64,000 bases of DNA, from contig NZ_DATIND010000084.1 of the NCBI RefSeq assembly GCF_035474595.1, positions 1-64,000 of the forward strand, read 5' to 3'. The stretch comes from Longimicrobium sp. Lineage in GTDB: Bacteria > Gemmatimonadota > Gemmatimonadetes > Longimicrobiales > Longimicrobiaceae. Below the pieces are notes generated by a model, which worked only from the letters and a program-made list of their open reading frames with translations, had not been told where the DNA came from and did not search any database. The position numbers and the translations under genes were made by a program. Shown here piece by piece: positions 1 through 64,000 of this stretch. Positions within the stretch are counted from its first letter, which is position 1. Each line of letters begins with the position of its first letter.

Positions 1-47
1 GAAAGGAGATCGGTCGTGAGCACCGGGGCCGCGGAGTGAGCGGAATC

Positions 48-111
48 AGCCTCGCGCAGTTTGCGAGGCTTCCCGTAGTTGTTGCTGCGACTTCAGTCGC
101 CGGTGACCGGC
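48..111 (+). repeat. Double-hairpin intergenic element, X-type copy 1
   Basis: First stem AGCCTCGC/GCGAGGCT (48-55 and 63-70), a GTAGTTGTTGC linker, then a second stem GCGAC/GTCGC closed by a TTCA loop (87-100), followed by GCCGG/CCGGC. The same layout recurs at 9405-9470, 10836-10898 and 28794-28846. It lies directly before a second repeat (173-340). Confidence 0.85.
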
Positions 112-172
112 TGCGCCCGCGCACTTTCTATTCAGGCCGGCTCCACCGGAATCTACCTGTGCACAGGAACGT

Positions 173-340
173 GCAGGCCGAAGGATCCATAGCCCGTCCA
201 GCACGTCAGCCGAAAGATACGCCGCGGAGCCGTTCAGGGTCGATCCCAGCGCACGTGCGACCTCGCCTGTAGATCCTTCGGCCTGCCGTCTTCGGTGTGT
301 GGATCGGCTCCTCCGTGGCCGGCCTCAGGATGACGTCCCT
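173..340. repeat. Nested palindromic repeat, Z-type copy 1
   Basis: Inner arms GCAGGCCGAAGGATC (173-187) and its reverse complement (272-286) enclose about 85 nt. A right outer arm GGCCGGCCTCAGGATGACG follows around 318-336; the left outer arm is degraded. The first 422 bases of the window hold only this, the preceding double hairpin and a terminator. Confidence 0.8.
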
Positions 341-360
341 CGTTCGGGTCGAATGCAAAC

Positions 361-396
361 GAAGCAGGGCGCCGCACCATCGCGGCGCCCTGCTTC
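361..396 (-). terminator. Intrinsic terminator after the barrel-like gene
   Basis: GAAGCAGGGCGCCGC pairs with GCGGCGCCCTGCTTC around a 6-nt loop, with a short T run on each side. It lies about 25 nt beyond the stop codon of the minus-strand gene ending at 423. Confidence 0.75.
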
Positions 397-422
397 TTTC
401 CATCTACCTCGATCCCGGCGCG

Positions 423-1196
423 TCAGCGGATGCGGTACGAGACGCCGAAGCGCAGGGTGAAGATGTTGGAGGTATTGTAGTCGTAGTCGATGACCACCGG
501 CTCGCCCGTCAGCGCCTCGCCGATGGTCACGTCGCGGGCGGTCATCGAATCGGTGTTCCAGAAGGTCAGGAAGTCCTGCAGCCCGATGGTGAACGCCCAG
601 CGCGACGTGCGCCCGATGCGCGCCGACGCGTCGGCGCCCAGGTTCAGCGCGAAGTTGGTGGTCGACTTGTTGGCGGCGTCGGGAAAGCCGCTCACGTCGT
701 CGTAGTCCACCCACACCAGCGCCGGCGCCACCGTGATGAACGCCGACGGGTGGAAGTGGCGGTTGTCCGGCTCCGGGTCGGCCAGGCGGAACACCACGCC
801 CGCCTTGGCCATCCAGTACCGCGGCCCGTCGGTGGTCACGTCCACCGAGCTGTCGGCCTGCAGGTCCTGGAAGCGCAGCACGTCCTCGCGCTTTCCCGAG
901 TAGGCCACGCCGCCCACCACGTTGATGGGCCCGCGCACCCGCGCCATCACGTCCACCCCCAGCATGGGCCCGCCGCCGCGCTGCGTGGCGATGCGGAACT
1001 GGTCGCCGCCCTGGGTGAACAGCACCACGTCGCCGGTGGTGTACGGCACGCGCGCGCCGATGTACGGCATGACGGAGATGCGCGACTCGGGAAGCCGCTC
1101 GGGCGGCGGCTCGTTGGCCAGGAGCGGCCGGTCCTGGGCGGACGCGGCCAGCGGAAGCGCGAGCAGCCCCAGCAGGGCGAGCGCGCTGCGATTCAT
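423..1196 (-). CDS. Exported outer-membrane beta-barrel-like protein
   Basis: A 257-residue protein beginning with a classical signal peptide (residues 1-20, cut after ASA). The mature part alternates polar and hydrophobic residues, with many Asp/Gly turns, and ends in Tyr-Arg-Ile-Arg, as expected of a small outer-membrane barrel. No catalytic motif is visible and I do not recognise a named family. The ATG at 1196 was chosen because an AGGAGG ribosome site lies just upstream and the signal peptide starts there; the frame stays open further upstream without a plausible start. It is single, followed by a strong terminator, and divergent from the ApbE gene. Likely role: a porin-like or structural outer-membrane protein (inference). 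Confidence 0.75.
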   Translation of the reverse strand: MNRSALALLGLLALPLAASAQDRPLLANEPPPERLPESRISVMPYIGARVPYTTGDVVLFTQGGDQFRIATQRGGGPMLGVDVMARVRGPINVVGGVAYSGKREDVLRFQDLQADSSVDVTTDGPRYWMAKAGVVFRLADPEPDNRHFHPSAFITVAPALVWVDYDDVSGFPDAANKSTTNFALNLGADASARIGRTSRWAFTIGLQDFLTFWNTDSMTARDVTIGEALTGEPVVIDYDYNTSNIFTLRFGVSYRIR

Positions 1197-1476
1197 GGAC
1201 TCCTCCTGATGTTCAGGGGGGGTGTGCGTTGGGTCCGGGGAGGTGCTGTCCGGGGGATTGGCTGCGAAGATAATCCCCCGCCGTCCGTTACGGAATATCT
1301 TCGCGCCGTGGACGCGCACTTTCCCGCTGCTGCAACTCCCGGCGGTAACAGTGCGGACGGGCGATTCGATCGACTCGGATTCGTCTCCATCGCCCCCACG
1401 CGGCCCCAAGGTTGCGCTGCGCCCGGCATCCGTCCCACGCCGCCGACCCTGCATCTTCGCACCGCCGGACGCTCAC

Positions 1477-2721
1477 ATGCTTTCCCAGCTTCCCAATCGT
1501 TCGGCGGATGGAGATGCCGACCGCCCCGCGCGCCGCGCCGCCTCCGCGCCTCGACCCGCGCGGATGCTCATCTTCTTCTCCTGCATGGCGATGCTGGCGG
1601 TCGCCGGATGCCGGCAGCCGCGGATGGCGCCGGTCCCCGCGGCGATCGAGTATCCGCGCTACGTCTCCAGCGACACCATTCCGCCGCCGATAGTGCGGGC
1701 CTGGCCCGCGATGGGGGCGATGCTGGAGATCAGCGTGTGGGACGCCGACAGCGCCCGCGCCCGCGCGGCGATGGAAGCCGCGCGCGCCGCCGTCCTCCGC
1801 GTGGACTCGCTGATGTCCCCCGAGAGCGCCCCGGGCGAGGTGGCCGCCGCCAACCGCCGCGCGGGGACGGACAGCGCCACCACGCTGTCGCCGTGGACGG
1901 CGGAGGTGCTGGACTCGGCGCTCGCGATCGCCGCGGCGTCGGGCGGCGCGGTGGACGTGACGGCGGCGCCGCTGGCCGGCGCGTGGCGTGCGGGCGCCGT
2001 CCCCCCGCAGCAAGTGCGCGACTCGCTGGCCGCGCGGGTGGGATGGCGGATGGTGCGCTTCGACCGCGTCGCGCGCCGCGTCTCCCTTCCGCAGCGCGGA
2101 ATGCGGCTGGACTTCGGGGAGATGGCGCGCGGCTTCGCGGTGGACCGCGGCGTCGCGGCGCTGCGCGCGGCGGGGATCGGGAGCGCGGTGCTGGACGTGG
2201 GCGGCACCTTCCGCGTCCTCGGCCCGACGCCGGTGACGCCCGGATGGACGATGGGCCTCACCGACCCGCGCGGCCCCGGCGAGGTCTTCGCCGCGGTGCA
2301 CATCGACAGCGGCGCGGTCGCGACGATGGGCGATTACGGGCAGATGTTCGAGGCCGGCGGCGAGCGCTGGTCGCGCGTGCTGGACCCGCGCCGGGGAGTG
2401 CCCGCGCGCGGCGTGGTCTCCGTCTCCGTCCTGGCACCCAGCGGGATGCTGGCGGACGCGCTGCTGGGCGCCTTCTTCGTGATGGGCCCCGAGGAGGGGT
2501 GCCGCTGGGCCGCGCGCTACCCCGGCGTGGACGTGGTCTGGGTGCGCGACGCCGGCCACGACGAGGAGAAGGAAGACGACGACGAGGCCATGGACCCCGA
2601 CCTGGTCGTCATCACCGACGCGCTGAAGGACCGCCTGGAGATCCTCACCGAGGAGCCCACCGACGAGCGCCCCACCACCTGCAGCCAGCTCCTCGCTCAC
2701 GCGAAGAGCTCCGTGCCGTGA
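1477..2721 (+). CDS. apbE: ApbE-family FAD:protein FMN transferase, lipoprotein
   Basis: ApbE enzymes transfer FMN from FAD to a Thr of partner flavoproteins outside the inner membrane, using Mg2+. The family signature is visible in order: WPAMGAMLEISVW near the start, DFGEMARGFAVDRGV, VLDVGGTFRVLG, ATMGDYGQMF, and LDPRRGVPARGV followed by MLADALLGAFFVMG, which holds the conserved Asp of the metal site. A hydrophobic stretch ending LAVAGC is a lipobox, so the protein should be a lipid-anchored periplasmic enzyme. The start is uncertain: ATG 1477 gives a long arginine-rich n-region, while ATG 1564 (MLIFFSCMAM) gives a bare lipoprotein signal of 385 residues. An acidic DDDEE-type insertion lies near the C-terminus. 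No flavin-binding partner gene is adjacent. Confidence 0.88.
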   Translation: MLSQLPNRSADGDADRPARRAASAPRPARMLIFFSCMAMLAVAGCRQPRMAPVPAAIEYPRYVSSDTIPPPIVRAWPAMGAMLEISVWDADSARARAAMEAARAAVLRVDSLMSPESAPGEVAAANRRAGTDSATTLSPWTAEVLDSALAIAAASGGAVDVTAAPLAGAWRAGAVPPQQVRDSLAARVGWRMVRFDRVARRVSLPQRGMRLDFGEMARGFAVDRGVAALRAAGIGSAVLDVGGTFRVLGPTPVTPGWTMGLTDPRGPGEVFAAVHIDSGAVATMGDYGQMFEAGGERWSRVLDPRRGVPARGVVSVSVLAPSGMLADALLGAFFVMGPEEGCRWAARYPGVDVVWVRDAGHDEEKEDDDEAMDPDLVVITDALKDRLEILTEEPTDERPTTCSQLLAHAKSSVP

Positions 2722-2835
2722 CGAATCCCCCGCGTCTCCGCGTCTCCGCGTGAGATCGACGATGCAGCGGTGCGCGAGATGGGATTCCGTCGACAACACG
2801 TGGCAATCATCCGTGCATCAAAAACGCACAGAGAA

Positions 2836-3072
2836 ACGTCATCCTGAGGCCGGACACACCGTCGTTGCCCCCGGACGAGCGGTTGCAGGCCGAAGGATCC
2901 ATAGGCGAGGTCGCACGTGCGCTTGATCGGTCCCCGAATTCGGATTATACCAGATCCGGCGGAAGAATCAGTGCATCTCGCCGAATCACGTGCTGCGGCG
3001 ACGATAGATCCTTCGGCCTGCAACCTCTCGTGTAGACGCTGGTTACGGTGTGGCCGGCCTCAGGATGACGTC
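2836..3072. repeat. Nested palindromic repeat, Z-type copy 2
   Basis: Outer arm ACGTCATCCTGAGGCCGG at the left mirrors CCGGCCTCAGGATGACGT at the right. Inner arm TTGCAGGCCGAAGGATC mirrors GATCCTTCGGCCTGCAA. The core (about 2910-3000) is related to the core of the copy at 58534-58814, inverted. Together with flanks it fills the gene-free stretch 2722-3257. A further shared flank GGATGCACGAACT (from 3088) recurs in variant form near 11009 and, inverted, near 58500. Confidence 0.85.
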
Positions 3073-3257
3073 GGTGTAATACGTCGAGGATGCACGAACT
3101 AAATTCCCGGATTCGGTACCAGAGGGATGACACCGGTTGCGCGGACGCCCCGTATCATCTCCTTGGGCGCCGCGAGCGTCAGGACCGGGCTGGACAGACG
3201 CCCGGCGCCGCGCTACGCTCCCCTGATCCACCGCCAGATTCCCCGGCCCACGCGCGA

Positions 3258-4931
3258 ATGTCCACCTCCGCATCAGCCCGCAAGCCGTTCGGCCGCATGG
3301 TTCCCTCCGACGAGCAGGGGCGCCCCGCCGACGCATCGCCCGCGCAACGGCTGGCGCTGCGGGTGATGCAGGCCGCCTGCGTCCTCGTCGTTCTGGCGGC
3401 GGCCACGTACAAGAGCTTCGAGCTGGACCGCTTCTTCATCCCCAAGGAGCTCACGCTGAACCTGGCGGCGCTGCTGGTGGCGGTGCTCTGCCTGGGCGCC
3501 GCGCGGCGCGCGCAGCCGGGCCGCGTGGACCTGCTGCTGATCGGCTTCCTGGTGCTGAGCGCCGCCTCGGCCGCGCTGGCGCAGAACCCGTGGAACGGCG
3601 TGCGCGCGCTGGCCGTGAGCGCCAGCGGGGTGGCCATGTTCTGGGCCGCGCGCTCGGTGGCCCGCGCCGGGCTGTCTCGCCCGCTGCTGGTGGCCATCGC
3701 CGCGGCCGTCGTCCTCGGGGCGGGGATGTCGCTGGCGCAGACGTACGGCGTGCGGACCGACTTCTTCTCCATCAACCGCGCGCCCGGCGGCACACTGGGG
3801 AACCGCAACTTCGTGGCGCACCTCTGCGCCTTCGGGCTCCCCGTCCTCTTCCTCTGCGCGCTGCGCGCCTACCGCCTGCTGGGCACCATCCTGGGCGCGC
3901 TGGGCGTGGCGATGGTGAGCGGCGCGCTGGTGCTCACCCGCTCGCGCGCGGCGTGGCTGGGCGTGGCCGCGGTGCTCGCCGTGTTCCTGGTCGGCTGGCT
4001 GCTGGTGCCGCACGCGCGCCGCAGCCTGCGCCACTGGTCGCGGCTGATGCTGCTCCTGCTCTGCGCGGCGGGCGGCGCGGTGGCCGTCGTCACCCTTCCC
4101 AATACGCTGCACTGGGCCAGCGACAACCCGTACGCCGAGACCGCGCACGGGCTGGTGAACGCCAGGGAGGGAAGCGGGCGCGGGCGGCTGCTGCAATGGA
4201 AGAACACGCTGCGGATGGCGGCGGCGCACCCGCTCCTGGGCGTCGGCCCCGGCAACTGGCCCGTGCACTACCCCGAGTACGCGCCCCGCAGCGACCCGTC
4301 GATGAACGACAACGAGCCGGGGATGACGAGCAACCCCTGGCCCAGCAGCGACTGGGTGGCCTTCATCGCCGAGCGCGGGCCCCTGGCCGCGGGGATGCTG
4401 GTGCTGGCGTTCGTCGCGCTGGCCATCGCCGCGCTGCACCGCATGCGCGCCGCGCGCGACGCCGACGAAGGCTTGGCCGCGCTTGCGCTGGCGGCGATGG
4501 TGGCCGGCGCCGTGGTGGTCGGCGCCTTCGACGCGGTGCTGCTCCTGGCGCTCCCCTCGCTGCTCGTGTGGACGGCGCTGGGCGCGCTCTCGGCCACCGA
4601 GCCGGGGCGGTGGGACGTGCGCGTGCCGGTGCCGGTCCGGGGGTTGGGGATGCTGCTCGCCGTCGCCGTCTTCGGCATCTTCACCGTGAAGAGCGCCGCG
4701 CAGCTGATGGCGATGGGCGTGTATGACGGCGCCAGCACGGTCGGCGGGCTGCGGCAGGCCGCGTCGCTCGATCCGGGGAGCTACCGCATCCAGCTGAAGC
4801 TGGCCCGCAGCGGCGCCGGCTGCGACGTCCGCCGCGCCGCCGCCGAGGCCGCGCACTCGCTCTTCCCCCAGGCCAGCGCCCCCAAGGGCCTCCGCTCCAG
4901 CTGCGGCGGGAGACGACGGAGAAGGCGGTGA
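3258..4931 (+). CDS. O-antigen ligase/polymerase-like multi-spanning membrane protein
   Basis: A 557-residue protein with about a dozen hydrophobic segments in the first 480 residues. Between them sits a soluble loop carrying SGRGRLLQWKNTLRMAAAHP followed by LLGVGPGNW and HYPEY. This combination is the hallmark of the O-antigen ligase/Wzy_C superfamily, whose members join polysaccharide chains to lipid A-core or polymerise repeat units at the periplasmic face. The C-terminus is Arg-rich and soluble, with a possible short repeat-containing region. The start at 3258 (MSTSASARKPFGR) was preferred to an upstream ATG at 3090, which lies by the repeat element and would add 56 low-complexity residues. 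No other polysaccharide genes are adjacent, so substrate is unknown. Confidence 0.8.
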   Translation: MSTSASARKPFGRMVPSDEQGRPADASPAQRLALRVMQAACVLVVLAAATYKSFELDRFFIPKELTLNLAALLVAVLCLGAARRAQPGRVDLLLIGFLVLSAASAALAQNPWNGVRALAVSASGVAMFWAARSVARAGLSRPLLVAIAAAVVLGAGMSLAQTYGVRTDFFSINRAPGGTLGNRNFVAHLCAFGLPVLFLCALRAYRLLGTILGALGVAMVSGALVLTRSRAAWLGVAAVLAVFLVGWLLVPHARRSLRHWSRLMLLLLCAAGGAVAVVTLPNTLHWASDNPYAETAHGLVNAREGSGRGRLLQWKNTLRMAAAHPLLGVGPGNWPVHYPEYAPRSDPSMNDNEPGMTSNPWPSSDWVAFIAERGPLAAGMLVLAFVALAIAALHRMRAARDADEGLAALALAAMVAGAVVVGAFDAVLLLALPSLLVWTALGALSATEPGRWDVRVPVPVRGLGMLLAVAVFGIFTVKSAAQLMAMGVYDGASTVGGLRQAASLDPGSYRIQLKLARSGAGCDVRRAAAEAAHSLFPQASAPKGLRSSCGGRRRRRR

Positions 4932-5021
4932 CGGGTTGAAGCTAACAGTGGAATGTGCGAGCGGGGAACGACATCAAGTCGCTCCCCGCTCTACGTCAGA
5001 AGCTCGCTTGCCTAGAGTCTG

Positions 5022-5603
5022 TTAGGCGAACCGGGCAGTTGCGCCGTACTCAAGTGCGAGCGACTCCAGCGGGTTGAGCATTTTGCGAACGGGCGAAACG
5101 CTTAGCATTTTGGCCGCTAGGTGCCCCCCTGCGACACTCGCAACGAGCACTGTTGTCGCGGGGATGAGCAGTATGAGCAGAAATGGCGAGGTAAGTACAA
5201 CCTGTTCTGTCACGTAGGCGCCCATGCGAGCGACAATCGAGTCGATCGTCTTCCGTTGGTCTGGGGACAAATCAGCCATCGCCTCCCGTAGCTGCAAATT
5301 GAACGCTAAGCGCTCATGCTCCGCTTTGCGATAAGCGATCCCGGCGACGATAGCAGATCCAAGTGTTACACGCTCACCAAATCGGATGAAACCGTTCAAG
5401 GTTGAGCGAGTAATCCCATACGCTTCGGCATCGAACTCGATTCCCCCAATTGCCGCAAAATCGAAAAGCTCGTCTCGCAGGGCAAACATCCTCTGCCGGA
5501 ACAAATCGATCCGGTAGTCGCGGTAGAGCACAAAAACGAGTACGGACACGAAAAATAGCGACAGCGCAGTAGTTGCTGCGGTCGCTGCGACCGTGCTACT
5601 CAT
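5022..5603 (-). CDS. Membrane protein of unknown function, distal gene of an AT-richer pair
   Basis: A 193-residue protein with an N-terminal transmembrane segment (about 10-27) and a second hydrophobic stretch at about 140-165. Between them is a helical, charged cytoplasmic region. The start overlaps the stop of the upstream gene (ATGA) and a GGAGG site precedes it, so translation is coupled. Base composition and codon use are visibly more AT-rich than in all neighbours, suggesting acquisition by transfer. I do not recognise the family. Membrane-anchored two-gene cassettes of this size are often accessory functions, but nothing in the sequence identifies a catalytic residue set. Confidence 0.75.
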   Translation of the reverse strand: MSSTVAATAATTALSLFFVSVLVFVLYRDYRIDLFRQRMFALRDELFDFAAIGGIEFDAEAYGITRSTLNGFIRFGERVTLGSAIVAGIAYRKAEHERLAFNLQLREAMADLSPDQRKTIDSIVARMGAYVTEQVVLTSPFLLILLIPATTVLVASVAGGHLAAKMLSVSPVRKMLNPLESLALEYGATARFA

Positions 5604-6004
5604 AGCTTATCCTCCGGGTTTGTTTCACCCCGTTCCGTGAGCTTGCTGGACGATCTGCGTTTGTCCAGTTGCTCCTCCAACTTCCTCGCTCGAGGTGCCA
5701 GACGCGCCACCGTGTCTTTTCTCAGCTTGTTCTGACGCACACCGTATACCACGCCTCCGGCTCCAAAGATCCAAGCCGCCCACCGGCTTATAGTAACGTT
5801 CCCTAGCAGCGCAATCATTATGTGTGAGAACGTCGCGCGACCAGCCAAAGCTTCGATCGAAAGGTAAACATACCTGATGCAGAGAATGATCGTTCCGAAG
5901 CGGATAATCCGATTTATAGTTGCGAAAGTGTTCTGCAGTAGCTGGGCTCGGATGGCGAATCGTCGCTCGGCGTCCTTTTCTTCAGCGCTTTTTCGTTTCG
6001 CCAT
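5600..6004 (-). CDS. Small membrane protein of unknown function, promoter-proximal gene of the AT-richer pair
   Basis: A 134-residue protein: a basic/acidic helical N-terminus (MAKRKSAEEKDAERRF), two hydrophobic segments at about 35-55 and 65-90, then a strongly charged, coiled-coil-like C-terminal helix rich in Lys/Arg/Glu. The start at 6004 was chosen because the frame upstream encodes unconvincing sequence; no clear ribosome site is visible. The stop overlaps the start of the 193-residue gene downstream. A plausible promoter lies upstream (6052-6080). Unrecognised; the shared AT-rich composition and overlap say the two proteins act together. Confidence 0.7.
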   Translation of the reverse strand: MAKRKSAEEKDAERRFAIRAQLLQNTFATINRIIRFGTIILCIRYVYLSIEALAGRATFSHIMIALLGNVTISRWAAWIFGAGGVVYGVRQNKLRKDTVARLAPRARKLEEQLDKRRSSSKLTERGETNPEDKL

Positions 6005-6051
6005 GTGGGGAGGAGGCTCGTTATTCTGACAGGTGCCACCAGATGGCCGAA

Positions 6052-6080
6052 TACCTAATAGCGCTTTGCGCTTATGGCAA
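6052..6080 (-). promoter_or_regulatory. Putative promoter with palindrome in its spacer
   Basis: On the minus strand TTGCCA, a 17-nt spacer, then TAGGTA, about 50 nt upstream of the start at 6004. The spacer holds the perfect palindrome AGCGC-TTT-GCGCT (6060-6072), a possible operator. It fits control of the membrane pair by a dedicated regulator not found in the window. Confidence 0.5.
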
Positions 6081-6217
6081 GGGCCGCTTAAGAACCCGAC
6101 AGTTATGCGATAGTACGGTTGCACAGCTGAATTGCTTTTGCGACGGAACCAAGGAGGTACCCTTTAACGAGCGATTGCTTTGCGGGTGTCAGCACAGCAA
6201 TTTAGACGTCCTTCGTG

Positions 6218-6232
6218 GTAGTGATTCACTAC
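6218..6232. promoter_or_regulatory. Inverted repeat just upstream of the Lgt-like gene
   Basis: GTAGTG-ATT-CACTAC lies 13 nt before the ATG at 6246, at the point where AT-rich sequence gives way to the usual GC-rich composition. It could be an operator for the operon or a mark of the islet border; nothing decides between these. Confidence 0.35.
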
Positions 6233-6245
6233 TCACACCGCCCGC

Positions 6246-7043
6246 ATGCACTTTCCCGTCCTGATCCATCTCGGGCCGCTGACCGTTCCGCCGCACCAGG
6301 TGCTGGAGGCGCTGGGGTGCTTCCTCGCGTTCCGCCTGTATCTCACCCTTCGTCGCCGCGGCGGCGATCCGCTGCCGGCCGAGCGGCGGCTGGTGCTGCT
6401 GGCGGCGGCGACCGTGGGCGCGGCGCTGGGGTCCAAGCTGCTGGCGCTGGCGTGGAACCCCGCGCCCGTGCTCGCGCATCCCGACCTGCGCGTGCTGATG
6501 GCGGGGAAGACGATCGTCGGCGGGTTGCTGGGCGGGCTGCTCGCCGTGGAGCTGGCGAAGAAGTGGGTCGGTGAAACCACGCCGACCGGAGACCTGTACG
6601 TATTTCCGTTGATCGTGGGCGTCGGGGTCGGCCGCGTCGGCTGCTTCCTGACCGGGCTGGCGGACGACACCTACGGCGTGGCCACGCGCCTGCCGTGGGG
6701 GATCGATTTCGGCGACGGCATCGCCCGGCACCCCACGCAGCTGTACGAGATCGCCTTCCTGGCGGCGCTGGCGGGCGTGCTGGCGTGGCGCGCGCGGCGG
6801 CCGTACCCGCGCGGCGACCTGTTCAAGGCGTTCATGGCCGCGTACCTCGCCTGGCGCTTCGCGGTCGACTTCATCAAGCCGGCGCACGTCACCCTGCTGG
6901 GGATGACGCCGATCCAGCTGGCGTGCCTCGGGGGATTGATCTGGTACGCCCCGCATCTCCCGCGGCTGCTGGGGTTCGCGCGCCGGTCCGCATCTCCATC
7001 CCCCTCGTCTCCATCTCCCGAACCCTCCGCGGGACGCGCATGA
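6246..7043 (+). CDS. Divergent Lgt-like membrane enzyme, canonical catalytic residues replaced
   Basis: A 265-residue, seven-segment membrane protein of the prolipoprotein diacylglyceryl transferase fold. Conserved landmarks are RHPTQLYE (161-168), the AWRFAVDF segment carrying the late conserved Arg, and the GRVG signature (129-132). Canonical Lgt reads FHGG where this protein has GKTIVGG (87-93), and GRxGNF where this has GRVGCF, so the essential His and the signature Asn are missing. It is therefore unlikely to be the housekeeping Lgt; it may act on a different phospholipid reaction. Its stop overlaps the start of the radical SAM gene (ATGA), placing both in one translation-coupled operon. 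The C-terminus is a Ser/Pro tail. Confident on fold, unsure on reaction. Confidence 0.8.
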   Translation: MHFPVLIHLGPLTVPPHQVLEALGCFLAFRLYLTLRRRGGDPLPAERRLVLLAAATVGAALGSKLLALAWNPAPVLAHPDLRVLMAGKTIVGGLLGGLLAVELAKKWVGETTPTGDLYVFPLIVGVGVGRVGCFLTGLADDTYGVATRLPWGIDFGDGIARHPTQLYEIAFLAALAGVLAWRARRPYPRGDLFKAFMAAYLAWRFAVDFIKPAHVTLLGMTPIQLACLGGLIWYAPHLPRLLGFARRSASPSPSSPSPEPSAGRA

Positions 7044-8494
7044 GCGACAAGGTAAGGCCGTACCTGTACTACGACGTGGCGCTGGCCCTCTGCTCGCGGT
7101 GCCTGCGCAAGGTGGAGGGAAAGATCCTCTTCGCGGACGGCAGGGTGATCCTGGAGAAGCGCTGCCCCGAGCACGGCCGCGAGCGCGTGCTGGTGGCCGA
7201 CGACGTGGAGTACTACAAGCGCAGCCGCGAGGTCTTCATCAAGCCGCCCGAGCAGCCCAACCACAACCAGACGCCGATCCGCTACGGCTGCCCGTACGAC
7301 TGCGGGCTCTGCCCCGACCACGAGCAGCACTCGTGTCTCGCGCTGATCGAGGTCACCGACGCGTGCAACCTGAAGTGCCCGGTGTGCTACGCCGAGAGCG
7401 GCCCGCACCGCCCCGACTTCCGCCCGCTGGAGCTGATCGAGCGGATGATGGACGCGCTGGTGGCCAGCGAGACGCAGCCCGACGTGGTGCAGATCTCCGG
7501 CGGCGAGCCCACGCTGCACCCGCACTTCTTCGAGATCCTGGAGGCCGCGCGCGCCCGCCCCATCAAGCACCTGATGGTGAACACCAACGGGCTGAAGATC
7601 GCCGAGGACCGCGAGTTCGTGCGCCGGATGGCGGAGCACAAGCAGAACTTCGAGATCTACCTGCAGTTCGATTCGTTCCGCCGCGAGGCGCTGATGGAGC
7701 TGCGCGGCGCCGACCTGCGCCGCATCCGCCGCAAGGCGCTGGAGCACCTGAACGAGTTCGGCATCTCCACCACGCTGGTGGTGACGTTGAAGAAGGGACT
7801 GAACGACGACGAGGTGGGGGAGATCATCCGCTTCGCGCTGGAGCAGCCGTGCGTGCGCGGCGTGACCTTCCAGCCAGTGCAGGCGGCGGGACGCCTGGAG
7901 GATTTCGATCCGGCGACGGACCGGCTGACGCTGACCGAGGTGCGGCGCGCCATCTACGAGCAGTCCGGCGTGTTCCGCGCCGAGGACGTGGTCCCCGTTC
8001 CCTGCCACCCCGACTGCCTGGCCATGGCGTACGCCTTGAAGCTGGGCGGCCGGGTGCTGCCGCTGACGGGGATGATCGACCCGCAGATCCTGATCGAGGG
8101 CGGCAGCAACACCATCGTCTTCGAGCAGGACCCGGGGCTGCGGCAGGCGCTGTTCCGCGCGTTCAGCACCAACCACTCGCCCGAGAGTGGCGCGGCATCG
8201 CTCCGCGAGCTGCTCTGCTGCCTCCCCACCGTGCAGGTGCCGGACGGGTTCGGCTACGCCAACGTCTTCCGCGTGCTGGTGGTGCAGTTCATGGACGCGT
8301 ACTCCATGGACATCCGCTCGGTGAAGAAGAGCTGCATCCACATCGTGCACCCGGACGGGCGGCTGATCCCCTTCGACACCTACAACCTGTTCTACCGCGA
8401 CGGCCGCGAGCAGCACTGGAAGCCGCGCCTGGCCGACCCGTGGGCCGAGCGCGGCCGCCTGCCGCTGCTGCAGACGCACGGAGGCGTGGCGTGA
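7040..8494 (+). CDS. Radical SAM protein resembling tetraether lipid synthase (Tes)
   Basis: A 484-residue protein with the canonical CX3CX2C cluster motif C109-NLK-C113-PV-C116. Upstream is a cysteine-rich N-terminal domain: CSRC (18-21), RCPEHG (C42), and CPYDCGLCPDH with C84, C88, C91, then C99. This order (zinc-like CxxC, CPEHG, CxxDCGLC, then ITD/VTDACNLKCP) is the layout of the archaeal tetraether-synthase/MJ0619-like family, which uses several Fe-S clusters to couple inert lipid carbons. QISGGEPTLHP is the GGE motif that binds the SAM amino group. It overlaps the Lgt-like gene by 4 nt and the next membrane gene by 4 nt, so lipid or membrane-embedded substrate chemistry is a reasonable inference. 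A different radical C-H chemistry cannot be excluded. Confidence 0.82.
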   Translation: MSDKVRPYLYYDVALALCSRCLRKVEGKILFADGRVILEKRCPEHGRERVLVADDVEYYKRSREVFIKPPEQPNHNQTPIRYGCPYDCGLCPDHEQHSCLALIEVTDACNLKCPVCYAESGPHRPDFRPLELIERMMDALVASETQPDVVQISGGEPTLHPHFFEILEAARARPIKHLMVNTNGLKIAEDREFVRRMAEHKQNFEIYLQFDSFRREALMELRGADLRRIRRKALEHLNEFGISTTLVVTLKKGLNDDEVGEIIRFALEQPCVRGVTFQPVQAAGRLEDFDPATDRLTLTEVRRAIYEQSGVFRAEDVVPVPCHPDCLAMAYALKLGGRVLPLTGMIDPQILIEGGSNTIVFEQDPGLRQALFRAFSTNHSPESGAASLRELLCCLPTVQVPDGFGYANVFRVLVVQFMDAYSMDIRSVKKSCIHIVHPDGRLIPFDTYNLFYRDGREQHWKPRLADPWAERGRLPLLQTHGGVA

Positions 8495-8949
8495 GCGACG
8501 AGCGCCCCGCCGGCGAGACGCCCGCGCCCGGAGAGACGCCCGCGCCGGAAGCGGACGCGTTCGCCGTCGCGGCCGATCCAAGCGCGACCGATGCGGGCGT
8601 GGACGAGCGGCCGGCGGGGATGGAGCAGCCCGCGCGCCCCATCCCGAGCCCGGTGCGGCAGGGGATCATGGCGGCGCTGACGCTCTTCGGCATCTCGGTG
8701 GGGGTGGAGCTCGCCGCGCTGCTGCTGGTGCGGCTCTCGGGCGACCCCAACGGGAACGTGGCGGGCATCTTCCTGCTCGCCGGCCTGGGGATCTTCGTGG
8801 TGGGGCTCTTCGCGGCGCTCACCATCACCACGAAGCTTCCACCCGCGGCGCGGCTGCCGTTCTGGGCGATGGGGATCGTGTGCATCTTCGTGACGATGAT
8901 CCTGTGGGGCGTCACCTGCGGCCTGGCCGGAACCCCGCGCTTCGTATGA
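8491..8949 (+). CDS. Small membrane protein, paralogue 1 of 3
   Basis: A 152-residue protein with a GTG start overlapping the radical SAM stop (GTGA). A disordered Pro/Glu/Ala N-terminus (1-50) precedes three to four hydrophobic segments. Landmarks are LSGDPNGN, TKLPPAARLPFWA and ILWGVTCGLAG. The same scheme (LSGD/LTGE, LP-xx-R-xx-FWA, WG-x-TC) occurs in the two genes downstream, so these are tandem duplicates. Unknown function; context suggests a membrane accessory of the Lgt-like/radical SAM operon. The conserved Thr-Cys at the end of the last segment stands out. Confidence 0.78.
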   Translation: MSDERPAGETPAPGETPAPEADAFAVAADPSATDAGVDERPAGMEQPARPIPSPVRQGIMAALTLFGISVGVELAALLLVRLSGDPNGNVAGIFLLAGLGIFVVGLFAALTITTKLPPAARLPFWAMGIVCIFVTMILWGVTCGLAGTPRFV

Positions 8950-8974
8950 CGGACGGCATCCCGAGGGTCGGCGG

Positions 8975-9334
8975 ATGAGGGAGCGCGACGACGTTCCGCC
9001 GCGCGAGCGGCCCGCGCCGGAGCACCGCGTCGCGCCGGAGACGGAGGCGGGGAGCCCGTTCCTGCAGGGCGTCCGCGCCGCGCTGGGGATCCTGGCGGGG
9101 ATGCTGGCGCTCGAGGCCGTGGCCTTCCTGGGCAACGCGCTCACCGGCGAGCGGCAGGAGGGAATGTTCATCCTGCTGGGGATGCTGATCGCCGGGGGCG
9201 GGTTCGCGGTGCTGGTGCTGGGCGGCGCGCGCCTTCCCCGTGCCGCGCGCGTCCCGTTCTGGGCGGTCGGGCTGATCTGCCTGGCCATTGCGTTCATCCT
9301 GTTGGGCGTCACCTGCGGCGTGATCGCCAGCTGA
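8975..9334 (+). CDS. Small membrane protein, paralogue 2 of 3
   Basis: A 119-residue protein starting 25 nt after the previous stop. A charged N-terminus (1-28) is followed by hydrophobic segments. It shows the family landmarks LTGERQEG, RLPRAARVPFWAVGL and ILLGVTCGV, matching its neighbours at 8491-8949 and 9651-10064. No catalytic motif. Probably co-transcribed with the radical SAM operon. Confidence 0.75.
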   Translation: MRERDDVPPRERPAPEHRVAPETEAGSPFLQGVRAALGILAGMLALEAVAFLGNALTGERQEGMFILLGMLIAGGGFAVLVLGGARLPRAARVPFWAVGLICLAIAFILLGVTCGVIAS

Positions 9335-9404
9335 TTGCGCGGTCCGGGAGAACGGTGCATCCGGCCCACTCACGTGCCGCCGTGCCCACGGACAGGCCCG
9401 GGCG

Positions 9405-9470
9405 CAGCCGGTCACCGGCGACTGAAGTCGCAGCAACAACTACGGGAAGCCTCGCAAACCGCGCGAGGCT
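9405..9470 (-). repeat. Double-hairpin intergenic element, X-type copy 2
   Basis: Reverse-orientation copy with first stem AGCCTCGC/GCGAGGCT and second stem GCGAC/GTCGC. It separates paralogues 2 and 3. The rest of the gap (9471-9650) contains no recognisable gene. Confidence 0.85.
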
Positions 9471-9650
9471 GATCGGCTCGGAAGCCAGTTCCGGCCGCGG
9501 AGGGCGCCTCCCTGTCATCCTCCCTGACGCCCAGCGCGGGGACGGCCCAGGACGACGCCGGTGGGTGCAGCGCGGATGCAGAAGCTGATCTCCCCCGGAT
9601 TGGGTACGATTCCCTGATCTTCATCCCCCAACTCGCTGACGGAGAGACGG

Positions 9651-10064
9651 ATGCGGGACGATACCGGGAACACGCCGCCGGAGTGGAGCGTTCCGCCGGA
9701 GCAGCCCGGCGGCGCGGGCGGCGGCGGGCGGGGATACTACTCGGGCCCTCCGCCCTACGGCGAGCAGCCCGTTCGCGACCCGGATGCCACCAGGCGCGGG
9801 GTCCGCGCGGCGCTGATCATCTTCGGGATCGTCATCGCCATGCACCTGGTGCTGTTCGCGGCGGTGAAGCTCTCCGGCGACAGCAACAACGCGTGGCTCT
9901 TCCTTCCCGAGGGCGTGCTGGTGGTCATCGCCGCGCTGGTGGCCGCGATCGTCGTTTCCATCAAGCTGCCGGTGGATTCGCGCGTGTCTTTCTGGGCGGT
10001 GGGCGTGGGGTGCATGTTCCTTTCCTTCATCATCTGGGGCGCCACCTGCGCGATCGCGCTGTAG
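9651..10064 (+). CDS. Small membrane protein, paralogue 3 of 3
   Basis: A 137-residue protein. Residues 1-45 are Gly/Pro/Tyr-rich and probably disordered; then come hydrophobic segments with the landmarks KLSGDSNNAW, IKLPVDSRVSFWAVG and IIWGATCAI shared with the genes at 8491 and 8975. A GGAGAG ribosome site sits at the correct distance. It is separated from paralogue 2 by a 316-nt gap holding a double-hairpin repeat, so it may be an independent transcription unit. It is followed by a strong terminator. Confidence 0.75.
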   Translation: MRDDTGNTPPEWSVPPEQPGGAGGGGRGYYSGPPPYGEQPVRDPDATRRGVRAALIIFGIVIAMHLVLFAAVKLSGDSNNAWLFLPEGVLVVIAALVAAIVVSIKLPVDSRVSFWAVGVGCMFLSFIIWGATCAIAL

Positions 10065-10087
10065 CGGCGGACGGAGGATGACGAAAA

Positions 10088-10125
10088 CGAGCCGGGGGCA
10101 CGCATCCGCGCGCCCCCGGCTCTTT
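10088..10125 (+). terminator. Bidirectional intrinsic terminator
   Basis: GAGCCGGGGGC pairs with GCCCCCGGCTC around about 13 nt, followed by TTTCC. It lies between convergent genes ending at 10064 (+) and 10149 (-). Confidence 0.75.
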
Positions 10126-10148
10126 CCGTCGACGGCCGATCCGGCGGC

Positions 10149-10703
10149 CTACCGGGCCGGAATCGAGTCGATCTGCTGCACCAGCCGCTGCCACACGCGC
10201 ATCTGCAGCTGGTCGCCCGCCATCACGAACTCGTCGCTGCCGATGCGGCCGCGCACGGTGTCGGCGCGGGCCAGCGTGCGCAGGTCGGCCACGGGAATGG
10301 TGTAGCCCATGGTCTCGTGCACCTGCACCATCCCGCCGCCGGACGCCACGTCGCCGTCGTGGCTGGCCTCGCCCAGGTTCACGCGCTCGCCGCGGTTGGT
10401 CAGCAGGATCAGCTCGTTGTCGCGCAGGTACTGCCAGCCGTTGAAGCTCGACGTCTCCATGAAGAAGTACACCTCGCCGGGCCGCGCCAGCGTCCTGCCG
10501 GGCTCGGTGAACATCGTGGTGGTCTGCACCATGTGGTTGCCCGGCATCACGAACAGCCCGGGCGCCACCACCGTCGTCTCGTCCTTGTACGGGTCGTACT
10601 TCGTCTGCACCGACTGCGCGACCGACTCGGGGGTCACGCGCAGCGCGGCGTTCACCGAGCACGCGGAAAAGAGCACGGCCAGCGCGGGAACTGCGAATTT
10701 CAT
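10149..10703 (-). CDS. Lipoprotein of unknown function
   Basis: A 184-residue protein with a lipoprotein signal ending VLFSAC. The remainder is soluble and beta-rich, with TTVVAPGLFVMPGNHMVQTT and a Gly-rich turn ASGGGMVQV. No named family recognised. It stands alone between a terminator and a repeat-filled gap, so no operon partner gives a clue. Expected location: lipid-anchored in the cell envelope. Confidence 0.7.
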   Translation of the reverse strand: MKFAVPALAVLFSACSVNAALRVTPESVAQSVQTKYDPYKDETTVVAPGLFVMPGNHMVQTTTMFTEPGRTLARPGEVYFFMETSSFNGWQYLRDNELILLTNRGERVNLGEASHDGDVASGGGMVQVHETMGYTIPVADLRTLARADTVRGRIGSDEFVMAGDQLQMRVWQRLVQQIDSIPAR

Positions 10704-10835
10704 CGATGTGCCTGTGGAGGGGAGGGAGAAACAGATGTTGATCGGGGATCAAAATATGGATTTCTCTCCGCCCCGCAATCGAAGACCAGATCCGGCGGAA
10801 AGCCGGCGCCTTCCGCCCGATCACGATCCGGACGC

Positions 10836-10898
10836 AGCCGGTCACCGGCGACTGAAGCCGCAGCAACAACGACGGGAAGCCTCGCAAACTGCGCGAGG
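10836..10898 (-). repeat. Double-hairpin intergenic element, X-type copy 3 (wobble intermediate)
   Basis: On the minus strand the second stem reads GCGGC/GTCGC, with one G-T pair: an intermediate between GCGAC/GTCGC (48-111) and GCGGC/GCCGC (28794-28846). The first stem has one mismatch. Confidence 0.85.
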
Positions 10899-11039
10899 GT
10901 GTTCAGCTCGGAAGCCAGTTGCCGGCCGCGGAGGCCGCCTCTCTTTCATCCTCCCTGGACGTGCGCAGCGCGGGAACGGCTCAGGAAGATGCCGGTTGGG
11001 ATCCGGCGAGGATGCACCAACCGAATTCCCGATTCTGGT

Positions 11040-11122
11040 AGAAACCCGTTCACGCAGAGATGCAGAAAAGCGGAGAAGCAGAGAGATCCCCTTTCTGCTC
11101 CTCCGCTTCTCCGCGCGCAACC
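11040..11122. repeat. GCGGAGAAG-type inverted tandem hairpin
   Basis: Left half carries short repeats such as GCGGAGAAGCAGAGA and the right half their complement (TCTGCTCCTCCGCTTCTCC). It abuts the 3' end of the minus-strand gene ending at 11128. Similar CGGAGACG-type repeats occur near 2731-2755, 14070-14132 and 28045-28080. Confidence 0.6.
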
Positions 11123-11127
11123 CCGCG

Positions 11128-11484
11128 TCAGGTGATCGTCACGGTGACGACGTCGCCCTCGGTGACGGGGATGTTGAAGGTGCTGCCCACGTTGTCGCTG
11201 CCGATGGGGTCGGCCAGGATGCGCAGGCTGGTGGTGCCGATCACAATCCCCTGCGGGATGAGGAAGTCCGCCGACGACGCGGGGTTCACCACGCCCAGGC
11301 GGCGCCGGTCGGTGCCGGTGACCACGTAGATGGTGTACGCCGCGAAGGCGGTGTTCTGCACGTGCACCGTGGTCCGCGTGCGCGGCCGGGCGGGGGTGGT
11401 CCCGTTCTGCCCGCCGGTGGCGCAGGCGGAGAGCAGGACGAGCGCGAGCAGCGTGGCGCGGCGGCGGAGCGAATGCGCGGTCAT
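11128..11484 (-). CDS. Small lipoprotein of unknown function
   Basis: A 118-residue protein starting MTAHSLRRRATLLAL with a lipobox VLLSACA. The mature part is Thr/Val-rich and looks like one immunoglobulin-like beta sandwich (TTVHVQNTAFAAYTIYVV, ending VTEGDVVTVTIT). Unrecognised family. The start at 11484 was chosen because the signal peptide begins there. It lies just downstream of the TonB-plug gene on the same strand and could be co-expressed, though an 18-nt signal for this is not visible. Confidence 0.68.
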   Translation of the reverse strand: MTAHSLRRRATLLALVLLSACATGGQNGTTPARPRTRTTVHVQNTAFAAYTIYVVTGTDRRRLGVVNPASSADFLIPQGIVIGTTSLRILADPIGSDNVGSTFNIPVTEGDVVTVTIT

Positions 11485-11591
11485 GGTCGAAGTCCGGGGC
11501 TGATGACGAACGGCGGAGCGCACCGCGCGCCCCGCCGTCCATGCTTTGCATGAAGAACGCCACTCCCGGGGCACGCCGGGGGGCCGCGCCG

Positions 11592-13874
11592 TCAGTGTGT
11601 CCGCGCGTACCGCCGCGTCCAGACGAGTACCACGCCGCAGCCGGAGCCCTGCCGCCGGTACTCGGCGGGAACCTCGGTGGCGGCGCGGTAGACCTCCACC
11701 GCCTCCACGTCACCCGGCTGCACCTCGTCGGCGATGCGGCCGCCCTCGACGGGGGTGAACACGCCGTCCACGTACAGCTGCACCGGGCACCCCGCGCCGT
11801 CCGCGGGCGCGGCGGCGGCGCTGGAGACGCGGGTGCGGTCGCCGCGCGGCTGGTTCAGCGCGGCCGCGGCGGTGTCGGCGCCGGCGGGGGCGGCGCGCAT
11901 GTCGTCGCTCCAGCGGCCGCCGCGCGCGGCCGTCATCACCACCCGCTCGCCCGCGGGGTCGCGCACCACCTGCACGCCGGGAAGCCCGCGGAAGAGGTCC
12001 ACCAGCCGCGACGCGTGCCGCCGCTCCACCTCCTCGCGGGCCAGGTACACGCCGCGCCCGGAGTGCCGCCGCCGCTCGAAGTCCGCCAGCCCGCGGGGCG
12101 CGGCGGGCGCGTCGGCCTCGCGCACGGTGACCCCCGCCGCCGCGGCCACGGCCTTCACCTCGCCCAGGTCCGCCTCGGCGGCGCGCGCGTCGGCGGAGAT
12201 GTCCTGCCAGTGCGGGACGCCGGCCTGCAGCCGCACCTCGGTGCCGCCCAAATCCACGCCGCGGCGCCGCATCCCCAGCTGCAGCGGGCGCCCCTCGGGA
12301 ACGCCGCAGAGGACGTAGAAGCCCTGCGGGTCCGGCCGCGTGGCCACGAACTGCGTGTTGCTGCGCGTTTCCCGCCCGCCCACGATGGTCCGCGTCCAGG
12401 TGGCCGAGACCAGCGCCGTGTCGCCCTCCGCCCCGCGCACCGTGCCCAGCAGGATGCCGCGGTTGGGGTGCAGGGTGCTGTCGGGGCAGAGCGCCGCCGC
12501 CACCGTGGCCCACCCGGGAACGGCCAGGTCGGCGGTCACGGTCTCGCCCGCCTTCAGCGTCACCGTCTTCGGCGCGGCCGAGGCGGCCACGGGGCCCAGC
12601 CCGGCGTGGGTGAAGGCGAGGGTGTACGTGCCCTCGGCCGGCGCCTCCAGCCGGAAGCGGCCGTCCGCGCCCGCCACCGTCTCGGCCTGCGTGCCCGAGA
12701 AGTAGACGCGCGCGCCGGCCAGCGGGGCGCCGTGGGTGCTGTCCCACACCACGCCCTGCACCGCGGCCACGGGGCCGGAAAGCAGGCGCCCGTCGCCGCC
12801 CGCGGTGCCGGTGACCTCGCCGCCGTTCTCGCGCACGGCCACCACGCGCAGCCGGGTGTCGGCGTTGCGCGAGATGGCGGCGGCGCGCATGGACATCTGC
12901 AGGTCGCTTTCCTGGAGCAGCGGCATGCGGATGGCCCAGCGGCTCACGATCCACGGCCCGTTGCGGAGCCGCGCGTACTCCACCGTGCCGCCCACGCGCG
13001 GCGACTCGCTCTCGGGCGGGCCGCCCACGTAGCGGTACTCCACGCGCCGCAGCTCGGCGGTGCGCCGGTCCAGCCACATCACCCCCGCCAGGTCGGGCAC
13101 GGCACGGCCGCGCACGGGCTCGAAGGCGAGGCCCACCAGCGCGCTGTCGGGCCCCGAGGTCACGTGGAAGCAGTGGTCGTTCATGAACTCGTCGCTCAGC
13201 ATCACCTCGGCGTCGGGGCCCCAGTAGAAGGTCGAGTCGCCCTGGGCGGCGCGGATGAAGCCGTGGCGGCTGAGCTCGGCCGGCGGAGCGCTGACGAACG
13301 GGTGGTCGGCCACGCGCCCCACCACCTGCCGCAAGTCGCGGGTGACGGCGCCGGTGCGCGCGTCCAGGTCGCGCGTCCAGCGCACCACGTCGTAGCGGTA
13401 CAGCCGCTCGCGCTCGCCGTAGGCGGTGGCGTTCAGCGCCTTGCGCGCCTCCTCCCAGAGCGTGGCCGTCTCCGCCGCGCGCTCGGGGCGCCCCGTGCAC
13501 CGCCGTCCGGAAGCGGAGACGCGGATGGCCTGCAGGGCCACGGCGCGCCCCGAGGCCACCAGGCGCTCGCTGCGCGTTTCCCCGTCGCGCAGGTCGAAGG
13601 CGGCGGAGACCACGGTGGTGTAGCCGATGCGCTCGGCGCGCAGCGAGTAGCGCCCGGCGCCGGGCGCCCGGATGGTGAAGGCGCCGGCGCGGTCGGTGAG
13701 GGTGGCGGCGCGCTGGTGGCCGGTGTTGTCGACGAGCGCCACCAGCACCTGCTCCACCGGCTGCCCGCCCGGCTCCAGCAGCGTGCCGGTGACCGTCTGC
13801 GCGGCGGCGGGAATGGCGGCGAGCGCGAGTGCGGCCAGGGCGGCGGCGAGCGGAAAGGCGCGTGAGGGGGACAT
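11592..13874 (-). CDS. Exported carboxypeptidase-regulatory-like/TonB-plug protein without a barrel
   Basis: A 760-residue protein with a clear signal peptide (1-25, AAAQT cut). Residues about 28-110 form a carboxypeptidase regulatory-like beta domain (VTGTLLEPGGQPVEQVLVAL); a second such domain lies at about 370-450 (VQGVVWDSTHGAPLAGARVY). The C-terminal part carries a TonB-receptor plug-like segment: LVDLFRGLPGVQVVRDPAGERVV, then YVDGVFTPVEGGRIADEVQPGDVEAVEVYR. No 22-strand barrel follows, so this is not a complete TonB-dependent receptor. The middle (110-360) is unassigned. Such plug-only proteins are common in Gemmatimonadota-like genomes; a role in envelope carbohydrate or peptide sensing is guesswork. 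Confidence 0.8.
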   Translation of the reverse strand: MSPSRAFPLAAALAALALAAIPAAAQTVTGTLLEPGGQPVEQVLVALVDNTGHQRAATLTDRAGAFTIRAPGAGRYSLRAERIGYTTVVSAAFDLRDGETRSERLVASGRAVALQAIRVSASGRRCTGRPERAAETATLWEEARKALNATAYGERERLYRYDVVRWTRDLDARTGAVTRDLRQVVGRVADHPFVSAPPAELSRHGFIRAAQGDSTFYWGPDAEVMLSDEFMNDHCFHVTSGPDSALVGLAFEPVRGRAVPDLAGVMWLDRRTAELRRVEYRYVGGPPESESPRVGGTVEYARLRNGPWIVSRWAIRMPLLQESDLQMSMRAAAISRNADTRLRVVAVRENGGEVTGTAGGDGRLLSGPVAAVQGVVWDSTHGAPLAGARVYFSGTQAETVAGADGRFRLEAPAEGTYTLAFTHAGLGPVAASAAPKTVTLKAGETVTADLAVPGWATVAAALCPDSTLHPNRGILLGTVRGAEGDTALVSATWTRTIVGGRETRSNTQFVATRPDPQGFYVLCGVPEGRPLQLGMRRRGVDLGGTEVRLQAGVPHWQDISADARAAEADLGEVKAVAAAAGVTVREADAPAAPRGLADFERRRHSGRGVYLAREEVERRHASRLVDLFRGLPGVQVVRDPAGERVVMTAARGGRWSDDMRAAPAGADTAAAALNQPRGDRTRVSSAAAAPADGAGCPVQLYVDGVFTPVEGGRIADEVQPGDVEAVEVYRAATEVPAEYRRQGSGCGVVLVWTRRYARTH

Positions 13875-13971
13875 GCGGTGCCTTATCGGGAGATTTGCCG
13901 GCGCCGTTCACGCGGGTGCGGCACGAGGGAACGTCTGGCAGCAGGGAAATATGACAGGGGCGACAAAGGGT

Positions 13972-14063
13972 GCGGAAGTGCGGAAGTGCGGAAGTGCGGA
14001 AGTGCGTGAGTGCTGAGTGCTGAGTGCTGAGTGCTGAGTGCTGAGTGCTGAGTGCTGAGTGCT
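13972..14063 (+). repeat. Short tandem arrays GCGGAAGT and GAGTGCT (left arm)
   Basis: About five 8-nt units (13972-14006) followed by eight 7-nt GAGTGCT units (14008-14063). A reverse-complement array of AGCACTC units lies at 14251-14365, so the two can pair into a long stem that loops out a double-hairpin element. Confidence 0.9.
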
Positions 14064-14159
14064 GACCTTACGCGGAGGCGCGGAGGATTCGTGACGGCAC
14101 GGAGTTCTCCGCGCCTCCGCGCCTTGATGCGTGATCTCCGCCGGGATAGTGCGGTCGCG

Positions 14160-14207
14160 AGTCCGCGAAGGCGGACTTCGGGCCGTTGTTGCCGCGAATT
14201 CATTCGC
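14160..14207 (+). repeat. Double-hairpin intergenic element, Y-type copy 1
   Basis: First stem AGTCCGC-GAAG-GCGGACT (14160-14177), linker GGGCCGTTGTTGCC, second stem GCGAA-TTCA-TTCGC (14194-14207). It sits between the two complementary short-tandem arrays in the gene-free stretch 13875-14366. Confidence 0.88.
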
Positions 14208-14250
14208 CGGGGGGGCCACAGCTGCCAGCCCGTCGCTCGGTTTCCCCCTT

Positions 14251-14365
14251 CAGCACTCAGCACTCAGCACTCAGCACTCAGCACTCAGCACTCAGCACTC
14301 AGCACTCAGCACTCAGCACGCACTCAGCACTCAGCACTCAGCACTCAGCACTCAGCACTCAGCAC
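14251..14365 (-). repeat. CAGCACT tandem array (right arm)
   Basis: About sixteen 7-nt units with one interruption (CAGCACGCACT). It ends at the stop codon of the minus-strand HAD gene, so in the direction of transcription the mRNA runs from the stop codon straight into AGTGCTG repeats. Confidence 0.9.
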
Positions 14366-14366
14366 C

Positions 14367-15059
14367 CTACTCCACCCGCTCCGCGTCCGGCCCGATCAAC
14401 CGCGCCAGATCGTACTCCGCCAACTCGCCGATGCGCTCCAGCGTGACGTCGGCGGGGGCGAAGCGCGAGCAGAGGTCGGGGTCGAGCGCGTAGTGGCCCT
14501 GGCGCGGGAAGACGGTGGTCAGGCGCCCGCCCCACACCTTCCGCATCTCGTCCAGGATGCGGAGCTTGTCGTCCACCATCACGTAATGCCGCGCGGGATA
14601 GCGCTCCTCCACGTCGTCCAGCATCTCCTCCTTGTGGATGTAGATGAGGACGTTTCCCTCCACCGCGTCCCACAGCCCGCTCCGCTCCACCTTGCGCGGC
14701 TGGAACACCACGTCGCCGTCGGAGAGGATGACCACGGGGCCCCACCGGCGGCAGTGCTCGATCACGTCCAGCGAGCCGGGATACAGCCGGTTGGCGAACG
14801 GGTAGTTGACCAGGTAGGTGCTGACGGCGAGCAGGTTGGGATCGCGCGGGTGCTCCACGCGGAAGCGCTGCAGCGCGCCCAGGTAGTCGGCGTACCCCAG
14901 CTCGCTCCGCAGCTCCTCGAAGGTGTCCCAGTACCACTGCGCCCGCTCGCCGCCGAAGGCGCCGGTCAGGTGGCGCCTCAGGTCGGCCGTCACGCGGTCG
15001 TTGTCGAGCAGCGTGTTGTCCACGTCGAACAGGAACACCACGTCGTGGCGCAGGCTCAT
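14367..15059 (-). CDS. HAD-superfamily hydrolase
   Basis: A 230-residue haloacid-dehalogenase-type protein. Motif I is FLFDVDNTLLDND (nucleophile D12, acid D14), motif II is LSDGD (112-116), and K123 in PRKVE fits the motif II/III Lys. HYVMVDDKLRIL supplies the acidic motif IV. The helical cap domain (about 20-95) is of the type seen in phosphoglycolate phosphatase-like enzymes. HAD enzymes hydrolyse small phosphate esters; substrate cannot be told from sequence. The stop codon directly adjoins a tandem repeat array rather than a classical terminator. Confidence 0.85.
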   Translation of the reverse strand: MSLRHDVVFLFDVDNTLLDNDRVTADLRRHLTGAFGGERAQWYWDTFEELRSELGYADYLGALQRFRVEHPRDPNLLAVSTYLVNYPFANRLYPGSLDVIEHCRRWGPVVILSDGDVVFQPRKVERSGLWDAVEGNVLIYIHKEEMLDDVEERYPARHYVMVDDKLRILDEMRKVWGGRLTTVFPRQGHYALDPDLCSRFAPADVTLERIGELAEYDLARLIGPDAERVE

Positions 15060-15236
15060 CGTCCGTCATCTCCCGTGCGTTTGTCGGTGCGGCGCGAAGG
15101 CGGGACGATACGTCGCCCGTGCGCGCCGGGCCAGCCGCGCGGCGGAATCACCACTCTGGCGCAGGGGGATGGGGATGATGACCTTGCAGGCATCCTCACC
15201 TCCCCGTGGATCACCCCCATCTCTCCCGATCCCGCC

Positions 15237-15758
15237 GTGAATCTCCCGCTCCTCCTGAACCTCGTCTCCACGCTCGCGCTGGTGTGTGGGCTGCTGTTCG
15301 CGTCGCTGCAGTTCCGCGATGCCCGGCGCTCGCAGCTGCGCGCGGCGCGGCTGGAGCTGGTGCGCTCGTTCCAGAGCCCCGAATTCGTCCGCGCGCTGGG
15401 CCTGGTGATCTCGCTCCCCGACGGGCTGTCGCGCCGCGAGCTGTACGAGCGGCTGGACGGCCCCCAGCGCGACCTGCTGCACCTGGTGCTGGCAACGTGG
15501 GAAAGCATCGGCGTGCTGCTGTACCGCGGCGACCTGAGCCTGGAGCTGGTTTCGGACTTCTTCGGGGGGGTGATCCCTATCTGCTGGGCCAAGCTCTCCG
15601 GTCTGGTGGCCGACCTGCGCGAGGAGCACGGCGAGGAGCGGGTGGGCGAGTGGTTCGAGCTGGCGGCGATGCGCCTGAAGGAGCGAGAGCGCGTCCGCCC
15701 GCGCCTCCCCGCGCACCGGGCCGAGCCGGCACCGGCGCGCGCCGAGCTGCGTCCGTGA
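15237..15758 (+). CDS. Membrane-anchored helical protein of unknown function
   Basis: A 173-residue protein using a GTG start at 15237, giving MNLPLLLNLVSTLALVCG as an N-terminal transmembrane anchor. The rest is an all-helical cytoplasmic domain with LQFRDARRSQLRAARLELV and WESIGVLLYRGDLSLELV. The general plan resembles DUF4760-like proteins, but I am not certain. No ribosome site is obvious. Its stop overlaps the GTG start of the next gene, so the two are coupled. Confidence 0.65.
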   Translation: MNLPLLLNLVSTLALVCGLLFASLQFRDARRSQLRAARLELVRSFQSPEFVRALGLVISLPDGLSRRELYERLDGPQRDLLHLVLATWESIGVLLYRGDLSLELVSDFFGGVIPICWAKLSGLVADLREEHGEERVGEWFELAAMRLKERERVRPRLPAHRAEPAPARAELRP

Positions 15759-16192
15759 GCCGCGGCCCGCGCGGCGTCCCCGCTCCCGTGGCTCCGCGAA
15801 CGGCGAGATCGCCGTCGCAGCTGCTGGCGAACGCGGCGCTCATCGCGGGGGCGGCGGCCCTCTCCGCCTTCTTCTTCGCCGCGTTCTTCGCGCCGGGATG
15901 GCCGCGCACGGTGTGGGGATGGGCGATCGCGGCGGCGCTCGGGCTTCCGCTGCTGGTGCTGGGGGAGGTGATCCTGGTGCTCTGCCTGGCCATCGGGCCG
16001 CCGCGATTCAACCTGGTGCGGCGCGTCTTTCCGGCGGGCGAGCGGGTCTTCCGCTACCGCGCCGGCTCGCGCACCGGGCAGGCGGTGATGCTGGCCGTGC
16101 GCGTGATCGCGGCCGCCGCGCTGATCGGCGGGGGACTCTGGGGGCTGCATCTCCTCCTTCACATCTCCATCATCCGCGCGCAGTTCCGCTGA
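15755..16192 (+). CDS. Small membrane protein of unknown function
   Basis: A 145-residue protein with three predicted membrane segments (about 25-45, 50-75 and 110-140) separated by RFNLVRRVFPAGERVFRY. The GTG start overlaps the previous stop (GTGA). Family not recognised. Co-translated with the preceding anchored protein, so probably a complex partner. Confidence 0.62.
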   Translation: MSRGPRGVPAPVAPRTARSPSQLLANAALIAGAAALSAFFFAAFFAPGWPRTVWGWAIAAALGLPLLVLGEVILVLCLAIGPPRFNLVRRVFPAGERVFRYRAGSRTGQAVMLAVRVIAAAALIGGGLWGLHLLLHISIIRAQFR

Positions 16193-16301
16193 CCGGCGGG
16201 ATGGGGAGAGGGCGATCGACGGCGCGGGAGATGCGGCGCGCTCATCATCTGTTCATCCCCCCGACCTGTCCGCCCGTCCGGTGGAAGCCTATCCGTTGGG
16301 G

Positions 16302-16628
16302 ATGATCTTCCTCCCCCACTTCACCTCCTCCATCGTCGCGCGCTCGCTGGTGTCGTGGGCGTTCGTGCGCGCGCTGGTCACCGTCGGCTCGTCGGCGCTG
16401 GAGGGCGCGCTGCGGCTCGCTCCGCCGGATCACCCGCTCCGGATCGCGCCCGTGGCCGTGCTGGCGGTGCTCGCGATCGTGGCGGTGCTCGGGCGGGTGT
16501 CGGCGCGGCGGCGGAACGAGGACCTGTTCCTCCTTTCCCTCGGCTACGGACGCGCGCGGCTCTTCGCGACGATGCTCGTCCCCATCACGCTGGCGGAGCT
16601 GGCGATCGGCATTGCGGTGCGGCTGTGA
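16302..16628 (+). CDS. Small membrane protein paired with an ABC ATPase
   Basis: A 108-residue protein with three hydrophobic segments, including LRIAPVAVLAVLAIVAVLG and a C-terminal LVPITLAELAIGIAV. Between them is RRRNEDLFLLSLGYGRARLF, which resembles the short coupling helix by which ABC permeases contact their ATPase. The stop overlaps the GTG start of the ATPase gene, supporting a two-subunit transporter. It is unusually short for a permease. The start could also be GTG 16281. Cargo unknown. Confidence 0.65.
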   Translation: MIFLPHFTSSIVARSLVSWAFVRALVTVGSSALEGALRLAPPDHPLRIAPVAVLAVLAIVAVLGRVSARRRNEDLFLLSLGYGRARLFATMLVPITLAELAIGIAVRL

Positions 16629-17326
16629 GCGCGGTGCTGCGGGCGGACTCCGTCGGCAAGACGTTCGACGGGCGCGCGGTGCTGGCCAGCGCGTATTTCG
16701 AGGCGCGCGCGGGCGCGGTGACGGCGCTGGTCGGGCGCAACGGCACGGGAAAGTCGACGCTGATGAAGATCGCGGCCGGGTGGATTCGCCCCGACCACGG
16801 CTTCGTGGAGCTCGGCGGTCGGCGGCTGACCGGGCGCCCGGCGGAGCTCGCCCGCCGCGGCGTCTTCCATCTCCCCGTCGACCGCACCATCCTGTCGCGC
16901 GACTTCACCCTCGCGCAGCACCTGGACGCCGTCGAGGCGCGCTTCGGCGGCGGCGACCGCGCGGCGGTGCTGGAGCGGCTGGGCGTCGCGCATCTCGCCA
17001 CGCAGCGCTGCGGCTCCCTCTCCGGCGGCGAGCACCGGCGCGCGGAGCTGTCCGTGGCGATGGTGCGGCGGCCGAAGTGCCTGCTGGCCGACGAGCCGTT
17101 CCGCGGCCTCCCGCCGCGCGACGCCGACACCGTCTCCGCCGCGCTGCGCGGGATGGCGGCCGCGGGATGCGCAGTGGTGGTCAGCGGGCACGAGATGGGG
17201 TGGGTGCTGAACGTGGCGGACGAGGTCGTGTGGCTCCGCGACGGCACCACGCACGCCCTCGGCGCCCGCGACGACGCCGTGCGGGACTGGCGCTTCCAGC
17301 GCGAGTACCTGGGCAAGCCGCGGTGA
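16625..17326 (+). CDS. ABC transporter ATP-binding protein
   Basis: A 233-residue ATPase with Walker A GRNGTGKST (37-45), ABC signature LSGGE (132-136), and Walker B LLADEP (153-158) followed by a switch-type His in VVSGHEMG. Region 60-110 (VFHLPVDRTILSRDFTLAQH) holds the Q-loop position, where no typical Gln is obvious. GTG start within a GTGA overlap with the small membrane gene upstream. It energises transport or membrane remodelling with that partner. No substrate-binding protein or further permease is nearby. Confidence 0.85.
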   Translation: MSAVLRADSVGKTFDGRAVLASAYFEARAGAVTALVGRNGTGKSTLMKIAAGWIRPDHGFVELGGRRLTGRPAELARRGVFHLPVDRTILSRDFTLAQHLDAVEARFGGGDRAAVLERLGVAHLATQRCGSLSGGEHRRAELSVAMVRRPKCLLADEPFRGLPPRDADTVSAALRGMAAAGCAVVVSGHEMGWVLNVADEVVWLRDGTTHALGARDDAVRDWRFQREYLGKPR

Positions 17327-17410
17327 CGGGATCGGCCCGGAAGATGGACCTCCGGGGTGCGCACGTTGCCCACTTCGCCCTTCCGCCTCACATTCCCGAA
17401 ATCTTTTTTC

Positions 17411-17521
17411 AGGGCGATGTAGAGAACCGGCGCGCGGCTCCGACTACCTCGTGCAAGCGCCAACGATGGCCGCTGCGCGAGCCCGGCAAGGGGCGCCAGA
17501 CCCAGAGACGGAGACCGAACC
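17411..17521 (+). repeat. Duplicated leader, copy 1
   Basis: About 110 nt before the first DGPF gene closely matches 18839-18946 before the second (shared GCGATGTAGAGAAC, GCGCGGCTCCGACTAC, TGCAAGCGCC and CAGG stretches). The duplication therefore includes the promoter/leader. The match continues into both coding starts. Confidence 0.8.
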
Positions 17522-17923
17522 ATGAAGTACATGCTGATGATGCACGCGCCGCGCGGGACGGGGGATTGGCAGGTCACCCAGTGGACCCCGGAAGACCTGC
17601 AGGCCCACATCGGGTTCATGCACGACCTCAACCGCCAGCTCACCGAGTCCGGCGAGCTGGTGGGCGCCGAGGGGCTGGACCAGCCCGGCGAGGCCCGCAT
17701 CGTCCGCGCGCGCGGCGACGGCCTGCCGGCGGTGACCGACGGCCCGTTCGCCGAGGCCAAGGAGTTCCTCGCCGGCTTCTGGATCGTGGACGTGGACAGC
17801 GCCGAGCGCGCGTACGAGATCGCGGCGAAGGCGTCGGCGGCGCCCGGCCCCGGCGGCGCGCCGCTCGTCATCCCCATCGAGGTGCGCCAGGTCATGAGCG
17901 CCCCGCCCCCCGCCGACGCGTGA
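17522..17923 (+). CDS. DGPF/YCII-family protein, copy 1
   Basis: A 133-residue ferredoxin-like-fold protein with the YCII-related DGPF motif VTDGPFAEAKEFLAGFWIVD (around residues 75-94). Proteins of this family are the standard neighbours of ECF42 sigma factors; some may be small-molecule sensors or enzymes, none well defined. It is nearly identical in its first 17 residues to the copy at 18947-19348 and similar throughout. Copy 1 has no sigma gene behind it; instead a short remnant of one (17956-17998) and an HNH gene follow. It may be an orphaned duplicate. Confidence 0.85.
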   Translation: MKYMLMMHAPRGTGDWQVTQWTPEDLQAHIGFMHDLNRQLTESGELVGAEGLDQPGEARIVRARGDGLPAVTDGPFAEAKEFLAGFWIVDVDSAERAYEIAAKASAAPGPGGAPLVIPIEVRQVMSAPPPADA

Positions 17924-17955
17924 CGCCGGTCCGCTGACCGCCATCTCCCGGGCAC

Positions 17956-17998
17956 CTGCCGCGCCAGCTTGCGCCGCAGGTGCCCGGCGCTATCGTGG
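17956..17998 (+). pseudogene. Remnant of the start of a sigma-factor gene
   Basis: GCCAGCTTGCGCCGCAGGTG and the following GCGCTATCG match the opening of the ECF42 gene at about 19385-19425 (GCGAGCTTGCGCCGCAGGTG). The order DGPF gene then sigma start is the same in both places. This suggests the whole DGPF-sigma unit was duplicated and the first sigma copy later deleted. Confidence 0.55.
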
Positions 17999-18072
17999 CA
18001 TCGTCCGTCGCCGGGGCGCTTCTCCCATCTCCGGCGGCTGGTCGGCATCCTGAACTTGGCGGAGACCCTCTG

Positions 18073-18813
18073 ATGGTTGAGAAATGGCAGCAGGTCTGGG
18101 GCGAGTTGCGGGGTGCCTTGCTCCGTCAGCCGACGTGTGCCGATCACCCGAAGTTCCCGTGCATCAGCACTCTGGCACAGGATTCAGTCAACGATATCCT
18201 CAGCGTCGCCGAGGACCGGATCCTCGTGCGTTCGCACCGCACTGGAAATGCGGATCCGATTCCAGCCGCCTCCTTCCGCGCATGGTGGAACCATCTCCAG
18301 CTCCACGGAACTGCGGCGCTCGATCCCAACCACCCAAATTGCCCTCGATCCGACAGAGCCAGGTTGGTAGGAGCCATCATCACCCGATGCCTTCCGACCC
18401 GCATTGAGCATCGGGATGGCCAGCTTTGGCTTCGACCGGAACGCGAGCTGCCAGATCTCCCCTTTCCCGAAGAGTTGCCGCCCGACTTCGTGATCGAAGG
18501 CGCGCGTCGCGTGGTGACGATCAATGCCTACGAGCGCGACTCGAAGGCTCGCCTCCGGTGCATCGACGCTCACGGCACCCGCTGTACGATCTGCGGATTC
18601 AGCTTCGGGGAGGTATACGGGCTCGTGGCCGAAGGCGTCATCCACGTCCACCATCTTCACCCGCTGTCGGAGGTTGGAGAGGCGCATCTACTCGATCCCG
18701 TTGAGGATCTGCGCCCGGTCTGCGCTAATTGCCACGTAGTCCTTCATCTCCGGAAGGAGGTATTCAAAATCGAGGATGTTCGGGAATTTCTGCAGCAACG
18801 AACGTCGAGTTAG
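18073..18813 (+). CDS. HNH endonuclease-like protein
   Basis: A 246-residue protein. The C-terminal third is an HNH nuclease domain: CTICGFSF, then IHVHHLHPLSEVG with the catalytic His pair, and RPVCANCHVVLH closing the zinc site. This is the McrA-like/ScoMcrA type that nicks or cuts DNA, often modified DNA. The N-terminal 150 residues (with a HWW-type Trp pair and RTGNADPIPAASF) are unassigned and may bind DNA or a modified base. It sits between two duplicated DGPF units and its codon use is less GC-biased than theirs, consistent with insertion. No methyltransferase partner is present. Confidence 0.82.
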   Translation: MVEKWQQVWGELRGALLRQPTCADHPKFPCISTLAQDSVNDILSVAEDRILVRSHRTGNADPIPAASFRAWWNHLQLHGTAALDPNHPNCPRSDRARLVGAIITRCLPTRIEHRDGQLWLRPERELPDLPFPEELPPDFVIEGARRVVTINAYERDSKARLRCIDAHGTRCTICGFSFGEVYGLVAEGVIHVHHLHPLSEVGEAHLLDPVEDLRPVCANCHVVLHLRKEVFKIEDVREFLQQRTSS

Positions 18814-18838
18814 CGGTTCGACGAAAGATTTGTCATTG

Positions 18839-18946
18839 CGATGTAGAGAACGGGCGCGCGGCTCCGACTACTCCATGCAAGCGCCGACGACGGACGCTGC
18901 GCGGGCGCCAGCAGGGCGCCGGGACCACGGGTGAGGAGAACGGACC
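18839..18946 (+). repeat. Duplicated leader, copy 2
   Basis: Counterpart of 17411-17521 before the second DGPF gene; ends with a GAGGAGAACGGACC ribosome site and ATG. Confidence 0.8.
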
Positions 18947-19348
18947 ATGAAGTACATGCTGATGATGCACGCGCCGCGCGGGACGGGCGAGTACCAGATC
19001 TTCGACTGGGCGCCGGACGATCTCCAGGCGCACATCGCCTTCATGCGCGCGCTGAACCGCGAGCTGGCCGACGCCGGCGAGTTCGTGGGCGTCCAGGCGC
19101 TGTCCGCGCCCGGCGGAGCCAGGATCGTCCGCGCGGGGAAGGACGGGCTGCCGGCCGTGACGGACGGGCCGTTCGCCGAGGCCAAGGAGTTCCTGGCCGG
19201 CTACTGGATCGTCCAGGTGGACAGCCCGGAACGCGCCTACGAGATCGCGGCGAAGGCGTCGGCCGCGCCGGGACCCGGCGGCGTGCCGCTGAACATGCCG
19301 ATCGAGGTGCGCCGGGTGGGAAGTGCGCCCGCCCCGAAGGACGCGTGA
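18947..19348 (+). CDS. DGPF/YCII-family protein, copy 2
   Basis: A 133-residue paralogue of the gene at 17522, with the same MKYMLMMHAPRGTG start and the DGPF block VTDGPFAEAKEFLAGYW. Its stop overlaps the GTG start of the sigma factor gene (GTGA), the arrangement typical of ECF42 systems. A GAGGAG ribosome site precedes it. Function unknown; the coupling implies it works in or reports to the sigma-factor circuit. Confidence 0.88.
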   Translation: MKYMLMMHAPRGTGEYQIFDWAPDDLQAHIAFMRALNRELADAGEFVGVQALSAPGGARIVRAGKDGLPAVTDGPFAEAKEFLAGYWIVQVDSPERAYEIAAKASAAPGPGGVPLNMPIEVRRVGSAPAPKDA

Positions 19349-20604
19349 CCGCGGAGTCTCCGTCCGCGGCGATCGAGCCCCTGCTGCGCGAGCTTGCGCC
19401 GCAGGTGCTCGGCGCGGTCGCGCGGCGCCACGGCGACTTCGCCGAGGCGGAGGACGCGGTGCAGGAGGCGCTGATCGCGGCCGCCGTGCAGTGGCCGGAG
19501 CAGGGCGTCCCGCGGAACCCGCGCGGGTGGCTCTACCACGTGGCCGTGCGCCGCATCACCGACCAGGTGCGCAGCGAGATGGCCCGGCGCCGGCGCGAGG
19601 ACGCCGTCGCCGGCGACGTGTGGGCCGAGTGGGCGTTCGTCCCCCCGCCCGACGCCGAGATCGGGATCGACCGCGACGACACGCTCGTCCTCCTGTTCAT
19701 GTGCTGCCATTCCGCGCTCACGCAGCCCTCCGCCATCGCCCTCACGCTGCGCGCCGTGGGCGGCCTGACCACCGCGGAGATCGCGCGCGCCTTCCTGGTT
19801 CCCGAGGCCACCATGGCGCAGCGGATCAGCCGCGCCAAGCAGAGCATCAGGTCCTCCGGCGTGCCGTTCGAGATGCCGTCCGGCGGCGAGCGCGCGGGGC
19901 GGCTGGCCGCCGTGCTGCACGTGCTGTATCTCGTCTTCAACGAAGGATATGCCAGCAGCAGCGGCCCCGACCTCGCGCGCACCGATCTCTCCAACGAGGC
20001 GATCCGGCTGGCGCGCGTCGTCCACGCGCTGCTTCCGGACGACGCGGAAGTCGCCGGGCTGCTCGCGCTGATGCTGCTGACCGACGCGCGCCGCGCCGCG
20101 CGCACCGGCCCGAATGGCGAGCTGGTCCCGCTGGACGAGCAGGACCGCGCGCTGTGGGATGGCGATCTCGTCGCGGAGGGCGTGGCGCTCGTCTCCGCCG
20201 CGCTCGCCCGCGGCGCGGCCGGGCCGTACCAGCTGCAGGCCGCCATCGCCGCCGTCCACGACGAGGCCGCGCGCGCGGAGGACACCGACTGGGCGCAGAT
20301 CCTGGCGCTGTACAGCCTGCTGGAGCGAATGTCGGACAACCCGGTGGTGTCGCTGAACCGCGCGATCGCCGCGGCGATGGTGCACGGACCGGCGGTGGGG
20401 CTGGAGATGCTGGCCGCGCTGGATGCGGACGCGCGGCTCGCCGGCCACTACCGCCTGGACGCCGTCCGCGCGCACCTGTACGAGCGCGCCGGCGACCCGG
20501 AGCGCGCCCTCGCCCACTACCGTGCCGCCGCCGAGCGCACCGCCAGCATCCCCGAGCGCGACTACCTCACCACCAGGGCGGCCCGTCTCGCGCGGGGGAG
20601 GTGA
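19345..20604 (+). CDS. ECF42-type RNA polymerase sigma factor with TPR-like extension
   Basis: A 419-residue protein. Region 2 spans about 10-80 (FAEAEDAVQEALIAAAVQWP and NPRGWLYHVAVRRITDQVRS). Region 4 is at about 110-170 (LTTAEIARAFLVPEATMAQR ISRAK). A C-terminal extension of more than 220 residues carries helical TPR-like repeats and the family block LYLVFNEGYASSSG. This size and extension, together with the coupled DGPF gene, define the ECF42 group, which lacks a classical anti-sigma factor; the extension is thought to control activity. Likely autoregulates the DGPF-sigma unit. No obvious target promoter was identified. Confidence 0.9.
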   Translation: MTAESPSAAIEPLLRELAPQVLGAVARRHGDFAEAEDAVQEALIAAAVQWPEQGVPRNPRGWLYHVAVRRITDQVRSEMARRRREDAVAGDVWAEWAFVPPPDAEIGIDRDDTLVLLFMCCHSALTQPSAIALTLRAVGGLTTAEIARAFLVPEATMAQRISRAKQSIRSSGVPFEMPSGGERAGRLAAVLHVLYLVFNEGYASSSGPDLARTDLSNEAIRLARVVHALLPDDAEVAGLLALMLLTDARRAARTGPNGELVPLDEQDRALWDGDLVAEGVALVSAALARGAAGPYQLQAAIAAVHDEAARAEDTDWAQILALYSLLERMSDNPVVSLNRAIAAAMVHGPAVGLEMLAALDADARLAGHYRLDAVRAHLYERAGDPERALAHYRAAAERTASIPERDYLTTRAARLARGR

Positions 20605-20793
20605 ACGGCGCGGTTCCGTCATCTCCAACTGCGTCATCAGGGGAGATGGAGATCGCCTCACCCGCGTCGCCATCGGCCAATCATCCCTCTGTAAAAAATC
20701 CGCGATACTCATCGCATGCCGAGCCCTCCACGGCGGACCCGCAACCTCCCCGCGCGGGACGCGGCGACGCACCTGCGATGTCGAGCAGACTCA

Positions 20794-20905
20794 AGCACTC
20801 CCGCACTTCCGTACTCCCGCACTTCCGCACTTCCGCACTTCCGCACTTCCGCACTTCCGCACTTCCGCACTTCCGCACTCCCGCACTCCCGCACTCCCGC
20901 ACTTC
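20794..20905 (-). repeat. CGCACTTC/CGCACTCC tandem array
   Basis: About thirteen 8-nt units. The array runs up to the stop codon of the minus-strand HTH gene (20909), so the transcript would enter (G)GAGTGCGG/GAAGTGCGG repeats at once. No complementary arm is seen. The rest of the gap 20605-20793 has no visible gene. Confidence 0.88.
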
Positions 20906-20908
20906 TCC

Positions 20909-21304
20909 TCATCCTCCCTCCGTCCTCCCGCCGGCCTCTCGCCGCAGCTCGATCACCCAGGCGGGCGCGGGGACGTGGAACTTCTCGTAGAGCGCCTTGA
21001 AGTTGTCGAGCATCTCCAACTCGGCGGCCGGGCGCACGGCCCTGGGCACGTTCTCCAGCATCTGGTCGATCACGTAGCGCGCGGCCGTGGCGGTGAACCC
21101 GCCGCCGCCGCGCAGCGTGCGCTCCACGTACCAGGCGCGCAGCTTGGCCAGCGTCTTCCCGTATGGCACCACGTCGCCCGCCACCAGGTTGTAGATGCCG
21201 CCGTGGCTCATCTTCACCTCGGCGGCCACCTGCCGCACCGAGGTCTCTTCCACGCGCCTGCGCAGCGCCTCCCGCAGGCTCTCGATCTCGGCGTTCCGTT
21301 CCAC
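20909..21304 (-). CDS. Helix-turn-helix protein, XRE-like
   Basis: A 131-residue protein whose residues about 10-50 form a helix-turn-helix: LREALRRRVEETSVRQVAAE then VKMSHGGIYNLVAG. The remainder is helical with WYVERTLRGGGGF and PAPAWVIEL. It probably binds DNA as a small regulator; no partner gene adjoins. Upstream (21305-21543) is a comparatively AT-rich stretch likely to hold its promoter. Confidence 0.7.
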   Translation of the reverse strand: MERNAEIESLREALRRRVEETSVRQVAAEVKMSHGGIYNLVAGDVVPYGKTLAKLRAWYVERTLRGGGGFTATAARYVIDQMLENVPRAVRPAAELEMLDNFKALYEKFHVPAPAWVIELRREAGGRTEGG

Positions 21305-21543
21305 GTGGGTTCGCCCCGAAAGGGAGGTGCCATGTCCATTTGCGTATAGTTGCCAAATTGGACGTCGATTGCACCCACCTTACGAGAACCTGCTATGGAT
21401 CACAAGGGCATTTTGCACATGAAAGTACGCGCAGCGCGCGGTTGTGCCCTCTGAAATTGGACAACAGGGGAAGTGCATACCGGAAACGAGAGGGGCGCCC
21501 CCGGTGAGCGCCCCTTCGGACCGTTCACAAGCCGCCGCAGACG

Positions 21544-22008
21544 CTACGGTTGCGCGCGGGTGAGCAGGTGCCGGCGGATCATCTCCTGCAGCTCGGGCAT
21601 GTGCTGGCGGACCGCGCGCTCGCCCAGTTCCGCGCCCTGCCGCAGCAGCAGCGGCGACGAGCGCGCCAGCTTCTGCCCCACCGGCGTGCGGTAGAAATCC
21701 GCCATCTGGTGCAGCTCATCCTCGGTGAAGGCGCTCGCGTACAGGTCGGCGTACTGGTCCTTCAGCGTTTCCCAGCTCACGTAGCGCGCGAAGAAGTCGC
21801 GCAGCACCGGCTCCATTCCCCGCATCTGCGGGTTCCCCTGCAGCTGCACCTGCAGCGCGGTGGACAGCGACGCCTGCAGCGCCTCGGGTACGTGCATGGC
21901 CAGCAGCAGGTCCATCGCCGCCGCGCGGTGGCTGGCCGAACGCTGCGCCTCCGCCCGCGCGGTGGTGAGGAAGACGAGCGCGAGCAGGCCAACGAGGATC
22001 TTCTTCAT
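21544..22008 (-). CDS. DUF2059-domain exported protein
   Basis: A 154-residue protein with a signal peptide MKKILVGLLALVFLTTARAEA. The mature part matches the DUF2059 pattern: AMDLLLAMHVPEAL, FFARYVSWETLKDQYADLYA, and FTEDELHQMADFYRTPVGQK. Such proteins are small periplasmic helical proteins of unknown role. The start at 22008 was chosen at the signal peptide; an upstream in-frame continuation is not protein-like. Single gene, no partner. Confidence 0.85.
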   Translation of the reverse strand: MKKILVGLLALVFLTTARAEAQRSASHRAAAMDLLLAMHVPEALQASLSTALQVQLQGNPQMRGMEPVLRDFFARYVSWETLKDQYADLYASAFTEDELHQMADFYRTPVGQKLARSSPLLLRQGAELGERAVRQHMPELQEMIRRHLLTRAQP

Positions 22009-22154
22009 CTGTGGAACTCCGTGATGCATCGGGAGATGGGAACGATGACGAAAAGAAGGCCTCCCGCCGCGCCGGGCGCAAGCGTCGTCGGAAAGCACCC
22101 CGGCACGCAGAACCGTCAGCTTGGCCAGAGGTTGCAGGCCGCGCGGACGCGGAC

Positions 22155-22228
22155 GCATCCCCCTCGCCCGGTACGGGAGAGGGCGAGCGCTCTCAGGCGC
22201 GGGGAGAGGGCGGCGCGAATGGCGCGGA
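22155..22228 (+). repeat. GGGAGAGGG...GGCGGCGC intergenic repeat
   Basis: CCCTCGCCCGGTACGGGAGAGGG hairpin-like core followed by GCGGGGAGAGGGCGGCGCG. Related copies occur near 25866-25925 and 45128-45184, and a variant at 35846-35865. Confidence 0.6.
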
Positions 22229-22256
22229 GACGCGCCGGGCTCGTCTGACGGGGGAT

Positions 22257-22622
22257 TCAGTCCTGCTGCGCCAGCCAGTCCAGCGCCTGCTCCTGCGTGT
22301 CGAACGTCTGGATCTTGCGGCGGCTGAAGAGGATCACGGCCTGGTAGGCGATACGGTGCAGGCCGCTCATCCCCACGATGGCGCTGGCCTTCACGTACGG
22401 GGCGTTGTGCGCCGCCAGCTCCTTCAGCGCCTGCAGCACCGCGGCGTTGTAGCGTGCGTCGCGCACGTTGGTCAGCACCCGCAGTGACCCCGGCGGATGC
22501 TTCGCCACCTCGCGCATGGAGTGGTGGATGGCGTCCACGGCCTCCTGCGGGTGGCGGATGTTGGAGTAGTCCAGCAGGAGAATGCGGTGCCCGCCGTGAT
22601 CGATGAACCGGGTGCGCTCCAT
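22257..22622 (-). CDS. STAS/SpoIIAA-like protein
   Basis: A 121-residue single-domain protein: MERTRFIDHGGHRILLLDYS, then helices and a second strand GSLRVLTNVRDARYN, and PYVKASAIVGMSGLHRIAYQ. The alternating strand/helix order fits the STAS-like or SpoIIAA-like fold found in small regulatory proteins. No phosphorylatable Ser/Thr signature of true anti-anti-sigma factors is obvious. Start at 22622 follows from the compact domain; the upstream extension is Arg/Pro-rich and unlikely. Confidence 0.65.
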   Translation of the reverse strand: MERTRFIDHGGHRILLLDYSNIRHPQEAVDAIHHSMREVAKHPPGSLRVLTNVRDARYNAAVLQALKELAAHNAPYVKASAIVGMSGLHRIAYQAVILFSRRKIQTFDTQEQALDWLAQQD

Positions 22623-22843
22623 GTGCCGTCTCCGAAAGGGAATGGGCGGGGTCGGCCGTGCGGGGATGCTGCGAGGGTGCCGCAATGATGCCGCGCCCCG
22701 CCGCGCCGCGCCAGCCCGCGCGATCAAGCGGCCATCGGAGGAGCAGGGAAAAGGGGACAGGGTGAGGGATGAGAAGTTGCGTCGCGGTGAACCGGCGGTA
22801 GTCCGATCCGACACGATGGATGCCATTTACGGCGTCCCCCATT

Positions 22844-22912
22844 GACGTCGTCCTGAGGCCGGCCACACTGTAATTACTTTCGCGCGAGCGCTCGCAGGCC
22901 GAAGGATCCATG
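22844..22912 (+). repeat. Nested palindromic repeat, Z-type copy 3 (left half only)
   Basis: Holds the outer arm CGTCCTGAGGCCGGCCACAC and the inner arm GCAGGCCGAAGGATCCATGA but not the mirrored right arms. It abuts the endonuclease V gene, suggesting the other half was lost. Confidence 0.8.
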
Positions 22913-23002
22913 ACCTGGCCGCACGTCAGCCTGGGAGAGGCGGCGAGCTGTCCGCGCATCCGTATCTTCCCAACTGATCGCCCCCCGATCGAGACGGAGC
23001 CG

Positions 23003-23752
23003 ATGGAAGGATTCCAGAACCTGCACCCGTGGGAGCTGAAGGTCGCGGAAGCGCGCGAGGTGCAGCTCGCGCTGCGCGATCGCCTCGTGATGCGGCCGCC
23101 GCCCGGGTTCGCGCCGCGGCTGGTGGCGGGCGCGGACGTGTCGGCGGACCGGTTCAGCCGCGTGGGCTTCGCCGGTGTGGTGAACATCGACCTGGAGACG
23201 ATGGCCACGGTGGAGGAGGCCAGCGCGAAGGTGGATCTCCGCTTCCCCTACGTCCCCGGCTACCTCTCCTTCCGCGAGATCCCGGCGCTCGCCGCCGCGT
23301 GGGAGCGGCTGGAGCATCGGCCCGACGTGGTGGTGTTCGACGCGCACGGCTACGCGCATCCGCGGCGCTTCGGCGTGGCCTGCCACGGCGGCGTGCTGCT
23401 GGACCTGCCGTCGGTAGGCTGCGCCAAGACGATGTTCGTGGGCGAGCACGGCCCGCTGGGCGAGGAGCGCGGCTCCACGGCGGAGATCATCGACAAGGGC
23501 GAGGTGATCGGCGTCGCGCTGCGCACGCGGGACCGCTGCAACCCCGTCTACGTCTCCGTGGGCCACCGGATGGACCTGGAGACCGCCATCGCCCTGATCC
23601 TCCGCCTCACCCGCTTCCGCCAGCCGGAAACCACGCGCCGCGCGCACCAGCTGGTGAACGACGCCCGCCGCGCGCACAAGGCCGCCGTGGCGGAGGCCGA
23701 GGCGCCGGCCACACCCGGGAAGCCGGCCACACCCCGGGAGCCGGGCGAATAA
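23003..23752 (+). CDS. nfi: Endonuclease V (deoxyinosine 3' endonuclease)
   Basis: A 249-residue protein with the three acidic catalytic positions of endonuclease V in their motifs: D45 in VAGADVS, E92 in YLSFREIPAL, and D113 in VVFDAHGYAHPRRFG. PYVPGYLSFREIP is the strongest family signature. The enzyme cuts one phosphodiester beyond deoxyinosine and some mismatches in DNA, beginning repair of deaminated adenine. The start at 23003 (MEGFQNLHPWELKV) was preferred to an ATG at 22910, which lies inside a repeat element. The C-terminus has a Pro/Ala tail of about 20 residues, and the stop codon lies within a double-hairpin repeat (23745-23790). Confidence 0.9.
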   Translation: MEGFQNLHPWELKVAEAREVQLALRDRLVMRPPPGFAPRLVAGADVSADRFSRVGFAGVVNIDLETMATVEEASAKVDLRFPYVPGYLSFREIPALAAAWERLEHRPDVVVFDAHGYAHPRRFGVACHGGVLLDLPSVGCAKTMFVGEHGPLGEERGSTAEIIDKGEVIGVALRTRDRCNPVYVSVGHRMDLETAIALILRLTRFRQPETTRRAHQLVNDARRAHKAAVAEAEAPATPGKPATPREPGE

Positions 23753-23790
23753 ATTCGCGGCAACAACAGCACAAAGTCCCTTCGGGGACT
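23745..23790 (-). repeat. Double-hairpin intergenic element, Y-type copy 2
   Basis: Reverse orientation: second stem GCGAAT-AA-ATTCGC (23745-23758), first stem AGTCCC-TTCG-GGGACT (23775-23790). The TAA stop of the endonuclease V gene (23750-23752) lies inside the second stem. The rest of the gap to 24031 shows no gene. Confidence 0.88.
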
Positions 23791-24031
23791 GCTCCCCGGC
23801 CTGGGTGCGCATCACCAGCGCAGGGGCGAGGGCAGGTCACTCTCGCACCTTCGCACTTCCCCTGTCCCCTCTCCCCCATTTCCTGTTATCCTTGAACCAA
23901 GGCCTCCGCGCCCAATCTCCCCCGGTCTCCATCCACCGCCCCGCCAGGGACGCCGCACCGGTCAGAAACGCGCCACCCGGCTCGTTCCATCGCGGCCCCC
24001 GGAAGCGAACGGCAGCACACGGACGCTTCAG

Positions 24032-24562
24032 TTGTCATCCGGAACGCCTCCCGTGGAAGAGCGCTTGAACGTTACCCAGCTCTTCCTGCAGCACTACGAC
24101 GGGCTGTACAGGTACCTCGTGCGCCTCACCGGCGACGCGGACCTGGCAGCGGACGCCGCCCAGGAGGCGTTCGTCCGGCTCGTCGAGCGTCCGCCGCAGG
24201 ACAGGCACGTGCGCGCATGGCTGTTCGCCGTGGCCACCAACGTGGTCCGCGACACCGCGCGCGCCCGCGTCCGGTGGATGACGCTGCTGACGGGAAGCCC
24301 CGACCGCGCCCCCATGGGCGACGTGGGACCGGGGCCCGACGACGCCGCCGAGAGCGCGGAGCGCCGCAAGGTGGTACGCGCGGCGCTCGACCGGCTGAGT
24401 TGGAAGGAAAGGACCGTGCTCCTGATGAGGGAAGAGGGTTTCGCCCACCACGAGATCGCCGACGCGGTCGGAACCACGACGGGGTCGGTGGGCACCATGA
24501 TCGCACGCGCGCTGAACAAGCTCGCGGGCGAGCTCGCTCCAACCTCGGAGAGCCTGAGATGA
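24032..24562 (+). CDS. ECF sigma factor
   Basis: A 176-residue sigma-70 family protein. Region 2: HYDGLYRYLVRLTGDADLAA DAAQEAFVRLVER, and region 2.4-like RHVRAWLFAVATNVVRDTAR. Region 4: LDRLSWKERTVLLMREEGFA HHEIADAVGTTTGSVGTMIARALN. The first codon could be TTG at 24032 or another codon a few residues later. Its stop overlaps the start of the anti-sigma gene (ATGA), which is the usual layout. It should direct RNA polymerase to an envelope- or stress-related regulon when released. Confidence 0.9.
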   Translation: MSSGTPPVEERLNVTQLFLQHYDGLYRYLVRLTGDADLAADAAQEAFVRLVERPPQDRHVRAWLFAVATNVVRDTARARVRWMTLLTGSPDRAPMGDVGPGPDDAAESAERRKVVRAALDRLSWKERTVLLMREEGFAHHEIADAVGTTTGSVGTMIARALNKLAGELAPTSESLR

Positions 24563-25479
24563 GTCTGTTGACAGGGTCCCGCCACCCCGGTGACGAGGAC
24601 CTGATCCGATACATGGACCACCAGCTGGACCGCGAGGCGCACCGCATCATGGGCGCGCACCTGCGGACCTGTGCCGCGTGCACGGCCCGGCTGGAGGGGT
24701 ACGAGCGCAAGTCCGCCACGGTCAGCGAGTGGCTGCACCTGCTCCCCGCCGCCATGCCCGACGACGGCAAGCGCGCGGTGGCGCTCGCCGCCGTCGACCG
24801 CGCGCGCTTCCGCCGCCGCGGCGTGGCCTCGTTCTCCAGCACGCCCATGCGCGCGGCGGCCGCGGTGGTGCTGTTCCTGGCGGTAACCCTGGCCACCGAG
24901 CCGGGGCGCGCCTTCGTGGCGCACGGCGTGGTGAAGCTCGCGGGCCCCGGCCCGGTGTCCACGCGCCTGGCCGAGTGGCTGGGGCAGGACGAGGTGCTGC
25001 ACGAGCAGCGCACGCTGGCCGCGGCCGACGCGCCTGTGGCGGCGCCCCTCCCGTCGGTAGCGGCCGCGCCGCGGGTGGAAACGCCGTCGGCGCGCCCGGC
25101 CGCACCGGAGCCGCCGCGCCCGCGCATCAAGCCGGGGATGTCGGCGCCGGTCACCTTCACCCCGGCCGGGCCCGACGTCACGCTGGTGTTCAACTCGGTG
25201 CAGGGCGTGGGCGCGGCCACGCTGTGGATCAAGGACGTGCCGCGCGCCAACGGGCAGGTGGTCACCCACTACGCGGGCGAGGGGCTGGTTCCCACGCGCG
25301 ACGGGCTGGAGGTGCGCAACACGGCGCGGTCCAACGGCGACTACATCATCACCATCCCCTCGCGCTTCCGCTTCATCCGGGTGCGCGTGGCCGACAGCCC
25401 GGAGATCCTGATCCGCATCTCCAAGAGCAAGCAGGAATGGATCTGGACCATCAACCTGCAGACGTCCGCACTGCAGTAG
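24559..25479 (+). CDS. Membrane anti-sigma factor with zinc-finger domain
   Basis: A 306-residue protein. The N-terminal HPGDEDLIRYMDHQLDREAH and HLRTCAACTARL form the H-x3-C-x2-C zinc-binding anti-sigma domain that holds the partner sigma. One transmembrane segment follows (around 95-120, AAAVVLFLAVTLA), then a Pro/Ala linker and a beta-rich periplasmic domain (from about 195) that presumably senses the signal. It is translated from the ATG overlapping the sigma gene stop. Followed by an intrinsic terminator and by a tandem-repeat hairpin. Confidence 0.88.
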   Translation: MSLLTGSRHPGDEDLIRYMDHQLDREAHRIMGAHLRTCAACTARLEGYERKSATVSEWLHLLPAAMPDDGKRAVALAAVDRARFRRRGVASFSSTPMRAAAAVVLFLAVTLATEPGRAFVAHGVVKLAGPGPVSTRLAEWLGQDEVLHEQRTLAAADAPVAAPLPSVAAAPRVETPSARPAAPEPPRPRIKPGMSAPVTFTPAGPDVTLVFNSVQGVGAATLWIKDVPRANGQVVTHYAGEGLVPTRDGLEVRNTARSNGDYIITIPSRFRFIRVRVADSPEILIRISKSKQEWIWTINLQTSALQ

Positions 25480-25508
25480 CACGGAACGACCATCAGAGGG
25501 TACGGGCC

Positions 25509-25547
25509 AGCCGCCCGGCGCGACCGCTCCGCGCCGGGCGGCGTTTT
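25509..25547 (+). terminator. Intrinsic terminator of the sigma/anti-sigma operon
   Basis: GCCGCCCGGCGCG pairs with CGCGCCGGGCGGC around a short loop, followed by GTTTTT. Strong and correctly placed 30 nt after the anti-sigma stop. Confidence 0.85.
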
Positions 25548-25551
25548 TCAT

Positions 25552-25654
25552 GCGAAAGTGCGGAAGTGCGTGAGTGCGGAAGTGCGTTGGATCCGCGCGA
25601 ATCTGACGCACTCCCGCACTCCCGCACTCCCGCACTTCCGCACTCACGCACTTC
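25552..25654. repeat. Paired AGTGCGGA / CGCACTCC arrays forming one long hairpin
   Basis: Left array (25552-25586) of GCGGAAGT/GTGAGTGC units, a 20-nt loop, and the complementary right array (25607-25654) of CGCACTCC/CGCACTTC units, ending TTCTTTTCC. It directly follows a normal terminator. The remaining gap to 26013 holds a GGGGGAGAGGGC-type repeat (25866-25925) and no gene. Confidence 0.88.
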
Positions 25655-26013
25655 TTTTCCTGGGCGTGTTTGGCGCCGAGGCGCCAAACCGGGCTGCGCG
25701 CGCGGTAGGCAACGATACGACTGTTGCCAACCGCGCCGGGCCACCGCCGCGCCGGCATCGTGTCGACCCCGCCGGCACCCTCGCGGCGCGGCGCCGTCCC
25801 GGCCCTCCGGGCGCGCATCCCTCACGCAGAGCATGATTTACGCGACGAAGCTCTCCCCCACGCTGAGTTCTCCCCCTCCCCCGCGGAGCGGGCGGAGGGG
25901 GCCGGGGGGAGAGGGCCGCGCCGGGCGAGCACAGGCATTTCCCAACGCACCGAAGCCCTCCCCCGCAACTCGGGGAAGGGCTTCGATCTGATCCCAGGAC
26001 GTGCCGCCGCTGG

Positions 26014-27159
26014 TTACCGCTGCGGCTCGACCTTCAGCTTGTACTCGCCCGAGTTCTCGCCGCTCAGCGCCTTCGCGCGGATGGTGAAGGTGCCGCTGGA
26101 GGGGAGCGTGACCTCGAGCTCCGAGTTGGTGCCCTCGCTGCCGTCGTCGTTGGAGCTGATCTCGTTGAACGCGCCGTTCTGCACCGTACCGACCGAGACG
26201 TAGGTGTCGAACTCCTCGCTCGACATGGTGATCTTCAGCCGCTCGCCCGAGCGCCCCTGGTAGGTCCAGTAGTCGTAGAACGAGCCGTCCTCCGTCACCG
26301 GGTCGTTGTCGTCCAGGGTGCCGGTGACCTCGGTGTTGGGCTCGATGGCGCGCGCGGTGGCGGTGGTCGGCGCCGGCTGGCGCTCGGTCACGGCCAGCGT
26401 GTACGCGCCGGACTCGCCCGCCTTCACCGAGTTGGCGCGGATCACGTACTCGCCGTCCTCGGGAATGGTCACGCGCACGCGCGAGTTGGTGCCGCCCGCG
26501 CCGTCGTCGTCGGTGGTGCTGGACTGGAACTCGCCGTTCTCCATCTTCCCGAAGTGCAGGAAGGTGTCGAACGAGTCGGCCGACATCTCGATCTGCAGCC
26601 GCTGCCCCTTGGTGGCGGTCAGCGTCCAGGTGTCGTACCACGAGTCGTCGTCCAGCAGCGCGTCGGTGTCGGTCAGGCGCCCGCTCACGCTCTGCCCCAC
26701 GCGGATGGGGCGCGGCGCCGCGGTGGTGGGCTCGGGCGCGGCCTCGAGCGCCAGGGTGTAGGCGCCGGTGCCGTCCTCGGAGAGCGACTGCGCCACGAGC
26801 AGGTACGTGCCGTCGTCGGGCACCTCGAAGCGCACGCGGGCGTCGGTCTCGCCGCCGCGGTCGTCGTCGGTCTCCAGCGCGTCGGTGATCCCGCTCACCA
26901 TCCGCGCCACCGTCAGGTACGCGTCGAAGTCCTTGGAGCGCATCGTCGCGACCACGCGCTGCCCCTTTCGCGCGGTGAAGCTGTACACCTGGAAGCGGCC
27001 GCGCTCGCTCATCCTGGGGTCGGCCTGGGCGAGGGTGGCGTTCACCGTCTGCCCTACGCGGATCGTGCGCTGCTGGGCGGTGCCCGCGCGCTGGGCGTGC
27101 GCCGGCATGGCGGCCAGCACCGCGCACGCGGCGGCGGCCACGTACTGCATGCGTCTCAT
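26014..27159 (-). CDS. Exported protein with three pre-peptidase C (PPC) domains
   Basis: A 381-residue protein with a signal peptide (MRRMQYVAAAACAVLAAMPAHAQ). Three homologous beta domains of about 115 residues follow. Each contains a YSFTARKGQ-, WTLTATKGQ- or WTYQGRSGE-type strand, an FDAYLTV/FDTFLHF/FDTYVSV motif, a DDDxGGxTN turn, and an ending like SGxYTLxV. PPC domains often help secretion or substrate binding of exported enzymes, but no enzyme domain is attached here. Start at 27159 was chosen over GTG 27168. No operon partner. Confidence 0.85.
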   Translation of the reverse strand: MRRMQYVAAAACAVLAAMPAHAQRAGTAQQRTIRVGQTVNATLAQADPRMSERGRFQVYSFTARKGQRVVATMRSKDFDAYLTVARMVSGITDALETDDDRGGETDARVRFEVPDDGTYLLVAQSLSEDGTGAYTLALEAAPEPTTAAPRPIRVGQSVSGRLTDTDALLDDDSWYDTWTLTATKGQRLQIEMSADSFDTFLHFGKMENGEFQSSTTDDDGAGGTNSRVRVTIPEDGEYVIRANSVKAGESGAYTLAVTERQPAPTTATARAIEPNTEVTGTLDDNDPVTEDGSFYDYWTYQGRSGERLKITMSSEEFDTYVSVGTVQNGAFNEISSNDDGSEGTNSELEVTLPSSGTFTIRAKALSGENSGEYKLKVEPQR

Positions 27160-27343
27160 GGAGCTCACCGTGTGGGAAAAGGGGTGTGCAAGGAGGGAGA
27201 GGAAGGGAGCCGCCGCATGGGCCGGCTTCGTGTCGTGCCCCTGGTTCCGTACACGGCGCCGCGAACAGTTTCACGCGCCCGGGCCCCGCGGAGCGGAATC
27301 TATCGTTCGCCCTTGAAAAGAAAAGACTTTTGGCGCGGCCCGC

Positions 27344-27967
27344 TCACGCCTCGTCTTCGTAGAGGGCGCGCTCCTCGGCCTGCAGCACCTCGCGCAGCGC
27401 CTCCTCCCAGCTCACGCCCTCGTCGAAGGCCCGCGCCTGCGCGTCGATCCAGATGCCGCGCAGCACCACGTCGAGCATCCCCACCGCCAGCCCCTCGCGC
27501 GTGCGGCGCAGCTCGGCGGCGCGCGTGGCCACGGGCAGGAGCTCGGGGGGGATGTCGGCCTGCGGGGGGAGATACTTCGCGCCAGCGGTTTCCGGCGTGC
27601 GCCCGTCGCCCTTCAGCGGCTCGGCCGGCCTGGCTCCCGGCGCCCACCGCCGCGGGTCGCGCGCGATGCGCAGCGCCAGCGACCCCTCGGCGAACGGCTG
27701 CCACCACTCGATCAGCCCGCCCTCCAGCTCCTTCAGCAGCTTCTCGACCTCCAGCCGCACGGGCCCCTTGTGCCCGTGCGCCGCGCGCCGGCCGCGCTCT
27801 ACCACGAGCAGCAGGTCGGCGCCGGGCTGCTCGTGCGCGAAGGTCTGGATCCAGCGCAGCGCCCGGTCGCGCGCGAACTGCGGCCCCTCGCCGTGCAGGT
27901 CCAGCCGGCGGGTGGGCGGGTAGTGCCGCGCCTCGTACTCGCGCGAAAGCTCGTTCAGCCGTGTCAT
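27344..27967 (-). CDS. Smr-domain protein
   Basis: A 207-residue protein. Residues about 18-100 fit the small MutS-related domain: RLDLHGEGP (the conserved DLHG), then LRWIQTFAHEQPGADLLLVV, a GHKGP loop, and LEVEKLLKEL. Smr domains are nucleases acting on branched DNA or on mRNA in stalled ribosomes. The C-terminal half is a helical extension rich in Glu/Ala, not usual for minimal Smr proteins. Single gene with a long repeat-bearing gap downstream. Confidence 0.75.
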   Translation of the reverse strand: MTRLNELSREYEARHYPPTRRLDLHGEGPQFARDRALRWIQTFAHEQPGADLLLVVERGRRAAHGHKGPVRLEVEKLLKELEGGLIEWWQPFAEGSLALRIARDPRRWAPGARPAEPLKGDGRTPETAGAKYLPPQADIPPELLPVATRAAELRRTREGLAVGMLDVVLRGIWIDAQARAFDEGVSWEEALREVLQAEERALYEDEA

Positions 27968-28097
27968 CGCATCTCCCCCATTCCCTTGAACCTACACGCA
28001 GGGACGGGACCGCGCCCGGCACCAGGCAACAGACAAACTGCGGATCTCACGCGGAGACGCGGAGACGCAGAGAACTCACCGAGGGCCCGAAGCTCGA

Positions 28098-28145
28098 AGT
28101 CCGCGCAGGCGGGCTGCGTGCAGTTGTAGCCGCCACTTCAGTGGC
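28098..28145 (+). repeat. Double-hairpin intergenic element, Y-type copy 3
   Basis: First stem AGTCCGC-GCAG-GCGGGCT (one G-T pair), second stem GCCAC-TTCA-GTGGC: both halves changed relative to GCGAA/TTCGC elsewhere. Preceded by CGGAGACG-type short repeats (28045-28080). Confidence 0.88.
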
Positions 28146-28275
28146 ATCTTTCTCACGCAGGTCCGCTTCATCCCGGCATATCCCGCGGCCTGTCTTGTTG
28201 GATCGGGTCGCGGCGGAACGGGGATTGCTCCTCCGGGGCGTCCTCTCGGAACCGGCGAAACGAAGGAGGATAGCG

Positions 28276-28719
28276 ATGCGAGGCTACGACCGGGGATACG
28301 ACTACGGGCTGCGCGGGTGGCCACAGGCGCGCGGGATGCGCGAGCCGGTGCGGACGCGCTTCGCGGGCGGGCAGGGCGGCTACGGGCGCGACTACGGCGC
28401 CCGCGACGTGGGCGGCCGCGGGGTGGACGACTACGACCGCGGGTACCGCGCCATGCCGTTCCCCAACCGCGTGACCGCGCGCTACAACATGGACTACGTG
28501 CGCGAGCAGCATCCGGGCGAGCGCCCCATCAACTACGTGCCGTACGGCGGCGACCGCATCGGCCGCGTGGGCGACATGCGCCAGTACCACGCCCCGTACC
28601 AGACCGTCGGCGGCACGCGCACCATGCGCGGCGGCTGGCCCATGGACTGGGAGCGCCACCACGACCGCTACGACTGGGGCTTCCCCAACTACCGCGCCGA
28701 CTACGGGCGCTGGTTCTGA
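28276..28719 (+). CDS. Gly/Tyr/Arg-rich low-complexity protein
   Basis: A 147-residue protein with a strong AAGGAGGA ribosome site. It is rich in RGYDxGY, GYGRDYG and RYDWGFPNYRADYGRWF motifs, with almost no hydrophobic core. No signal peptide. Tyr and Arg spaced by Gly is the composition of proteins that form fibres or condensates, or bind nucleic acid non-specifically; this is inference only. Not recognised as any family. Stands alone between repeats. Confidence 0.7.
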   Translation: MRGYDRGYDYGLRGWPQARGMREPVRTRFAGGQGGYGRDYGARDVGGRGVDDYDRGYRAMPFPNRVTARYNMDYVREQHPGERPINYVPYGGDRIGRVGDMRQYHAPYQTVGGTRTMRGGWPMDWERHHDRYDWGFPNYRADYGRWF

Positions 28720-28793
28720 GTCGAGCACCGCGCTTCGCGCGACCACGATGGGATGAAAGGGAGGCCGGAGCCGGTGCCCGGCGCCGGGCCAAC

Positions 28794-28846
28794 AGCCTCG
28801 CGCAGTTTGCGAGGCTTCCCGTAGTTGTTGCTGCGGCTTCAGCCGC
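28794..28846 (+). repeat. Double-hairpin intergenic element, X-type copy 4
   Basis: First stem AGCCTCGC/GCGAGGCT (28794-28801 and 28809-28816); second stem GCGGC-TTCA-GCCGC (28833-28846), a full compensatory pair relative to GCGAC/GTCGC. Confidence 0.88.
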
Positions 28847-28963
28847 CGGTGAGGGGGGACAAGGCCGCGAACTTTCCCCTCTCCCGCCGCGCTGAATGGA
28901 GAAACGGCGAGCCGGGCGACGGAATCTTCCGCCGCCCGGCTCGTCTCCATCCCCCCATCTCCC

Positions 28964-29128
28964 CTACTTCCGCCGGGTGAAGTGCAGCCCGCTGATGTCC
29001 GACTTCTCGCGCCCGCTCATCTTGCGGTAGAAGGCCCATCCCGCCACCACGAGCAGCACCGCGAGAACGGCCAGAACGGCGATCTCCGCGGATGACGTTC
29101 CGGCTCCGTCGATCTTGGCGAAATCCAT
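28964..29128 (-). CDS. Small single-span membrane protein
   Basis: A 54-residue protein with one transmembrane helix (AEIAVLAVLAVLLVVAGWAF) and a basic C-terminus ending HFTRRK. A GGGAGG ribosome site precedes the ATG at 29128. No recognised family. Lies just downstream of the HNH gene on the same strand, so it may be co-transcribed. Confidence 0.6.
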   Translation of the reverse strand: MDFAKIDGAGTSSAEIAVLAVLAVLLVVAGWAFYRKMSGREKSDISGLHFTRRK

Positions 29129-29194
29129 CCTGCCTCCCGTTCTGGGGAACCCGCGGCGCGCCGGCTGGCTGCCGGCGCGCATCTCCTCACCACC

Positions 29195-30076
29195 TCACGC
29201 CGCCCGCCCGCGCCGCCCGGTTACGCCCCGGCCGCCGCGCTGGTCCACGCGCGTGCGCCGGCGGCGGCGGCGCTGCCGCTTCCACCCGTCCAGCGACAGC
29301 ACGCCGTCCATCTCCACCACGTCCTCGCCGGACTCGTCATCTGCGTCGTCCGCGGCGCGCGCCCACTCGCGGCGCTCGGCGCTGCGGGCACGGGCGGCGT
29401 GGGCGGCCCGCTCGCGCTCGCGGTCCAACTCCTCCAGCACCCGCTCGGCGGGAACGTCCCAGGCCAGCGACAGGGTGCCCAGCAGCGTGGCCATCGCCCG
29501 CGCCATGTGGGCGTCCAGCCGCGGCGGGGCGGGCGAGCGGACCACGCCGGGAAGAAGGCAGCTGGGCCCGTCGGCCGTGGCGCTGCGGTCGCGGCCGCGC
29601 TCCAGCCGCATCCCCACGGCGGTGACGATGCGGCGCGCGGCGTAGCGGCGGCGATGGAGCCGGCGCCCCGCGCAGAGGTGGCGCAGGCGCTCGCGCCACG
29701 CGGGGCCGGCCGCGCTCGCGCTGTCGGCCAGCAGCCACAGCGCCGCGTACAGCTCGGCGAACACGCGCAGGTCGATCTGGCTGACGGTTTCGGGCGGGAG
29801 GGTGCCCAGGTATTCCAGAAAGGCGGAGATCCGGCGGGGCCGGTCGAGCAGGAAGAGAACGATTTCGCGGGAGCCGCGCCGGTGGTTGCACCGGGCACAG
29901 GCCGGAACGATGATGCGGAGGTCTTTTCTTCGGCCCCCCCGTGCCCGCGGGATCACGTGCTCGCGGGTGAGGGGGCGGTCCGGGGCGGCGGGCGCCCGGC
30001 AGTAGACGCAGCTGCCGTTTCGGATGCGCTCCTCCAGGTCGCGCTGGAGTGCGCCGCTGTGGTGCTTTCGCCTCAC
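29195..30076 (-). CDS. HNH endonuclease-domain protein
   Basis: A 293-residue protein. An HNH domain spans about 20-70: CVYCRAP, LTREHVIPRARGGRRKDLRI and CARCNHRRGSRE, with the two CxxC pairs and the EHVIPRARGG His. The C-terminal 200 residues are helical and basic and unassigned; the last 40 contain RQRRRRRRTR. A GTG start at 30076 with an upstream GGGAG was chosen. It could be a DNA nickase or a homing-type nuclease. The gap 30077-30454 contains a short GTACGGGA array and nothing else recognised. Confidence 0.75.
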   Translation of the reverse strand: MRRKHHSGALQRDLEERIRNGSCVYCRAPAAPDRPLTREHVIPRARGGRRKDLRIIVPACARCNHRRGSREIVLFLLDRPRRISAFLEYLGTLPPETVSQIDLRVFAELYAALWLLADSASAAGPAWRERLRHLCAGRRLHRRRYAARRIVTAVGMRLERGRDRSATADGPSCLLPGVVRSPAPPRLDAHMARAMATLLGTLSLAWDVPAERVLEELDRERERAAHAARARSAERREWARAADDADDESGEDVVEMDGVLSLDGWKRQRRRRRRTRVDQRGGRGVTGRRGRAA

Positions 30077-30387
30077 GTACACTCCCGGTGAGGGTCCGGC
30101 GGGGCCCTGCGGCTCCCGCCTCCGCGCCCCCGCCGCGGCGCGCGGGCGGGGGACTGCCACAAAAAGCCAGATCGGTGCCAAGCGAACAGCAGGCCCGTCA
30201 CTCTACTCGTGACGGCCCGGAATCGGTCCTCGCTCGTGATGGGTCAGGGAAAGCAGCGCAGGTCTCGGGACAGGTGCCGCCGATGCGCCGGGTGGGGGAT
30301 CCCGGCAGGGCGAAGGGCGAAGATGATGTGGAGAGCCGCCCCTCGCATCGCAATATGTAGGGCACCCGTTGCGCGCGCCAGAGTCTT

Positions 30388-30426
30388 GAACGGAAGTGCG
30401 AAAGTACGGAGAGTACGGGAGTACGA
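30388..30426 (-). repeat. AGTGCGA/AGTACGGGA degenerate tandem array
   Basis: Units GGAAGTGCG, AAAGTACGG, AGAGTACGG, GAGTACGAG. It lies 28 nt past the stop of the minus-strand membrane protein (30455). Confidence 0.65.
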
Positions 30427-30454
30427 GGCACCGGTGCGGGGCGGCCGGGACTCG

Positions 30455-31429
30455 CTACGAAAGTCCGGCAGGGCTGGTGCCGGCTGGCGGAACGGAGCCT
30501 TGGGACCGCCTCAGCAGGCCGATCGCCACGAAGTAGCCGATGATGGGCGACGCGCCCTGGCCCAGCACCGGAACGGGAAAGTGGGCGAATGCCGGGGCCA
30601 GGATCGTCACGGCCACGTACGTGCCGATCGCGAGGGCCATACGACCGTCGCCCCGGCCCCGGGCCGCGAAGAAGGGGACCGGGAGCAACAGCAGCGATGC
30701 CACCGCCGCGGCGCCCCAGCCGGTCCCCTGCTCCATCGCCAGCCCCACGATCCCCTCCACGTGGGGAACCGGCGCGAGCGGGTCCTTCCGCAGCCACGAC
30801 AGGCCCGCCAGCACGAGCAGCGGAACGATGCGGAGCCACGCGTGCTTTTCCGCGCGGTTCCGCGGCAGGAGCAGGACGACGGCCCCGGCGGCGAAGGCCG
30901 TCGCCTGTGCGGCGTCCGGCTGAAGCGCGAGCAGGAGCGCCGTGGCGATGGCGAGCAGCGTGGCAACGTGCCTGCGCCCGGCGCGCTCCAGCCCCGCGAG
31001 CGTGCACAGCACCACCGGCAGCACGAGCGCGCCCGCGTGGACGCGGACGGGACCGAGCCTCAACCACCGGTGAATATCCTGCATCCCCGGATCGAGCCAG
31101 GTGGCGGCCAGGAAACCCAGTGCCAGCATCCCGGCGGCAACGAGCCCGGCTTCGCCGCGGCGAGATGAGCGGGGTCGGGCCAGGGCGAAGCACAGCAGGA
31201 TGCCGATCGCGCACGCGGCGAGGTTCTGGCCCCACGCCATCGCGGGTACGCCCGATGCGCGCATGACCAGGATGCCCACCGCCAGCGCCGGGAGCGCAAA
31301 GAGCATGTCCAGGAGCAGCGGGCGGCGTGCGGCCGGCCGGTCGAGGGGAGGAGCGTGTGGATCGTGATCGTTCACCACGGGGTCGGGCCGTGCGGAGGTG
31401 GGTAGCGATGGAGGATTTTCACGCCGCAT
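30455..31429 (-). CDS. Multi-spanning membrane protein with a FtsW/RodA-like segment
   Basis: A 324-residue protein with about nine hydrophobic segments. A short stretch, HRWLRLGPVRVHAGALVLPV then LLLALQPDAAQATAFAAGAV, resembles the central part of FtsW/RodA/SpoVE glycosyltransferases (GxxxQPSE and LQPDxG regions). The key QPSE-type residues and the typical length are missing, so I do not call it a glycosyltransferase. Start at 31429 is tentative; the frame opens further upstream and GTGs at 31375-31378 are alternatives. It is divergent from rph. Confidence 0.62.
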   Translation of the reverse strand: MRRENPPSLPTSARPDPVVNDHDPHAPPLDRPAARRPLLLDMLFALPALAVGILVMRASGVPAMAWGQNLAACAIGILLCFALARPRSSRRGEAGLVAAGMLALGFLAATWLDPGMQDIHRWLRLGPVRVHAGALVLPVVLCTLAGLERAGRRHVATLLAIATALLLALQPDAAQATAFAAGAVVLLLPRNRAEKHAWLRIVPLLVLAGLSWLRKDPLAPVPHVEGIVGLAMEQGTGWGAAAVASLLLLPVPFFAARGRGDGRMALAIGTYVAVTILAPAFAHFPVPVLGQGASPIIGYFVAIGLLRRSQGSVPPAGTSPAGLS

Positions 31430-31536
31430 GAAACGCGGACGACCGCGGCACGATTTCCCGTGCGGCGGTCGTTTTCCGTCCACCGTGGACGAAGGAGATG
31501 AGGCTACCACCCTCGCCACAATCAGCATATAGCACG

Positions 31537-31560
31537 GGGGGAGACTTGCGGCAAGGCCCC
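31537..31560 (+). promoter_or_regulatory. Element resembling the rifamycin-associated element (RAE)
   Basis: GGGGAGACTTGCGGCAAGGCCCC contains the CTTGCGGCAAG palindrome (31545-31555) with G-rich and C-rich flanks. This closely matches my recollection of the RAE consensus found upstream of rifamycin-inactivation genes in actinomycetes. It lies about 75 nt before the rph start. Confidence 0.7.
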
Positions 31561-31576
31561 GGTCGCCCTGTAGAGT
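31546..31576 (+). promoter_or_regulatory. Putative rph promoter overlapping the RAE
   Basis: TTGCGG (31546-31551), a 19-nt spacer, then TAGAGT (31571-31576). The -35 hexamer lies inside the CTTGCGGCAAG palindrome, so a factor at the RAE would act directly on polymerase binding. Confidence 0.5.
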
Positions 31577-31634
31577 TGCCGGCCGAAAAAATCTCCGGCG
31601 GAGGCCGGAAACCTGTGGAAACGGGAGTCGCTGA

Positions 31635-34241
31635 ATGGACCGCTACGTGCTGGATTTTCAGGAGATCGATCACACGCAGGCCGCGATGGTGGGCGGCAAG
31701 GGCGCGAACTTGGGGGAGCTTTCGCGGATCGAAGGCATCCGCGTGCCGGCCGGCTTTTGCGTGACGACAGACGCCTTCCGGCGGATGATGGCGGAAGCAC
31801 CGTCGATCGGCGAGCGGCTCGACCGGCTGTCGCGGCTGGAGACGGACGACCGGGAGGCGATCCGCGCGCTCAGCGCGGAGATCCGCGGGACCATCGAAGC
31901 CATCGCCATCCCCGGCGACTTGGCGGCGGCGATCACCGGCGCGGTCGCCCGGCTGGGCGAGGGGGCGGCCTGCGCCGTCCGCTCCAGCGCGACGGCGGAG
32001 GACCTGCCGGCGGCCTCCTTCGCGGGCCAGCAGGACACCTATCTGAACGTCGTGGGGCCGGCGGCCATTCTCGCGCACGTAAGCCGGTGCTGGGCCTCGC
32101 TCTTCACCGAGCGGGCCGTGATCTACCGCCTGCGCAACGGCATCGATCACCGGCAGGTCTACATGGCCGTGGTCGTCCAGCGGATGGTCTTCCCGCAGGC
32201 GGCCGGCATCCTCTTCACCGCCGACCCCATCACGGGCAACCGCAAGGTCGCCTCCGTCGAGGCCAGCTTCGGCCTGGGCGAGGCGCTGGTCTCCGGCCGG
32301 GTGAACGCGGACGTCTACAAGGTGCGGGAGAGCGAGATCATCACCCGGACGATCGGCACCAAGCGGCTCGCCATCCTCGCCGCGCCGGCGGGCGGGACGG
32401 AGGAACGGGCGATCGAGCCGGATCGGCAGGTGCAGCCGGCGCTGATGGACGCGCAGGTCGTGCGGCTCGTGGAACTGGGCCGGCGGATCGAGGCGCATTT
32501 CGGCCGCCCGCAGGACGTCGAATGGTGCCTGGTGGGCGACGGCTTCCACATCGTCCAGAGCCGGCCGATCACCACGCTCTTCCCCATCCCCGAAGCCGGC
32601 GACGGGGAGAACCACGTCTACATCTCCGTCGGCCATCAGCAGATGATGACCGACGCCATGAAGCCGCTGGGGCTCTCCTTCTGGCAGATGACGACCCCCA
32701 AGCCCATGGCCGAGGCGGGCGGACGGCTGTTCGTCGACGTCACCCAGATCCTGGCGTCGCCGGCGAGCCGCGCGGGCCTCATGGGGATGGTGGGGAAGAA
32801 CGATCCGCTCATCGGCGACGCGCTGCAGACGGTGCTCGACCGCGGCGACTTCATCCCGCCGCCCCTCGATGCGAGTCCCGCGTGGACGCCACCGGCGAGC
32901 GACCCGTCTGCCCCGATCGAGACCGATCCGGCCATCGTCGACGAGCTGATCGCGCGCACGCAGGCCTCCATCGCCGCCGTGAAGCGCGACATCCGTGGGA
33001 AATCGGGACCGGCGCTGCTCGACTTCATCATGGCGGACATCCAGGAGCTGAGGCGGGTCCTGCACGATCCGCAAAGCCGCCGTGTGATCATGACGGGGAT
33101 GGAGGCCACGTGGTGGCTCAACGAGCAGCTGCAGGCGTGGCTGGGCGAGACGAACGCGGCCGACACGCTCACGCAGTCTGTCCCCCACAACGTCACGTCG
33201 GAGATGGGGCTGGCGCTCATGGACGTCGCGGACGCCATTCGCCCGCATCCGGAGGTCGTGGCCTATCTGCAGCACGTGGACGACGACGGCTTCCTCGACG
33301 AGCTGCCCCGGCTCGCGGGCGGGCGGGAAGCGCGAGACGCCATCCGGGCGTGGCTCGACCGGTACGGCATGCGCGGCGCCGGCGAGATCGACATTACGCG
33401 GCCGCGCTGGAGCGAGCGTCCCACCACGCTCGTGCCGCTGATCCTCGGCAACGTCAGGAACTTCGAGCCGGGCGAGGCCGCGCGCCGCTTCGAGCAGGGA
33501 CGGCAGGAGGCGTGGGCGAAGGAGCAGGAGCTGCTGGAGCGCCTGCGGGCCCTGCCGGACGGGGAGGCAAAAGCCGAAGAGACGAAGCGGATGATCGACC
33601 GGGTCCAGACCTTCGCCGGGTACCGGGAATATCCCAAGTACGGCATGATCAGCCGCTACTTCATCTACAAGCAGGCCTTGAAGGAAGAAGCCGGGCGTCT
33701 GGTGCAGGCCGGCGTGCTTCGTGAGAAGGAAGACATCTTCTATCTCCGGTTCGAGGAGCTCCAGGACGTTGTGCGCACGAACCGGGTGGATGACGCGCTC
33801 ATCCGCCAGCGGAGGGAGGCGTTCCGGTCGTACCAGGCGCTCACGCCGCCCCGGGTGCTCACATCGGATGGCGAGGCCGTCGCCGGCGCGTACCGGCGCG
33901 ACGACCTTCCGGCCGGCGCGCTGGTCGGCCTGCCAGTTTCCGCCGGCACCGTCGAGGGGCGCGCCCGCGTCATCCTGGACATGGCGCAGGCCGATCTCGA
34001 ACCGGGCGACATCCTCGTCACCGCCTACACGGACCCCAGCTGGACGCCCCTGTTCGTCGCGATCAAGGGCCTGGTGACGGAGGTGGGCGGCCTGATGACC
34101 CACGGCGCCGTGATCGCACGGGAGTACGGCCTCCCGGCCGTCGTCGGCGTGGAGCGCGCCACCCTGCTGATCCGCGACGGGCAGCGGATTCGCGTGCACG
34201 GAACGGACGGCTACGTAGAGATCCTGCCTAGCGGACGGTAA
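31635..34241 (+). CDS. rph: Rifamycin phosphotransferase
   Basis: An 868-residue protein of the PEP-synthase-like superfamily that inactivates rifamycins by phosphorylating their ansa hydroxyl, using ATP and a phospho-His relay. Domains in order: ATP-grasp domain (about 1-320, GGKGANLGELSRIEGIRVPA and CAVRSSATAEDLPAASFAGQ QDT), rifamycin-binding domain (about 320-760, with NVTSEMGLALMDVADAIRPH and EIDITRPRWSERPTTLVPLI), and the swivelling His domain (about 770-868, GGLMTHGAVIAREYGLPAVV with catalytic His near 823). The length and the central NVTSEMG/DITRPRWSE blocks separate it from PEP synthase. An RAE-like site upstream supports rifamycin-responsive control. GGAAACG ribosome region; single gene. 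Confidence 0.95.
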   Translation: MDRYVLDFQEIDHTQAAMVGGKGANLGELSRIEGIRVPAGFCVTTDAFRRMMAEAPSIGERLDRLSRLETDDREAIRALSAEIRGTIEAIAIPGDLAAAITGAVARLGEGAACAVRSSATAEDLPAASFAGQQDTYLNVVGPAAILAHVSRCWASLFTERAVIYRLRNGIDHRQVYMAVVVQRMVFPQAAGILFTADPITGNRKVASVEASFGLGEALVSGRVNADVYKVRESEIITRTIGTKRLAILAAPAGGTEERAIEPDRQVQPALMDAQVVRLVELGRRIEAHFGRPQDVEWCLVGDGFHIVQSRPITTLFPIPEAGDGENHVYISVGHQQMMTDAMKPLGLSFWQMTTPKPMAEAGGRLFVDVTQILASPASRAGLMGMVGKNDPLIGDALQTVLDRGDFIPPPLDASPAWTPPASDPSAPIETDPAIVDELIARTQASIAAVKRDIRGKSGPALLDFIMADIQELRRVLHDPQSRRVIMTGMEATWWLNEQLQAWLGETNAADTLTQSVPHNVTSEMGLALMDVADAIRPHPEVVAYLQHVDDDGFLDELPRLAGGREARDAIRAWLDRYGMRGAGEIDITRPRWSERPTTLVPLILGNVRNFEPGEAARRFEQGRQEAWAKEQELLERLRALPDGEAKAEETKRMIDRVQTFAGYREYPKYGMISRYFIYKQALKEEAGRLVQAGVLREKEDIFYLRFEELQDVVRTNRVDDALIRQRREAFRSYQALTPPRVLTSDGEAVAGAYRRDDLPAGALVGLPVSAGTVEGRARVILDMAQADLEPGDILVTAYTDPSWTPLFVAIKGLVTEVGGLMTHGAVIAREYGLPAVVGVERATLLIRDGQRIRVHGTDGYVEILPSGR

Positions 34242-34280
34242 GTCAGACCCAGGCGAGTTGTCAGACACACTTCACGAACA

Positions 34281-34317
34281 GCCGGCGCCGCGGGTGGCTT
34301 CCCTCGGCGCCGGTGGC
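34281..34317. other. GC-rich hairpin between rph and the MerR gene
   Basis: GCCGGCGCCG and CGGCGCCGGTGGC can pair around a 14-nt loop. It may act as a terminator-like structure for rph, but no T run follows. Confidence 0.4.
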
Positions 34318-34396
34318 GTTCATACGGCCACGGGTTGGCGCCCTCCCCACCGGAGGCACTGGTCGGGCCGCGTTTCCCTTCTCGCAAGCAAAGCCC

Positions 34397-34427
34397 TTGA
34401 CCCTCACGTAACGTGATCCCCTAGAGT
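34397..34427 (+). promoter_or_regulatory. MerR-type promoter with 19-bp spacer and operator
   Basis: TTGACC (34397-34402), exactly 19 nt, then TAGAGT (34422-34427). The spacer carries the dyad TCACGTAACGTGA. The over-long spacer with a central palindrome is what MerR-family activators correct by twisting DNA. The element lies about 45 nt before the MerR-cupin gene, implying autoregulation. Confidence 0.8.
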
Positions 34428-34470
34428 GTACATCGGCGTCCGGTGCACCGCGTCTTTCAGGGAGCTTGCG

Positions 34471-35319
34471 ATGGCCTACACGGTCAAGGAAGTAGCGGGG
34501 ATGTCGGGGATCAGCGTGCGCACGCTTCACTTCTACGACGAAACGGGCCTGCTGAAGCCCGCCTCGTACGGGGCCAACGGCTACCGCTACTACGAGGAGC
34601 CGCAGCTGCTGACGCTGCAGCAGATCCTGTTCTATCGCGAGCTTGGGTTCGGGCTGAAGCAGATCAGGGAAATCCTGAGCCGCGCCGGGTTCGATACGGC
34701 CGGCGCCCTGGAGTCGCACCGGAAGGTCCTGCAGAAGAACGTCGCGCGGACGCGCAGGCTGATCGACACGATCGACAGGACTCTCGAGCACCTGAAAGGG
34801 AGGACGACCATGCAAAGCGAGGAGATGTTCGCCGGCTTCAACGTCGCCGCCGGTGAGGACCGTTTCGGTGAGCACGTGATGCTCGGTGGCGAGCCGAACG
34901 ACTGCAAGGTGTCGTCACGCGACACCGGTGGCGCCATGTGCATCTTCGAGTTCACCGGCAGCGGCGGGGGCCCGCGCCACCTGCACCACGACCAGGACGA
35001 GTGGATCTACGTGATGGCCGGCGAGATCGAGCTTCACCTTGGCGATCAGCAGCTTCGCCTTGGCCCGGCGGAAAGCGCCTTCGTCCCGCGCACGGTGCCC
35101 CACGTCTGGGCGTGCGTGGGCGGCGCGCCATGCAGGATCGTGAACGTGTACCAGCCGGCCGGGGCGATCGAGGAGTTTTTCCGCGTGCTGGGCACCTACG
35201 TGGACACGCCCGTGCACGAGGCGCTTTCGATCGACGGGCTTCGCGAGCTGTTCCATTCGCACGGAATGAAGCTCGTGGGACCACCGCTGCACTGGGAGGA
35301 ATACCTGGCAGGAAGATAG
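34471..35319 (+). CDS. MerR-family regulator fused to a cupin domain
   Basis: A 282-residue protein. Residues 1-70 form the winged helix (YTVKEVAGMSGISVRTLHFY DETGLLKPA), followed by a dimerisation helix (SHRKVLQKNVARTRRLIDTI). Residues about 130-240 are a cupin: GPRHLHHDQDEWIYVMAGEI (metal-binding HxH...E) and a second motif with FVPRTVPHVWACV. Cupins often bind small ligands or metals, so the fusion likely senses a ligand and controls its own promoter upstream. Start at 34471 has a GGGAG site. Whether it also controls rph is unknown. Confidence 0.85.
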   Translation: MAYTVKEVAGMSGISVRTLHFYDETGLLKPASYGANGYRYYEEPQLLTLQQILFYRELGFGLKQIREILSRAGFDTAGALESHRKVLQKNVARTRRLIDTIDRTLEHLKGRTTMQSEEMFAGFNVAAGEDRFGEHVMLGGEPNDCKVSSRDTGGAMCIFEFTGSGGGPRHLHHDQDEWIYVMAGEIELHLGDQQLRLGPAESAFVPRTVPHVWACVGGAPCRIVNVYQPAGAIEEFFRVLGTYVDTPVHEALSIDGLRELFHSHGMKLVGPPLHWEEYLAGR

Positions 35320-35454
35320 CCAGCTGGTGTGCGTGACGGTCAACACGACGTCGAGGAGATACCCGGCTCGCGGCGTGAACGAGAACGGCGCCGCGGGAGA
35401 GAAGAAGTTCCGCGGCGCCGGTGTGTACCCGCCCATAGGTTCAGGATACTGGCC

Positions 35455-35703
35455 TCACCAGTAACACATGGCCCCATCTCCAACGGTCCAACTGCAGTCC
35501 TGGCATGTCTGCGTGTCGGATGGGCACCACACGCAGGACGCGGCGCCGCTGTTCTCGCAGCCCCACTCGCCGGGGTGCACCGTCGCACACTGCTGCCCGT
35601 CAGTATACTCACGTCCGTGGACTGTGCCCTTTGCGGCGTCGGCAGCATCCGTCACGAACGTTTCGACCTGCAGTTTCTCAAGTTCCAGCTTGATTTTCCG
35701 CAT
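35455..35703 (-). CDS. Pinensin-like ribosomal peptide precursor
   Basis: An 82-residue peptide. The leader MRKIKLELEKLQVETFVTD fits the K-K/I-L-xx-L-x-V-x-TF pattern of class I pinensin-type lanthipeptide precursors; a TVHG motif follows. The C-terminal core is rich in Cys, Ser, Thr, Trp and Gly (GCENSGAASCVWCPSDTQTC, then a further Cys pair), with eight Cys in total. A GGAGG ribosome site lies before the ATG at 35703. The second member of this family is at 52281. No lanthionine synthetase, protease or exporter gene is in the window. Confidence 0.75.
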   Translation of the reverse strand: MRKIKLELEKLQVETFVTDAADAAKGTVHGREYTDGQQCATVHPGEWGCENSGAASCVWCPSDTQTCQDCSWTVGDGAMCYW

Positions 35704-35867
35704 GGTTCGCCTCCAAGTAGTCGGTACGAATAACGCAGTCTGCGCTCCACAACAATAACGATACACGCACCCGGGAAACAGCGCGCGGTGGTTAAATCGA
35801 AATTCACCGTCTTCGCCGCACCCGGGAGCTGCCGTTGCCGTTCACCTCTCCTGCTGTCGGGAGAGGT

Positions 35868-35921
35868 CGGAAAATCGCGAAGGGCGAGACGGCAGTTTTG
35901 TCTCGCCCTTCACGATTTTTC
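35868..35921 (-). terminator. Terminator of the DUF445 gene
   Basis: AAAATCGCGAAGGGCGAGAC pairs with GTCTCGCCCTTCACGATTTT. It lies about 110 nt past the minus-strand stop at 36029, with a T run on the transcribed side. Confidence 0.75.
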
Positions 35922-35982
35922 GGGTGAGGGCTGCAGCGGCACGGCAGCGGCCGATGTTCGTCTCCCCGGCAGTTCCGTTCTC

Positions 35983-36026
35983 CCGCACACCTCGTACTTC
36001 CGTACTCCTCGTACTTTCGTCCTTCG
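35983..36026 (-). repeat. CGTACTTC-type degenerate tandem array
   Basis: Units CTCGTACTTC, CGTACTCCT, CGTACTTTCG. It adjoins the stop of the DUF445 gene (36029), matching the placement of similar arrays at 14251 and 20794. Confidence 0.7.
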
Positions 36027-36028
36027 CG

Positions 36029-37333
36029 TCAGGTAAAGAACTGCGAGATCGTGTAGATCACCAGCCCCGCCAATCCCCCCACCAGCGTGCCGTTGATGCG
36101 GATGAACTGCAGGTCCTTGCCGATCTGCAGCTCGATCTTGCGCGTGGTGTCCTCGGGGTCCCACGCCTGCACGGTGCTGGAGATGAGGTCGGCCACCTCG
36201 CCCCGGTACTGCTCCACGAAGTACAGCACCGCGCTCTCGATCCACCCGTCCACCTTGGCCATCAGCTCCGGGTCGGTGCGCATGCTCTCGGCGAAGCGCG
36301 TGACCGTGTGCGCGATGCGGCGGCGGAACTCGCTTCCCGGGTCGGCCGCGTGGCGCAGCACCGACGCCTTCAGGTCGCCCCAGAGCGAGGCCGAGTAGCC
36401 GCGCACCGCGGGGTGCTGCAGCAGCTCCTCCTTCAGGTGCTCGCCGCGCTCGATCATCTCGGGGCTGGTGCGGAGCTTCTCGATGAACTCCAGCATCGCC
36501 TCGTTGTAGCGGTGGCGCAGCGGGTGGTCCTTGTTCTTCGCCACCTCGTCCAGCGTGTGCTCCACGCCGGTGATGATCTTCTGGTAGATCTTCTCGTCGA
36601 TCGGGGCGGGCACCCACCAGGGCAGCTCCTGCCGGATCCGCTCGCGCAGCCCCTCGCGGTTCTCCTCCACCAGCCGGTCGATGAGGCGCAGCGCCGCGTC
36701 CAGCAGCTCCTGGTGGCGGTCGCCGTGCGTCATCAGGCTCAGCACGCGGCCGGTGAGCGGCGCCACCTGCACGGCCCGCGCGCGCTTCACCACGCTGGTC
36801 TCGATCAGCTCCTGCACCTCCTCGTCCTTCAGCACCTGCACGATCCCCGTCACCGCCGCCGCGGCGTGGCGGCCCACCAGCTCGCCGTGCTCGGGGGTGC
36901 TGAGCCAGTCGGCGATCTTGTGCGCCACCGCCGCGTTCCCCAGGCGCGCGGTGATCACGGTGGGAGAGAGGAAGTTGTTCTGCACGAAGTTGCCCAGGCT
37001 GCGGCCGATGCGGTCCTTGCGGTTGGGGATGATGGCCGTGTGCGGGATCTTCAGCCCCATGGGGTAGCGGAAGAGCGCCGTCACCGCGAACCAGTCGGCC
37101 AGCCCGCCCACCATGCTCGCCTCGGCCGTGGCGCGGATGTACCCGATCCAGTGCCAGCGCGTCTCCAGGATGCGGGTGAGGATGAAGACGACGGTCGCGC
37201 CCACCAGCAGGCCGGTGGCGCGGAACTTCATCTTCTCCAGCTGCTCGCGCTTCTGCTCCTCGTCCTTGATCGGCTGCAGCGCGATGGCGCCCGTGGGCTC
37301 CGCCGCGGCAGGCGCCGCGGCGGGGCGGGTCAT
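36029..37333 (-). CDS. DUF445 membrane protein
   Basis: A 434-residue protein with a first transmembrane segment (about 35-55, ATGLLVGATVVFILTRILE) and one at the C-terminus (GGLAGLVIYTISQFF). The large central part is helical and charged. Family landmarks: ASMVGGLADWFAVTALFRYP, IPHTAIIPNRKDRIGRSLGN, FLSPTVI and the ending RINGTLVGGLAG. DUF445 proteins are widespread, of unknown function, thought to act at the envelope. Start at 37333 (MTRPAAAP) avoids an Arg-rich 5' extension. Confidence 0.88.
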   Translation of the reverse strand: MTRPAAAPAAAEPTGAIALQPIKDEEQKREQLEKMKFRATGLLVGATVVFILTRILETRWHWIGYIRATAEASMVGGLADWFAVTALFRYPMGLKIPHTAIIPNRKDRIGRSLGNFVQNNFLSPTVITARLGNAAVAHKIADWLSTPEHGELVGRHAAAAVTGIVQVLKDEEVQELIETSVVKRARAVQVAPLTGRVLSLMTHGDRHQELLDAALRLIDRLVEENREGLRERIRQELPWWVPAPIDEKIYQKIITGVEHTLDEVAKNKDHPLRHRYNEAMLEFIEKLRTSPEMIERGEHLKEELLQHPAVRGYSASLWGDLKASVLRHAADPGSEFRRRIAHTVTRFAESMRTDPELMAKVDGWIESAVLYFVEQYRGEVADLISSTVQAWDPEDTTRKIELQIGKDLQFIRINGTLVGGLAGLVIYTISQFFT

Positions 37334-37490
37334 GCCCGGATCAGGCGGAAGATCCACCCTTGCGTTCACTCGTAAGCTCCCTGCACGGTTCAGTCGCGGA
37401 AGGGCACGGAAAATCGCCCTCCCGCCAGTGCGCGGTGGAGGATGCATGCCACCGCCGCGAGGGACAATACCACGCCGCGAGTTTTAAAGA

Positions 37491-37590
37491 TTCGGGGAGG
37501 GAGATTCGGGGAGCGGGGACTGGGGATTTGGAGATGGGGATTGAAGATGGGGGATCTGGAGATGGGGATTGTGGATCGGGGTGATGAAGA
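37491..37590. repeat. Degenerate GGGGATTGGAGAT array
   Basis: About seven imperfect copies of a purine-rich unit of about 14 nt (GGAGATGGGGATT, GAAGATGGGGGAT). The whole gap 37334-37786 has this and a double-hairpin element, no gene. Confidence 0.7.
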
Positions 37591-37657
37591 ACGGTGACGA
37601 TTGATTGATACAGCGGCGCGGCGATGTCATTCCAGCCGGGCGATGAGGCTGGGGAAG

Positions 37658-37702
37658 GCGAATGAATTCGCGGCAACAACAGCACAAAGTCCCTTCGGGA
37701 CT
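37658..37702 (-). repeat. Double-hairpin intergenic element, Y-type copy 4
   Basis: Second stem GCGAAT-GA-ATTCGC (37658-37671), first stem AGTCCC-TTC-GGGACT (37688-37702), with the CAACAACAG linker between. Confidence 0.88.
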
Positions 37703-37786
37703 GCCGCCTCGTCCTCGCGCGCCGGGATTGGCCGCGGTGCGAGAAAACGTTAGCGGTCAATCCCCGACACCTCTCCCCACGTGTTC

Positions 37787-38752
37787 TCACCTCGACGTGA
37801 CCAGCCGTCCCTCGTCCGCGTCCCAGCGCCAGGCGCAGTCGCGGCCGTGGAGGTGCACGCCGCCGAGCCAGCGGTCGATGCCGTTCAGGCGGATGCGGTC
37901 CTCGCGGCCGTCCAGCACCGCGCGCCCCGCATCCGTCAGCGCAACGCGGCGGGCGAGGGTGGCGGAGGGGTCGTCCGGCGCGGCGGCGGCGCCGATGGTG
38001 ACGAGCGGGGACGGGCCGGCGGCGAGGTCCTCGACGTAGGCCACGAAGGTGGCGTCGCCGAGCCAGATGGGGTCCTCGCGCCGCTGGTGCGAGGCGATGT
38101 AGGCGTCGCGCAGCGTGGCCGCGCCGGCGGCGATGGCTTCCAGCGCCTGCTGCTCGCTGCGCGACAGGCCGTTGCGGGTGCCGGGGAACTGCTCCAGGTG
38201 GCGGGTGAGCGCGGCACCCAGGAAGGGCAGCACCGACGAATCCTCTTCCACCAGCGCGGCGATGCCCGACGGGTCCGGCGCGCGGAAGGCGGCCCACGCC
38301 TCGCGCGCGAGCGCCAGCTCCGCGTCGGCCACCTCGCTGCGCTCGCCGAAGCGCTCCGCCAGCCGCTCGGGCGCGGAATTGCCGAGGTACTCCGCGCCGC
38401 AGACCAGCGCCAGCCGCGTCGATCCCGCGTCCTGACCGGCCAGCCAGTCCAGCACCTGCGCCAGCTGCAGCTGGTCGTACAGGTCGTGCTCGAACCAGAG
38501 CACCACCTCGTCGTGCTCGCGGAAGCGCTCGAGCGCCGCGTCGCGCTCCGCGAACTCGCGCGCGGCGTCGTCCGCCGCGCCCCACCCGCGCCCGGCGATG
38601 AAGCGCGCGCGCAGGGCGCTCAGCTCGCGCAGCGGCAGCCCGGCGGGAACGGGGCCCTCGTGCAGCACGTCGCGCCAGGGAACGATCTCGCCCGCGAGGC
38701 CCGCGGCGCGGATCCGCTCGGCCGCGCAGTCGCCGTTGGTCACGTGCAGCAT
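37787..38752 (-). CDS. DUF1835-domain protein
   Basis: A 321-residue soluble protein beginning MLHVTNGDCAAERIRAAGLAGEIVPWRDVLHEGPVPAGL, here split by motif: VTNGDCAA and WRDVLHEGPVP are the DUF1835 signature. LWFEHDLYDQLQLAQVLDWL is also typical. Members are proposed to have a DNA- or nucleotide-binding helical domain of unknown function. Start at 38752; it follows the small gene 38766-39005 by 13 nt and is probably co-transcribed with it. Confidence 0.82.
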   Translation of the reverse strand: MLHVTNGDCAAERIRAAGLAGEIVPWRDVLHEGPVPAGLPLRELSALRARFIAGRGWGAADDAAREFAERDAALERFREHDEVVLWFEHDLYDQLQLAQVLDWLAGQDAGSTRLALVCGAEYLGNSAPERLAERFGERSEVADAELALAREAWAAFRAPDPSGIAALVEEDSSVLPFLGAALTRHLEQFPGTRNGLSRSEQQALEAIAAGAATLRDAYIASHQRREDPIWLGDATFVAYVEDLAAGPSPLVTIGAAAAPDDPSATLARRVALTDAGRAVLDGREDRIRLNGIDRWLGGVHLHGRDCAWRWDADEGRLVTSR

Positions 38753-38765
38753 CGCCCATCCTCCG

Positions 38766-39005
38766 TCAGGTGCGCAGCGGCGCGTCGCCGGGCTCGGACC
38801 AGCCGCGGCCGCGCAGCTCCGCCGCCAGCGGCGCGTCGCGCCGCGCGGTCATCACCACCGTCTGCTCGGCCTGGGTCACGTGCAGGTACTTGTGGAACCC
38901 GGCCGCCTCGCGCGAGACGCCGCGCGCCTCCAGCGCCCGCAGCGCGTCGTCCACCTCGCCGCGCGCGTCGCCGCGCTTCGTCATCACGTGGAAGGTCTCC
39001 GCCAT
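38766..39005 (-). CDS. Small soluble protein of unknown function
   Basis: A 79-residue protein, AETFHVMTKRGDARGEVDDAL and TQAEQTVVMTARRDAPLAAE, with no membrane segment or known motif. It lies 13 nt before the DUF1835 gene on the same strand. Start at 39005 (MAETFHV) was chosen over upstream codons. Confidence 0.55.
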   Translation of the reverse strand: MAETFHVMTKRGDARGEVDDALRALEARGVSREAAGFHKYLHVTQAEQTVVMTARRDAPLAAELRGRGWSEPGDAPLRT

Positions 39006-39179
39006 CGCCGCCCTCGTCCGCGGGTGATCGCCCAAGGTAGGGCGCGCCGCGGAGACGCGCATCTCCGCCGCTCCCGATCTCCATCATCCCCCCGCTTCCG
39101 CCGATTCAGCTCCCGACGTAAATTTCTCTCCATCTCCCGGAACGTCCGTCCATCGACACTCTCCCACGGAAGGCGGCAC

Positions 39180-39812
39180 ATGGACCGCATCACGCGCATC
39201 CTGCCGTACGCGGCGCTGGTCGCGGCGGCGGCGCTGGTGGTGGTGCTGGGGCAGCAGAAGCGCACGCTGATCGGCCGCTACGACGACCTGCAGCAGCGGT
39301 ACTACCGGGCGCTCCGCGAGCCGCTCCCCAACTCGTTCCTCCCCAGCTTCCAGACGGCCACGCTCGAGGGGGAGCCGGTTACCATCGGCCAGCTTCCGCA
39401 GGCGGGGCGGCAGGTGCTGTTCGTCTACACGACGACGTGTCCGTACTGCAAGGCGTCGCTCCCGGCGTGGAAGCGCATCGCGGGCGTGGTGGACACGATG
39501 ACGGCGCCGAGCGCGCAGGTCTACGGCGTGTCGCTGGACTCGGCCGACATCACCCGCCGCTACGCCGCCGCGCACCAGCTTCCGTACCACACCGTGCGCT
39601 TCCCGGACCAGCGGCTGGTGTCGATGTACCGCGCCGGCGCGGTGCCGCTCACGCTGGTGCTGGACGAGCAGGGCCGCACCGTCTACGCCCGCGTCGGCGA
39701 GCTTTCCGCCCCCGCGGCGGTCGACTCCGTCATCGCCGCGGTGAAGCGGAAGCCCGCGCCCGCGCCCCGCCCGGCCGCCCCCCCGGCGCCGAACACCACG
39801 CCGGCGGCATGA
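39180..39812 (+). CDS. Membrane-anchored thioredoxin-like protein
   Basis: A 210-residue protein with an N-terminal anchor (MDRITRILPYAALVAAAALV) and a periplasmic thioredoxin fold. The redox motif is TTTCPYCKASLPAWKRI (CPYC, as in DsbA-like and peroxiredoxin-like proteins). VPLTLVLDEQGRT provides the cis-Pro before the last strand. It likely reduces or isomerises disulfides, or acts on envelope peroxides, from the periplasmic face. The C-terminus is a Pro/Ala tail. Followed by paired short-repeat arrays. Confidence 0.82.
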   Translation: MDRITRILPYAALVAAAALVVVLGQQKRTLIGRYDDLQQRYYRALREPLPNSFLPSFQTATLEGEPVTIGQLPQAGRQVLFVYTTTCPYCKASLPAWKRIAGVVDTMTAPSAQVYGVSLDSADITRRYAAAHQLPYHTVRFPDQRLVSMYRAGAVPLTLVLDEQGRTVYARVGELSAPAAVDSVIAAVKRKPAPAPRPAAPPAPNTTPAA

Positions 39813-39821
39813 GAAAGTAGT

Positions 39822-39922
39822 CCCAAGTCCTGAGTCCCAAGTCCTGAGTGTCGGACCGACAGACTACTCGCAGTTCAGCACTTAGGACTTAGGACTTAGG
39901 ACTTATTACTTAGGACTTACTT
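39822..39922. repeat. AAGTCCTGAGT and complementary AGGACTT arrays
   Basis: Left units AAGTCCTGAGTCCC (twice), loop of about 35 nt, right units TTAGGACTTAGGACTTAGGACT. They pair to form a long stem after the stop at 39812. Sequence differs from the AGTGCTG arrays but the arrangement is the same. Confidence 0.85.
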
Positions 39923-39940
39923 ACGATCCTTCCGCGAACG

Positions 39941-39973
39941 ACGAAGGCCCGGGCTGCGCGCCCGGGCCTTCGT
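39941..39973 (-). terminator. Terminator of the second tandem membrane gene
   Basis: ACGAAGGCCCGGG pairs with CCCGGGCCTTCGT around CTGCGCG. Nearly identical to 41699-41731. Confidence 0.85.
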
Positions 39974-39990
39974 TTCGAATGGTGCCGCGG

Positions 39991-41547
39991 CTACCTCGTC
40001 GCTTGTTCGGCCAAGCGCTTCCCCGGGGCCTCTGGCGACTTGGCCTTCTCGTCCGGGGCACGGCCAGCCGAGCGGATGTTGATGATCTTGTTGAGCGTGT
40101 CGAACCAGAACGGTGCCCCCAGCGACAGCGCGAACGCCGTCAGCAGGATTCCCAGAAGCTTGGCCAGGATTGGCCAGAGCCGCCATCCGCCGACATCCGC
40201 CGTGTACACCGGCAGCGGCGTGGTGCGCAATAGCTCGCGGCGCATGCGCAGGCTGTCGGCGCGTGTCGCGGTGGAACCCAGCGCGCTCACAGACCTGGCG
40301 TACTGCGCCTGCGCGGTCGCAAGCTGGCGCCGTGCGGCTTCGCGCGGGGTCAGGTGCCGCGCCAAGCCCAGGCTCACCGCGTCGTCCCATCCCCACCCGA
40401 AGTTGAGCTGCGTCCGGCGGAGCAGGGCGCTGGCGGAGTCGAACGCCGCTTTCGCCCGCACCAGCGTGTCGGCGGGAAGCGGTACGGAGTCCTGCTCCGC
40501 CGCGCCGGAAGCGCCGGACGTCTGCGGGCCGGCCGCGCTGCCGGCGGGCGGTGGGGTGGTCCCCGCGACGGAGTCCGTCGTGTCCGCCGGCTGCACCCGT
40601 AAGGCGTCCGCTCCAGCCGTCGTATCGGTGGGGGTCGTCGCCTTCGTCGTGTCTCCCCCTGCTATGGGCTTGGTGGTGTCCTGGCGCGCGGAACCGGTGG
40701 TGTCGGTGATTGGGCCGTGCGACCGGACGTAATCGTACCTGGCGAGCTCCGGCAGTGCAGCGGACGCCTGCGCGGCGAGGCCGTCGCGCAGCTTGTCATC
40801 GGTGGAGAGACGGCGCCACATGTCGAGGGTGTCCGCGTTCATCGCCAGCGCGGTGAACAGGCCGATGAAGAACAGAACCATCTGCGTCCGCCGCTTGTAC
40901 GATCCCGACACGCGGTCCATGGAGTTGTTGAACCATACTTCCACGCTGTCGTGAAGCCTCTGCAACTCCGTTCGCGTCTCCGCCACCGCGCCGTGCATGG
41001 CGCGCCGTGCGCCCTGCGGCAGCAGGGGCGCCTTGTCCACCGTGGCGTCGGTGTCAGTGGCGATCTGCTGCACCACATCATCCAGCGCGTCGTCCTTCAT
41101 CAGCCCAAGCAGTTGGCGGACGCTCTGCGTCGAGTTGTGGGTGGGGTGCTCCAGCCCGGTCTTCGCGGCGCTCCCCGCCGAGGTCGATGTGGTCTTCCGG
41201 ATGGCGTCATCGGAGCTTGCGTCCGCTACCGCAGCCGGTCTGGTGCTGTTCATGACATCCAGCAGCGCCATCGCGAAAGTGCGCGCGGGAAGGTACGAGG
41301 GCGCCCGGATCCCGCCGAACGGACCTTGGCTGTACATCGACCGGACCAGCCGGTGGTTGAAAAACTCCGTCTTCAGGTTGGGGTCGCTCGCGTCGTCCAG
41401 GAGCTTTTCGATCCCGGCGACCAGCGCCGTGCCGCGTCGGTTCGTAAGCCCCGCTATGTACTCGTTCACCGCTGAGCAGATCAGGCTCAGCAGCAGGTAC
41501 ACGAAGACGAGGCCCAGGATCACGTCGAGGATTTCGAGGCCGAACAT
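39991..41547 (-). CDS. Tandem-paralogous membrane protein, long form
   Basis: A 518-residue protein with an N-terminal segment MFGLEILDVILGLVFVYLLL then SLICSAVNEYIAGLTNRRGT, two more hydrophobic segments around residue 245 (MVLFFIGLFTALAMNADTLD) and 470 (LLGILLTAFALSLGAPFWFD), and a conserved end TLNKIINIRSAGRAPDEKAK. A Thr/Ala/Gly-rich, probably disordered insert (300-400) makes it longer than its neighbour. Homologous over most of the length to the next gene. Function unknown; the LYS/FVYLLLSLICSAVNEYI motif is a recognisable but uncharacterised family. Start at 41547 was chosen because it matches the paralogue. Confidence 0.75.
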   Translation of the reverse strand: MFGLEILDVILGLVFVYLLLSLICSAVNEYIAGLTNRRGTALVAGIEKLLDDASDPNLKTEFFNHRLVRSMYSQGPFGGIRAPSYLPARTFAMALLDVMNSTRPAAVADASSDDAIRKTTSTSAGSAAKTGLEHPTHNSTQSVRQLLGLMKDDALDDVVQQIATDTDATVDKAPLLPQGARRAMHGAVAETRTELQRLHDSVEVWFNNSMDRVSGSYKRRTQMVLFFIGLFTALAMNADTLDMWRRLSTDDKLRDGLAAQASAALPELARYDYVRSHGPITDTTGSARQDTTKPIAGGDTTKATTPTDTTAGADALRVQPADTTDSVAGTTPPPAGSAAGPQTSGASGAAEQDSVPLPADTLVRAKAAFDSASALLRRTQLNFGWGWDDAVSLGLARHLTPREAARRQLATAQAQYARSVSALGSTATRADSLRMRRELLRTTPLPVYTADVGGWRLWPILAKLLGILLTAFALSLGAPFWFDTLNKIINIRSAGRAPDEKAKSPEAPGKRLAEQATR

Positions 41548-41698
41548 GGTTGGGATGGGGGGAACGCGGGTGGGCGGGATGCGGACGTGCGGACTGCCGC
41601 ACAGGTGGACGAAGGATTGGAAGGACGGAGGAGAGGAAATTTCGGAAACACGGTTCAGGCGGGTGCGCTCTCGCCCAGCAATCCATCCGCCGCGAACG

Positions 41699-41731
41699 AC
41701 GAAGGCCCGGGCTGCGCGCCCGGGCCTTCGT
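41699..41731 (-). terminator. Terminator of the first tandem membrane gene
   Basis: Same ACGAAGGCCCGGG stem and CTGCGCG loop as 39941-39973, including the CGCGAACG sequence just before. It shows that the duplicated unit carried its terminator. Confidence 0.85.
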
Positions 41732-41748
41732 CTTTCCATCGGCCGGGG

Positions 41749-42867
41749 CTACTTCGTCGGCTGCTCGGCCAGGCGCTTCCCCGGCGCTTCGGGCGACTTG
41801 GCGCGCTCGTCGGGGGCCCGGCCGGCGGCGCGCACGTTGATGATCTTGTTCAGCGTGTCGAACCAGAACGGCGCGCCCAGCGACAGCGCGACCACCGTCA
41901 GCAGCAGCCCGACGATCTTGGCCACCCAGTTCCCCGCGGGCTCCCATCCCGTCGGCGCCGTCATGCCGGCCGGGGGATCGGCGATGCCAAGCGCCGCGGC
42001 GTCGGCCCGCGACCAGCCGAACTGCAGCCCGGTGCCGCGCAGCTTCTCCACGCTGCCGTCGAACCGGGTCTGCGCCGCCGTGAGGTCACCGGCGGGCGCG
42101 CCGACGGCCGGCGCAGGCTGCTTCGCGTACTCCTGCGCCTGGGCGATCAGGCCCGCGCGGACGCCGTCGCTGCTGGCGATCTCCCGCCACATGGAGAGGG
42201 TGTCCGCGTTGGTCAGCAGGGAGAGGGTGATGCCGATCGCCAGCAGCCACAGCTGCGTGTAGCGCTTGTACACGCCGCTCACGCGGTCCATCCCGTTGTT
42301 GAACCACACCTCCACGCTGTCGTGCAGCTTCTGGTAGTCGGTGCGCGCCTTCAGCTGTGCCGCGGCCGCCGCGTCGCGCATGTCGGCGGGAAGGTTGGCC
42401 TGCTTCAGCGCGTCGGGATCGGTCACGAGCTCCACCACGTCGCCCAGCGCGTCCTGCTGCAGGAGGTGGATGACGTCGTGCACCGGGTTCCGCTCCGCGA
42501 GCGCGGCCTTCGTCCCCGTGCCGCGCGGCGCGTCCGGCGCCGCGGCGAGGGTCGTGTTCGCCACCGTGCCGCCCGCGCCCGGCTTGTAGCCCAGCGTGTC
42601 CAGCAGCGCCATCGCGAACGAGCGGGCGGGGATGTACGACGGGTGCCTGCCGTTGCGCGTGTACATCCCCTGGATCAGCGGGTGGCTCATCACCGCCTGG
42701 GCGATCACGGGGTCCTTCACCAGGCTCTTGATCCCCTCGAACAGCGCGTCGCCGCGCCGGTTGGTGAGCCCGGCGATGTACTCGTTCACCGCGCTGCAGA
42801 TGAGGCTGAGCAGCAGGTACACGAACATGAGGCCGATGACGATGTCGAGCGTGTCGATGCCGAACAT
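41749..42867 (-). CDS. Tandem-paralogous membrane protein, short form
   Basis: A 372-residue protein: MFGIDTLDIVIGLMFVYLLL, SLICSAVNEYIAGLTNRRGD, hydrophobic segments near residue 205 (LWLLAIGITLSLLTNADTLS) and residue 320 (VGLLLTVVALSLGAPFWFDT), and the same LNKIINVRAAGRAPDERAK ending as its downstream paralogue. It lacks the disordered insert of the long form. Unknown function. The first gene in transcription order; its own terminator separates it from the long form. Confidence 0.78.
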   Translation of the reverse strand: MFGIDTLDIVIGLMFVYLLLSLICSAVNEYIAGLTNRRGDALFEGIKSLVKDPVIAQAVMSHPLIQGMYTRNGRHPSYIPARSFAMALLDTLGYKPGAGGTVANTTLAAAPDAPRGTGTKAALAERNPVHDVIHLLQQDALGDVVELVTDPDALKQANLPADMRDAAAAAQLKARTDYQKLHDSVEVWFNNGMDRVSGVYKRYTQLWLLAIGITLSLLTNADTLSMWREIASSDGVRAGLIAQAQEYAKQPAPAVGAPAGDLTAAQTRFDGSVEKLRGTGLQFGWSRADAAALGIADPPAGMTAPTGWEPAGNWVAKIVGLLLTVVALSLGAPFWFDTLNKIINVRAAGRAPDERAKSPEAPGKRLAEQPTK

Positions 42868-43346
42868 GGTTGGACGGGGAGCGCGGGGTGGGGAAGGGAT
42901 CGCGTGGGCGGGCGATCGGGCTCGCCCCGGCAGGACAAGGATTTAGAGGGACGAACGCCGGGCACTTTTCCGAAAAATAGGATGTGGATCCGCATGGCAT
43001 GTTTCGCGTAAATCCGGGCAACATCGAGACCGGAGGACCGCGAAGGGTGTTCGGAGACACCAATCAATTGCGCGAAAACAAGTTGGCTGCCGCCCGTGAC
43101 CGGCGGTGTCTCCGTGCCCGGTGTGCAGATCGAGGCCGCCGCGGGACAGCGGAGCGGGACGCGGATGCCGCGCAGGGGTCGGGAGATGCCGGGATGGTCG
43201 CGATCCGCGCGCCATCTTCACCCCATCTCCCGGCGCGGTTGGCGGCGGTTCGCCAGCGGCAGACCACCCGGTGGCTCGTAATCGCGACCCACGCGGTTTA
43301 GCTTGTCCGCTCGCGCTTTGGGTGATGACCGGATCCGGAGAACCGC
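42868..43346. other. Gene-free divergent interval
   Basis: No convincing coding sequence, no repeat of the families described here. The part near 42945-43080 is less GC-rich (TTTAGAGG, TCCGAAAAATAGG, CAATTGCGCGAAAAC) and probably holds promoters for both flanking transcription units. Confidence 0.5.
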
Positions 43347-44048
43347 GTGGGGGAGATGACGGAAGCTGCGCGCGCCGATGTGCTGGCGCGCACCGAGGCG
43401 CACGTGCGGCGCGAGATGAGCGGCGAGGGGACGGGGCACGACTGGTGGCACGTGCACCGCGTACGCCGGACGGCGCTGCGGCTGGCGGCCGAGGAAGGCG
43501 CGGACCCGTACGTCGTCGAGCTCGCCGCGCTCCTCCACGACATCGCCGACCACAAGTTCCACGGCGGCGACCACACCGCCGGCCCCCGCGCCGCGCGTGC
43601 TTGGCTCGAAGGGCTCGGCGCGGATGGGTCCACGATCGAGCACGTGTGCGAGATCATCGCCGGGCTGTCGTTCAAGGGCGCGGGAGTGCCCACGCCCATG
43701 CGCACGTCCGAGGGGTGCGTGGTGCAGGACGCCGACCGGCTGGACGCCCTCGGCGCGGTCGGGATCGCGCGGGCGTTCGCGTACGGCGGCAGCCGCGGGC
43801 GCCCGCTGCACGCCCCGGGCGACGCGCCCGAGATGCACGACAGCTTCGAGGCGTACAAGCAGAGCGGCGGCGCCACCACCAACCACTTCCACGAGAAGCT
43901 GTTCCTGCTGCGCGACCGGATGAACACCGCCGCCGCCCGCCGCATCGCCGACGGGCGGCACCGGTTCATGGAGGCGTTCCTGGCGCGCTTCCATGCCGAG
44001 TGGGACGGGCGCGACGGCCCGGAGACGGAGGCGGATGGAGACGGTTGA
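43347..44048 (+). CDS. HD-domain phosphohydrolase
   Basis: A 233-residue protein with metal ligands GHDWWHVHRVRR (His pair), LLHDIADHK (HD at about 64-65), and VVQDADRLDALG (distal Asp). These are the H...HD...D set of HD phosphohydrolases of the YedJ type, active on nucleotide or phosphodiester substrates. A GTG start at 43347 has GGAG upstream; ATG 43356 is an alternative. Overlaps the following MBL gene by 14 nt. Confidence 0.85.
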   Translation: MGEMTEAARADVLARTEAHVRREMSGEGTGHDWWHVHRVRRTALRLAAEEGADPYVVELAALLHDIADHKFHGGDHTAGPRAARAWLEGLGADGSTIEHVCEIIAGLSFKGAGVPTPMRTSEGCVVQDADRLDALGAVGIARAFAYGGSRGRPLHAPGDAPEMHDSFEAYKQSGGATTNHFHEKLFLLRDRMNTAAARRIADGRHRFMEAFLARFHAEWDGRDGPETEADGDG

Positions 44049-44934
44049 CCTGGGCGGCGGCGCGCACGTGCTGCGCGGCGCCGTCAACAGCGGGCTGGTG
44101 GAGACGGAGAACGGGCTGCTGGCCATCGACACCGGCCTGGACCGCGGCGCCGCCAACCGCATCGCGCGGGCGGCGGAGGAGCTGCGGCGCCCCATCGTCG
44201 CCATCCTGAACACCCACGCGCACGCCGACCACCACGGCGGCAACGCGCAGCTCGTCCGCCGCTTCGGCGTCCCCGTCCACGCGGCGGCGGTGGAGGAAGC
44301 GGTGATCCGCGAGCCGCGCTACGAGCCCGTGTACCTGTACGGTGGCGCCGCGCCCATCTCCGCGCTCACCAGCAAGTTCCTGCAGGCCGAGCCCAGCCCC
44401 GTGGACCACGTCGTCCGCCCCGGCGAGACGGTGACGATCGACGGGCGCGAGCTGGCGATCGTGGACCTCGTGGGGCACAGCCTGGCGCAGATCGGCGTCC
44501 GCGCGGGCGGCGTGCTGTTCGCGGCCGACGGCTTCTTCGGGCGCGAGCCGCTGGAGAAGCACGGCGTTCCGTACCTGGTCGATTCGGGGCGGTGGATGGA
44601 GACGCTGCGCGCGCTCGGCGAGGTGGACGCCGCGTGGATGGTCCCCGGCCACGGCGAGCCGGTGGACGACCCGCGCGACACGCTCGCGCTGAACCTGCGG
44701 GTGCTGCAGGACGCCTCGGACTGGCTGCGCGGCCGCTTCCACCGCGGCCCCGCGCGCACCGAGGACCTGCTGGTCGAGTTCGCCGAGGCGATGGGGATGC
44801 GGCTGGTCGATCCGCCGTCGTACGTGCTGAACCGCGCCGCGATGCTCGGCTTCCTCTCCACGCTCGAGCGAGAGGGCGCCGTGCGCGTGGAGATCAGCGG
44901 CGGGCGATGGACGTGGATGGCGGCGGAAACCTGA
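44035..44934 (+). CDS. Metallo-beta-lactamase-fold hydrolase
   Basis: A 299-residue protein with HAHADHHGG (61-69), the HxHxDH metal motif, and later VPGHGEPVDD supplying the third metal His. MBL-fold enzymes hydrolyse esters, thioesters, phosphodiesters or lactams; here no glyoxalase- or lactamase-specific signature is seen. ATG 44035 overlaps the HD gene by 14 nt, so the two hydrolases are probably co-translated. C-terminal helical extension (about 215-299) is family-typical for some acyl-hydrolases. Confidence 0.85.
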   Translation: METVDLGGGAHVLRGAVNSGLVETENGLLAIDTGLDRGAANRIARAAEELRRPIVAILNTHAHADHHGGNAQLVRRFGVPVHAAAVEEAVIREPRYEPVYLYGGAAPISALTSKFLQAEPSPVDHVVRPGETVTIDGRELAIVDLVGHSLAQIGVRAGGVLFAADGFFGREPLEKHGVPYLVDSGRWMETLRALGEVDAAWMVPGHGEPVDDPRDTLALNLRVLQDASDWLRGRFHRGPARTEDLLVEFAEAMGMRLVDPPSYVLNRAAMLGFLSTLEREGAVRVEISGGRWTWMAAET

Positions 44935-45024
44935 GCCATCATCCGGCAGCAGCGAGGGCGGCTCGAGCGAACGACATCCGTGTGCGTCCGCGGCATCGCG
45001 CCCTCTCCGGCCGGCTCAGGCCGT

Positions 45025-45184
45025 CCACCTCTCCCGTACCGGGAGAGGTAGCTGGACCGGCATCGACGCGATCCCACAAGCACTTGTGTGCGAAGTAGTT
45101 GTGGAATCGCGAGGATGCTGGATGGCCACCCTCTCCCGGGACGGGAGAGGGTCGCGCCCTCCGGCGCGGGGTGAGGGCGGCGCG
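45025..45184. repeat. Pair of GGGAGAGG hairpin repeats
   Basis: CCTCTCCCGTACCGGGAGAGG (45029-45050) and ACCCTCTCCC-GGGAC-GGGAGAGGGT (45128-45152), the latter followed by GCGCGGGGTGAGGGCGGCGC. Related to 22155-22228. They fill the gap between the MBL and SDR genes. Confidence 0.65.
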
Positions 45185-45256
45185 AGGCTGCGGACGCGCC
45201 GCGGTTTTCCGTTGCGCTTGCTGAAAGGGAGTGCCGTTGCTGAAAGGGAGGATCGC

Positions 45257-46096
45257 GTGGGGGAGATGACCGGGCGCGTCTGCGTGGTGACCGGGGCCAG
45301 CGGTGGCATCGGCAAGGCCGCGGCGACGGAGCTGGCGCGGCGCGGGGCGACGGTCGCGCTCGTGGTCCGCAGCCCCGAGCGCGGCGAGGCGGCGCGCGCC
45401 GAGATCGAGCGCGCCACCGGCAACGGCGCCGCGCGCGTCGTGCTCGCCGACCTGTCGCGGCAGGCGGAGGTGCGGCGCGCGGCGGACGAGCTGCTGTCGG
45501 CGTATCCGCGCATCGACGTGCTGGTGAACAACGCCGCCGTGTACACGCGCCGCCGCCGGCTGACGGACGACGGGATCGAGATGCAGTGGGCGGTGAACCA
45601 CCTCGCGCCCTTCCTGCTGACCAGCCTGCTCCTGCCGCGGCTCACCGCGAGCGCCCCGGCGCGCGTGGTGACGGTCAGCTCCAACGCGCACGAGATGGCG
45701 GAGCTGCGCTGGGACGACCTGGAGATGCGGCGGCGGCGCTACCGCGGCTTCAGGCAGTACGGCAACACCAAGCGCGCCAACGTCCTGTTCACCCGCGAGC
45801 TGGCGCGCCGCACGGCCGGCTCCGGGGTGGCCGCGAACGCGCTGCACCCCGGCACCGTGGCCACCGAGCTGCTGATGAACGGCTTTCCGCCCATCCGCCT
45901 GTTCCGCCGCTGGCTGCGCACGCCGGAGCAGGGCGCCGCCACCGCCGTCTACCTGGCCGCCTCGCCGGAGGTGGCCGGCATCTCGGGCGAGTACTTCGTC
46001 GACGAGCGCCCCGTCCCGGTCCCCGCCCCCGCCCACGACGACGAGGCCGCGCGCCGCCTGTGGGAGATCAGCGAGCGGATGGTGGGGCTGGCCTGA
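45257..46096 (+). CDS. Short-chain dehydrogenase/reductase
   Basis: A 279-residue SDR with the Rossmann motif TGASGGIG (12-19), VNNAAVY (about 90-96), a Ser around 141-142, and YGNTK (Y168, K172) as catalytic Tyr-x3-Lys. It resembles the retinol dehydrogenase/WW-domain-oxidoreductase-like branch that uses NADP. GTG 45257 is chosen, with AAGGGAGG five nt upstream; ATG 45266 is alternative. Substrate unknown. Single gene. Confidence 0.88.
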   Translation: MGEMTGRVCVVTGASGGIGKAAATELARRGATVALVVRSPERGEAARAEIERATGNGAARVVLADLSRQAEVRRAADELLSAYPRIDVLVNNAAVYTRRRRLTDDGIEMQWAVNHLAPFLLTSLLLPRLTASAPARVVTVSSNAHEMAELRWDDLEMRRRRYRGFRQYGNTKRANVLFTRELARRTAGSGVAANALHPGTVATELLMNGFPPIRLFRRWLRTPEQGAATAVYLAASPEVAGISGEYFVDERPVPVPAPAHDDEAARRLWEISERMVGLA

Positions 46097-46105
46097 AAAG
46101 CCGTC

Positions 46106-46297
46106 TCAGACCCGGTCTCCGTCGCGCTCGATCACCGTGTCGATTCCCTCGGCGAAGCCGCGCAGCTCGCGCGGGTGACGTACGGGGACGAGCTCCATCC
46201 GTCCATCGTATGCCAGTACGTCGATCCGTTGGCCGGGCCGTATCCCGAGCGCCTCCCGGACGGCGCGAGGAATCGTGATCTCGAAGGCGGGTGACAC
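46106..46297 (-). CDS. AbrB/MazE-like antitoxin-type protein
   Basis: A 63-residue protein matching the SpoVT/AbrB swapped-hairpin pattern: FEITIPRAVREALGIRPGQR then IDVLAYDGRMELVPV. Such proteins bind DNA and often act as antitoxins for PIN or MazF toxins. GTG start; a stop codon lies two codons upstream. No toxin gene follows on the minus strand: it is an orphan in this window. Confidence 0.75.
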   Translation of the reverse strand: MSPAFEITIPRAVREALGIRPGQRIDVLAYDGRMELVPVRHPRELRGFAEGIDTVIERDGDRV

Positions 46298-46472
46298 GGT
46301 TTACGGTTTCCATGGCAGCTTTCCGTTGCGGTGGGTCCTGACGTTAATCGCCCGACCCCGAGGACCGGAAGACAGCTCCGGACCAGGCGCGGCGAGGACG
46401 GGGAGAGGCCGGGCACAGGCGTTGCGAGTGCGGCGGCGCCGGAGGGACGGCCACGGCAGAAGGAGCGGGACG

Positions 46473-46790
46473 ATGCGGAAGACGATGGCGGCGGCGCTCG
46501 CCGCGCTGGTGCTGGCGGGGTGCAAGGTCGAGGTGAACGACCACGGCAAGCTCCCCGAGGTGGACGTGAAGGACAAGCCCGGCGGCGGCACCCAGGTGGA
46601 CGTGCAGCCCGGCCGCATGCCCGACGTGAACGTGCAGGCCGACTCGGCCAGCATGCCCGACGTGAAGGCGCCGGACATCAAGGCACCGGATATCAAGGCT
46701 CCGGAGATCAAGGCTCCGGACATCAAGGCGCCGGACGTGCACCTGCCGTCCACGGGGCGCGACACCACGCGTCGCGCGGCGCCGAAGTGA
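46473..46790 (+). CDS. Lipoprotein with KAPDI pentapeptide repeats
   Basis: A 105-residue protein: lipoprotein signal MRKTMAAALAALVLAGCK, a short variable part, then five tandem KAPDI/KAPEI/KAPDV units, with further PDVN/MPDVK half-units before them. AAGGAG ribosome site. The 15-nt DNA units (46665-46739) are near identical in the protein but vary in third codon positions, so the repeat is under protein-level constraint. Probably an extended envelope-anchored spacer. Confidence 0.75.
   Translation: MRKTMAAALAALVLAGCKVEVNDHGKLPEVDVKDKPGGGTQVDVQPGRMPDVNVQADSASMPDVKAPDIKAPDIKAPEIKAPDIKAPDVHLPSTGRDTTRRAAPK
46665..46739 (+). repeat. Five 15-nt in-frame repeats
   Basis: Unit AAGGCNCCGGANATC, five copies encoding KAPDI/KAPEI/KAPDV inside the lipoprotein gene. 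Confidence 0.85.
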
Positions 46791-46827
46791 GCCGCCACAC
46801 ATTACGAAGAAAGACGGGGACGAGCTG

Positions 46828-47058
46828 ATGCGGATGGGATTGCGGGTGGCCGCGGCGGCGGTGTGCGCGGCGGCGGTGCTGGGTGCGTGCGACCGCGGCG
46901 GCGGCGGCGGCGGCGATGGCGCGCGGAAGGCGCCGGCCGATGCGCAGGAGGACTCGTCGCGCGTGACCGCGAAGGCGCTGCAGGACTCGGGGGTCAGCGT
47001 GGACACGCAGAGCATCGACACCGGCACCGCGCGCACCACCCCCGCCGAAGACAACTGA
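46828..47058 (+). CDS. Small lipoprotein
   Basis: A 76-residue protein with a lipobox AAAVLGACDRGGGGGG: the lipid-modified Cys is followed by a Gly-rich linker (positions after Cys), then an acidic Ser/Thr/Asp tail. It lies 37 nt after the repeat lipoprotein and may be co-transcribed. No family recognised. Confidence 0.65.
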   Translation: MRMGLRVAAAAVCAAAVLGACDRGGGGGGDGARKAPADAQEDSSRVTAKALQDSGVSVDTQSIDTGTARTTPAEDN

Positions 47059-47212
47059 CGGCGGGCCTCGCTCCACGACCGGCCCCGGCGCGCCACCGCG
47101 AGCGCGCCGGGGCCGTTTCGTTCGTCTGCAACGCAAACTGCAACGGGGCTTCTGGCGGAGCGGTGCATCGGGGCGTTACCATTGTCGCACACCCGACAAA
47201 CCGACGCACCAC

Positions 47213-47434
47213 ATGGACAACCGCACGCTGGGAGTTCTCATCGTCGCGCTGGGCGCCGCCGCCGTCCTCGCCGGCCTGCTGGTGATGGCCGGCGGCCTGG
47301 GCTGGTTCGGCCGGCTCCCCGGCGACGTGCGCTGGGGCTCCGGCGGCGTGCGCGTGTACGTTCCCGTTACCTCCATGCTGCTGGTGTCGGTGGTGCTCAG
47401 CCTGGTGCTCTGGCTGGTCCGGCGCTTCTTCTAG
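47213..47434 (+). CDS. DUF2905-family membrane protein
   Basis: A 73-residue protein with two transmembrane segments and the family block GWFGRLPGDVRWGSGGVRVY VPVTSMLL. DUF2905 proteins are widely conserved small membrane proteins of unknown function. It precedes the oxoprolinase fusion by 29 nt. Confidence 0.85.
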   Translation: MDNRTLGVLIVALGAAAVLAGLLVMAGGLGWFGRLPGDVRWGSGGVRVYVPVTSMLLVSVVLSLVLWLVRRFF

Positions 47435-47463
47435 CCCCACTTCCCACCGCGAGGCCCTGACGC

Positions 47464-51273
<3,810 letters not shown>

Positions 51274-51346
51274 TGCAACCGGCGGAGGGTTGTGTGCGGA
51301 CGAGAATGTCTCCATAGTCCGATGGACCTTGGCCGTGAGGATCGCG

Positions 51347-51568
51347 ATGGCTGGAGAACCTGCGTTCAAGCTCGATGACGCCGACGGATTTACCGTGCAC
51401 GTTCCGAAGGGTCTGGACCGCGACAGCGTTTCGCGGTTCCTCGACTACCTCGTGCTGGAGCGCGCGCGTCTCGAGAGCGAGCTGACCGAAGAAGACGCCG
51501 CGGAGATCGCAAACGAAATCGACCGCGCGGTGTGGGAGCAGATTCGGTCGAGCTATGAGGGGGCTTGA
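51347..51568 (+). CDS. Putative antitoxin of a PIN-type system
   Basis: A 73-residue protein: MAGEPAFKLDDADGFTVHVP then KGLDRDSVSRFLDYLVLERA RLESELTEEDAAEIANEID. The helical, charged C-terminus fits antitoxins paired with PIN toxins. The stop overlaps or adjoins the toxin start (TTG 51565 or GTG 51571). GAGG lies before the start. No DNA-binding domain is certain. Confidence 0.6.
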   Translation: MAGEPAFKLDDADGFTVHVPKGLDRDSVSRFLDYLVLERARLESELTEEDAAEIANEIDRAVWEQIRSSYEGA

Positions 51569-52003
51569 GGGTGTCCGCGGCCGCACGGGTGGTCGTGGAC
51601 ACCAACATCTTTTTCTCTGCGCTGATCAGGCCGGACTCGCGCTTCGCACGAACCCTGGTTTCGCCTGCATACGAGTTTTCACGCGGCTGACCTCGTCGTC
51701 GTGGAGCTCTTCAAGCACAAGGAGCGAATACTCGCGGCCTCTCGGCTTTCACAGCGCCGCCTGACCGAGGTCTTCCAGACCTACCTGCACCTCACGCACC
51801 TCCATAACGTCGTGCTGCTTCCGCCGGAGCACCGGCGGGAGGCACTCAGGCTCTGCACCGGCATCGATGAAAGTGACGCCGGGCACGTTGCGCTCGCGTT
51901 GTCGCTGGATGCGCCGTTGTGGACGGGTGATCTGGCGCTGCGCCGTGGACTGGAAGAGCGCGGGTTTACCCGGTTCTTCTCTCCACCCCCTCCGGCTGAA
52001 TGA
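51565..52003 (+). pseudogene. PIN-domain toxin, frameshifted
   Basis: Frame 1 encodes RVVVDTNIFFSALIRPDSRF ARTLVSPAYEF, the PIN start with Asp-Thr-Asn. It stops at 51687-51689. The following frame continues HAADLVVVELFKHKERILAAS, then DESDAGHVALALSLDAPLWT GD, the late PIN acidic residues. Joining them needs one base removed from a TTTT run at about 51675-51678. The pieces fit a roughly 145-residue ribonuclease toxin. Either an inactivating insertion or a sequencing error; the antitoxin frame is intact. Confidence 0.75.
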
Positions 52004-52280
52004 TGCACCCTCGACCAATTTCAATCCTGACCCCGCTGGATTCCCATCACTGACAAATACGGGTGTGTGCCGAGACCTGTTGGCACGCCCGTTTTGCATG
52101 AGCCCCACTGAGCCTCGCGGCATCTGACGGCGCATGCCGCTCCGCCGAACAAACAGGTTGTCCCACGGGACATTCCGTGGTTGATCCGGGCCAGGCGTTC
52201 GGGCATCGTTGACCCGGCCACACGCGCCGAAGCGCTCGTGCGGCAGTGTCCCCGATCTCCCATTCTCAAGGAGAAGCGCC

Positions 52281-52463
52281 ATGCCCGGGAAGAAGATCAA
52301 GCTGCAGCTGGACGACCTCAACGTGAAGACGTTCGATCCGGTCGTCGACCTCAAGGCGGCGCTGGGGACCGTGCACGGCAACGAGGAGATGCCGCCCTCG
52401 TACGACCTCTGCACGTGGGCGTCGTACTGCCCCTCCCGCTGCGGGTTCACCAGCTGCTGCTAG
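52281..52463 (+). CDS. Pinensin-like ribosomal peptide precursor
   Basis: A 60-residue peptide with a strong AAGGAG ribosome site. Leader MPGKKIKLQLDDLNVKTFD matches the peptide at 35455-35703 (KIKL-x-L-xx-L-x-V-x-TF), and both contain a GTVHG motif. The core CTWASYCPSRCGFTSCC is Cys/Ser/Thr-dense, as needed for lanthionine or disulfide rings. No modifying enzyme is adjacent, so it may be processed in trans by enzymes encoded elsewhere. Confidence 0.75.
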   Translation: MPGKKIKLQLDDLNVKTFDPVVDLKAALGTVHGNEEMPPSYDLCTWASYCPSRCGFTSCC

Positions 52464-52500
52464 CGTCGCGGCCGCGCTCGAGCCGCGCCGACGCGAAAAC

Positions 52501-52536
52501 CAGCAGGGGGACAGCCAATCGGCCGTCCCCCTGCTG
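52501..52536 (+). terminator. Terminator after the pinensin-like peptide
   Basis: CAGCAGGGGGAC and GTCCCCCTGCTG pair around about 12 nt. It lies 38 nt past the stop at 52463. It also serves the convergent gene ending at 52617. Confidence 0.65.
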
Positions 52537-52616
52537 CGTGAGGGGCTGGGAAGAAGCCGGTGAGCCACGAGCGCGCCCCGCTTCCGTCATCCTCCTGCGT
52601 TGCTGCCTCTCGCCCG

Positions 52617-54398
52617 CTACCGCGCCGGATATTCCAGCTCCTCGCGCGTCCAGATCTCGCCGCCGCGGGCGACCAGGCGGACGCGGCGGAGGTTGGCCAC
52701 GGCGGCCAGCGGGTCGGCGTCGAGCACGACCAGGTCGGCCAGCTTCCCCGGCTCCAGCGTGCCGATGTCGGTGCGCCCCATCGCCCGCGCGGCGGTGCGC
52801 GTGGAGGCGACCAGCACCTCCATCGGCGTCATCCCCGCCTCGGCCATCGCGTCCATCTCGCGGAACACCGACGCGCCGTGCAGCGTCAGCGGGTTCCCCG
52901 CGTCCGTGCCCATGGCGATGGGGATGCCGGCGTCGCGCACGCGGCGCAGGTTGGCGTACATCACCTGGCGCTGCGCGGCGATGCGCTGGCGGATGGCGGC
53001 CACGCGCGCCTCGGGCATCCCCGCCGCGGCCGAGTCGGTGAGCGCCGCCTTGTGGCGCGTGTCGGGGTCCACGCACTCCATCGGCACCCCCACCGCGTCG
53101 AAGTGCCGCGCGTACAGCATCACGTATCCGTCCGTCACGGTGAGCGTGGGCGTGTACGTCGCCCCCGCCTGCCGGGCCAGGGCGATGAACTCGTCGTCCA
53201 CCGGCCGGTCGTCCACCGAGTGCACCAGCAGCCGGGCGCCGGCGCGCAGCGCGTCCTTCGCCTGCCACAGGTCGGTGGCGTGCACGATCAGCGGGATCCC
53301 CCCGCGTCGCGCCTCGGCCGCGGCGATGCGCAGGCGCGCCTTGAACTGCGTGGTGTCGGGCGACGGGGGGCCGGCGAGATACCAGATCTTGATGGCGTCG
53401 CTGCGGTTGTGCACCATCATCCGCGCGCCCGCCAGCGTGGCCGAGTCGCTCCCCATGAACACGAACTGGCGCGCCGCCGGCACGTTCACCCAGTGGTCGA
53501 TGGTGGAGAGCAGCGGCCCCGCGGCGGCCACGTGCGGAGCCGCGCTGCTTGCCTCGGCCCGCGCGCGCAGCGCCCACGTCCACGGGTAGCCGCCCACGTC
53601 GAAGGTCGCGGTCACGCCGGAGCACAGGTAGCTCCGGAAGAAGCGCTCGGGGTGCTGCTCCAGCACCGCCACCGTGCTGTCGTACGGGAACCGCGCGCGC
53701 ACGTCCATCGCGTCGGGGCGCCCGTCCGCCCACCCCGTCTGCGAGTAGTGCACGTGCGCGTCGACGAGACCGGGGACGATCCACTTCCCCCGCGCGTCGA
53801 TCGTCTCGACGTCCGGCGCGACCGTGCACGCGCCCACGCACTCGATCTTCCCGCCGCGCATCACCACCGTCGCGTCGGTCCGCGGCGGCGCGCCGGTGCC
53901 GTCCACCACCGTGGCGTGGGTCAGCGCGAACGCGGGCACCGGCTGGTTCCCCGGCGAGGCGAACGCGGTGCTCACCGCCACCTTCCAGCTCCCGTCCGGC
54001 TGGCGCACGATCACCCGCTCGCTCACCCCGCGCGAGGTGGAGCCCTGCGTCACGCGGTAGCGGTAGGTGCCGTAGACCACGCCGGGGGCGACGGGAACGA
54101 CCTCGAAGTGCGTGGCCACCAGCGTGTCCGGCCAGGTGGTGTCGCGCTCGGCGGCCAGCGGCTCGTAGCCGTAGGTCGCGCCGCCGGGGCCCACGCGGAC
54201 CAGACGCGGGCTCTGCAGGTAGTGGCGCAGGTACGCCGCCCGGTCGCGCTGGTGGATCGCCGCGATGTTGCCGCGGAAGGCGGCCAGCGCCTGCGCCGAG
54301 TCCGCCGCGCGCTCGGCCGCGGTCCAGGTGCGCGCTTGGGCGCCGAGGTCCGCCGCCGCCAGCGTGAGCAGCGCGGCCGTCAGGGCGATGCGTCTCAT
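52617..54398 (-). CDS. Exported amidohydrolase with N-terminal DUF4440-like domain
   Basis: A 593-residue protein: signal peptide (about 1-20, ADLGAQ cut), a nuclear-transport-factor-2-like domain (about 25-150, AFRGNIAAIHQRDRAAYLRH YL) and an amidohydrolase (from about 160). Metal ligands: VDAHVHYSQ (HxH), VHATD and MLVHS (later His), and GTDAGNP (last Asp). PGKLADLVVLDADPLA is the amidohydrolase tail motif. It may hydrolyse amide bonds of peptides or hydantoins in the envelope. An NTF2-like domain fused in front is unusual. Single gene. Confidence 0.85.
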   Translation of the reverse strand: MRRIALTAALLTLAAADLGAQARTWTAAERAADSAQALAAFRGNIAAIHQRDRAAYLRHYLQSPRLVRVGPGGATYGYEPLAAERDTTWPDTLVATHFEVVPVAPGVVYGTYRYRVTQGSTSRGVSERVIVRQPDGSWKVAVSTAFASPGNQPVPAFALTHATVVDGTGAPPRTDATVVMRGGKIECVGACTVAPDVETIDARGKWIVPGLVDAHVHYSQTGWADGRPDAMDVRARFPYDSTVAVLEQHPERFFRSYLCSGVTATFDVGGYPWTWALRARAEASSAAPHVAAAGPLLSTIDHWVNVPAARQFVFMGSDSATLAGARMMVHNRSDAIKIWYLAGPPSPDTTQFKARLRIAAAEARRGGIPLIVHATDLWQAKDALRAGARLLVHSVDDRPVDDEFIALARQAGATYTPTLTVTDGYVMLYARHFDAVGVPMECVDPDTRHKAALTDSAAAGMPEARVAAIRQRIAAQRQVMYANLRRVRDAGIPIAMGTDAGNPLTLHGASVFREMDAMAEAGMTPMEVLVASTRTAARAMGRTDIGTLEPGKLADLVVLDADPLAAVANLRRVRLVARGGEIWTREELEYPAR

Positions 54399-54568
54399 CG
54401 GGAGATGCCGTTCAGGGGAGTGGGAGATGGGAAGATCGGGAGAAGACTACGCCCGCCGCCGGCCCCCTGCAATCCGCGCTCGATTCCGGGGTTCGGCCTT
54501 GCATCCCCCCCAACCTCGCCACGATCCTTCCGCCCACGCGTCGGTGCCGCCGAATGCGCCGGAATGAT

Positions 54569-54629
54569 GTCCGCGAAGGCGCCGCGAAGGCGGACTGCGT
54601 GCCGTTGTAGCCGCGAGTTTTTCAGTCGC
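54569..54629 (+). repeat. Double-hairpin intergenic element, Y-type copy 5
   Basis: GTCCGC...GCGGAC first stem with an internal duplicated GCGAAGGC; linker GTGCCGTTGTAGCC; second stem region GCGAGTTTTTCAGTCGC is imperfect. A degraded copy. Confidence 0.75.
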
Positions 54630-54661
54630 CCTTGGGATCCAAGGGGGCGATACGCAAAAGC

Positions 54662-54693
54662 AGAGGCGAGACGGAATCCCCCGTCTCGCCTCT
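54662..54693 (-). terminator. Terminator of the M23 peptidase gene
   Basis: AGAGGCGAGACGG and CCGTCTCGCCTCT pair around a short loop, with T-rich flanks on either side. About 35 nt past the minus-strand stop at 54728. Confidence 0.8.
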
Positions 54694-54727
54694 TGTTTTC
54701 CCTGTCCCCTGTAACCTGTCCCCCGGG

Positions 54728-55648
54728 TCAGTCCGGAATCGCGTCCGCCACGATGAAGTTCAGCGGATCGACCTGCTTGCCGTCGATCTCCACCTCGTAG
54801 TGCAGGTGCGGGCCCGAGACCAGGCCGGTGGCGCCGACCAGCGCGATCAGGTCGCCGCGCTTCACCTCCTGGCCGGTGTGCACCAGCAGGCGGCTGGCGT
54901 GCGCGAAGCGCGTCACGTAGCCGTAGCCGTGGTCGATCTCCACCATGTTGCCGTAGCCGTTCCCCCTGTTCCCCGCGAAGCGCACCACGCCGTGCGCCGG
55001 GGCCATGATCGGCTCGCCCACCCGCGCGGCGATGTCGATCCCCTTGTGCGGGCGGGTGATGTGCAGGACGGGATGGTAGCGGCCGGGGCTGAACAGCGAG
55101 GAAAGCGGCCCGCGCGCGGGGGCGATGGTGGGGGTGCTGGCCAGGCGGTCGCGGTTGCGCTGCAGCGCGGTGAGCGCCTGGTCCATGCTGGTGCGCAGCT
55201 GGCTGGCCCGGCGCGTCAGCGCGTCCAGCGTGGTCGACGCGTCGCTGATGCGGCCGCCCACCTCGGGGTTCAGGTGCATCAGCGCCTGCTCGGCCACGCT
55301 GCGCGTGGTCCCCGTCCGCGGGTCGGACGTGAGCGCGTTCAGCCCGCTCATCACCCGGTACTGCTCGTCCTTCTGGCCCAGCGTCTCGATGGACCGGTTC
55401 AGCTGGTCCATCTCCTGGCGCATCTGGTTCACCTCGGCCGCCAGCAGCTCGTTCTCGCGGCGCAGCGACCCGGCACGCACGTGCTGGCTCTGCTTGACGA
55501 AGAAGGCGACGGTGAAGGTGCCCAGGAGGAAGACCACGAGGAGGATGGCCGACACGACGGCGCGCACGTCTTTCCACGCGACCTGGAAGGAGCGTACGCG
55601 CTCGTTGTCGTGCGGGACGAGCATGAGCGTCCAGCGGGATCCTGGCAT
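54728..55648 (-). CDS. M23-family peptidoglycan peptidase (LytM-like)
   Basis: A 306-residue protein. N-terminal transmembrane anchor at about 35-55 (AVVSAILLVVFLLGTFTVAF) without a cleavage site. A coiled coil follows (about 65-110, RRENELLAAEVNQMRQEMDQ LNRSIE). The C-terminal M23 domain has the metal motif HKGIDIAA with first His/Asp, and HLHYEV with the last HxH, plus HGYGYVTRFAHAS. All ligands are present, so it is probably active rather than a regulatory EnvC/NlpD-like protein. It would cut peptide cross-bridges from the periplasmic face. Start at 55648. Confidence 0.9.
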   Translation of the reverse strand: MPGSRWTLMLVPHDNERVRSFQVAWKDVRAVVSAILLVVFLLGTFTVAFFVKQSQHVRAGSLRRENELLAAEVNQMRQEMDQLNRSIETLGQKDEQYRVMSGLNALTSDPRTGTTRSVAEQALMHLNPEVGGRISDASTTLDALTRRASQLRTSMDQALTALQRNRDRLASTPTIAPARGPLSSLFSPGRYHPVLHITRPHKGIDIAARVGEPIMAPAHGVVRFAGNRGNGYGNMVEIDHGYGYVTRFAHASRLLVHTGQEVKRGDLIALVGATGLVSGPHLHYEVEIDGKQVDPLNFIVADAIPD

Positions 55649-56105
55649 CTCTCGTTGGGTGCTGCTGACGAGGCGCCGAGACGGCGTCCCCGATCTGTGT
55701 AAGTGATGCGGAGGTGCGATGATAAGCCCACTCCGCGGGGGAGTCAACCTTCGCGTTCCCCCCGGCCCGTGCGGAAGCGCCTCTCGGGCGGCGCGCAAGC
55801 CGTTGTGGATCGGCCTTTTGCGCCGCGGATGAGGGGCAGATGAAAGGGTGGCCGGAAGAAGCGTCCCCACACAGCCGCTCCTCCCGTCCACCCTTTCCCC
55901 CGCACGGCGTGTCCTCCGCGGCCACGCCGTGCTTCCTTCGCCGGGGAGAAAAGGCAACGACCGTTCCCCCGTCCGCCGACGCGCACAAGATGATGGGGGA
56001 CAAGAAGATGGCGGGGGATGCGCATGCCCCGCGCGCCTCCCCCGCCGGTGCATCTTGCAGGATCCTTTGCGTCTCGCAATCTGATACTGCGATTCTTGCC
56101 GACTG

Positions 56106-56441
56106 CTACAAAGATGCGGCGCCCGCCATCATCCCCATCTCCGCGGACGCGACCTCGTGGTGGCGCACGAAGGGCTCCAGCGTGAGCAGAAGCTCGTAGT
56201 CGCGCGGATAGTAGCGGGCGCGCTCCGGGTCGTCGCCCGCGAAGGCGCGCACGTCGTCCATCCCGTCCCAGAAGGAGACGAAGACGAATTCCGCGCGCCC
56301 CTCCCGCTCGCCGCGCAGGATCACGACGCCGCGGTTGCCGGGGAGCGCGCGGCAGTCCTTCTCCCCCGTCTCGCGCAGGTACCGTTCGTATGCGTCCGCG
56401 TCTTCCGCGCGCGTCTCGCCGCGCCAGGTGCGTGCGATCAT
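56106..56441 (-). CDS. ABM-domain protein (antibiotic biosynthesis monooxygenase-like)
   Basis: A 111-residue single domain: MIARTWRGETRAEDADAYERYL, then NRGVVILRGEREGRAEFVFV SFWDGMDDVRAF. The ferredoxin-like fold of ABM proteins, which include small quinone-forming oxygenases and heme-degrading enzymes. The start (ATG 56441) overlaps the EamA gene stop by 4 nt, so it is the last gene of a three-gene operon. Confidence 0.78.
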   Translation of the reverse strand: MIARTWRGETRAEDADAYERYLRETGEKDCRALPGNRGVVILRGEREGRAEFVFVSFWDGMDDVRAFAGDDPERARYYPRDYELLLTLEPFVRHHEVASAEMGMMAGAASL

Positions 56442-57421
56442 GGCTGTCTCGCTTTCCCGCGCGGGCGGCGCGCGGCTCGGGTGGATGCGGGCGCGGCGGG
56501 CGGACGGAGCGCCTCCGCCGGCCGCGGCTGCGCGCGGATGCCGGTGATGACGAGCACCACCGCGGCCACGATGGCCAGCGCCGCCAGCGCCATGCGCCCG
56601 GTCAGCGGCTCATGCAGGAAGACGGCGCCCAGCAGGACGGCGACCAGCGGGTTCACGTAGGCGAAGGAGAGCGCGCGGCTGGGCCCCTCCAACTCCACCA
56701 GCCAGCTGTAGGCGGTGAAGGCCACCACGCTGCCGAAGACGATCAGGTACAGCAGCGCCCCCGCGGCCACCGGCGTCACGTCGGAGAGCGCCCGGCGCGA
56801 CGGCTCGCCCGCGATCGCGGAGGCGACCAGCAGGAGGACGCCGCCGCCCAGGAGCGGCATCCCCGCCGCGTACAATTGCGACTTCGGCTTGCGCGGTCCG
56901 GTGAAGTACAGCGTCCCCACTCCCCACGCGGCGGCGGAGACGACGAGCACGGCCGCGCCCAGCGGGTCGATGCCGCCCGCGCCCGTCCCCACCAGCAGCG
57001 CCACGCCGCCCAGCCCGATGCCCACCCCCGCCCACGCCCGCCACGTCGCGGCGATGACGCCCAGGAGCGAGCCGGCCAGCAGCACCCAGAAGTGCTCGGT
57101 GGCGATCATCAGCGCCGCCGGGCCGCTGGCCACGCGCTGCTCGGCCCAGAACAGGCCGCCGTGGCCGATCAGGAAGAACAGCACCCCGGTCGCCAGCGCC
57201 GCGGCGGCCTGCGGGCGGCGGGGGCGCTCGTCGCCCCGCGCGAGCGCCCAGCCGAGCAGGATGCCGCCCGCGACCACGGAGCGCACGCCGGCCAGCAGCA
57301 GCGGCGGAACGACCGCCACGGCGGTGCGGATGGCCAGGTAGGTCGATCCCCAGATGATCCACGTGGCCGCGTACGCGCCCAGCCGCAGCACGCCGAACGC
57401 GCGCACCCGCCGCGCGATCAC
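56438..57421 (-). CDS. EamA/DMT-superfamily exporter
   Basis: A 327-residue protein with ten membrane segments and a duplicated EamA fold: WIIWGSTYLAIRTAV at the start, and SYSW... SVVAFTAYSWLVELEGPSRA LSFAYVNPLVAVLLGAVFLHEP, typical of drug/metabolite transporters. It likely exports amino acids or small drugs. GTG start overlaps the previous stop (GTGA). Middle gene of the operon between a small protein and an ABM protein. Confidence 0.85.
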   Translation of the reverse strand: MIARRVRAFGVLRLGAYAATWIIWGSTYLAIRTAVAVVPPLLLAGVRSVVAGGILLGWALARGDERPRRPQAAAALATGVLFFLIGHGGLFWAEQRVASGPAALMIATEHFWVLLAGSLLGVIAATWRAWAGVGIGLGGVALLVGTGAGGIDPLGAAVLVVSAAAWGVGTLYFTGPRKPKSQLYAAGMPLLGGGVLLLVASAIAGEPSRRALSDVTPVAAGALLYLIVFGSVVAFTAYSWLVELEGPSRALSFAYVNPLVAVLLGAVFLHEPLTGRMALAALAIVAAVVLVITGIRAQPRPAEALRPPAAPASTRAARRPRGKARQP

Positions 57422-57726
57422 CGGCACCCCGCGGCCGCACCGCCGAACAGCAGCTCGAGCGGGTGATGCACGCACGGCACCGCGACCCGCCGCGCGCGCT
57501 GGGAGCCGGTCGACGGGAAGATGCGGCGGAGCGGGAATCCGGCTTCCGGCGCGGGCGGGGTCAGCCCCGCCGCGGCGTACCACTTCCACCCCTCCACGTA
57601 CCGCCGCCACAGCGCCGCCAGCGGAGACATCGGCCGCGCCGCCGGCCGCACGCGGACGGCGGTAACGGGGTGAAGCGCGGAGTGAAGGTCCTGCAGGACG
57701 ATGTCGACTGCGTCGTCGGGATGCAT
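57418..57726 (-). CDS. Small protein of unknown function, operon leader
   Basis: A 102-residue soluble protein with a GGAGGAGG ribosome site. MHPDDAVDIVLQDLHSALHP and LWRRYVEGWKWYAAAGLTPP have no recognised family. Its stop overlaps the EamA start. It is the first gene after the operator/promoter region. Confidence 0.65.
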   Translation of the reverse strand: MHPDDAVDIVLQDLHSALHPVTAVRVRPAARPMSPLAALWRRYVEGWKWYAAAGLTPPAPEAGFPLRRIFPSTGSQRARRVAVPCVHHPLELLFGGAAAGCR

Positions 57727-57755
57727 CGTGTGCCTCCTCCTGCCCAGGTATCGTC

Positions 57756-57782
57756 AACCTTCAAAGTGACGTTTTGAAGGTT
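57756..57782. promoter_or_regulatory. Inverted-repeat operator AACCTTCAAA-N7-TTTGAAGGTT
   Basis: Perfect 10-nt arms (57756-57765 and 57773-57782). It lies just downstream of the minus-strand -10, across the likely transcription start, so a repressor would block. Further half-sites: AACCTGTCAA (57807-57816), which covers the -35, and GGTTAG (57830-57835). Confidence 0.75.
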
Positions 57783-57787
57783 AGGAG

Positions 57788-57816
57788 ATGATACCGCTGG
57801 ACATCTAACCTGTCAA
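57788..57816 (-). promoter_or_regulatory. Strong sigma70-type promoter of the EamA operon
   Basis: On the minus strand TTGACA, exactly 17 nt, then TATCAT. Near-consensus, unusual for this GC-rich DNA. It drives the gene starting at 57726. Confidence 0.8.
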
Positions 57817-57859
57817 GAGCCATATTAGCGGTTAGTCACCCGATGCAGGATCGCGACCA

Positions 57860-58486
57860 ATGGACGGAATCAACCCCTTCGCGGAGAAGGAGCTGGCGGG
57901 CGGGCACCTGGCGCTCGACTTCGCCAACACGCTGGGCCAGCACGAGCCCGAGCCGCTGAGCGAGTGGCTGCACGGCTACGACGACCTGGTGTGGTGGGGC
58001 CTCCGCGCGGGCGTCGTCACCAAGCCCGAGGCGGAGGCGCTGTTCGCCGCGGCCCGCGCGCGGCCGGGCGACGCGGAAAAGACGTTCGAGCGCGCCATCG
58101 CCTTCCGCGAGGCGCTGTTCCGCGTCTTCTCGTCGCTCGGCGCGGGGGGCATCGCGCCCCCGGCAGAGGTGGAGCGGATGAACGCGGAGCTCGCCGCCGC
58201 GGGGGCACACCTGTGCGTCGCGCCGGAGGGCGAGGGATTCGGGTGGGGATGGCGGGGCGAGGGGCTGGACCGGGTGCTGTGGCCGGTGGCCAAGGCCGCG
58301 GCGGAGCTGCTGGTGTCGGGGGAGCTGGGGCGGATCGGGGAGTGCGCGGGGGACGAGTGCCAGTGGCTGTACATCGACACCAGCCGCAACCACAGCCGCC
58401 GCTGGTGCGTGATGAGCGACTGCGGCAACCGCGCCAAGGCCCGTCGCCACTACCACCGCGTGCGCACCGCCGCGGACGCGGGGTGA
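57860..58486 (+). CDS. CGNR zinc-finger (ABATE) regulator
   Basis: A 208-residue protein: ABATE domain (about 1-140, GGHLALDFANTLG near the start) and a C-terminal CGNR zinc finger, CAGDECQWLYIDTSRNHSRR then WCVMSDCGNRAKARRHY. These are presumed stress-responsive transcription regulators. It is divergent from the EamA operon with an operator between, so it is the natural candidate to bind it. ATG 57860. Confidence 0.85.
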   Translation: MDGINPFAEKELAGGHLALDFANTLGQHEPEPLSEWLHGYDDLVWWGLRAGVVTKPEAEALFAAARARPGDAEKTFERAIAFREALFRVFSSLGAGGIAPPAEVERMNAELAAAGAHLCVAPEGEGFGWGWRGEGLDRVLWPVAKAAAELLVSGELGRIGECAGDECQWLYIDTSRNHSRRWCVMSDCGNRAKARRHYHRVRTAADAG

Positions 58487-58533
58487 TCGCCAATTTCGAG
58501 AAATCAGTTCGTGCATCCGCGCTGCATCGACTT

Positions 58534-58814
58534 GACGTCATCCTGAGGCCGGCCACACCGCGCTCCATCCCTGCACTAATGCATGCAGGCCGAAGGATCT
58601 ATCGCCGCAGCAACACGTGACTCGGCGAGATGCGCTGATTCTTCCGCCGCTTCCGGATGATGCCGGAGTCACGGACGTGGGATGCCGAAGGCGGGTGATG
58701 CAGAACCGCTTGTGAAACTCCGAGGCTCACATGCGGGGCGGGTTATGGATCCTTCGGCCTGCAAAGTCTTGCGTGGAAATGGATTGCGGTGTGGCCGGCC
58801 TCAGGATGACGTCG
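58534..58814. repeat. Nested palindromic repeat, Z-type copy 4
   Basis: Outer arms: GACGTCATCCTGAGGCCGG (58534-58552) with the mirrored arm ending GGCCTCAGGATGACGTC near 58814, the match extending through CCACACCGC. Inner arms GCAGGCCGAAGGATC near 58585-58599 and GATCCTTCGGCCTGC near 58747-58761. This is the most perfect copy. Confidence 0.88.
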
Positions 58815-58874
58815 GGGGGGATGGATGCGTCGATCGCAGTCCCAACGCACTCACGCACTTCCGCGCCATAAAAG

Positions 58875-58904
58875 AGAAGGGGACCGGCTTGTGGCCGGTC
58901 CCTT
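58875..58904 (-). terminator. Terminator of the 58940 gene
   Basis: GAAGGGGACCGGC and GCCGGTCCCTTC pair with one bulge around TTGTG. It lies 36 nt past the minus-strand stop. Confidence 0.7.
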
Positions 58905-58939
58905 CGCGTGTCCGTCCGTTGCGCCACGCGGGCGGGGCG

Positions 58940-59260
58940 TCAGTGCACCGGGTACGGTTCCAGGCGGCCGCCGCGGGACAGCAGGAGCGAGCTCTCGGCG
59001 CCGTCCAGGCGCGAGAAGATGCGGCCGGCGCGCAGCTGCTGCAGGAGCGCGGCCGAGTCGCCGTCGCGCAGGGCGTCGTGGCTCACGTGCAGATAGCGCG
59101 CGCTGCCGCCCTCGCGGAAACGCCACACGTGCCGGTTCCCCTCGTCGCGCGAGGCCATGCGCACCGTCTCCCACCGCTTGCGGGCCTGCCGCCGCAGCAC
59201 CGCGCCGATCTCCCGGGCCACCCGGGCCAGCTTCTGGTGCTCGATCTCGTGATTTTCCAT
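58940..59260 (-). CDS. Small helical protein of unknown function
   Basis: A 106-residue basic protein: ARVAREIGAVLRRQARKRWE, then HVWRFREGGSARYLHVSHDAL. No membrane segment, no known motif. AAGGAA ribosome site. Followed by a terminator, so it is a single gene. Confidence 0.65.
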   Translation of the reverse strand: MENHEIEHQKLARVAREIGAVLRRQARKRWETVRMASRDEGNRHVWRFREGGSARYLHVSHDALRDGDSAALLQQLRAGRIFSRLDGAESSLLLSRGGRLEPYPVH

Positions 59261-59269
59261 GGGATTCCT

Positions 59270-59473
59270 TCATCTGCGGGGGAGCGCGTTCGCGGCCCAC
59301 GGAGCCCCGTCACGCCGCGGGTGCGGGGATGGGAAGTGCCTCCGGGAGCGGTGCGCCACGATTGTATACCCCGCAGTTCGGATTTCGTCCAACCGGATGA
59401 GGATGCGCTTGTAGGGGAATTTGCCGACAAGATGCTTGACATCGACTTGCGTGCCGTTTATAAAGATGTCCAT
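59270..59473 (-). CDS. Possible small beta-grasp-like protein
   Basis: A 67-residue frame. MDIFINGTQVDVKHLVGKFP YKRILIRLDEI then GYTIVAHRSRR have protein-like composition, less GC-biased than the surroundings. The strand-turn-strand start and GYTIVAHR-type ending faintly recall ubiquitin-like/multiubiquitin domains. The ribosome site is weak. The C-terminal 25 residues are Arg/Pro-rich and unconvincing. It may be a remnant or not a gene. Confidence 0.35.
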   Translation of the reverse strand: MDIFINGTQVDVKHLVGKFPYKRILIRLDEIRTAGYTIVAHRSRRHFPSPHPRRDGAPWAANALPRR

Positions 59474-59823
59474 TCCAGACGGTCACTTCCCCGTCGGTTG
59501 CGACCGGAGCCCGCGCGGCTCCTCCCATCAGGATCCTCCGCAAGCCAGTCCGTTTTCGCTTCGCAGAAGATCGGTTCCGCCCGCTCCATACCGTGTTTCC
59601 CTCTCACATCGCCGTTGGCCGTCCCGCGTTCCGGGCCCTCGTGGCCCGTGCCGCCGCGTCCGCGCGTGTGGTTACGGAGCGCTGACGCAGCCGCAGGAGT
59701 TCCCCCAGTGTGCGCCCCGCGGGGGCGCCCAGACGCGCCCGGGCGGCGCGACCCGCGAAACGCCGACCGTGCGGAAGGTCCGCACCGGCGCCCCATCCAA
59801 AAACGCAGCAGCAGGAGTAGGAG
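59474..59823 (+). other. Long 5' leader region of the cold-shock gene
   Basis: No coding sequence seen. It contains GC hairpins (GCGCCCCGCGGGGGCGC near 59717) and ends with AGGAGTAGGAG before the cold-shock ATG. Cold-shock mRNAs often have long structured leaders, so the region may be a thermosensor, which is inference. Confidence 0.4.
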
Positions 59824-60042
59824 ATGGCCCGCTCGACCGGCAAAGTGAAGTGGTTCAACGACGCCAAGGGGTTCGGCTTCATTGAACACGAGGGTGGCAG
59901 GGACCTGTTTGTCCACTTCTCCGCCATCAAGCAGGAAGGCTTCAAGACCCTCACCGAGGGCGAGGCCGTGGAGTTCGACATCGTGGAGGGCCCCAAGGGC
60001 CCGGCCGCGGAGAACGTGACGCGTCTCGGCGCGAACTCCTGA
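59824..60042 (+). CDS. Cold-shock protein
   Basis: A 72-residue CSD protein: [18 protein letters not shown] includes RNP1 (KGFGFI), and [10 protein letters not shown] is RNP2. It binds single-stranded RNA/DNA and melts RNA structure. AGGAG ribosome site. Followed by a terminator (60068-60095) whose whole 3' tail, from the stop codon on, is repeated at 60545-60599. Confidence 0.95.
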
Positions 60043-60079
60043 GCGAGCGGGACATCCTCTGAACGCGCGAAAGGCCGCC
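60040..60079 (+). repeat. Cold-shock 3' tail, copy 1
   Basis: From the TGA stop codon to the terminator left arm: TGAGCGAGCGGGACATCCTC then TGAACGCGCGAAAGGCCGCC. Repeated at 60545-60584. Confidence 0.85.
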
Positions 60080-60095
60080 TCCGGGCGGCCTTTCG
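60068..60095 (+). terminator. Terminator of the cold-shock gene
   Basis: CGAAAGGCCGCC and GGCGGCCTTTCG around TCCG, then TTTGTTTA. Confidence 0.88.
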
Positions 60096-60132
60096 TTTGT
60101 TTATTCAGTTCGATCGAAATCTCGGGGCGAAA

Positions 60133-60315
60133 TCAACCGGCGTTCTTCGCCGATTTCGCCGGGGACGTCTGACCGGTGCCGCCAGCGGGAGCCTTGGGAA
60201 GCGTCGTGCGATGGCCATGCGGCACGTGCGTCCGCCGGTCCTTCGGCGCATACCCCTCGTTCAGCGGACGGTATCCGCCCTTTTCGGTCCGCCCGAGATC
60301 ATCCGTCTTGGCCAA
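60133..60315 (-). CDS. Small basic protein, second gene of an overlapping pair
   Basis: A 60-residue protein read from TTG 60315, with AGGAGGTGG right before it. MAKTDDLGRTEKGGYRPLNE GYAPKDRRTHVPHGHRTT is rich in Gly, Lys, Arg and His, ending in Ala/Lys. It overlaps the end of the upstream frame by 17 nt. Unknown. Confidence 0.55.
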   Translation of the reverse strand: MAKTDDLGRTEKGGYRPLNEGYAPKDRRTHVPHGHRTTLPKAPAGGTGQTSPAKSAKNAG

Positions 60316-60441
60316 GCTCCACCTCCTCTTCAGGAATCGCGAACAATTCCAGATACGTGTACTGGTCCTTGGTGAGCAACACCCCGCGTGAGTCTTCGAT
60401 CGGCTCGCCAAAACCGTAGCAGCGTTAAAGGAAGCGTCCAT
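60299..60441 (-). CDS. Small protein, first gene of the pair, split by a frameshift
   Basis: ATG 60441 with GGAGGTG upstream gives MDASFNAATV. A -1 shift at GTTTTGG then gives FGEPIEDSRGVLLTKDQYTY LELFAIPEEEVELGQDG, a far more protein-like sequence than the zero frame, ending at 60299. Either a one-base loss or a programmed -1 shift. No family known. Confidence 0.5.
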
Positions 60442-60544
60442 CGCGCACCTCCGATATGGGATCAAGGTTGGATGGGCCCGAATGTACACTTTACCCCTTT
60501 TGACGCAACTCTCCGTGATTGTAGAATTGCAGTAGTACGGACCC

Positions 60545-60599
60545 TGAGCGAGCGGGACATCCTCTGAACGCGCGAAAGGCCGCCCTTGGCGGCCTTTCG
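60545..60599 (+). repeat. Cold-shock 3' tail, copy 2, with terminator
   Basis: The same TGAGCGAGCGGGACATCCTC tail, with the terminator CGAAAGGCCGCC-TTG-GGCGGCCTTTCG-TTTTCC (60573-60599). No cold-shock coding part precedes it, so it is a remnant of a duplication. It now also lies at the 3' end of the DUF3592 gene. Confidence 0.85.
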
Positions 60600-60625
60600 T
60601 TTTCCAGCAGGCTCGGGTGCGCGGT

Positions 60626-61054
60626 TCACCCCGACATGGCCGCGAGCCCGAACACCAGCACCATCAGCGCCCCGGCTCCGGCGAAGACAAGGCCGACGAC
60701 CGCGAACCCCACCGGGATCATCCACAGGACGACGGGCGCCTCGATCTCGGCCGACTGGGGGCGCTCCGCCGGGAAGTGGACGGTGATCGGCTGGCCCACC
60801 TGGTGCTGCGGCGGCTGCGATCCGATCCGCGACGCCACGGTCATCAGCTTGCCGGAGGGGGCGCGGAACTGCACGACGGGGAAGTAGATCCAGCCGGCGC
60901 GCCCGGTCATCCGCCGCACGTCCACCACCACGCCGGGCGCGGCCACCGACGCGGCCGCCTCGCGACGGCCGCGGATGAGCACCTCGGCCGCGGCGCCCAT
61001 CGCCAGCAGCCCCATCACGATGAACCCGACGCCCACGGCGATCGGTATCCCCAT
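60626..61054 (-). CDS. DUF3592 membrane protein
   Basis: A 142-residue protein with two transmembrane segments (about 5-28 and 108-138) and a beta domain between: APGVVVDVRRMTGRAGWIYF PVVQFRAPSG and GQPITVHFPAERPQSAEI. That is the DUF3592 pattern. Function unknown. Single gene. Confidence 0.85.
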   Translation of the reverse strand: MGIPIAVGVGFIVMGLLAMGAAAEVLIRGRREAAASVAAPGVVVDVRRMTGRAGWIYFPVVQFRAPSGKLMTVASRIGSQPPQHQVGQPITVHFPAERPQSAEIEAPVVLWMIPVGFAVVGLVFAGAGALMVLVFGLAAMSG

Positions 61055-61254
61055 CCCGCATCTCCCGTCGTGAGTCTCCGCACCTGATCTCCCGCCCCAA
61101 GCTAACGGCGCGGGGGACCGGCGAGAACGGCCGCGGGCCGGTGGAGGCGAATCGGGGCGATGATTTGCAGGAGATGCGCGGCTTGCGTGGAGCGGCGCCG
61201 GGCCGGACGTTGGTCGTTCCGGTTGGCTGGGCGAGCGGAGGGAGATGGAGATCG

Positions 61255-62739
61255 ATGGCCGAGGCGGGAACGCGGGTGCGGGTGGCGATCGTCGGCAGCG
61301 GGTTCGGCGGGCTGGGGGCGGCGATCCGGCTGAAGCAGGAGGGGATCACCGACTTCGTGCTGCTGGAGCCCGCGCGCGACGTGGGCGGCACCTGGCGCGA
61401 CAACACCTATCCCGGGTGCGAGTGCGACGTGCAGTCGCACCTGTACTCGTTCTCGTTCGAGCCCAACCCGGAGTGGACGCGCTCGTTCTCGCCGCAGCCG
61501 GAGATCCAGGCGTACCTCCAGCGCGTGGCGAAGGAGTTCGGCATCCTCCCGCACGTGCGCTTCGGCCACGAGGTGCGCGGCGCCGCGTGGGACGACGCCG
61601 CGCAGCTGTGGCGCATCGACACCACGCAGGGACCGTACAGCACGCGGGTGCTGGTGATGGCGCCGGGCGCGCTGAGCGACCCGCTCGTCCCGGACATCCC
61701 CGGGCTGGACCGCTTCGAGGGGCGCGCCTTCCACTCCGCGCGGTGGGACCACTCGTTCGACCTCGGCGGGAAGCGCGTGGCGGTGATCGGCACCGGCGCG
61801 TCGGCCATCCAGCTCGTTCCCGCCATCCAGCCGCGCGTCGAGAAGCTCTTCGTCTTCCAGCGCACGCCGCCGTGGATCCTGCCGCGTACGCAGCGCCGGG
61901 TGGGCGAGCGCACGCACCGCGTCTACCGGCGCTTTCCCGCGCTGCAGCGGGGGATGCGGGGGATGATCTACCTGGCGCGCGAGGCGTTCGTGCTGGGCTT
62001 CCGGCGCCCGCGGGCGATGCGGCTGGCGGAGAAGATCGCGCGGCGCCACCTGGCGAAGAGCATCGCGGACCCGGCGCTGCGCGCGAAGCTCACGCCGGCC
62101 TGGACCATCGGCTGCAAGCGCATCCTCCTCTCCAACGACTACTATCCCGCGCTCGCCCGGCCGAACGTGGAGGTGGTGACGGATCGCATCAGCGCGATCC
62201 ATCCCCATTCCATCGTCACCGCCAACGGGGCGGAGTGCGAGGTGGACGCGATCGTCTTCGGCACCGGCTTCCTGCCGACCGACCCGCCGCTCGCGCACGC
62301 CATCCGCGGGCGGGACGGCCGCGCGCTGACGGAGGTGTGGGCGGGGAGCCCGAAGGCGCACGTGGGGACGACGGTGGTTGGCTTTCCCAACCTGTTTCTG
62401 CTGATGGGCCCCAACACGGGGCTGGGGCACACCTCGGTCGTGTACATGATCGAGGCGCAGGTGGAGCACATGATCGCGGCGATGCGGCACCTGGAGCGCA
62501 CCGGCGCGGCTGCGCTGGAGCCGCGGCCCGAGGCGCAGGCGGCGTTCGTGGACGCGGTGGACCGGCGGATGGCCGGCACCGTATGGACGGCGGGGGGATG
62601 CCGGAGCTGGTACCTGGACGGGACCGGGCGCAACTCCGCGCTCTGGCCGGACTTCACCTGGCGCTTCCGCAGGCGCGTGGCCACGCTGGACCCCGCGGAG
62701 TACGTGGCGATCCCGCCCCGCGCCGCGGCGGCCGAATGA
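61255..62739 (+). CDS. FAD-dependent Baeyer-Villiger-type monooxygenase
   Basis: A 494-residue protein. FAD-binding GSGFGG (14-19), the fingerprint FEGRAFHSARWD (154-165), which fits the FxGxxxHxxxW(P/D) type I BVMO pattern, and NADP-binding GTGASA (179-184). DVGGTWRDNTYPGCECDVQS is also typical. Type I BVMOs insert oxygen next to ketones, giving esters or lactones, using NADPH and O2. The start at 61255 has GGAGGGAG upstream. Its stop overlaps the esterase start (ATGA), pointing to sequential ketone-to-ester-to-acid steps. Confidence 0.9.
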   Translation: MAEAGTRVRVAIVGSGFGGLGAAIRLKQEGITDFVLLEPARDVGGTWRDNTYPGCECDVQSHLYSFSFEPNPEWTRSFSPQPEIQAYLQRVAKEFGILPHVRFGHEVRGAAWDDAAQLWRIDTTQGPYSTRVLVMAPGALSDPLVPDIPGLDRFEGRAFHSARWDHSFDLGGKRVAVIGTGASAIQLVPAIQPRVEKLFVFQRTPPWILPRTQRRVGERTHRVYRRFPALQRGMRGMIYLAREAFVLGFRRPRAMRLAEKIARRHLAKSIADPALRAKLTPAWTIGCKRILLSNDYYPALARPNVEVVTDRISAIHPHSIVTANGAECEVDAIVFGTGFLPTDPPLAHAIRGRDGRALTEVWAGSPKAHVGTTVVGFPNLFLLMGPNTGLGHTSVVYMIEAQVEHMIAAMRHLERTGAAALEPRPEAQAAFVDAVDRRMAGTVWTAGGCRSWYLDGTGRNSALWPDFTWRFRRRVATLDPAEYVAIPPRAAAAE

Positions 62740-63821
62740 CGGACCGGCTCCGCCTTGCCGACCGCGTGGAGCGGTGGATCTCGCGCGCGCTGGTGCGCCT
62801 TCCCGCGCCGCTTCACGTGCGCCTCTCCGGCGAGCCCGCGCACACCGCGGACGGGCAGACGCTGGACCCGCACGTGCAGCTGGTCCGCGCGCTCCGGCGC
62901 CGCCGCAACCCGCAGCGGTACGGCCTGACCGAGCCGGCGGTGGAGATCGCGCGCCGCCGCTTCCGCCGCGAATCCGTGCTCTTCCGGGGCCCGGTGACGC
63001 CCGTCGGCTCCGCGCGCGACTTCGACATCCCCGGCGGCGCCGGTCCCATCCGCGTGCGTCACTACGCTCCCGCGGAGACGACATCGCCGCCGCCGCTCAC
63101 CGTCTACCTGCACGGGGGCGGCTTCACCATCGGCGACCTGGACACGCACGACGAGGCGTGCCGCATCCTCTGCCGGCATGGGGGGATGCAGATCCTGAGC
63201 GTCGAGTACCGGCTTGCCCCCGAGCACCCGTTTCCGGCGGCGCTCGACGACACGCTGGCGGCGCTGCGGTGGGCGCGGGCGCATGCGGCGGAGCTCGGCG
63301 CGGACCCGGCGCGCGTGGCCGTGGGCGGCGACAGCGCGGGCGGCAACCTCTCCGCCGTCGCGTCGCAGCTCACGCGCGGCGAGGCGGGGCGGCCGGTGGC
63401 GCAGCTCCTCATCTACCCCGCAGTGGATTCGGAGACGAAGCGGCCGTCGCAGGCGATGTTCAGCGAGGGCTACTTCCTGAGCCAGGCGGACCGCGACGCG
63501 TTCGCGCGCTTCTACCTGGACGGGACGGGGGCGAGGGGAGACGACCCGCGCGTGTCGCCGCTGCTGGCGCCCGACCTCGCCGGCCTGCCGCCCGCGCTGG
63601 TGGTGACGGCGGGGTTCGACCTCCTCCGCGACGAAGGCGAGGCGTATGCCGCCGCGCTGCAGGCCGCGGGTACCCCGGCGCGGGTGATCCGCTTCCCCGC
63701 GCACGTGCACGGTTTCCTGCACATGACCGGCATCTCCCCCGCCGCCCGCGCCGCGATGGTCCGGATTGCGGAGGCGTGGCGCGAGTTGCTGGACGGGCTG
63801 GGGGGCGATTCCTCGCCGTAG
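62736..63821 (+). CDS. Alpha/beta hydrolase of the hormone-sensitive lipase family
   Basis: A 361-residue protein. Oxyanion motif HGGGF (126-130), nucleophile GDSAGG with S200 (198-203), acid D295 in AGFDLLRDE, and H325 in HVHGF. It hydrolyses short-chain esters. It is translated from an ATG within the BVMO stop, so the two probably break down the same ketone substrate. N-terminal 60 residues form a helical cap. Confidence 0.92.
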   Translation: MTDRLRLADRVERWISRALVRLPAPLHVRLSGEPAHTADGQTLDPHVQLVRALRRRRNPQRYGLTEPAVEIARRRFRRESVLFRGPVTPVGSARDFDIPGGAGPIRVRHYAPAETTSPPPLTVYLHGGGFTIGDLDTHDEACRILCRHGGMQILSVEYRLAPEHPFPAALDDTLAALRWARAHAAELGADPARVAVGGDSAGGNLSAVASQLTRGEAGRPVAQLLIYPAVDSETKRPSQAMFSEGYFLSQADRDAFARFYLDGTGARGDDPRVSPLLAPDLAGLPPALVVTAGFDLLRDEGEAYAAALQAAGTPARVIRFPAHVHGFLHMTGISPAARAAMVRIAEAWRELLDGLGGDSSP

Positions 63822-63825
63822 AGGG

Positions 63826-63874
63826 GCGAATGGAATTCGCGGCAACAACGGCCCAAAGTCCGCCTTCGCGGACT
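63826..63874 (-). repeat. Double-hairpin intergenic element, Y-type copy 6
   Basis: Second stem GCGAAT-GGA-ATTCGC, then first stem AGTCCGC-CTTC-GCGGACT (63857-63874). It starts 4 nt after the esterase stop. Confidence 0.88.
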
Positions 63875-63974
63875 CCCTCCCCGGCATCGTCGCGGCGCAC
63901 CGGCCTCGCTCATGGCTTGGCCCGAGCCTTGGGCGCGGGGATGGAAATCCAGACGCGCGAATGCATCCGCCGCG

Positions 63975-64000
63975 AGTCCGCGAAGGCGGACTTTGGGCCG
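63975..64000 (+). repeat. Double-hairpin intergenic element, Y-type copy 7, cut by window end
   Basis: AGTCCGC-GAAG-GCGGACT (63975-63992) followed by TTGGGCCG, the beginning of the linker. Opposite orientation to copy 6, about 100 nt away. Confidence 0.85.

What the first reader, a model, noticed from the sequence alone, without database searches (positions are those of the whole stretch)
48..64000. Eleven copies of a double-hairpin intergenic element with compensatory base changes
The copies (48, 9405, 10836, 14160, 23745, 28098, 28794, 37658, 54569, 63826, 63975) share the layout stem 1 - GTTGTTGC-like linker - stem 2. Stem 2 reads GCGAA/TTCGC, GCGAC/GTCGC, GCGGC/GCCGC or GCCAC/GTGGC, and once GCGGC/GTCGC with a G-T wobble. 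Both sides change together, which implies selection on pairing in RNA or single-stranded DNA. All are intergenic; one includes a stop codon. Two subtypes differ in stem 1 (AGCCTCGC or AGTCCGC). I know of no named family with this plan.
Basis: partly seen in the sequence, partly recalled or inferred. Interest (0 to 1): 0.85.

Follow-up and report, generated by a model that had tools for sequence, protein, structure and literature searches.

The report
Two-hairpin repeats paired with transposases
The eleven repeats are real members of a population of hundreds of small two-hairpin DNA elements in this bacterium, very probably spread by several small single-strand-DNA transposases, each of which sits between inverted copies of its own version of the element.

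Summary
Both stems covary: stem 2 is fully paired in 157 of 167 copies chosen without using stem 2, against 3 of 167 control stretches. The likely identity is not a new RNA family but REP/REPIN-like, non-autonomous DNA elements. All 5 intact Y1 (HUH) transposase genes found in this genome lie between inverted copies. The plan recurs with other stems and linkers in relatives, Chloroflexota and Armatimonadota. The model finds elements in 14 of 15 tnpA-positive and 2 of 46 tnpA-negative relatives. The transposases are IS200-like, not RAYTs, and carry the Y...Q..HH motif of TnpA 'subclass 1.2', which a 2018 survey lists as having no REPs. What looks new is this REPtron type: a short REP plus a second hairpin about 10 nt upstream of a variable tetranucleotide ending in G. 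Mobility in trans is inferred; only one clean presence/absence site between sister species was found.

The parts
48..100 (+). two-hairpin element, subfamily A (GTTG)
   Evidence: (E 1.2e-6, model match 58-100)
9418..9470 (-). two-hairpin element, subfamily A (GTTG); site without element in sister genome G008
   Evidence: (E 2.5e-8)
10848..10900 (-). two-hairpin element, subfamily A (GTTG), stem 2 GCGGCT/AGTCGC with a G-T wobble
   Evidence: (E 3.3e-6, model match 10848-10890)
14160..14207 (+). two-hairpin element, subfamily B (GTTG)
   Evidence: E 5.9e-16
23745..23790 (-). two-hairpin element, subfamily C (GTTG); overlaps the end of a predicted gene by 8 nt
   Evidence: (E 4.6e-11)
28098..28145 (+). 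two-hairpin element, subfamily D (GTAG)
   Evidence: E 5.5e-11
28794..28846 (+). two-hairpin element, subfamily A (GTTG), stem 2 GCGGCT/AGCCGC
   Evidence: (E 9.5e-7, model match 28804-28846)
37658..37702 (-). two-hairpin element, subfamily C (GTTG)
   Evidence: E 1.4e-11
54568..54629 (+). two-hairpin element, subfamily D (GTAG), stem 1 with internal duplication, stem 2 degenerate
   Evidence: (E 4.3e-7)
63826..63874 (-). two-hairpin element, subfamily B (GTTG); left half of an outward inverted pair with the next copy, 100 bp between
   Evidence: (E 7.5e-14)
63975..64000 (+). two-hairpin element, B-like with GTAG, cut by the window edge; complete on the contig
   Evidence: (E 2.2e-6, cut at 3' end)

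Best explanation
The copies are REP/REPIN-like, non-autonomous mobile DNA elements whose cognate mobilisers are small Y1 (HUH, single-tyrosine) transposases encoded elsewhere in the genome. Shown: hairpin 1, about 10 nt, a tetranucleotide ending in G (GTTG or GTAG here; CCAG, CGAG and others in relatives), 2 nt, then hairpin 2 (mostly a 6-bp stem, loop beginning with T), with nearly constant spacing; close neighbours are mostly outward inverted pairs, the same arrangement as around the tnpA genes. Inferred: while the DNA is single-stranded, for example on the lagging-strand template, the cognate TnpA dimer binds the folded hairpin or hairpins together with the 5' tetranucleotide acting as a guide, cleaves beside the element, and moves or copies single elements and inverted pairs in trans. 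Pairing is kept because the transposase must recognise the fold. Each subfamily co-diverges with its own transposase, so the genome carries several parallel transposase-element sets.
For: All 5 intact tnpA genes of the genome (6 Pfam matches, one broken) lie between inverted two-hairpin elements: A, C, B, D and a C variant for L082 (by eye). In relatives, 21 of 30 tnpA loci have flanking inverted repeats scoring 26 or more against 16 of 1000 random positions; close to the gene 20 of 30 against 2 of 1000; these are two-hairpin elements specific to each tnpA. Element and TnpA distances correlate over 23 sets (Mantel r 0.456, 0 of 5000). Co-occurrence: model R1 14 of 15 tnpA+ and 2 of 46 tnpA- relatives; core pattern 14 of 15 and 0 of 46. 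Covariation. 167 of 171 sampled copies intergenic. 30 of 40 neighbour pairs under 400 bp are outward inverted. HUH and Tyr/Gln residues invariant in 25 sequences; profile matches to solved IS200/IS605 TnpA. Site without the element in sister G008.
Against: No movement is shown; one clean presence/absence site only, without placeable junctions, and the reverse site (511 bp in G008, 1344 bp here) is not a clean comparison. 9 of 30 tnpA loci fall below the score, some on short contigs. G010, G063 and G065 carry tens of elements without a detected tnpA, and G062 carries 57 with only a tnpA of the group that lacks such flanks. 16 of the 30 outward pairs join different subfamilies, which a strict one-transposase-one-pair model does not predict. 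In convergent gaps hairpin 2 points to the nearer gene in 39 of 53, a bias I cannot fully explain. A copies share similarity over 110-200 bp, so the moving unit may be longer than the element. No guide-to-target rule was found.
Confidence: 0.85

Rival explanations
1. A structured RNA element (3' UTR stabiliser, terminator or regulatory RNA) under selection for RNA folding, with the transposase link incidental.
For: Covariation with some G-T pairs; enrichment between convergent genes, 53 of 164 copies with known gene order against 45 of 261 kb of intergenic DNA; a bias of direction in convergent gaps, 39 of 53. REPs can also act in RNA once inserted (PMC3733652, abstract).
Against: No strand preference in codirectional gaps (48 against 45); elements nearly always co-occur with, and flank, matching tnpA genes; nothing in Rfam at gathering score in the window.
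Confidence: 0.08
2. Dead ends of ordinary IS200-family insertion sequences: remnants of complete tnpA-carrying copies, with no trans mobilisation of the short elements.
For: The same elements form the ends of tnpA loci. NCBIfam calls the proteins IS200/IS605 transposase.
Against: Hundreds of copies against 5 intact and 1 broken tnpA; tight spacer lengths, 59-119 bp in 26 of 30 outward pairs; the tnpA copies differ too much for a recent IS burst (46-52% identity to the first).
Confidence: 0.06
3. A chance collection of GC-rich hairpins.
For: Short GC-rich hairpins are common here: 3 of 167 control stretches reach 6 of 6 pairs and 22 reach 5.
Against: 470 exact core matches against 0 for the reversed pattern; independent model hits down to E 5.9e-16.
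Confidence: 0.005

Closest known systems
GTAG-tagged REP sequences and REPtrons (PMC3733652: abstract, part of Results, two sections and passages read; PMC6006769: abstract, named sections and passages read)
   Same: High-copy intergenic palindromes; tetranucleotide 5' of a hairpin (GTAG in subfamily D); TY loops; inverted dimers; subfamilies each with their own flanked Y1 transposase gene.
   Different: A second hairpin at fixed spacing belongs to the element; the tetranucleotide is mostly GTTG here and varies between transposases; the transposase is IS200-like (class 1), not class 2 TnpAREP.
Double palindromic TIRs / TIRtrons (PMC3733652, section 16 read; figures not held)
   Same: Degenerate REP units joined to an unrelated stem-loop, flanking Y1 transposase genes, hundreds of copies in P. 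putida and P. fluorescens.
   Different: Those transposases fall in subclasses 2.1, 2.2 and 2.5 (PMC6006769, section 15); here it is a class 1 protein, and stem 1 covaries and keeps its distance across many transposases.
REPINs (PMC3116915: search listings with the start of the abstract only)
   Same: Inverted pairs of REP-like elements with a short spacer dispersed in a genome.
   Different: Each half is itself a two-hairpin element, and 16 of the 30 outward pairs mix subfamilies.
IS200/IS605 TnpA (IS608, ISDra2) and TnpAY1 subclass 1.2
   Same: HUH and Y---Q residues, profile match to solved TnpA structures, NCBIfam IS200 model; Y---Q--HH, WQ, DHVH signature of subclass 1.2.
   Different: Ends are inverted two-hairpin repeats with large populations of short copies; the 2018 survey lists no REPs for subclass 1.2 and mostly Cyanobacteria and Bacteroidetes.

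Membership tests
GTAG REP sequence | GTAG (or GT[AG]G) tetranucleotide at the 5' foot of the hairpin | tested here: not met
   GTAG in subfamily D, GTTG in A-C; CCAG, CGAG and others beside tnpA in relatives
GTAG REP sequence | one palindrome of 20-40 bp | tested here: not met
   two hairpins over about 45-53 nt
GTAG REP sequence | high copy number, intergenic | tested here: met
   470 exact core matches; 167 of 171 sampled copies intergenic
GTAG REP sequence | flanks a Y1 transposase gene in inverted orientation | tested here: met
   5 of 5 intact tnpA in this genome; 21 of 30 loci
REPIN | inverted pairs with short spacer | tested here: met
   30 of 40 neighbour pairs under 400 bp; many copies are single
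REPIN | mobilised as a unit in trans | not testable with these tools
   no assay; one clean presence/absence site, of a single element
RAYT / REP-associated tyrosine transposase (NF047646) | score above curated cut-off of 80 bits | tested here: not met
   19.6-30.3 bits in 4 of 5 proteins, no listed match in the fifth
IS200/IS605 transposase (NF033573) | score above curated cut-off of 55 bits | tested here: met
   59.3-81.8 bits in 5 of 5
TnpAY1 subclass 1.2 | DH[IV]H, WQ and Y---Q--HH motifs | tested here: met
   all five proteins; D, H, H, W, Q, Y, Q, H, H invariant in 25 sequences
TnpAY1 subclass 1.2 | specific C-terminal domain | tested here: inconclusive
   by eye the 137-148 aa proteins of this genome lack the long tail seen in L171, L189 and L190; no domain model was available
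TnpAY1 subclass 1.2 | not associated with REP sequences (2018 survey) | tested here: not met
   flanking multi-copy elements; also around the Persicobacter gene, which has the tail
IS200/IS605 element | tnpB partner; top-strand-only asymmetric ends | not tested
   tnpB was not sought; ends here are inverted repeats
Rfam family | match at gathering score | tested here: not met
   0 matches in the window; no hit over copies 28098 and 28794 at E up to 1

The most novel reading that the evidence does not exclude
IS200-like (class 1) TnpA proteins with the Y...Q..HH signature have founded their own REP world with a built-in two-hairpin site. The two hairpins at fixed spacing around one linker may dock both subunits of a TnpA dimer; because a hairpin then lies 3' of the linker on either strand, the same inverted terminus could serve as a right end on one strand and a left end on the other. 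The freely varying tetranucleotide would be a swappable guide that sets the target. This would make the 2018 'no REP' subclass a second origin of REPtrons, exchanged between Gemmatimonadota, Armatimonadota, Chloroflexota and perhaps Bacteroidota.
Probability: 0.35. Interest if true: 0.78.

Novelty: new variant of a known kind. Interest (0 to 1): 0.63.

Why it matters
It offers a large, covarying set of natural element-transposase pairs, several per genome and in at least three phyla, for the open question of how Y1 transposases recognise folded single-stranded DNA and choose where to cut. It goes against the 2018 view that TnpA proteins with the 1.2 signature have no REP elements, and it explains repeats that would otherwise look like a new structured RNA in these genomes.

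Tried and rejected
Structured RNA as the main reading: disfavoured by the lack of strand preference in codirectional gaps and by the transposase association; the direction bias in convergent gaps (39 of 53) stays open. Known RNA family: nothing at gathering score; the weak CsrC match at 28908-28944 lies outside the copies. RAYT identity: rejected by the curated cut-off. Guide-target rule: by eye I saw no simple complement of the tetranucleotide in the bases 3' of stem 2 in the four subfamilies; no computation was made. Junctions from G008: the intergenic sequence was too diverged to place them; 20 more G008 stretches added no further site for copies of this genome and one reverse site that is not clean. 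The swapped-flank null (600 swaps, 95% at 15.5, 99% at 38, max 133) is contaminated by loci that share elements, so random positions of the own genome were used for the relatives. Widening to Bacteroidota as a phylum was not possible. No structure was predicted and tnpB was not sought.

Prior description: among the papers listed by searches of the open-licence library (several list only part of their hits) I saw none, by title and start of abstract, on two-hairpin REPs with subclass 1.2 transposases. Subscription papers, preprints and ISfinder were not searched. That the ISDra2 entries are ISDra2 is recalled; the table itself names only ISHp608.
Full report
OBSERVATION. A covariance model, R1, was built from 13 elements that lie beside transposase genes in other genomes, with no window sequence in it. 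Over the 64-kb window its best eleven hits are exactly those eleven (E 5.9e-16 to 3.3e-6); the twelfth is E 0.006 and is left out. The last copy is cut by the window edge and completes on the contig. In the genome (6.57 Mb, 163 contigs) the pattern GTTGTTGCNGCGANTTNANTCGC matches 270 times and the wider TTGTWGCNGCGNNTTYANNCGC 470 times; reversed controls match 0 times. Window and sampled contigs come to 1,189,129 bases, 18% of the genome, chosen partly because they held copies or tnpA. In them I catalogued 171 copies: A 56, C 52, B 32, D 31. The catalogue missed two of the eleven window copies, 54568 and the truncated 63975. Conservation stops sharply near the element edges, though A copies share weaker similarity over 110-200 bp.

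ANATOMY. Hairpin 1 is mostly a 6-8 bp stem such as AGTCCGC/GCGGACT or AGCCTCGC/GCGAGGCT. Then come about 10 nt, a tetranucleotide ending in G, 2 nt, and hairpin 2, mostly a 6-bp stem with a 2-3 nt loop. The distance from stem 1 to stem 2 is 16 nt in 104, and 14-17 nt in 149, of the 158 copies that could be measured (13 of 171 could not). For 26 elements beside transposases (3 of them in this genome) 23 could be parsed: 16 nt in 14, range 14-20; it is 14 where stem 2 takes in the two spacer bases. The loop of hairpin 2 begins with T in all 23. The tetranucleotide is GTTG or GTAG here and CCAG, CGAG and others elsewhere.

COVARIATION. Copies were first found by pairing, which biases a count. So copies were selected again by stem 1 and linker only: 167 places. 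Stem 2 forms 6 of 6 pairs in 157 (best of a few registers), against 3 of 167 for the same test 40 nt downstream; in one fixed register 120 against 1. Relative to each family's commonest stem, 110 cells changed on both sides and still pair, 4 changed on one side and still pair, and 10 do not pair; copies with fewer than 4 pairs (2 of 167) are not in this cell count. Variants within one genome can descend from a few masters, so elements flanking different transposases were aligned too. With 24 rows, misaligned ones kept, 92.1% of cells pair and the covariation score of 0.347 is reached by 0 of 500 shuffles. With 15 ungapped rows, picked for equal length, 99.0% pair and 0.391 is reached by 0 of 500. 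Sliding the partners by 1-3 columns drops pairing to 29-43%. The shuffles do not model phylogeny.

THE TRANSPOSASE LINK. The genome has 6 Pfam PF01797 matches, one a broken gene. The five intact ORFs each sit between inverted two-hairpin elements. L080 has A, L081 C, L083 B, L084 D, with hairpin 2 outward; L082 has a C variant on the left and two variants on the right, read by eye. The profile of these proteins hit 15 of 61 genomes. Of the 30 loci returned (of 35 matches; 3 loci are this genome's own), 21 have a flanking inverted repeat scoring 26 or more, against 16 of 1000 random positions of this genome; close to the gene 20 of 30 against 2 of 1000. The repeats found are two-hairpin elements particular to each transposase. 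TnpA and element distances correlate over 23 sets (Mantel r 0.456, 0 of 5000).

DISTRIBUTION. R1 finds elements in 14 of 15 tnpA-positive genomes (not G025, whose tnpA match is distant) and 2 of 46 tnpA-negative ones: G010 with 29 hits in a 72% complete draft, and G018 with one hit at E 5.9e-4. The core pattern gives 14 of 15 and 0 of 46. Named genomes carrying the core are an uncultured Gemmatimonadetes (AVDCRST_MAG68, whose tnpA places equal those of G004, a same-genus genome), Armatimonadetes, Chloroflexi (Thermoflexales, Anaerolineae and one other), 'Candidatus Aquidulcis' and an unnamed bacterium. Of 27 further genomes, R1 hit 7 of 7 chosen because they held the core: G063 and G065 have no detected tnpA, G062 only one of the group without such flanks, G067 one in two pieces. 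It hit 5 of 6 chosen for a tnpA of the flanked clade, flank status already known; the miss, G196, is the one whose tnpA had no flanking element. It hit 2 of 14 chosen for lacking a tnpA match, with 8 hits and 1 hit. In Chloroflexota the profile hit 46 of 201 genomes, ordinary IS200 included. Of 29 loci fetched, 25 could be parsed. Two-hairpin repeats were seen in L192, L193, L194, L196 and L197, a weak inverted repeat in L209, and none in the 7 IS200-type loci L212-L218.

WHAT THE TRANSPOSASE IS. All five score above the NCBIfam cut-off for IS200/IS605 transposase and far below that for REP-associated tyrosine transposase. A profile of 25 relatives matches solved TnpA structures, among them ISHp608. 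D54, H55, H57, W95, Q96, Y115, Q119, H122 and H123 are among 11 invariant positions. This is the DH[VI]H / WQ / Y---Q--HH signature that Quentin et al. 2018 give for TnpAY1 subclass 1.2, described as mostly from Cyanobacteria and Bacteroidetes, with a specific C-terminal domain and no REPs (PMC6006769: abstract, sections 5 and 12, part 1 of section 15, and passages). The proteins of this genome lack a long C-terminal tail by eye, so I call them 1.2-like. In a 62-row tree, from which duplicates and loci without a parsed ORF were left out, a group of 37 holds 34 labelled as flanked by two-hairpin elements (support 88/86, drawn open; L178 and L178b rest on weaker repeats). A group of 12 has none, and the 7 IS200-type rows none; the label needs 6 changes against 20.2 shuffled. 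Two Bacteroidota plasmid genes are also bracketed by inverted hairpins. In Persicobacter the 50 kb around the gene hold four further left-plus-right end pairs 143-145 bp apart (590 bp with tnpA); in Bernardetia no further copies were seen in 50 kb.

GENOMIC BEHAVIOUR. By a crude codon-based gene caller 167 of 171 copies are intergenic, 3 partly overlap a gene and 1 is inside. 93 lie between codirectional, 53 between convergent and 18 between divergent genes (6 undetermined), against 161, 45 and 55 kb of such intergenic DNA. In codirectional gaps 48 lie on the strand of the genes and 45 opposite, and 63 of 93 are nearer the upstream gene's stop. In convergent gaps hairpin 2 points to the nearer gene in 39 of 53. 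Of 40 neighbour pairs closer than 400 bp, 30 are outward inverted pairs, 26 with 59-119 bp between them and 16 joining different subfamilies; some are tandem duplicates of one pair. In the window, 63826 and 63975 form such a pair. Against sister genome G008 the gap holding the 9405 copy is 441 bp between aligned blocks here and 152 bp there without an element; by my reading of stop and start codons about 316 and 34 bp. In reverse, a pair in a 511-bp gap of G008 meets 1344 bp without elements here, not a clean comparison.

MECHANISM. Shown: paired hairpins, near-fixed geometry, subfamily-transposase matching, co-occurrence, intergenic spread, inverted pairs, one clean site with and without the element. 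Inferred: that TnpA acts in trans on single-stranded elements, that the tetranucleotide works as a guide, and that both hairpins contact the protein. The inference rests on TnpAREP and IS200/IS605 biochemistry as given in PMC8266576 (abstract and part 1 of the Discussion): strand-specific recognition, loop T contacts in IS608 and ISDra2, GTAG placed like a guide sequence.

COMPARISON. The nearest known things are GTAG REPs with REPtrons, the double palindromic TIRs of some Pseudomonas tyrosine transposases (PMC3733652: abstract, part 1 of section 4, sections 14 and 16, passages; figures not held), and REPINs (listing only). The new points are the second hairpin as a regular part, the variable tetranucleotide, and the class of transposase: hence 'new variant of a known kind'.

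Noticed in passing
window 13976-14065 and 14249-14345: Inverted repeats of about 90 bp (90-98% identity, several registers) on both sides of the B element at 14160, with many further copies in this genome and its genus; a separate repeat family.
   Followed up: partly
L084:1162-1968 (G000:C46, minus strand): The D-type tnpA ORF runs on into an addiction-module component domain (PF09720 / TIGR02574): a transposase-antitoxin-like fusion.
   Followed up: no
window 54568-54629; L084 right copy; G000:C25 46324 and C44 1423: Stem 1 carries an internal duplication, so that it can fold in more than one way.
   Followed up: no
G000:C44 72711-73302: Three tandem copies of a C-C outward pair with a period of about 254 bp, suggesting local amplification of the pair as a unit.
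   Followed up: no
window 28908-28944 (-): Weak match to CsrC (22.3 bits, cut-off 61; E 1.8e-4 in a 951-base search), probably chance.
   Followed up: no
L266 (Persicobacter sp. JZB09 plasmid 3, 260000-309900): A tnpA with multi-hairpin inverted ends and four tnpA-less left-plus-right end pairs within 50 kb.
   Followed up: partly

Follow-up and report, generated by a model that had tools for sequence, protein, structure and literature searches.

In this study, we show that a divergent Lgt-like protein, a Tes-like radical SAM protein and Cys-bearing mini-membrane proteins travel together across bacterial phyla. The set was found in a window of Longimicrobium sp. DNA, by which we mean the whole 64,000-nucleotide stretch analysed (contig NZ_DATIND010000084.1, positions 1 to 64,000). 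What we demonstrate is a new gene module whose enzymes are divergent members of known families. We see an even chance that its three parts make up a dedicated membrane-protein lipidation or modification module, in which the mini-proteins would be the substrates of the Lgt-like and radical SAM enzymes, with a chemistry that we infer.

Organization of the locus

The genes of the locus are as follows.

6246..7043, + strand: Lgt-like integral membrane protein, non-canonical, here called module Lgt (PF01790, 5azb fold match, residue table)
7040..8494, + strand: Tes-like radical SAM protein (sequence, NCBIfam, PDB sequence and fold matches, Tes ligand spacing)
8491..8949, + strand: Cys-box mini-membrane protein 1, with a C-terminal helix ...MILWGVTCGLAGTPRFV and its Cys codon at 8917-8919 (sequence, L034 homologue, aligned Cys)
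8975..9334, + strand: Cys-box mini-membrane protein 2, ...FILLGVTCGVIAS, Cys codon at 9314-9316 (sequence, aligned Cys)
9651..10064, + strand: Cys-box mini-membrane protein 3, ...FIIWGATCAIAL, Cys codon at 10047-10049 (sequence, aligned Cys)

The true start of the radical SAM gene is the ATG at 7040, giving a protein of 484 aa that ends at 8494, and this start overlaps the stop codon of the 265-aa module Lgt ORF by 4 nt (ATGA), an overlap already claimed in a preliminary description of this DNA. The GTG start of mini-protein 1 (8491) in turn overlaps the radical SAM stop codon (GTGA), and a homologue of this mini-protein sits downstream of the radical SAM gene in locus L034. The mini-proteins, which are mechanical ORF calls with a topology inferred from charge, are a third component that was absent from the preliminary description.

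Elsewhere in the window, simple repeats translating as STQHSALSTQHSAL recur between genes at 14000-14500, with similar RTSALPHF repeats at other places, and a single 1269-residue ORF (47464-51273) looks like a fused hydantoinase/oxoprolinase.

Conservation of the gene pair

A co-occurrence survey, which the preliminary description had proposed, covered 518 genomes (298 of the same phylum, 120 Paenibacillaceae and 100 Acidobacteriaceae). The module Lgt was found in 40 of them, and all 40 carry the radical SAM gene, which occurs alone in 1 genome. In the same phylum, the module Lgt (at least 115 bits; next match 103) is present in 8 of the 298 genomes, with the radical SAM gene adjoining in every one. 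Twenty of the 120 Paenibacillaceae have the radical SAM gene and the identical 20 have the module Lgt (at least 261 bits; next 83), all adjacent, while both genes are in the same 12 of 100 Acidobacteriaceae (at least 256 bits; next 108), with direct adjacency not in all of these.

A scan of named genomes yielded 80 radical SAM loci (54-70% identity), which are spread over at least eight phyla with names (Bacillota, Bacteroidota, Acidobacteriota, Pseudomonadota, Cyanobacteriota, Melainabacteria, Planctomycetota and Myxococcota), and the Lgt-like gene adjoins the radical SAM gene in most of them. Blind clustering of the neighbouring ORFs revealed the Lgt-like gene as the sole other conserved gene (70 of the 80 loci, several of the remaining ones being contig ends). 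By the same clustering, neither an ether- or tetraether-lipid gene nor a dedicated peptidase or protease is conserved around the 80 loci. The two genes are also adjacent in L034 and L036 and in the divergent loci L038-L041 and L043. In this divergent second group, a small membrane protein (DPVRFC...) is conserved just downstream of the radical SAM gene in L039, L041 and L043, and a small ORF ending GLCLFVAR or GLCLFVLR lies between the two genes in L038 and L041.

Pairwise distances of the module Lgt and radical SAM proteins are correlated (r 0.84, Mantel p 0.0005). In both comparisons genome G135 has a copy nearest to Burkholderiales, which indicates joint transfer. Co-occurrence, adjacency, parallel trees and co-transfer therefore support the functional coupling of the two proteins in a strongly conserved module. 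A degenerate Lgt could have come to lie beside a radical SAM gene by chance, through ordinary paralogue drift, and non-canonical Lgt paralogues do occur elsewhere, one of them (L002) in the same genome and likewise without the His and Asn. However, co-occurrence in 40 of 40 cases among 518 genomes, an order and overlap conserved across phyla, and invariant clade-specific residues make such drift extremely improbable, and chance pairing was rejected on the co-occurrence surveys. No description of the Lgt and radical SAM combination, or of the gene set as a whole, was found in the open-licence literature, consistent with the impression at the outset that the combination was undescribed; subscription journals may contain an earlier account.

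Cys-box mini-membrane proteins

The ORFs adjoining the pair encode tiny membrane proteins whose sequences differ widely, and tandem groups of two or three are frequent. They have in common a hydrophobic helix with positive charge before it and a Cys after it, most often Cys-Gly, and this Cys is the sole invariant column in an alignment of 13 diverse mini-proteins. By a uniform criterion, a Cys-box ORF stands next to the pair in 88 of 101 loci, the other 13 being without the box. Among small ORFs with a transmembrane segment, the box was present in 121 of 178 near the pair versus 35 of 225 distant from it (Fisher p 1.7e-27; the loci are related by descent, so that p-values overstate independence). 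Because ORFs near the pair are membrane-rich in general, with other residues enriched 3.6-7-fold, this contrast among transmembrane ORFs, rather than raw enrichment, is the proper control.

Ile and Ala are the most frequent residues before the box Cys, and Gly is the most frequent one after it; usually just 3-16 residues follow the Cys. The canonical lipobox [LVI][ASTVI][GAS]C fits 4 of 123 Cys boxes; this and the short tail rule out the mini-proteins as ordinary lipoproteins. No known family in Pfam or NCBIfam matched them above cut-off, the best match being DUF4064 (E 2e-4, 22 bits vs 32.1).

Architectures vary with lineage. Bacteroidota mini-proteins have two or three helices and end, for example, in ISLGICGSM. 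In half of the Paenibacillaceae, the mini-protein is encoded downstream of the radical SAM gene and has LLNAACFG close to its end. The Paenibacillus type-A mini-protein has strong matches in 10 of the 120 genomes, all module-positive and always adjacent, and one further marginal match (E 5e-4); nine of the other 10 module-carrying Paenibacillaceae have a different Cys-tail protein just upstream of the Lgt gene, ending for example in LLLAICGAMIF. Alternative Paenibacillaceae mini-proteins with a similar C-terminal Cys tail were seen at L067 6820-7080 and in the upstream ORFs of L193-L201, and the L067 protein carries an N-terminal B-box zinc finger (PF00643, E 1.8e-5). In some Proteobacteria and Acidobacteriaceae, the Cys sits in an N-terminal helix.

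Some radical SAM family members are without an Lgt partner (L035 9405-11095, L103 9478-11201, L108 9470-11139 and L085 1947-3637). In these loci the radical SAM gene is followed by genes for a DUF547 protein and a methyltransferase, as it is in G104, a genome of the same phylum as the window; the L103 methyltransferase is close to the DVU_1556 family (141.6 bits vs 155) and resembles ArsM-type enzymes too. No Cys-box ORF was found at the Lgt-less loci with DUF547 and methyltransferase genes, so that the presence of the box follows that of the Lgt-like enzyme.

A non-canonical Lgt family

The module Lgt matches PF01790 in Pfam (87 bits, E 1.6e-24; cut-off 24.9). Its AlphaFold model (pLDDT 93.6) has E. 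coli Lgt (5azb) as its sole significant PDB fold match (E 6.1e-9), and with the NCBIfam Lgt equivalog TIGR00544 it scores 34.4 bits, under the cut-off of 118.9. E. coli residue numbers were taken from the alignment to 5azb. In the window protein, GKTIVGG stands in place of the FHGG segment, with V91 at His103, and GRVGCF in place of GRLGNF, with C133 at Asn146, which bears out the initial claim that the catalytic His and signature Asn had been lost. H17 and E21 occupy the positions of Tyr26 and Tyr30, while R130 (R143), E168 (E202), Y200 (Y235) and R204 (R239) are kept.

A residue table of 72+5 module proteins revealed that the equivalents of R143, E202, Y235 and R239 are retained in 100%. The His103 position is Val, Met, Leu or Ile in every phylum, with His never among the listed residues; the Asn146 position is Cys in 100%, and Tyr26 is replaced by His in 99%, Tyr30 by Glu in 96% and R246 by Lys in 94%. 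In a tree, the 77 module Lgt proteins fall on one side of a branch and 16 paralogues on the other (SH-aLRT 99). The module Lgt is thus a coherent non-canonical Lgt family, and His103, Asn146 and the equivalog cut-off together rule it out as a canonical Lgt.

Further Lgt copies, mostly of the HGG/HGA type, are present in 12 of 12 module genomes examined. The genome of the window has, on contig C156, an Lgt paralogue reading WYGG and GRVGCF (L002 1501-2274), and L141 and L144 also carry the paralogue type with YGG for HGG and GRxGC for GRxGN. Paralogues of the L002 type are also without the His and Asn, and the loss of both residues is therefore wider than the module Lgt.

In E. coli Lgt, the donor site for phosphatidylglycerol has been assigned R143 and R239, His103 has been placed in a region proposed for acceptor peptide binding, and substitutions of His103 or Tyr26 abolish function (PMC4728403). 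With the donor residues kept and His103 and Tyr26 changed, the sequences suggest that the module Lgt is a live enzyme with a retained donor site and a rebuilt acceptor side. Given that the E. coli substitutions are inactivating, it may have a different activity or none at all.

A Tes-like radical SAM protein

The preliminary description had listed ten Cys residues in the radical SAM protein (C18, C21, C42, C84, C88, C91, C99, C109, C113 and C116), and all ten positions are exact. The protein has a rubredoxin-type site C18-C21-C42-H45 (CX2CX20CX2H), an N-terminal cluster C84-C88-C91 (C-X3-C-X2-C) and a radical SAM cluster C109-C113-C116 (CX3CX2C). By comparison with the ligands and spacing described for Tes (PMC9433317), which has four metal sites, the ligands of three sites are retained with Tes spacing. 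The divergent second group (L038-L043) is without the C84/C88/C91 site.

Tes (7tol/7tom) is the top match by sequence (E 6.5e-73) and, in the structure comparison suggested at the outset, by fold (E 1.5e-37), and covers nearly the full length of the protein; the RiPP maturases SkfB and SuiB are among the next fold matches. The score with the NCBIfam Tes model NF045702 is 286.5 bits, under the cut-off of 450, and the best-scoring NCBIfam model, NF045646 (TrsS), matches residues 18-459 with 326.5 bits, under its cut-off of 490. Of two residues that do not vary among archaeal Tes proteins, Tyr459 has become Ile in 81 of 84 module radical SAM proteins, and Met439 is kept in 64 of 84 but lost in the window protein; a Cys conserved in Tes-type proteins (PFC motif) is Asp or Glu in 84 of 84. 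In a tree, a branch with SH-aLRT 99 separates the module radical SAM clade from the Tes-type clade, the deeper branching of these quick trees with long branches being uncertain. Family f11 of the same phylum (L042, L045-L049) comprises bacterial Tes-type proteins with no Lgt-like neighbour in the stretch covered, and the two that were scanned, L045 and L047, pass the Tes cut-off (602 and 580 vs 450).

The protein was ruled out as a Tes by cut-off, tree and residues, and as a TrsS by the NCBIfam cut-off. The early assignment as Tes-like thus holds for the top sequence and fold match and the ligand pattern; it does not extend to the Tes cut-off or to phylogenetic grouping with Tes, the clade lying apart from the bacterial Tes-type proteins.

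The preliminary description had proposed a bacterial pathway to membrane-spanning or cross-linked lipids. In such a pathway, the Lgt-like protein would load diacylglyceryl on a lipid head group or remove it from one, tails would be coupled by the Tes-like protein, and the mini-proteins would be lipid-presenting scaffolds. This fits the nearly full-length match to a tail-coupling enzyme as closest solved relative, the donor-lipid residues retained in the module Lgt, and the proposal of bacterial Tes homologues for brGDGT synthesis (PMC8941075). Nevertheless, the radical SAM protein lies in a separate clade and under the Tes cut-off, whereas this cut-off is exceeded (602 vs 450) by Tes-type proteins of the same phylum, which have no Lgt partner. 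Tyr459 is replaced by Ile (81/84) and the Tes-type Cys by Glu or Asp (84/84), and unrelated mini-protein architectures with the Cys box alone in common suit a modification site better than a scaffold. We therefore consider free lipids a rather unlikely product. The functional coupling that the earlier proposal implied is retained, but its free-lipid pathway is disfavoured by the separation from Tes-type proteins and by the lack of any lipid gene conserved around the 80 loci; the Cys-bearing mini-proteins point to protein lipidation instead.

A RiPP-like system, with the mini-proteins as precursors, a radical SAM enzyme that modifies peptide (e.g., by a thioether at Cys) and the Lgt-like protein as a partner in the membrane, an exporter or an enzyme of later tailoring, is similarly improbable in our estimation. 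Small ORFs that stand in tandem next to a radical SAM gene and diverge fast do resemble RiPP precursors, SkfB and SuiB follow Tes among the fold matches, and a RiPP-lipoprotein hybrid is known (PMC12636315). On the other hand, a Pfam scan of the radical SAM protein found no SPASM domain and no leader-binding (RRE) peptide-binding domain, its full-length fold is that of Tes, and a Cys at the end of a transmembrane helix is a poor substrate for a cytosolic peptide-modifying enzyme.

Proposed working and significance

We return to the reading of a protein lipidation or modification module. The mini-proteins are taken as substrates because they occur in tandem copies, diverge outside the Cys box and have unrelated architectures with one common feature. 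Their Cys box is like a lipoprotein signal (positive residues, a hydrophobic helix and an outer-face Cys, often with Gly) but rarely a lipobox, which is why a dedicated Lgt paralogue is proposed. The module Lgt would transfer diacylglyceryl to the outer-face Cys. More weakly, the Tes-like enzyme might modify either the lipid donor or the product after lipidation by radical chemistry, a candidate being the joining of two acyl tails, or of a tail to the helix, to give a covalently reinforced membrane anchor. Since a dedicated peptidase is not conserved beside the pair, the product would probably stay embedded in the membrane. The full scheme, in which diacylglyceryl loading by the Lgt paralogue would be followed by formation of a C-C or C-S bond with acyl tails or helix, giving a cross-linked anchor or membrane-spanning lipoprotein and hence a new kind of bacterial protein lipidation, is possible but doubtful.

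The gene set, which pairs two lipid-active enzyme families with apparent substrates, occurs in at least eight named phyla, and many of the bacteria that have it are cultured. It offers a ready test for radical lipid or lipoprotein chemistry in bacteria, and that chemistry, if true, would be categorically new. Surveys with BLAST cut-offs count bacterial Tes homologues as brGDGT candidates (PMC8941075; PMC11868695), and they probably include the module radical SAM family, here separated from the Tes type.

Comparison with known systems

Like E. coli Lgt (5azb, PF01790), the module Lgt has the Lgt fold, invariant equivalents of R143, E202, Y235 and R239, and the His-Pro and Tyr-Glu motif. It differs in carrying Val, Met, Leu or Ile for His103, Cys for Asn146, His for Tyr26, Glu for Tyr30 and Lys for R246. 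It also forms a separate clade, its genome has other Lgt copies, and its putative acceptors rarely fit the lipobox.

With Tes (GDGT-MAS; 7tol, NF045702), the radical SAM protein shares the full-length fold and identically spaced ligands of the rubredoxin-type, N-terminal and radical SAM clusters. However, it scores under the cut-off, has Ile for Tyr459 and Asp or Glu for the PFC Cys, is without Met439 in the window protein, and has an Lgt paralogue as its partner. TrsS (NF045646) is the best-scoring NCBIfam model, and the related Lgt-less subset adjoins a DVU_1556-like methyltransferase; the module protein nevertheless stays under the cut-off of 490, and its partners are Lgt-like and Cys-box proteins, not a methyltransferase.

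The mini-proteins recall MYXO-CTERM/myxosortase and related Cys sorting signals, in which a transmembrane tail has an invariant Cys that is believed to receive a lipid prior to sorting, and an Lgt-like enzyme has been predicted for Cys-containing C-terminal sorting signals (PMC11980579). In MYXO-CTERM, however, the Cys comes before the helix and the end of the tail is cytoplasmic, whereas in the module mini-proteins the Cys follows the helix. Instead of a conserved protease neighbour, the module has a dedicated radical SAM protein and Lgt paralogue.
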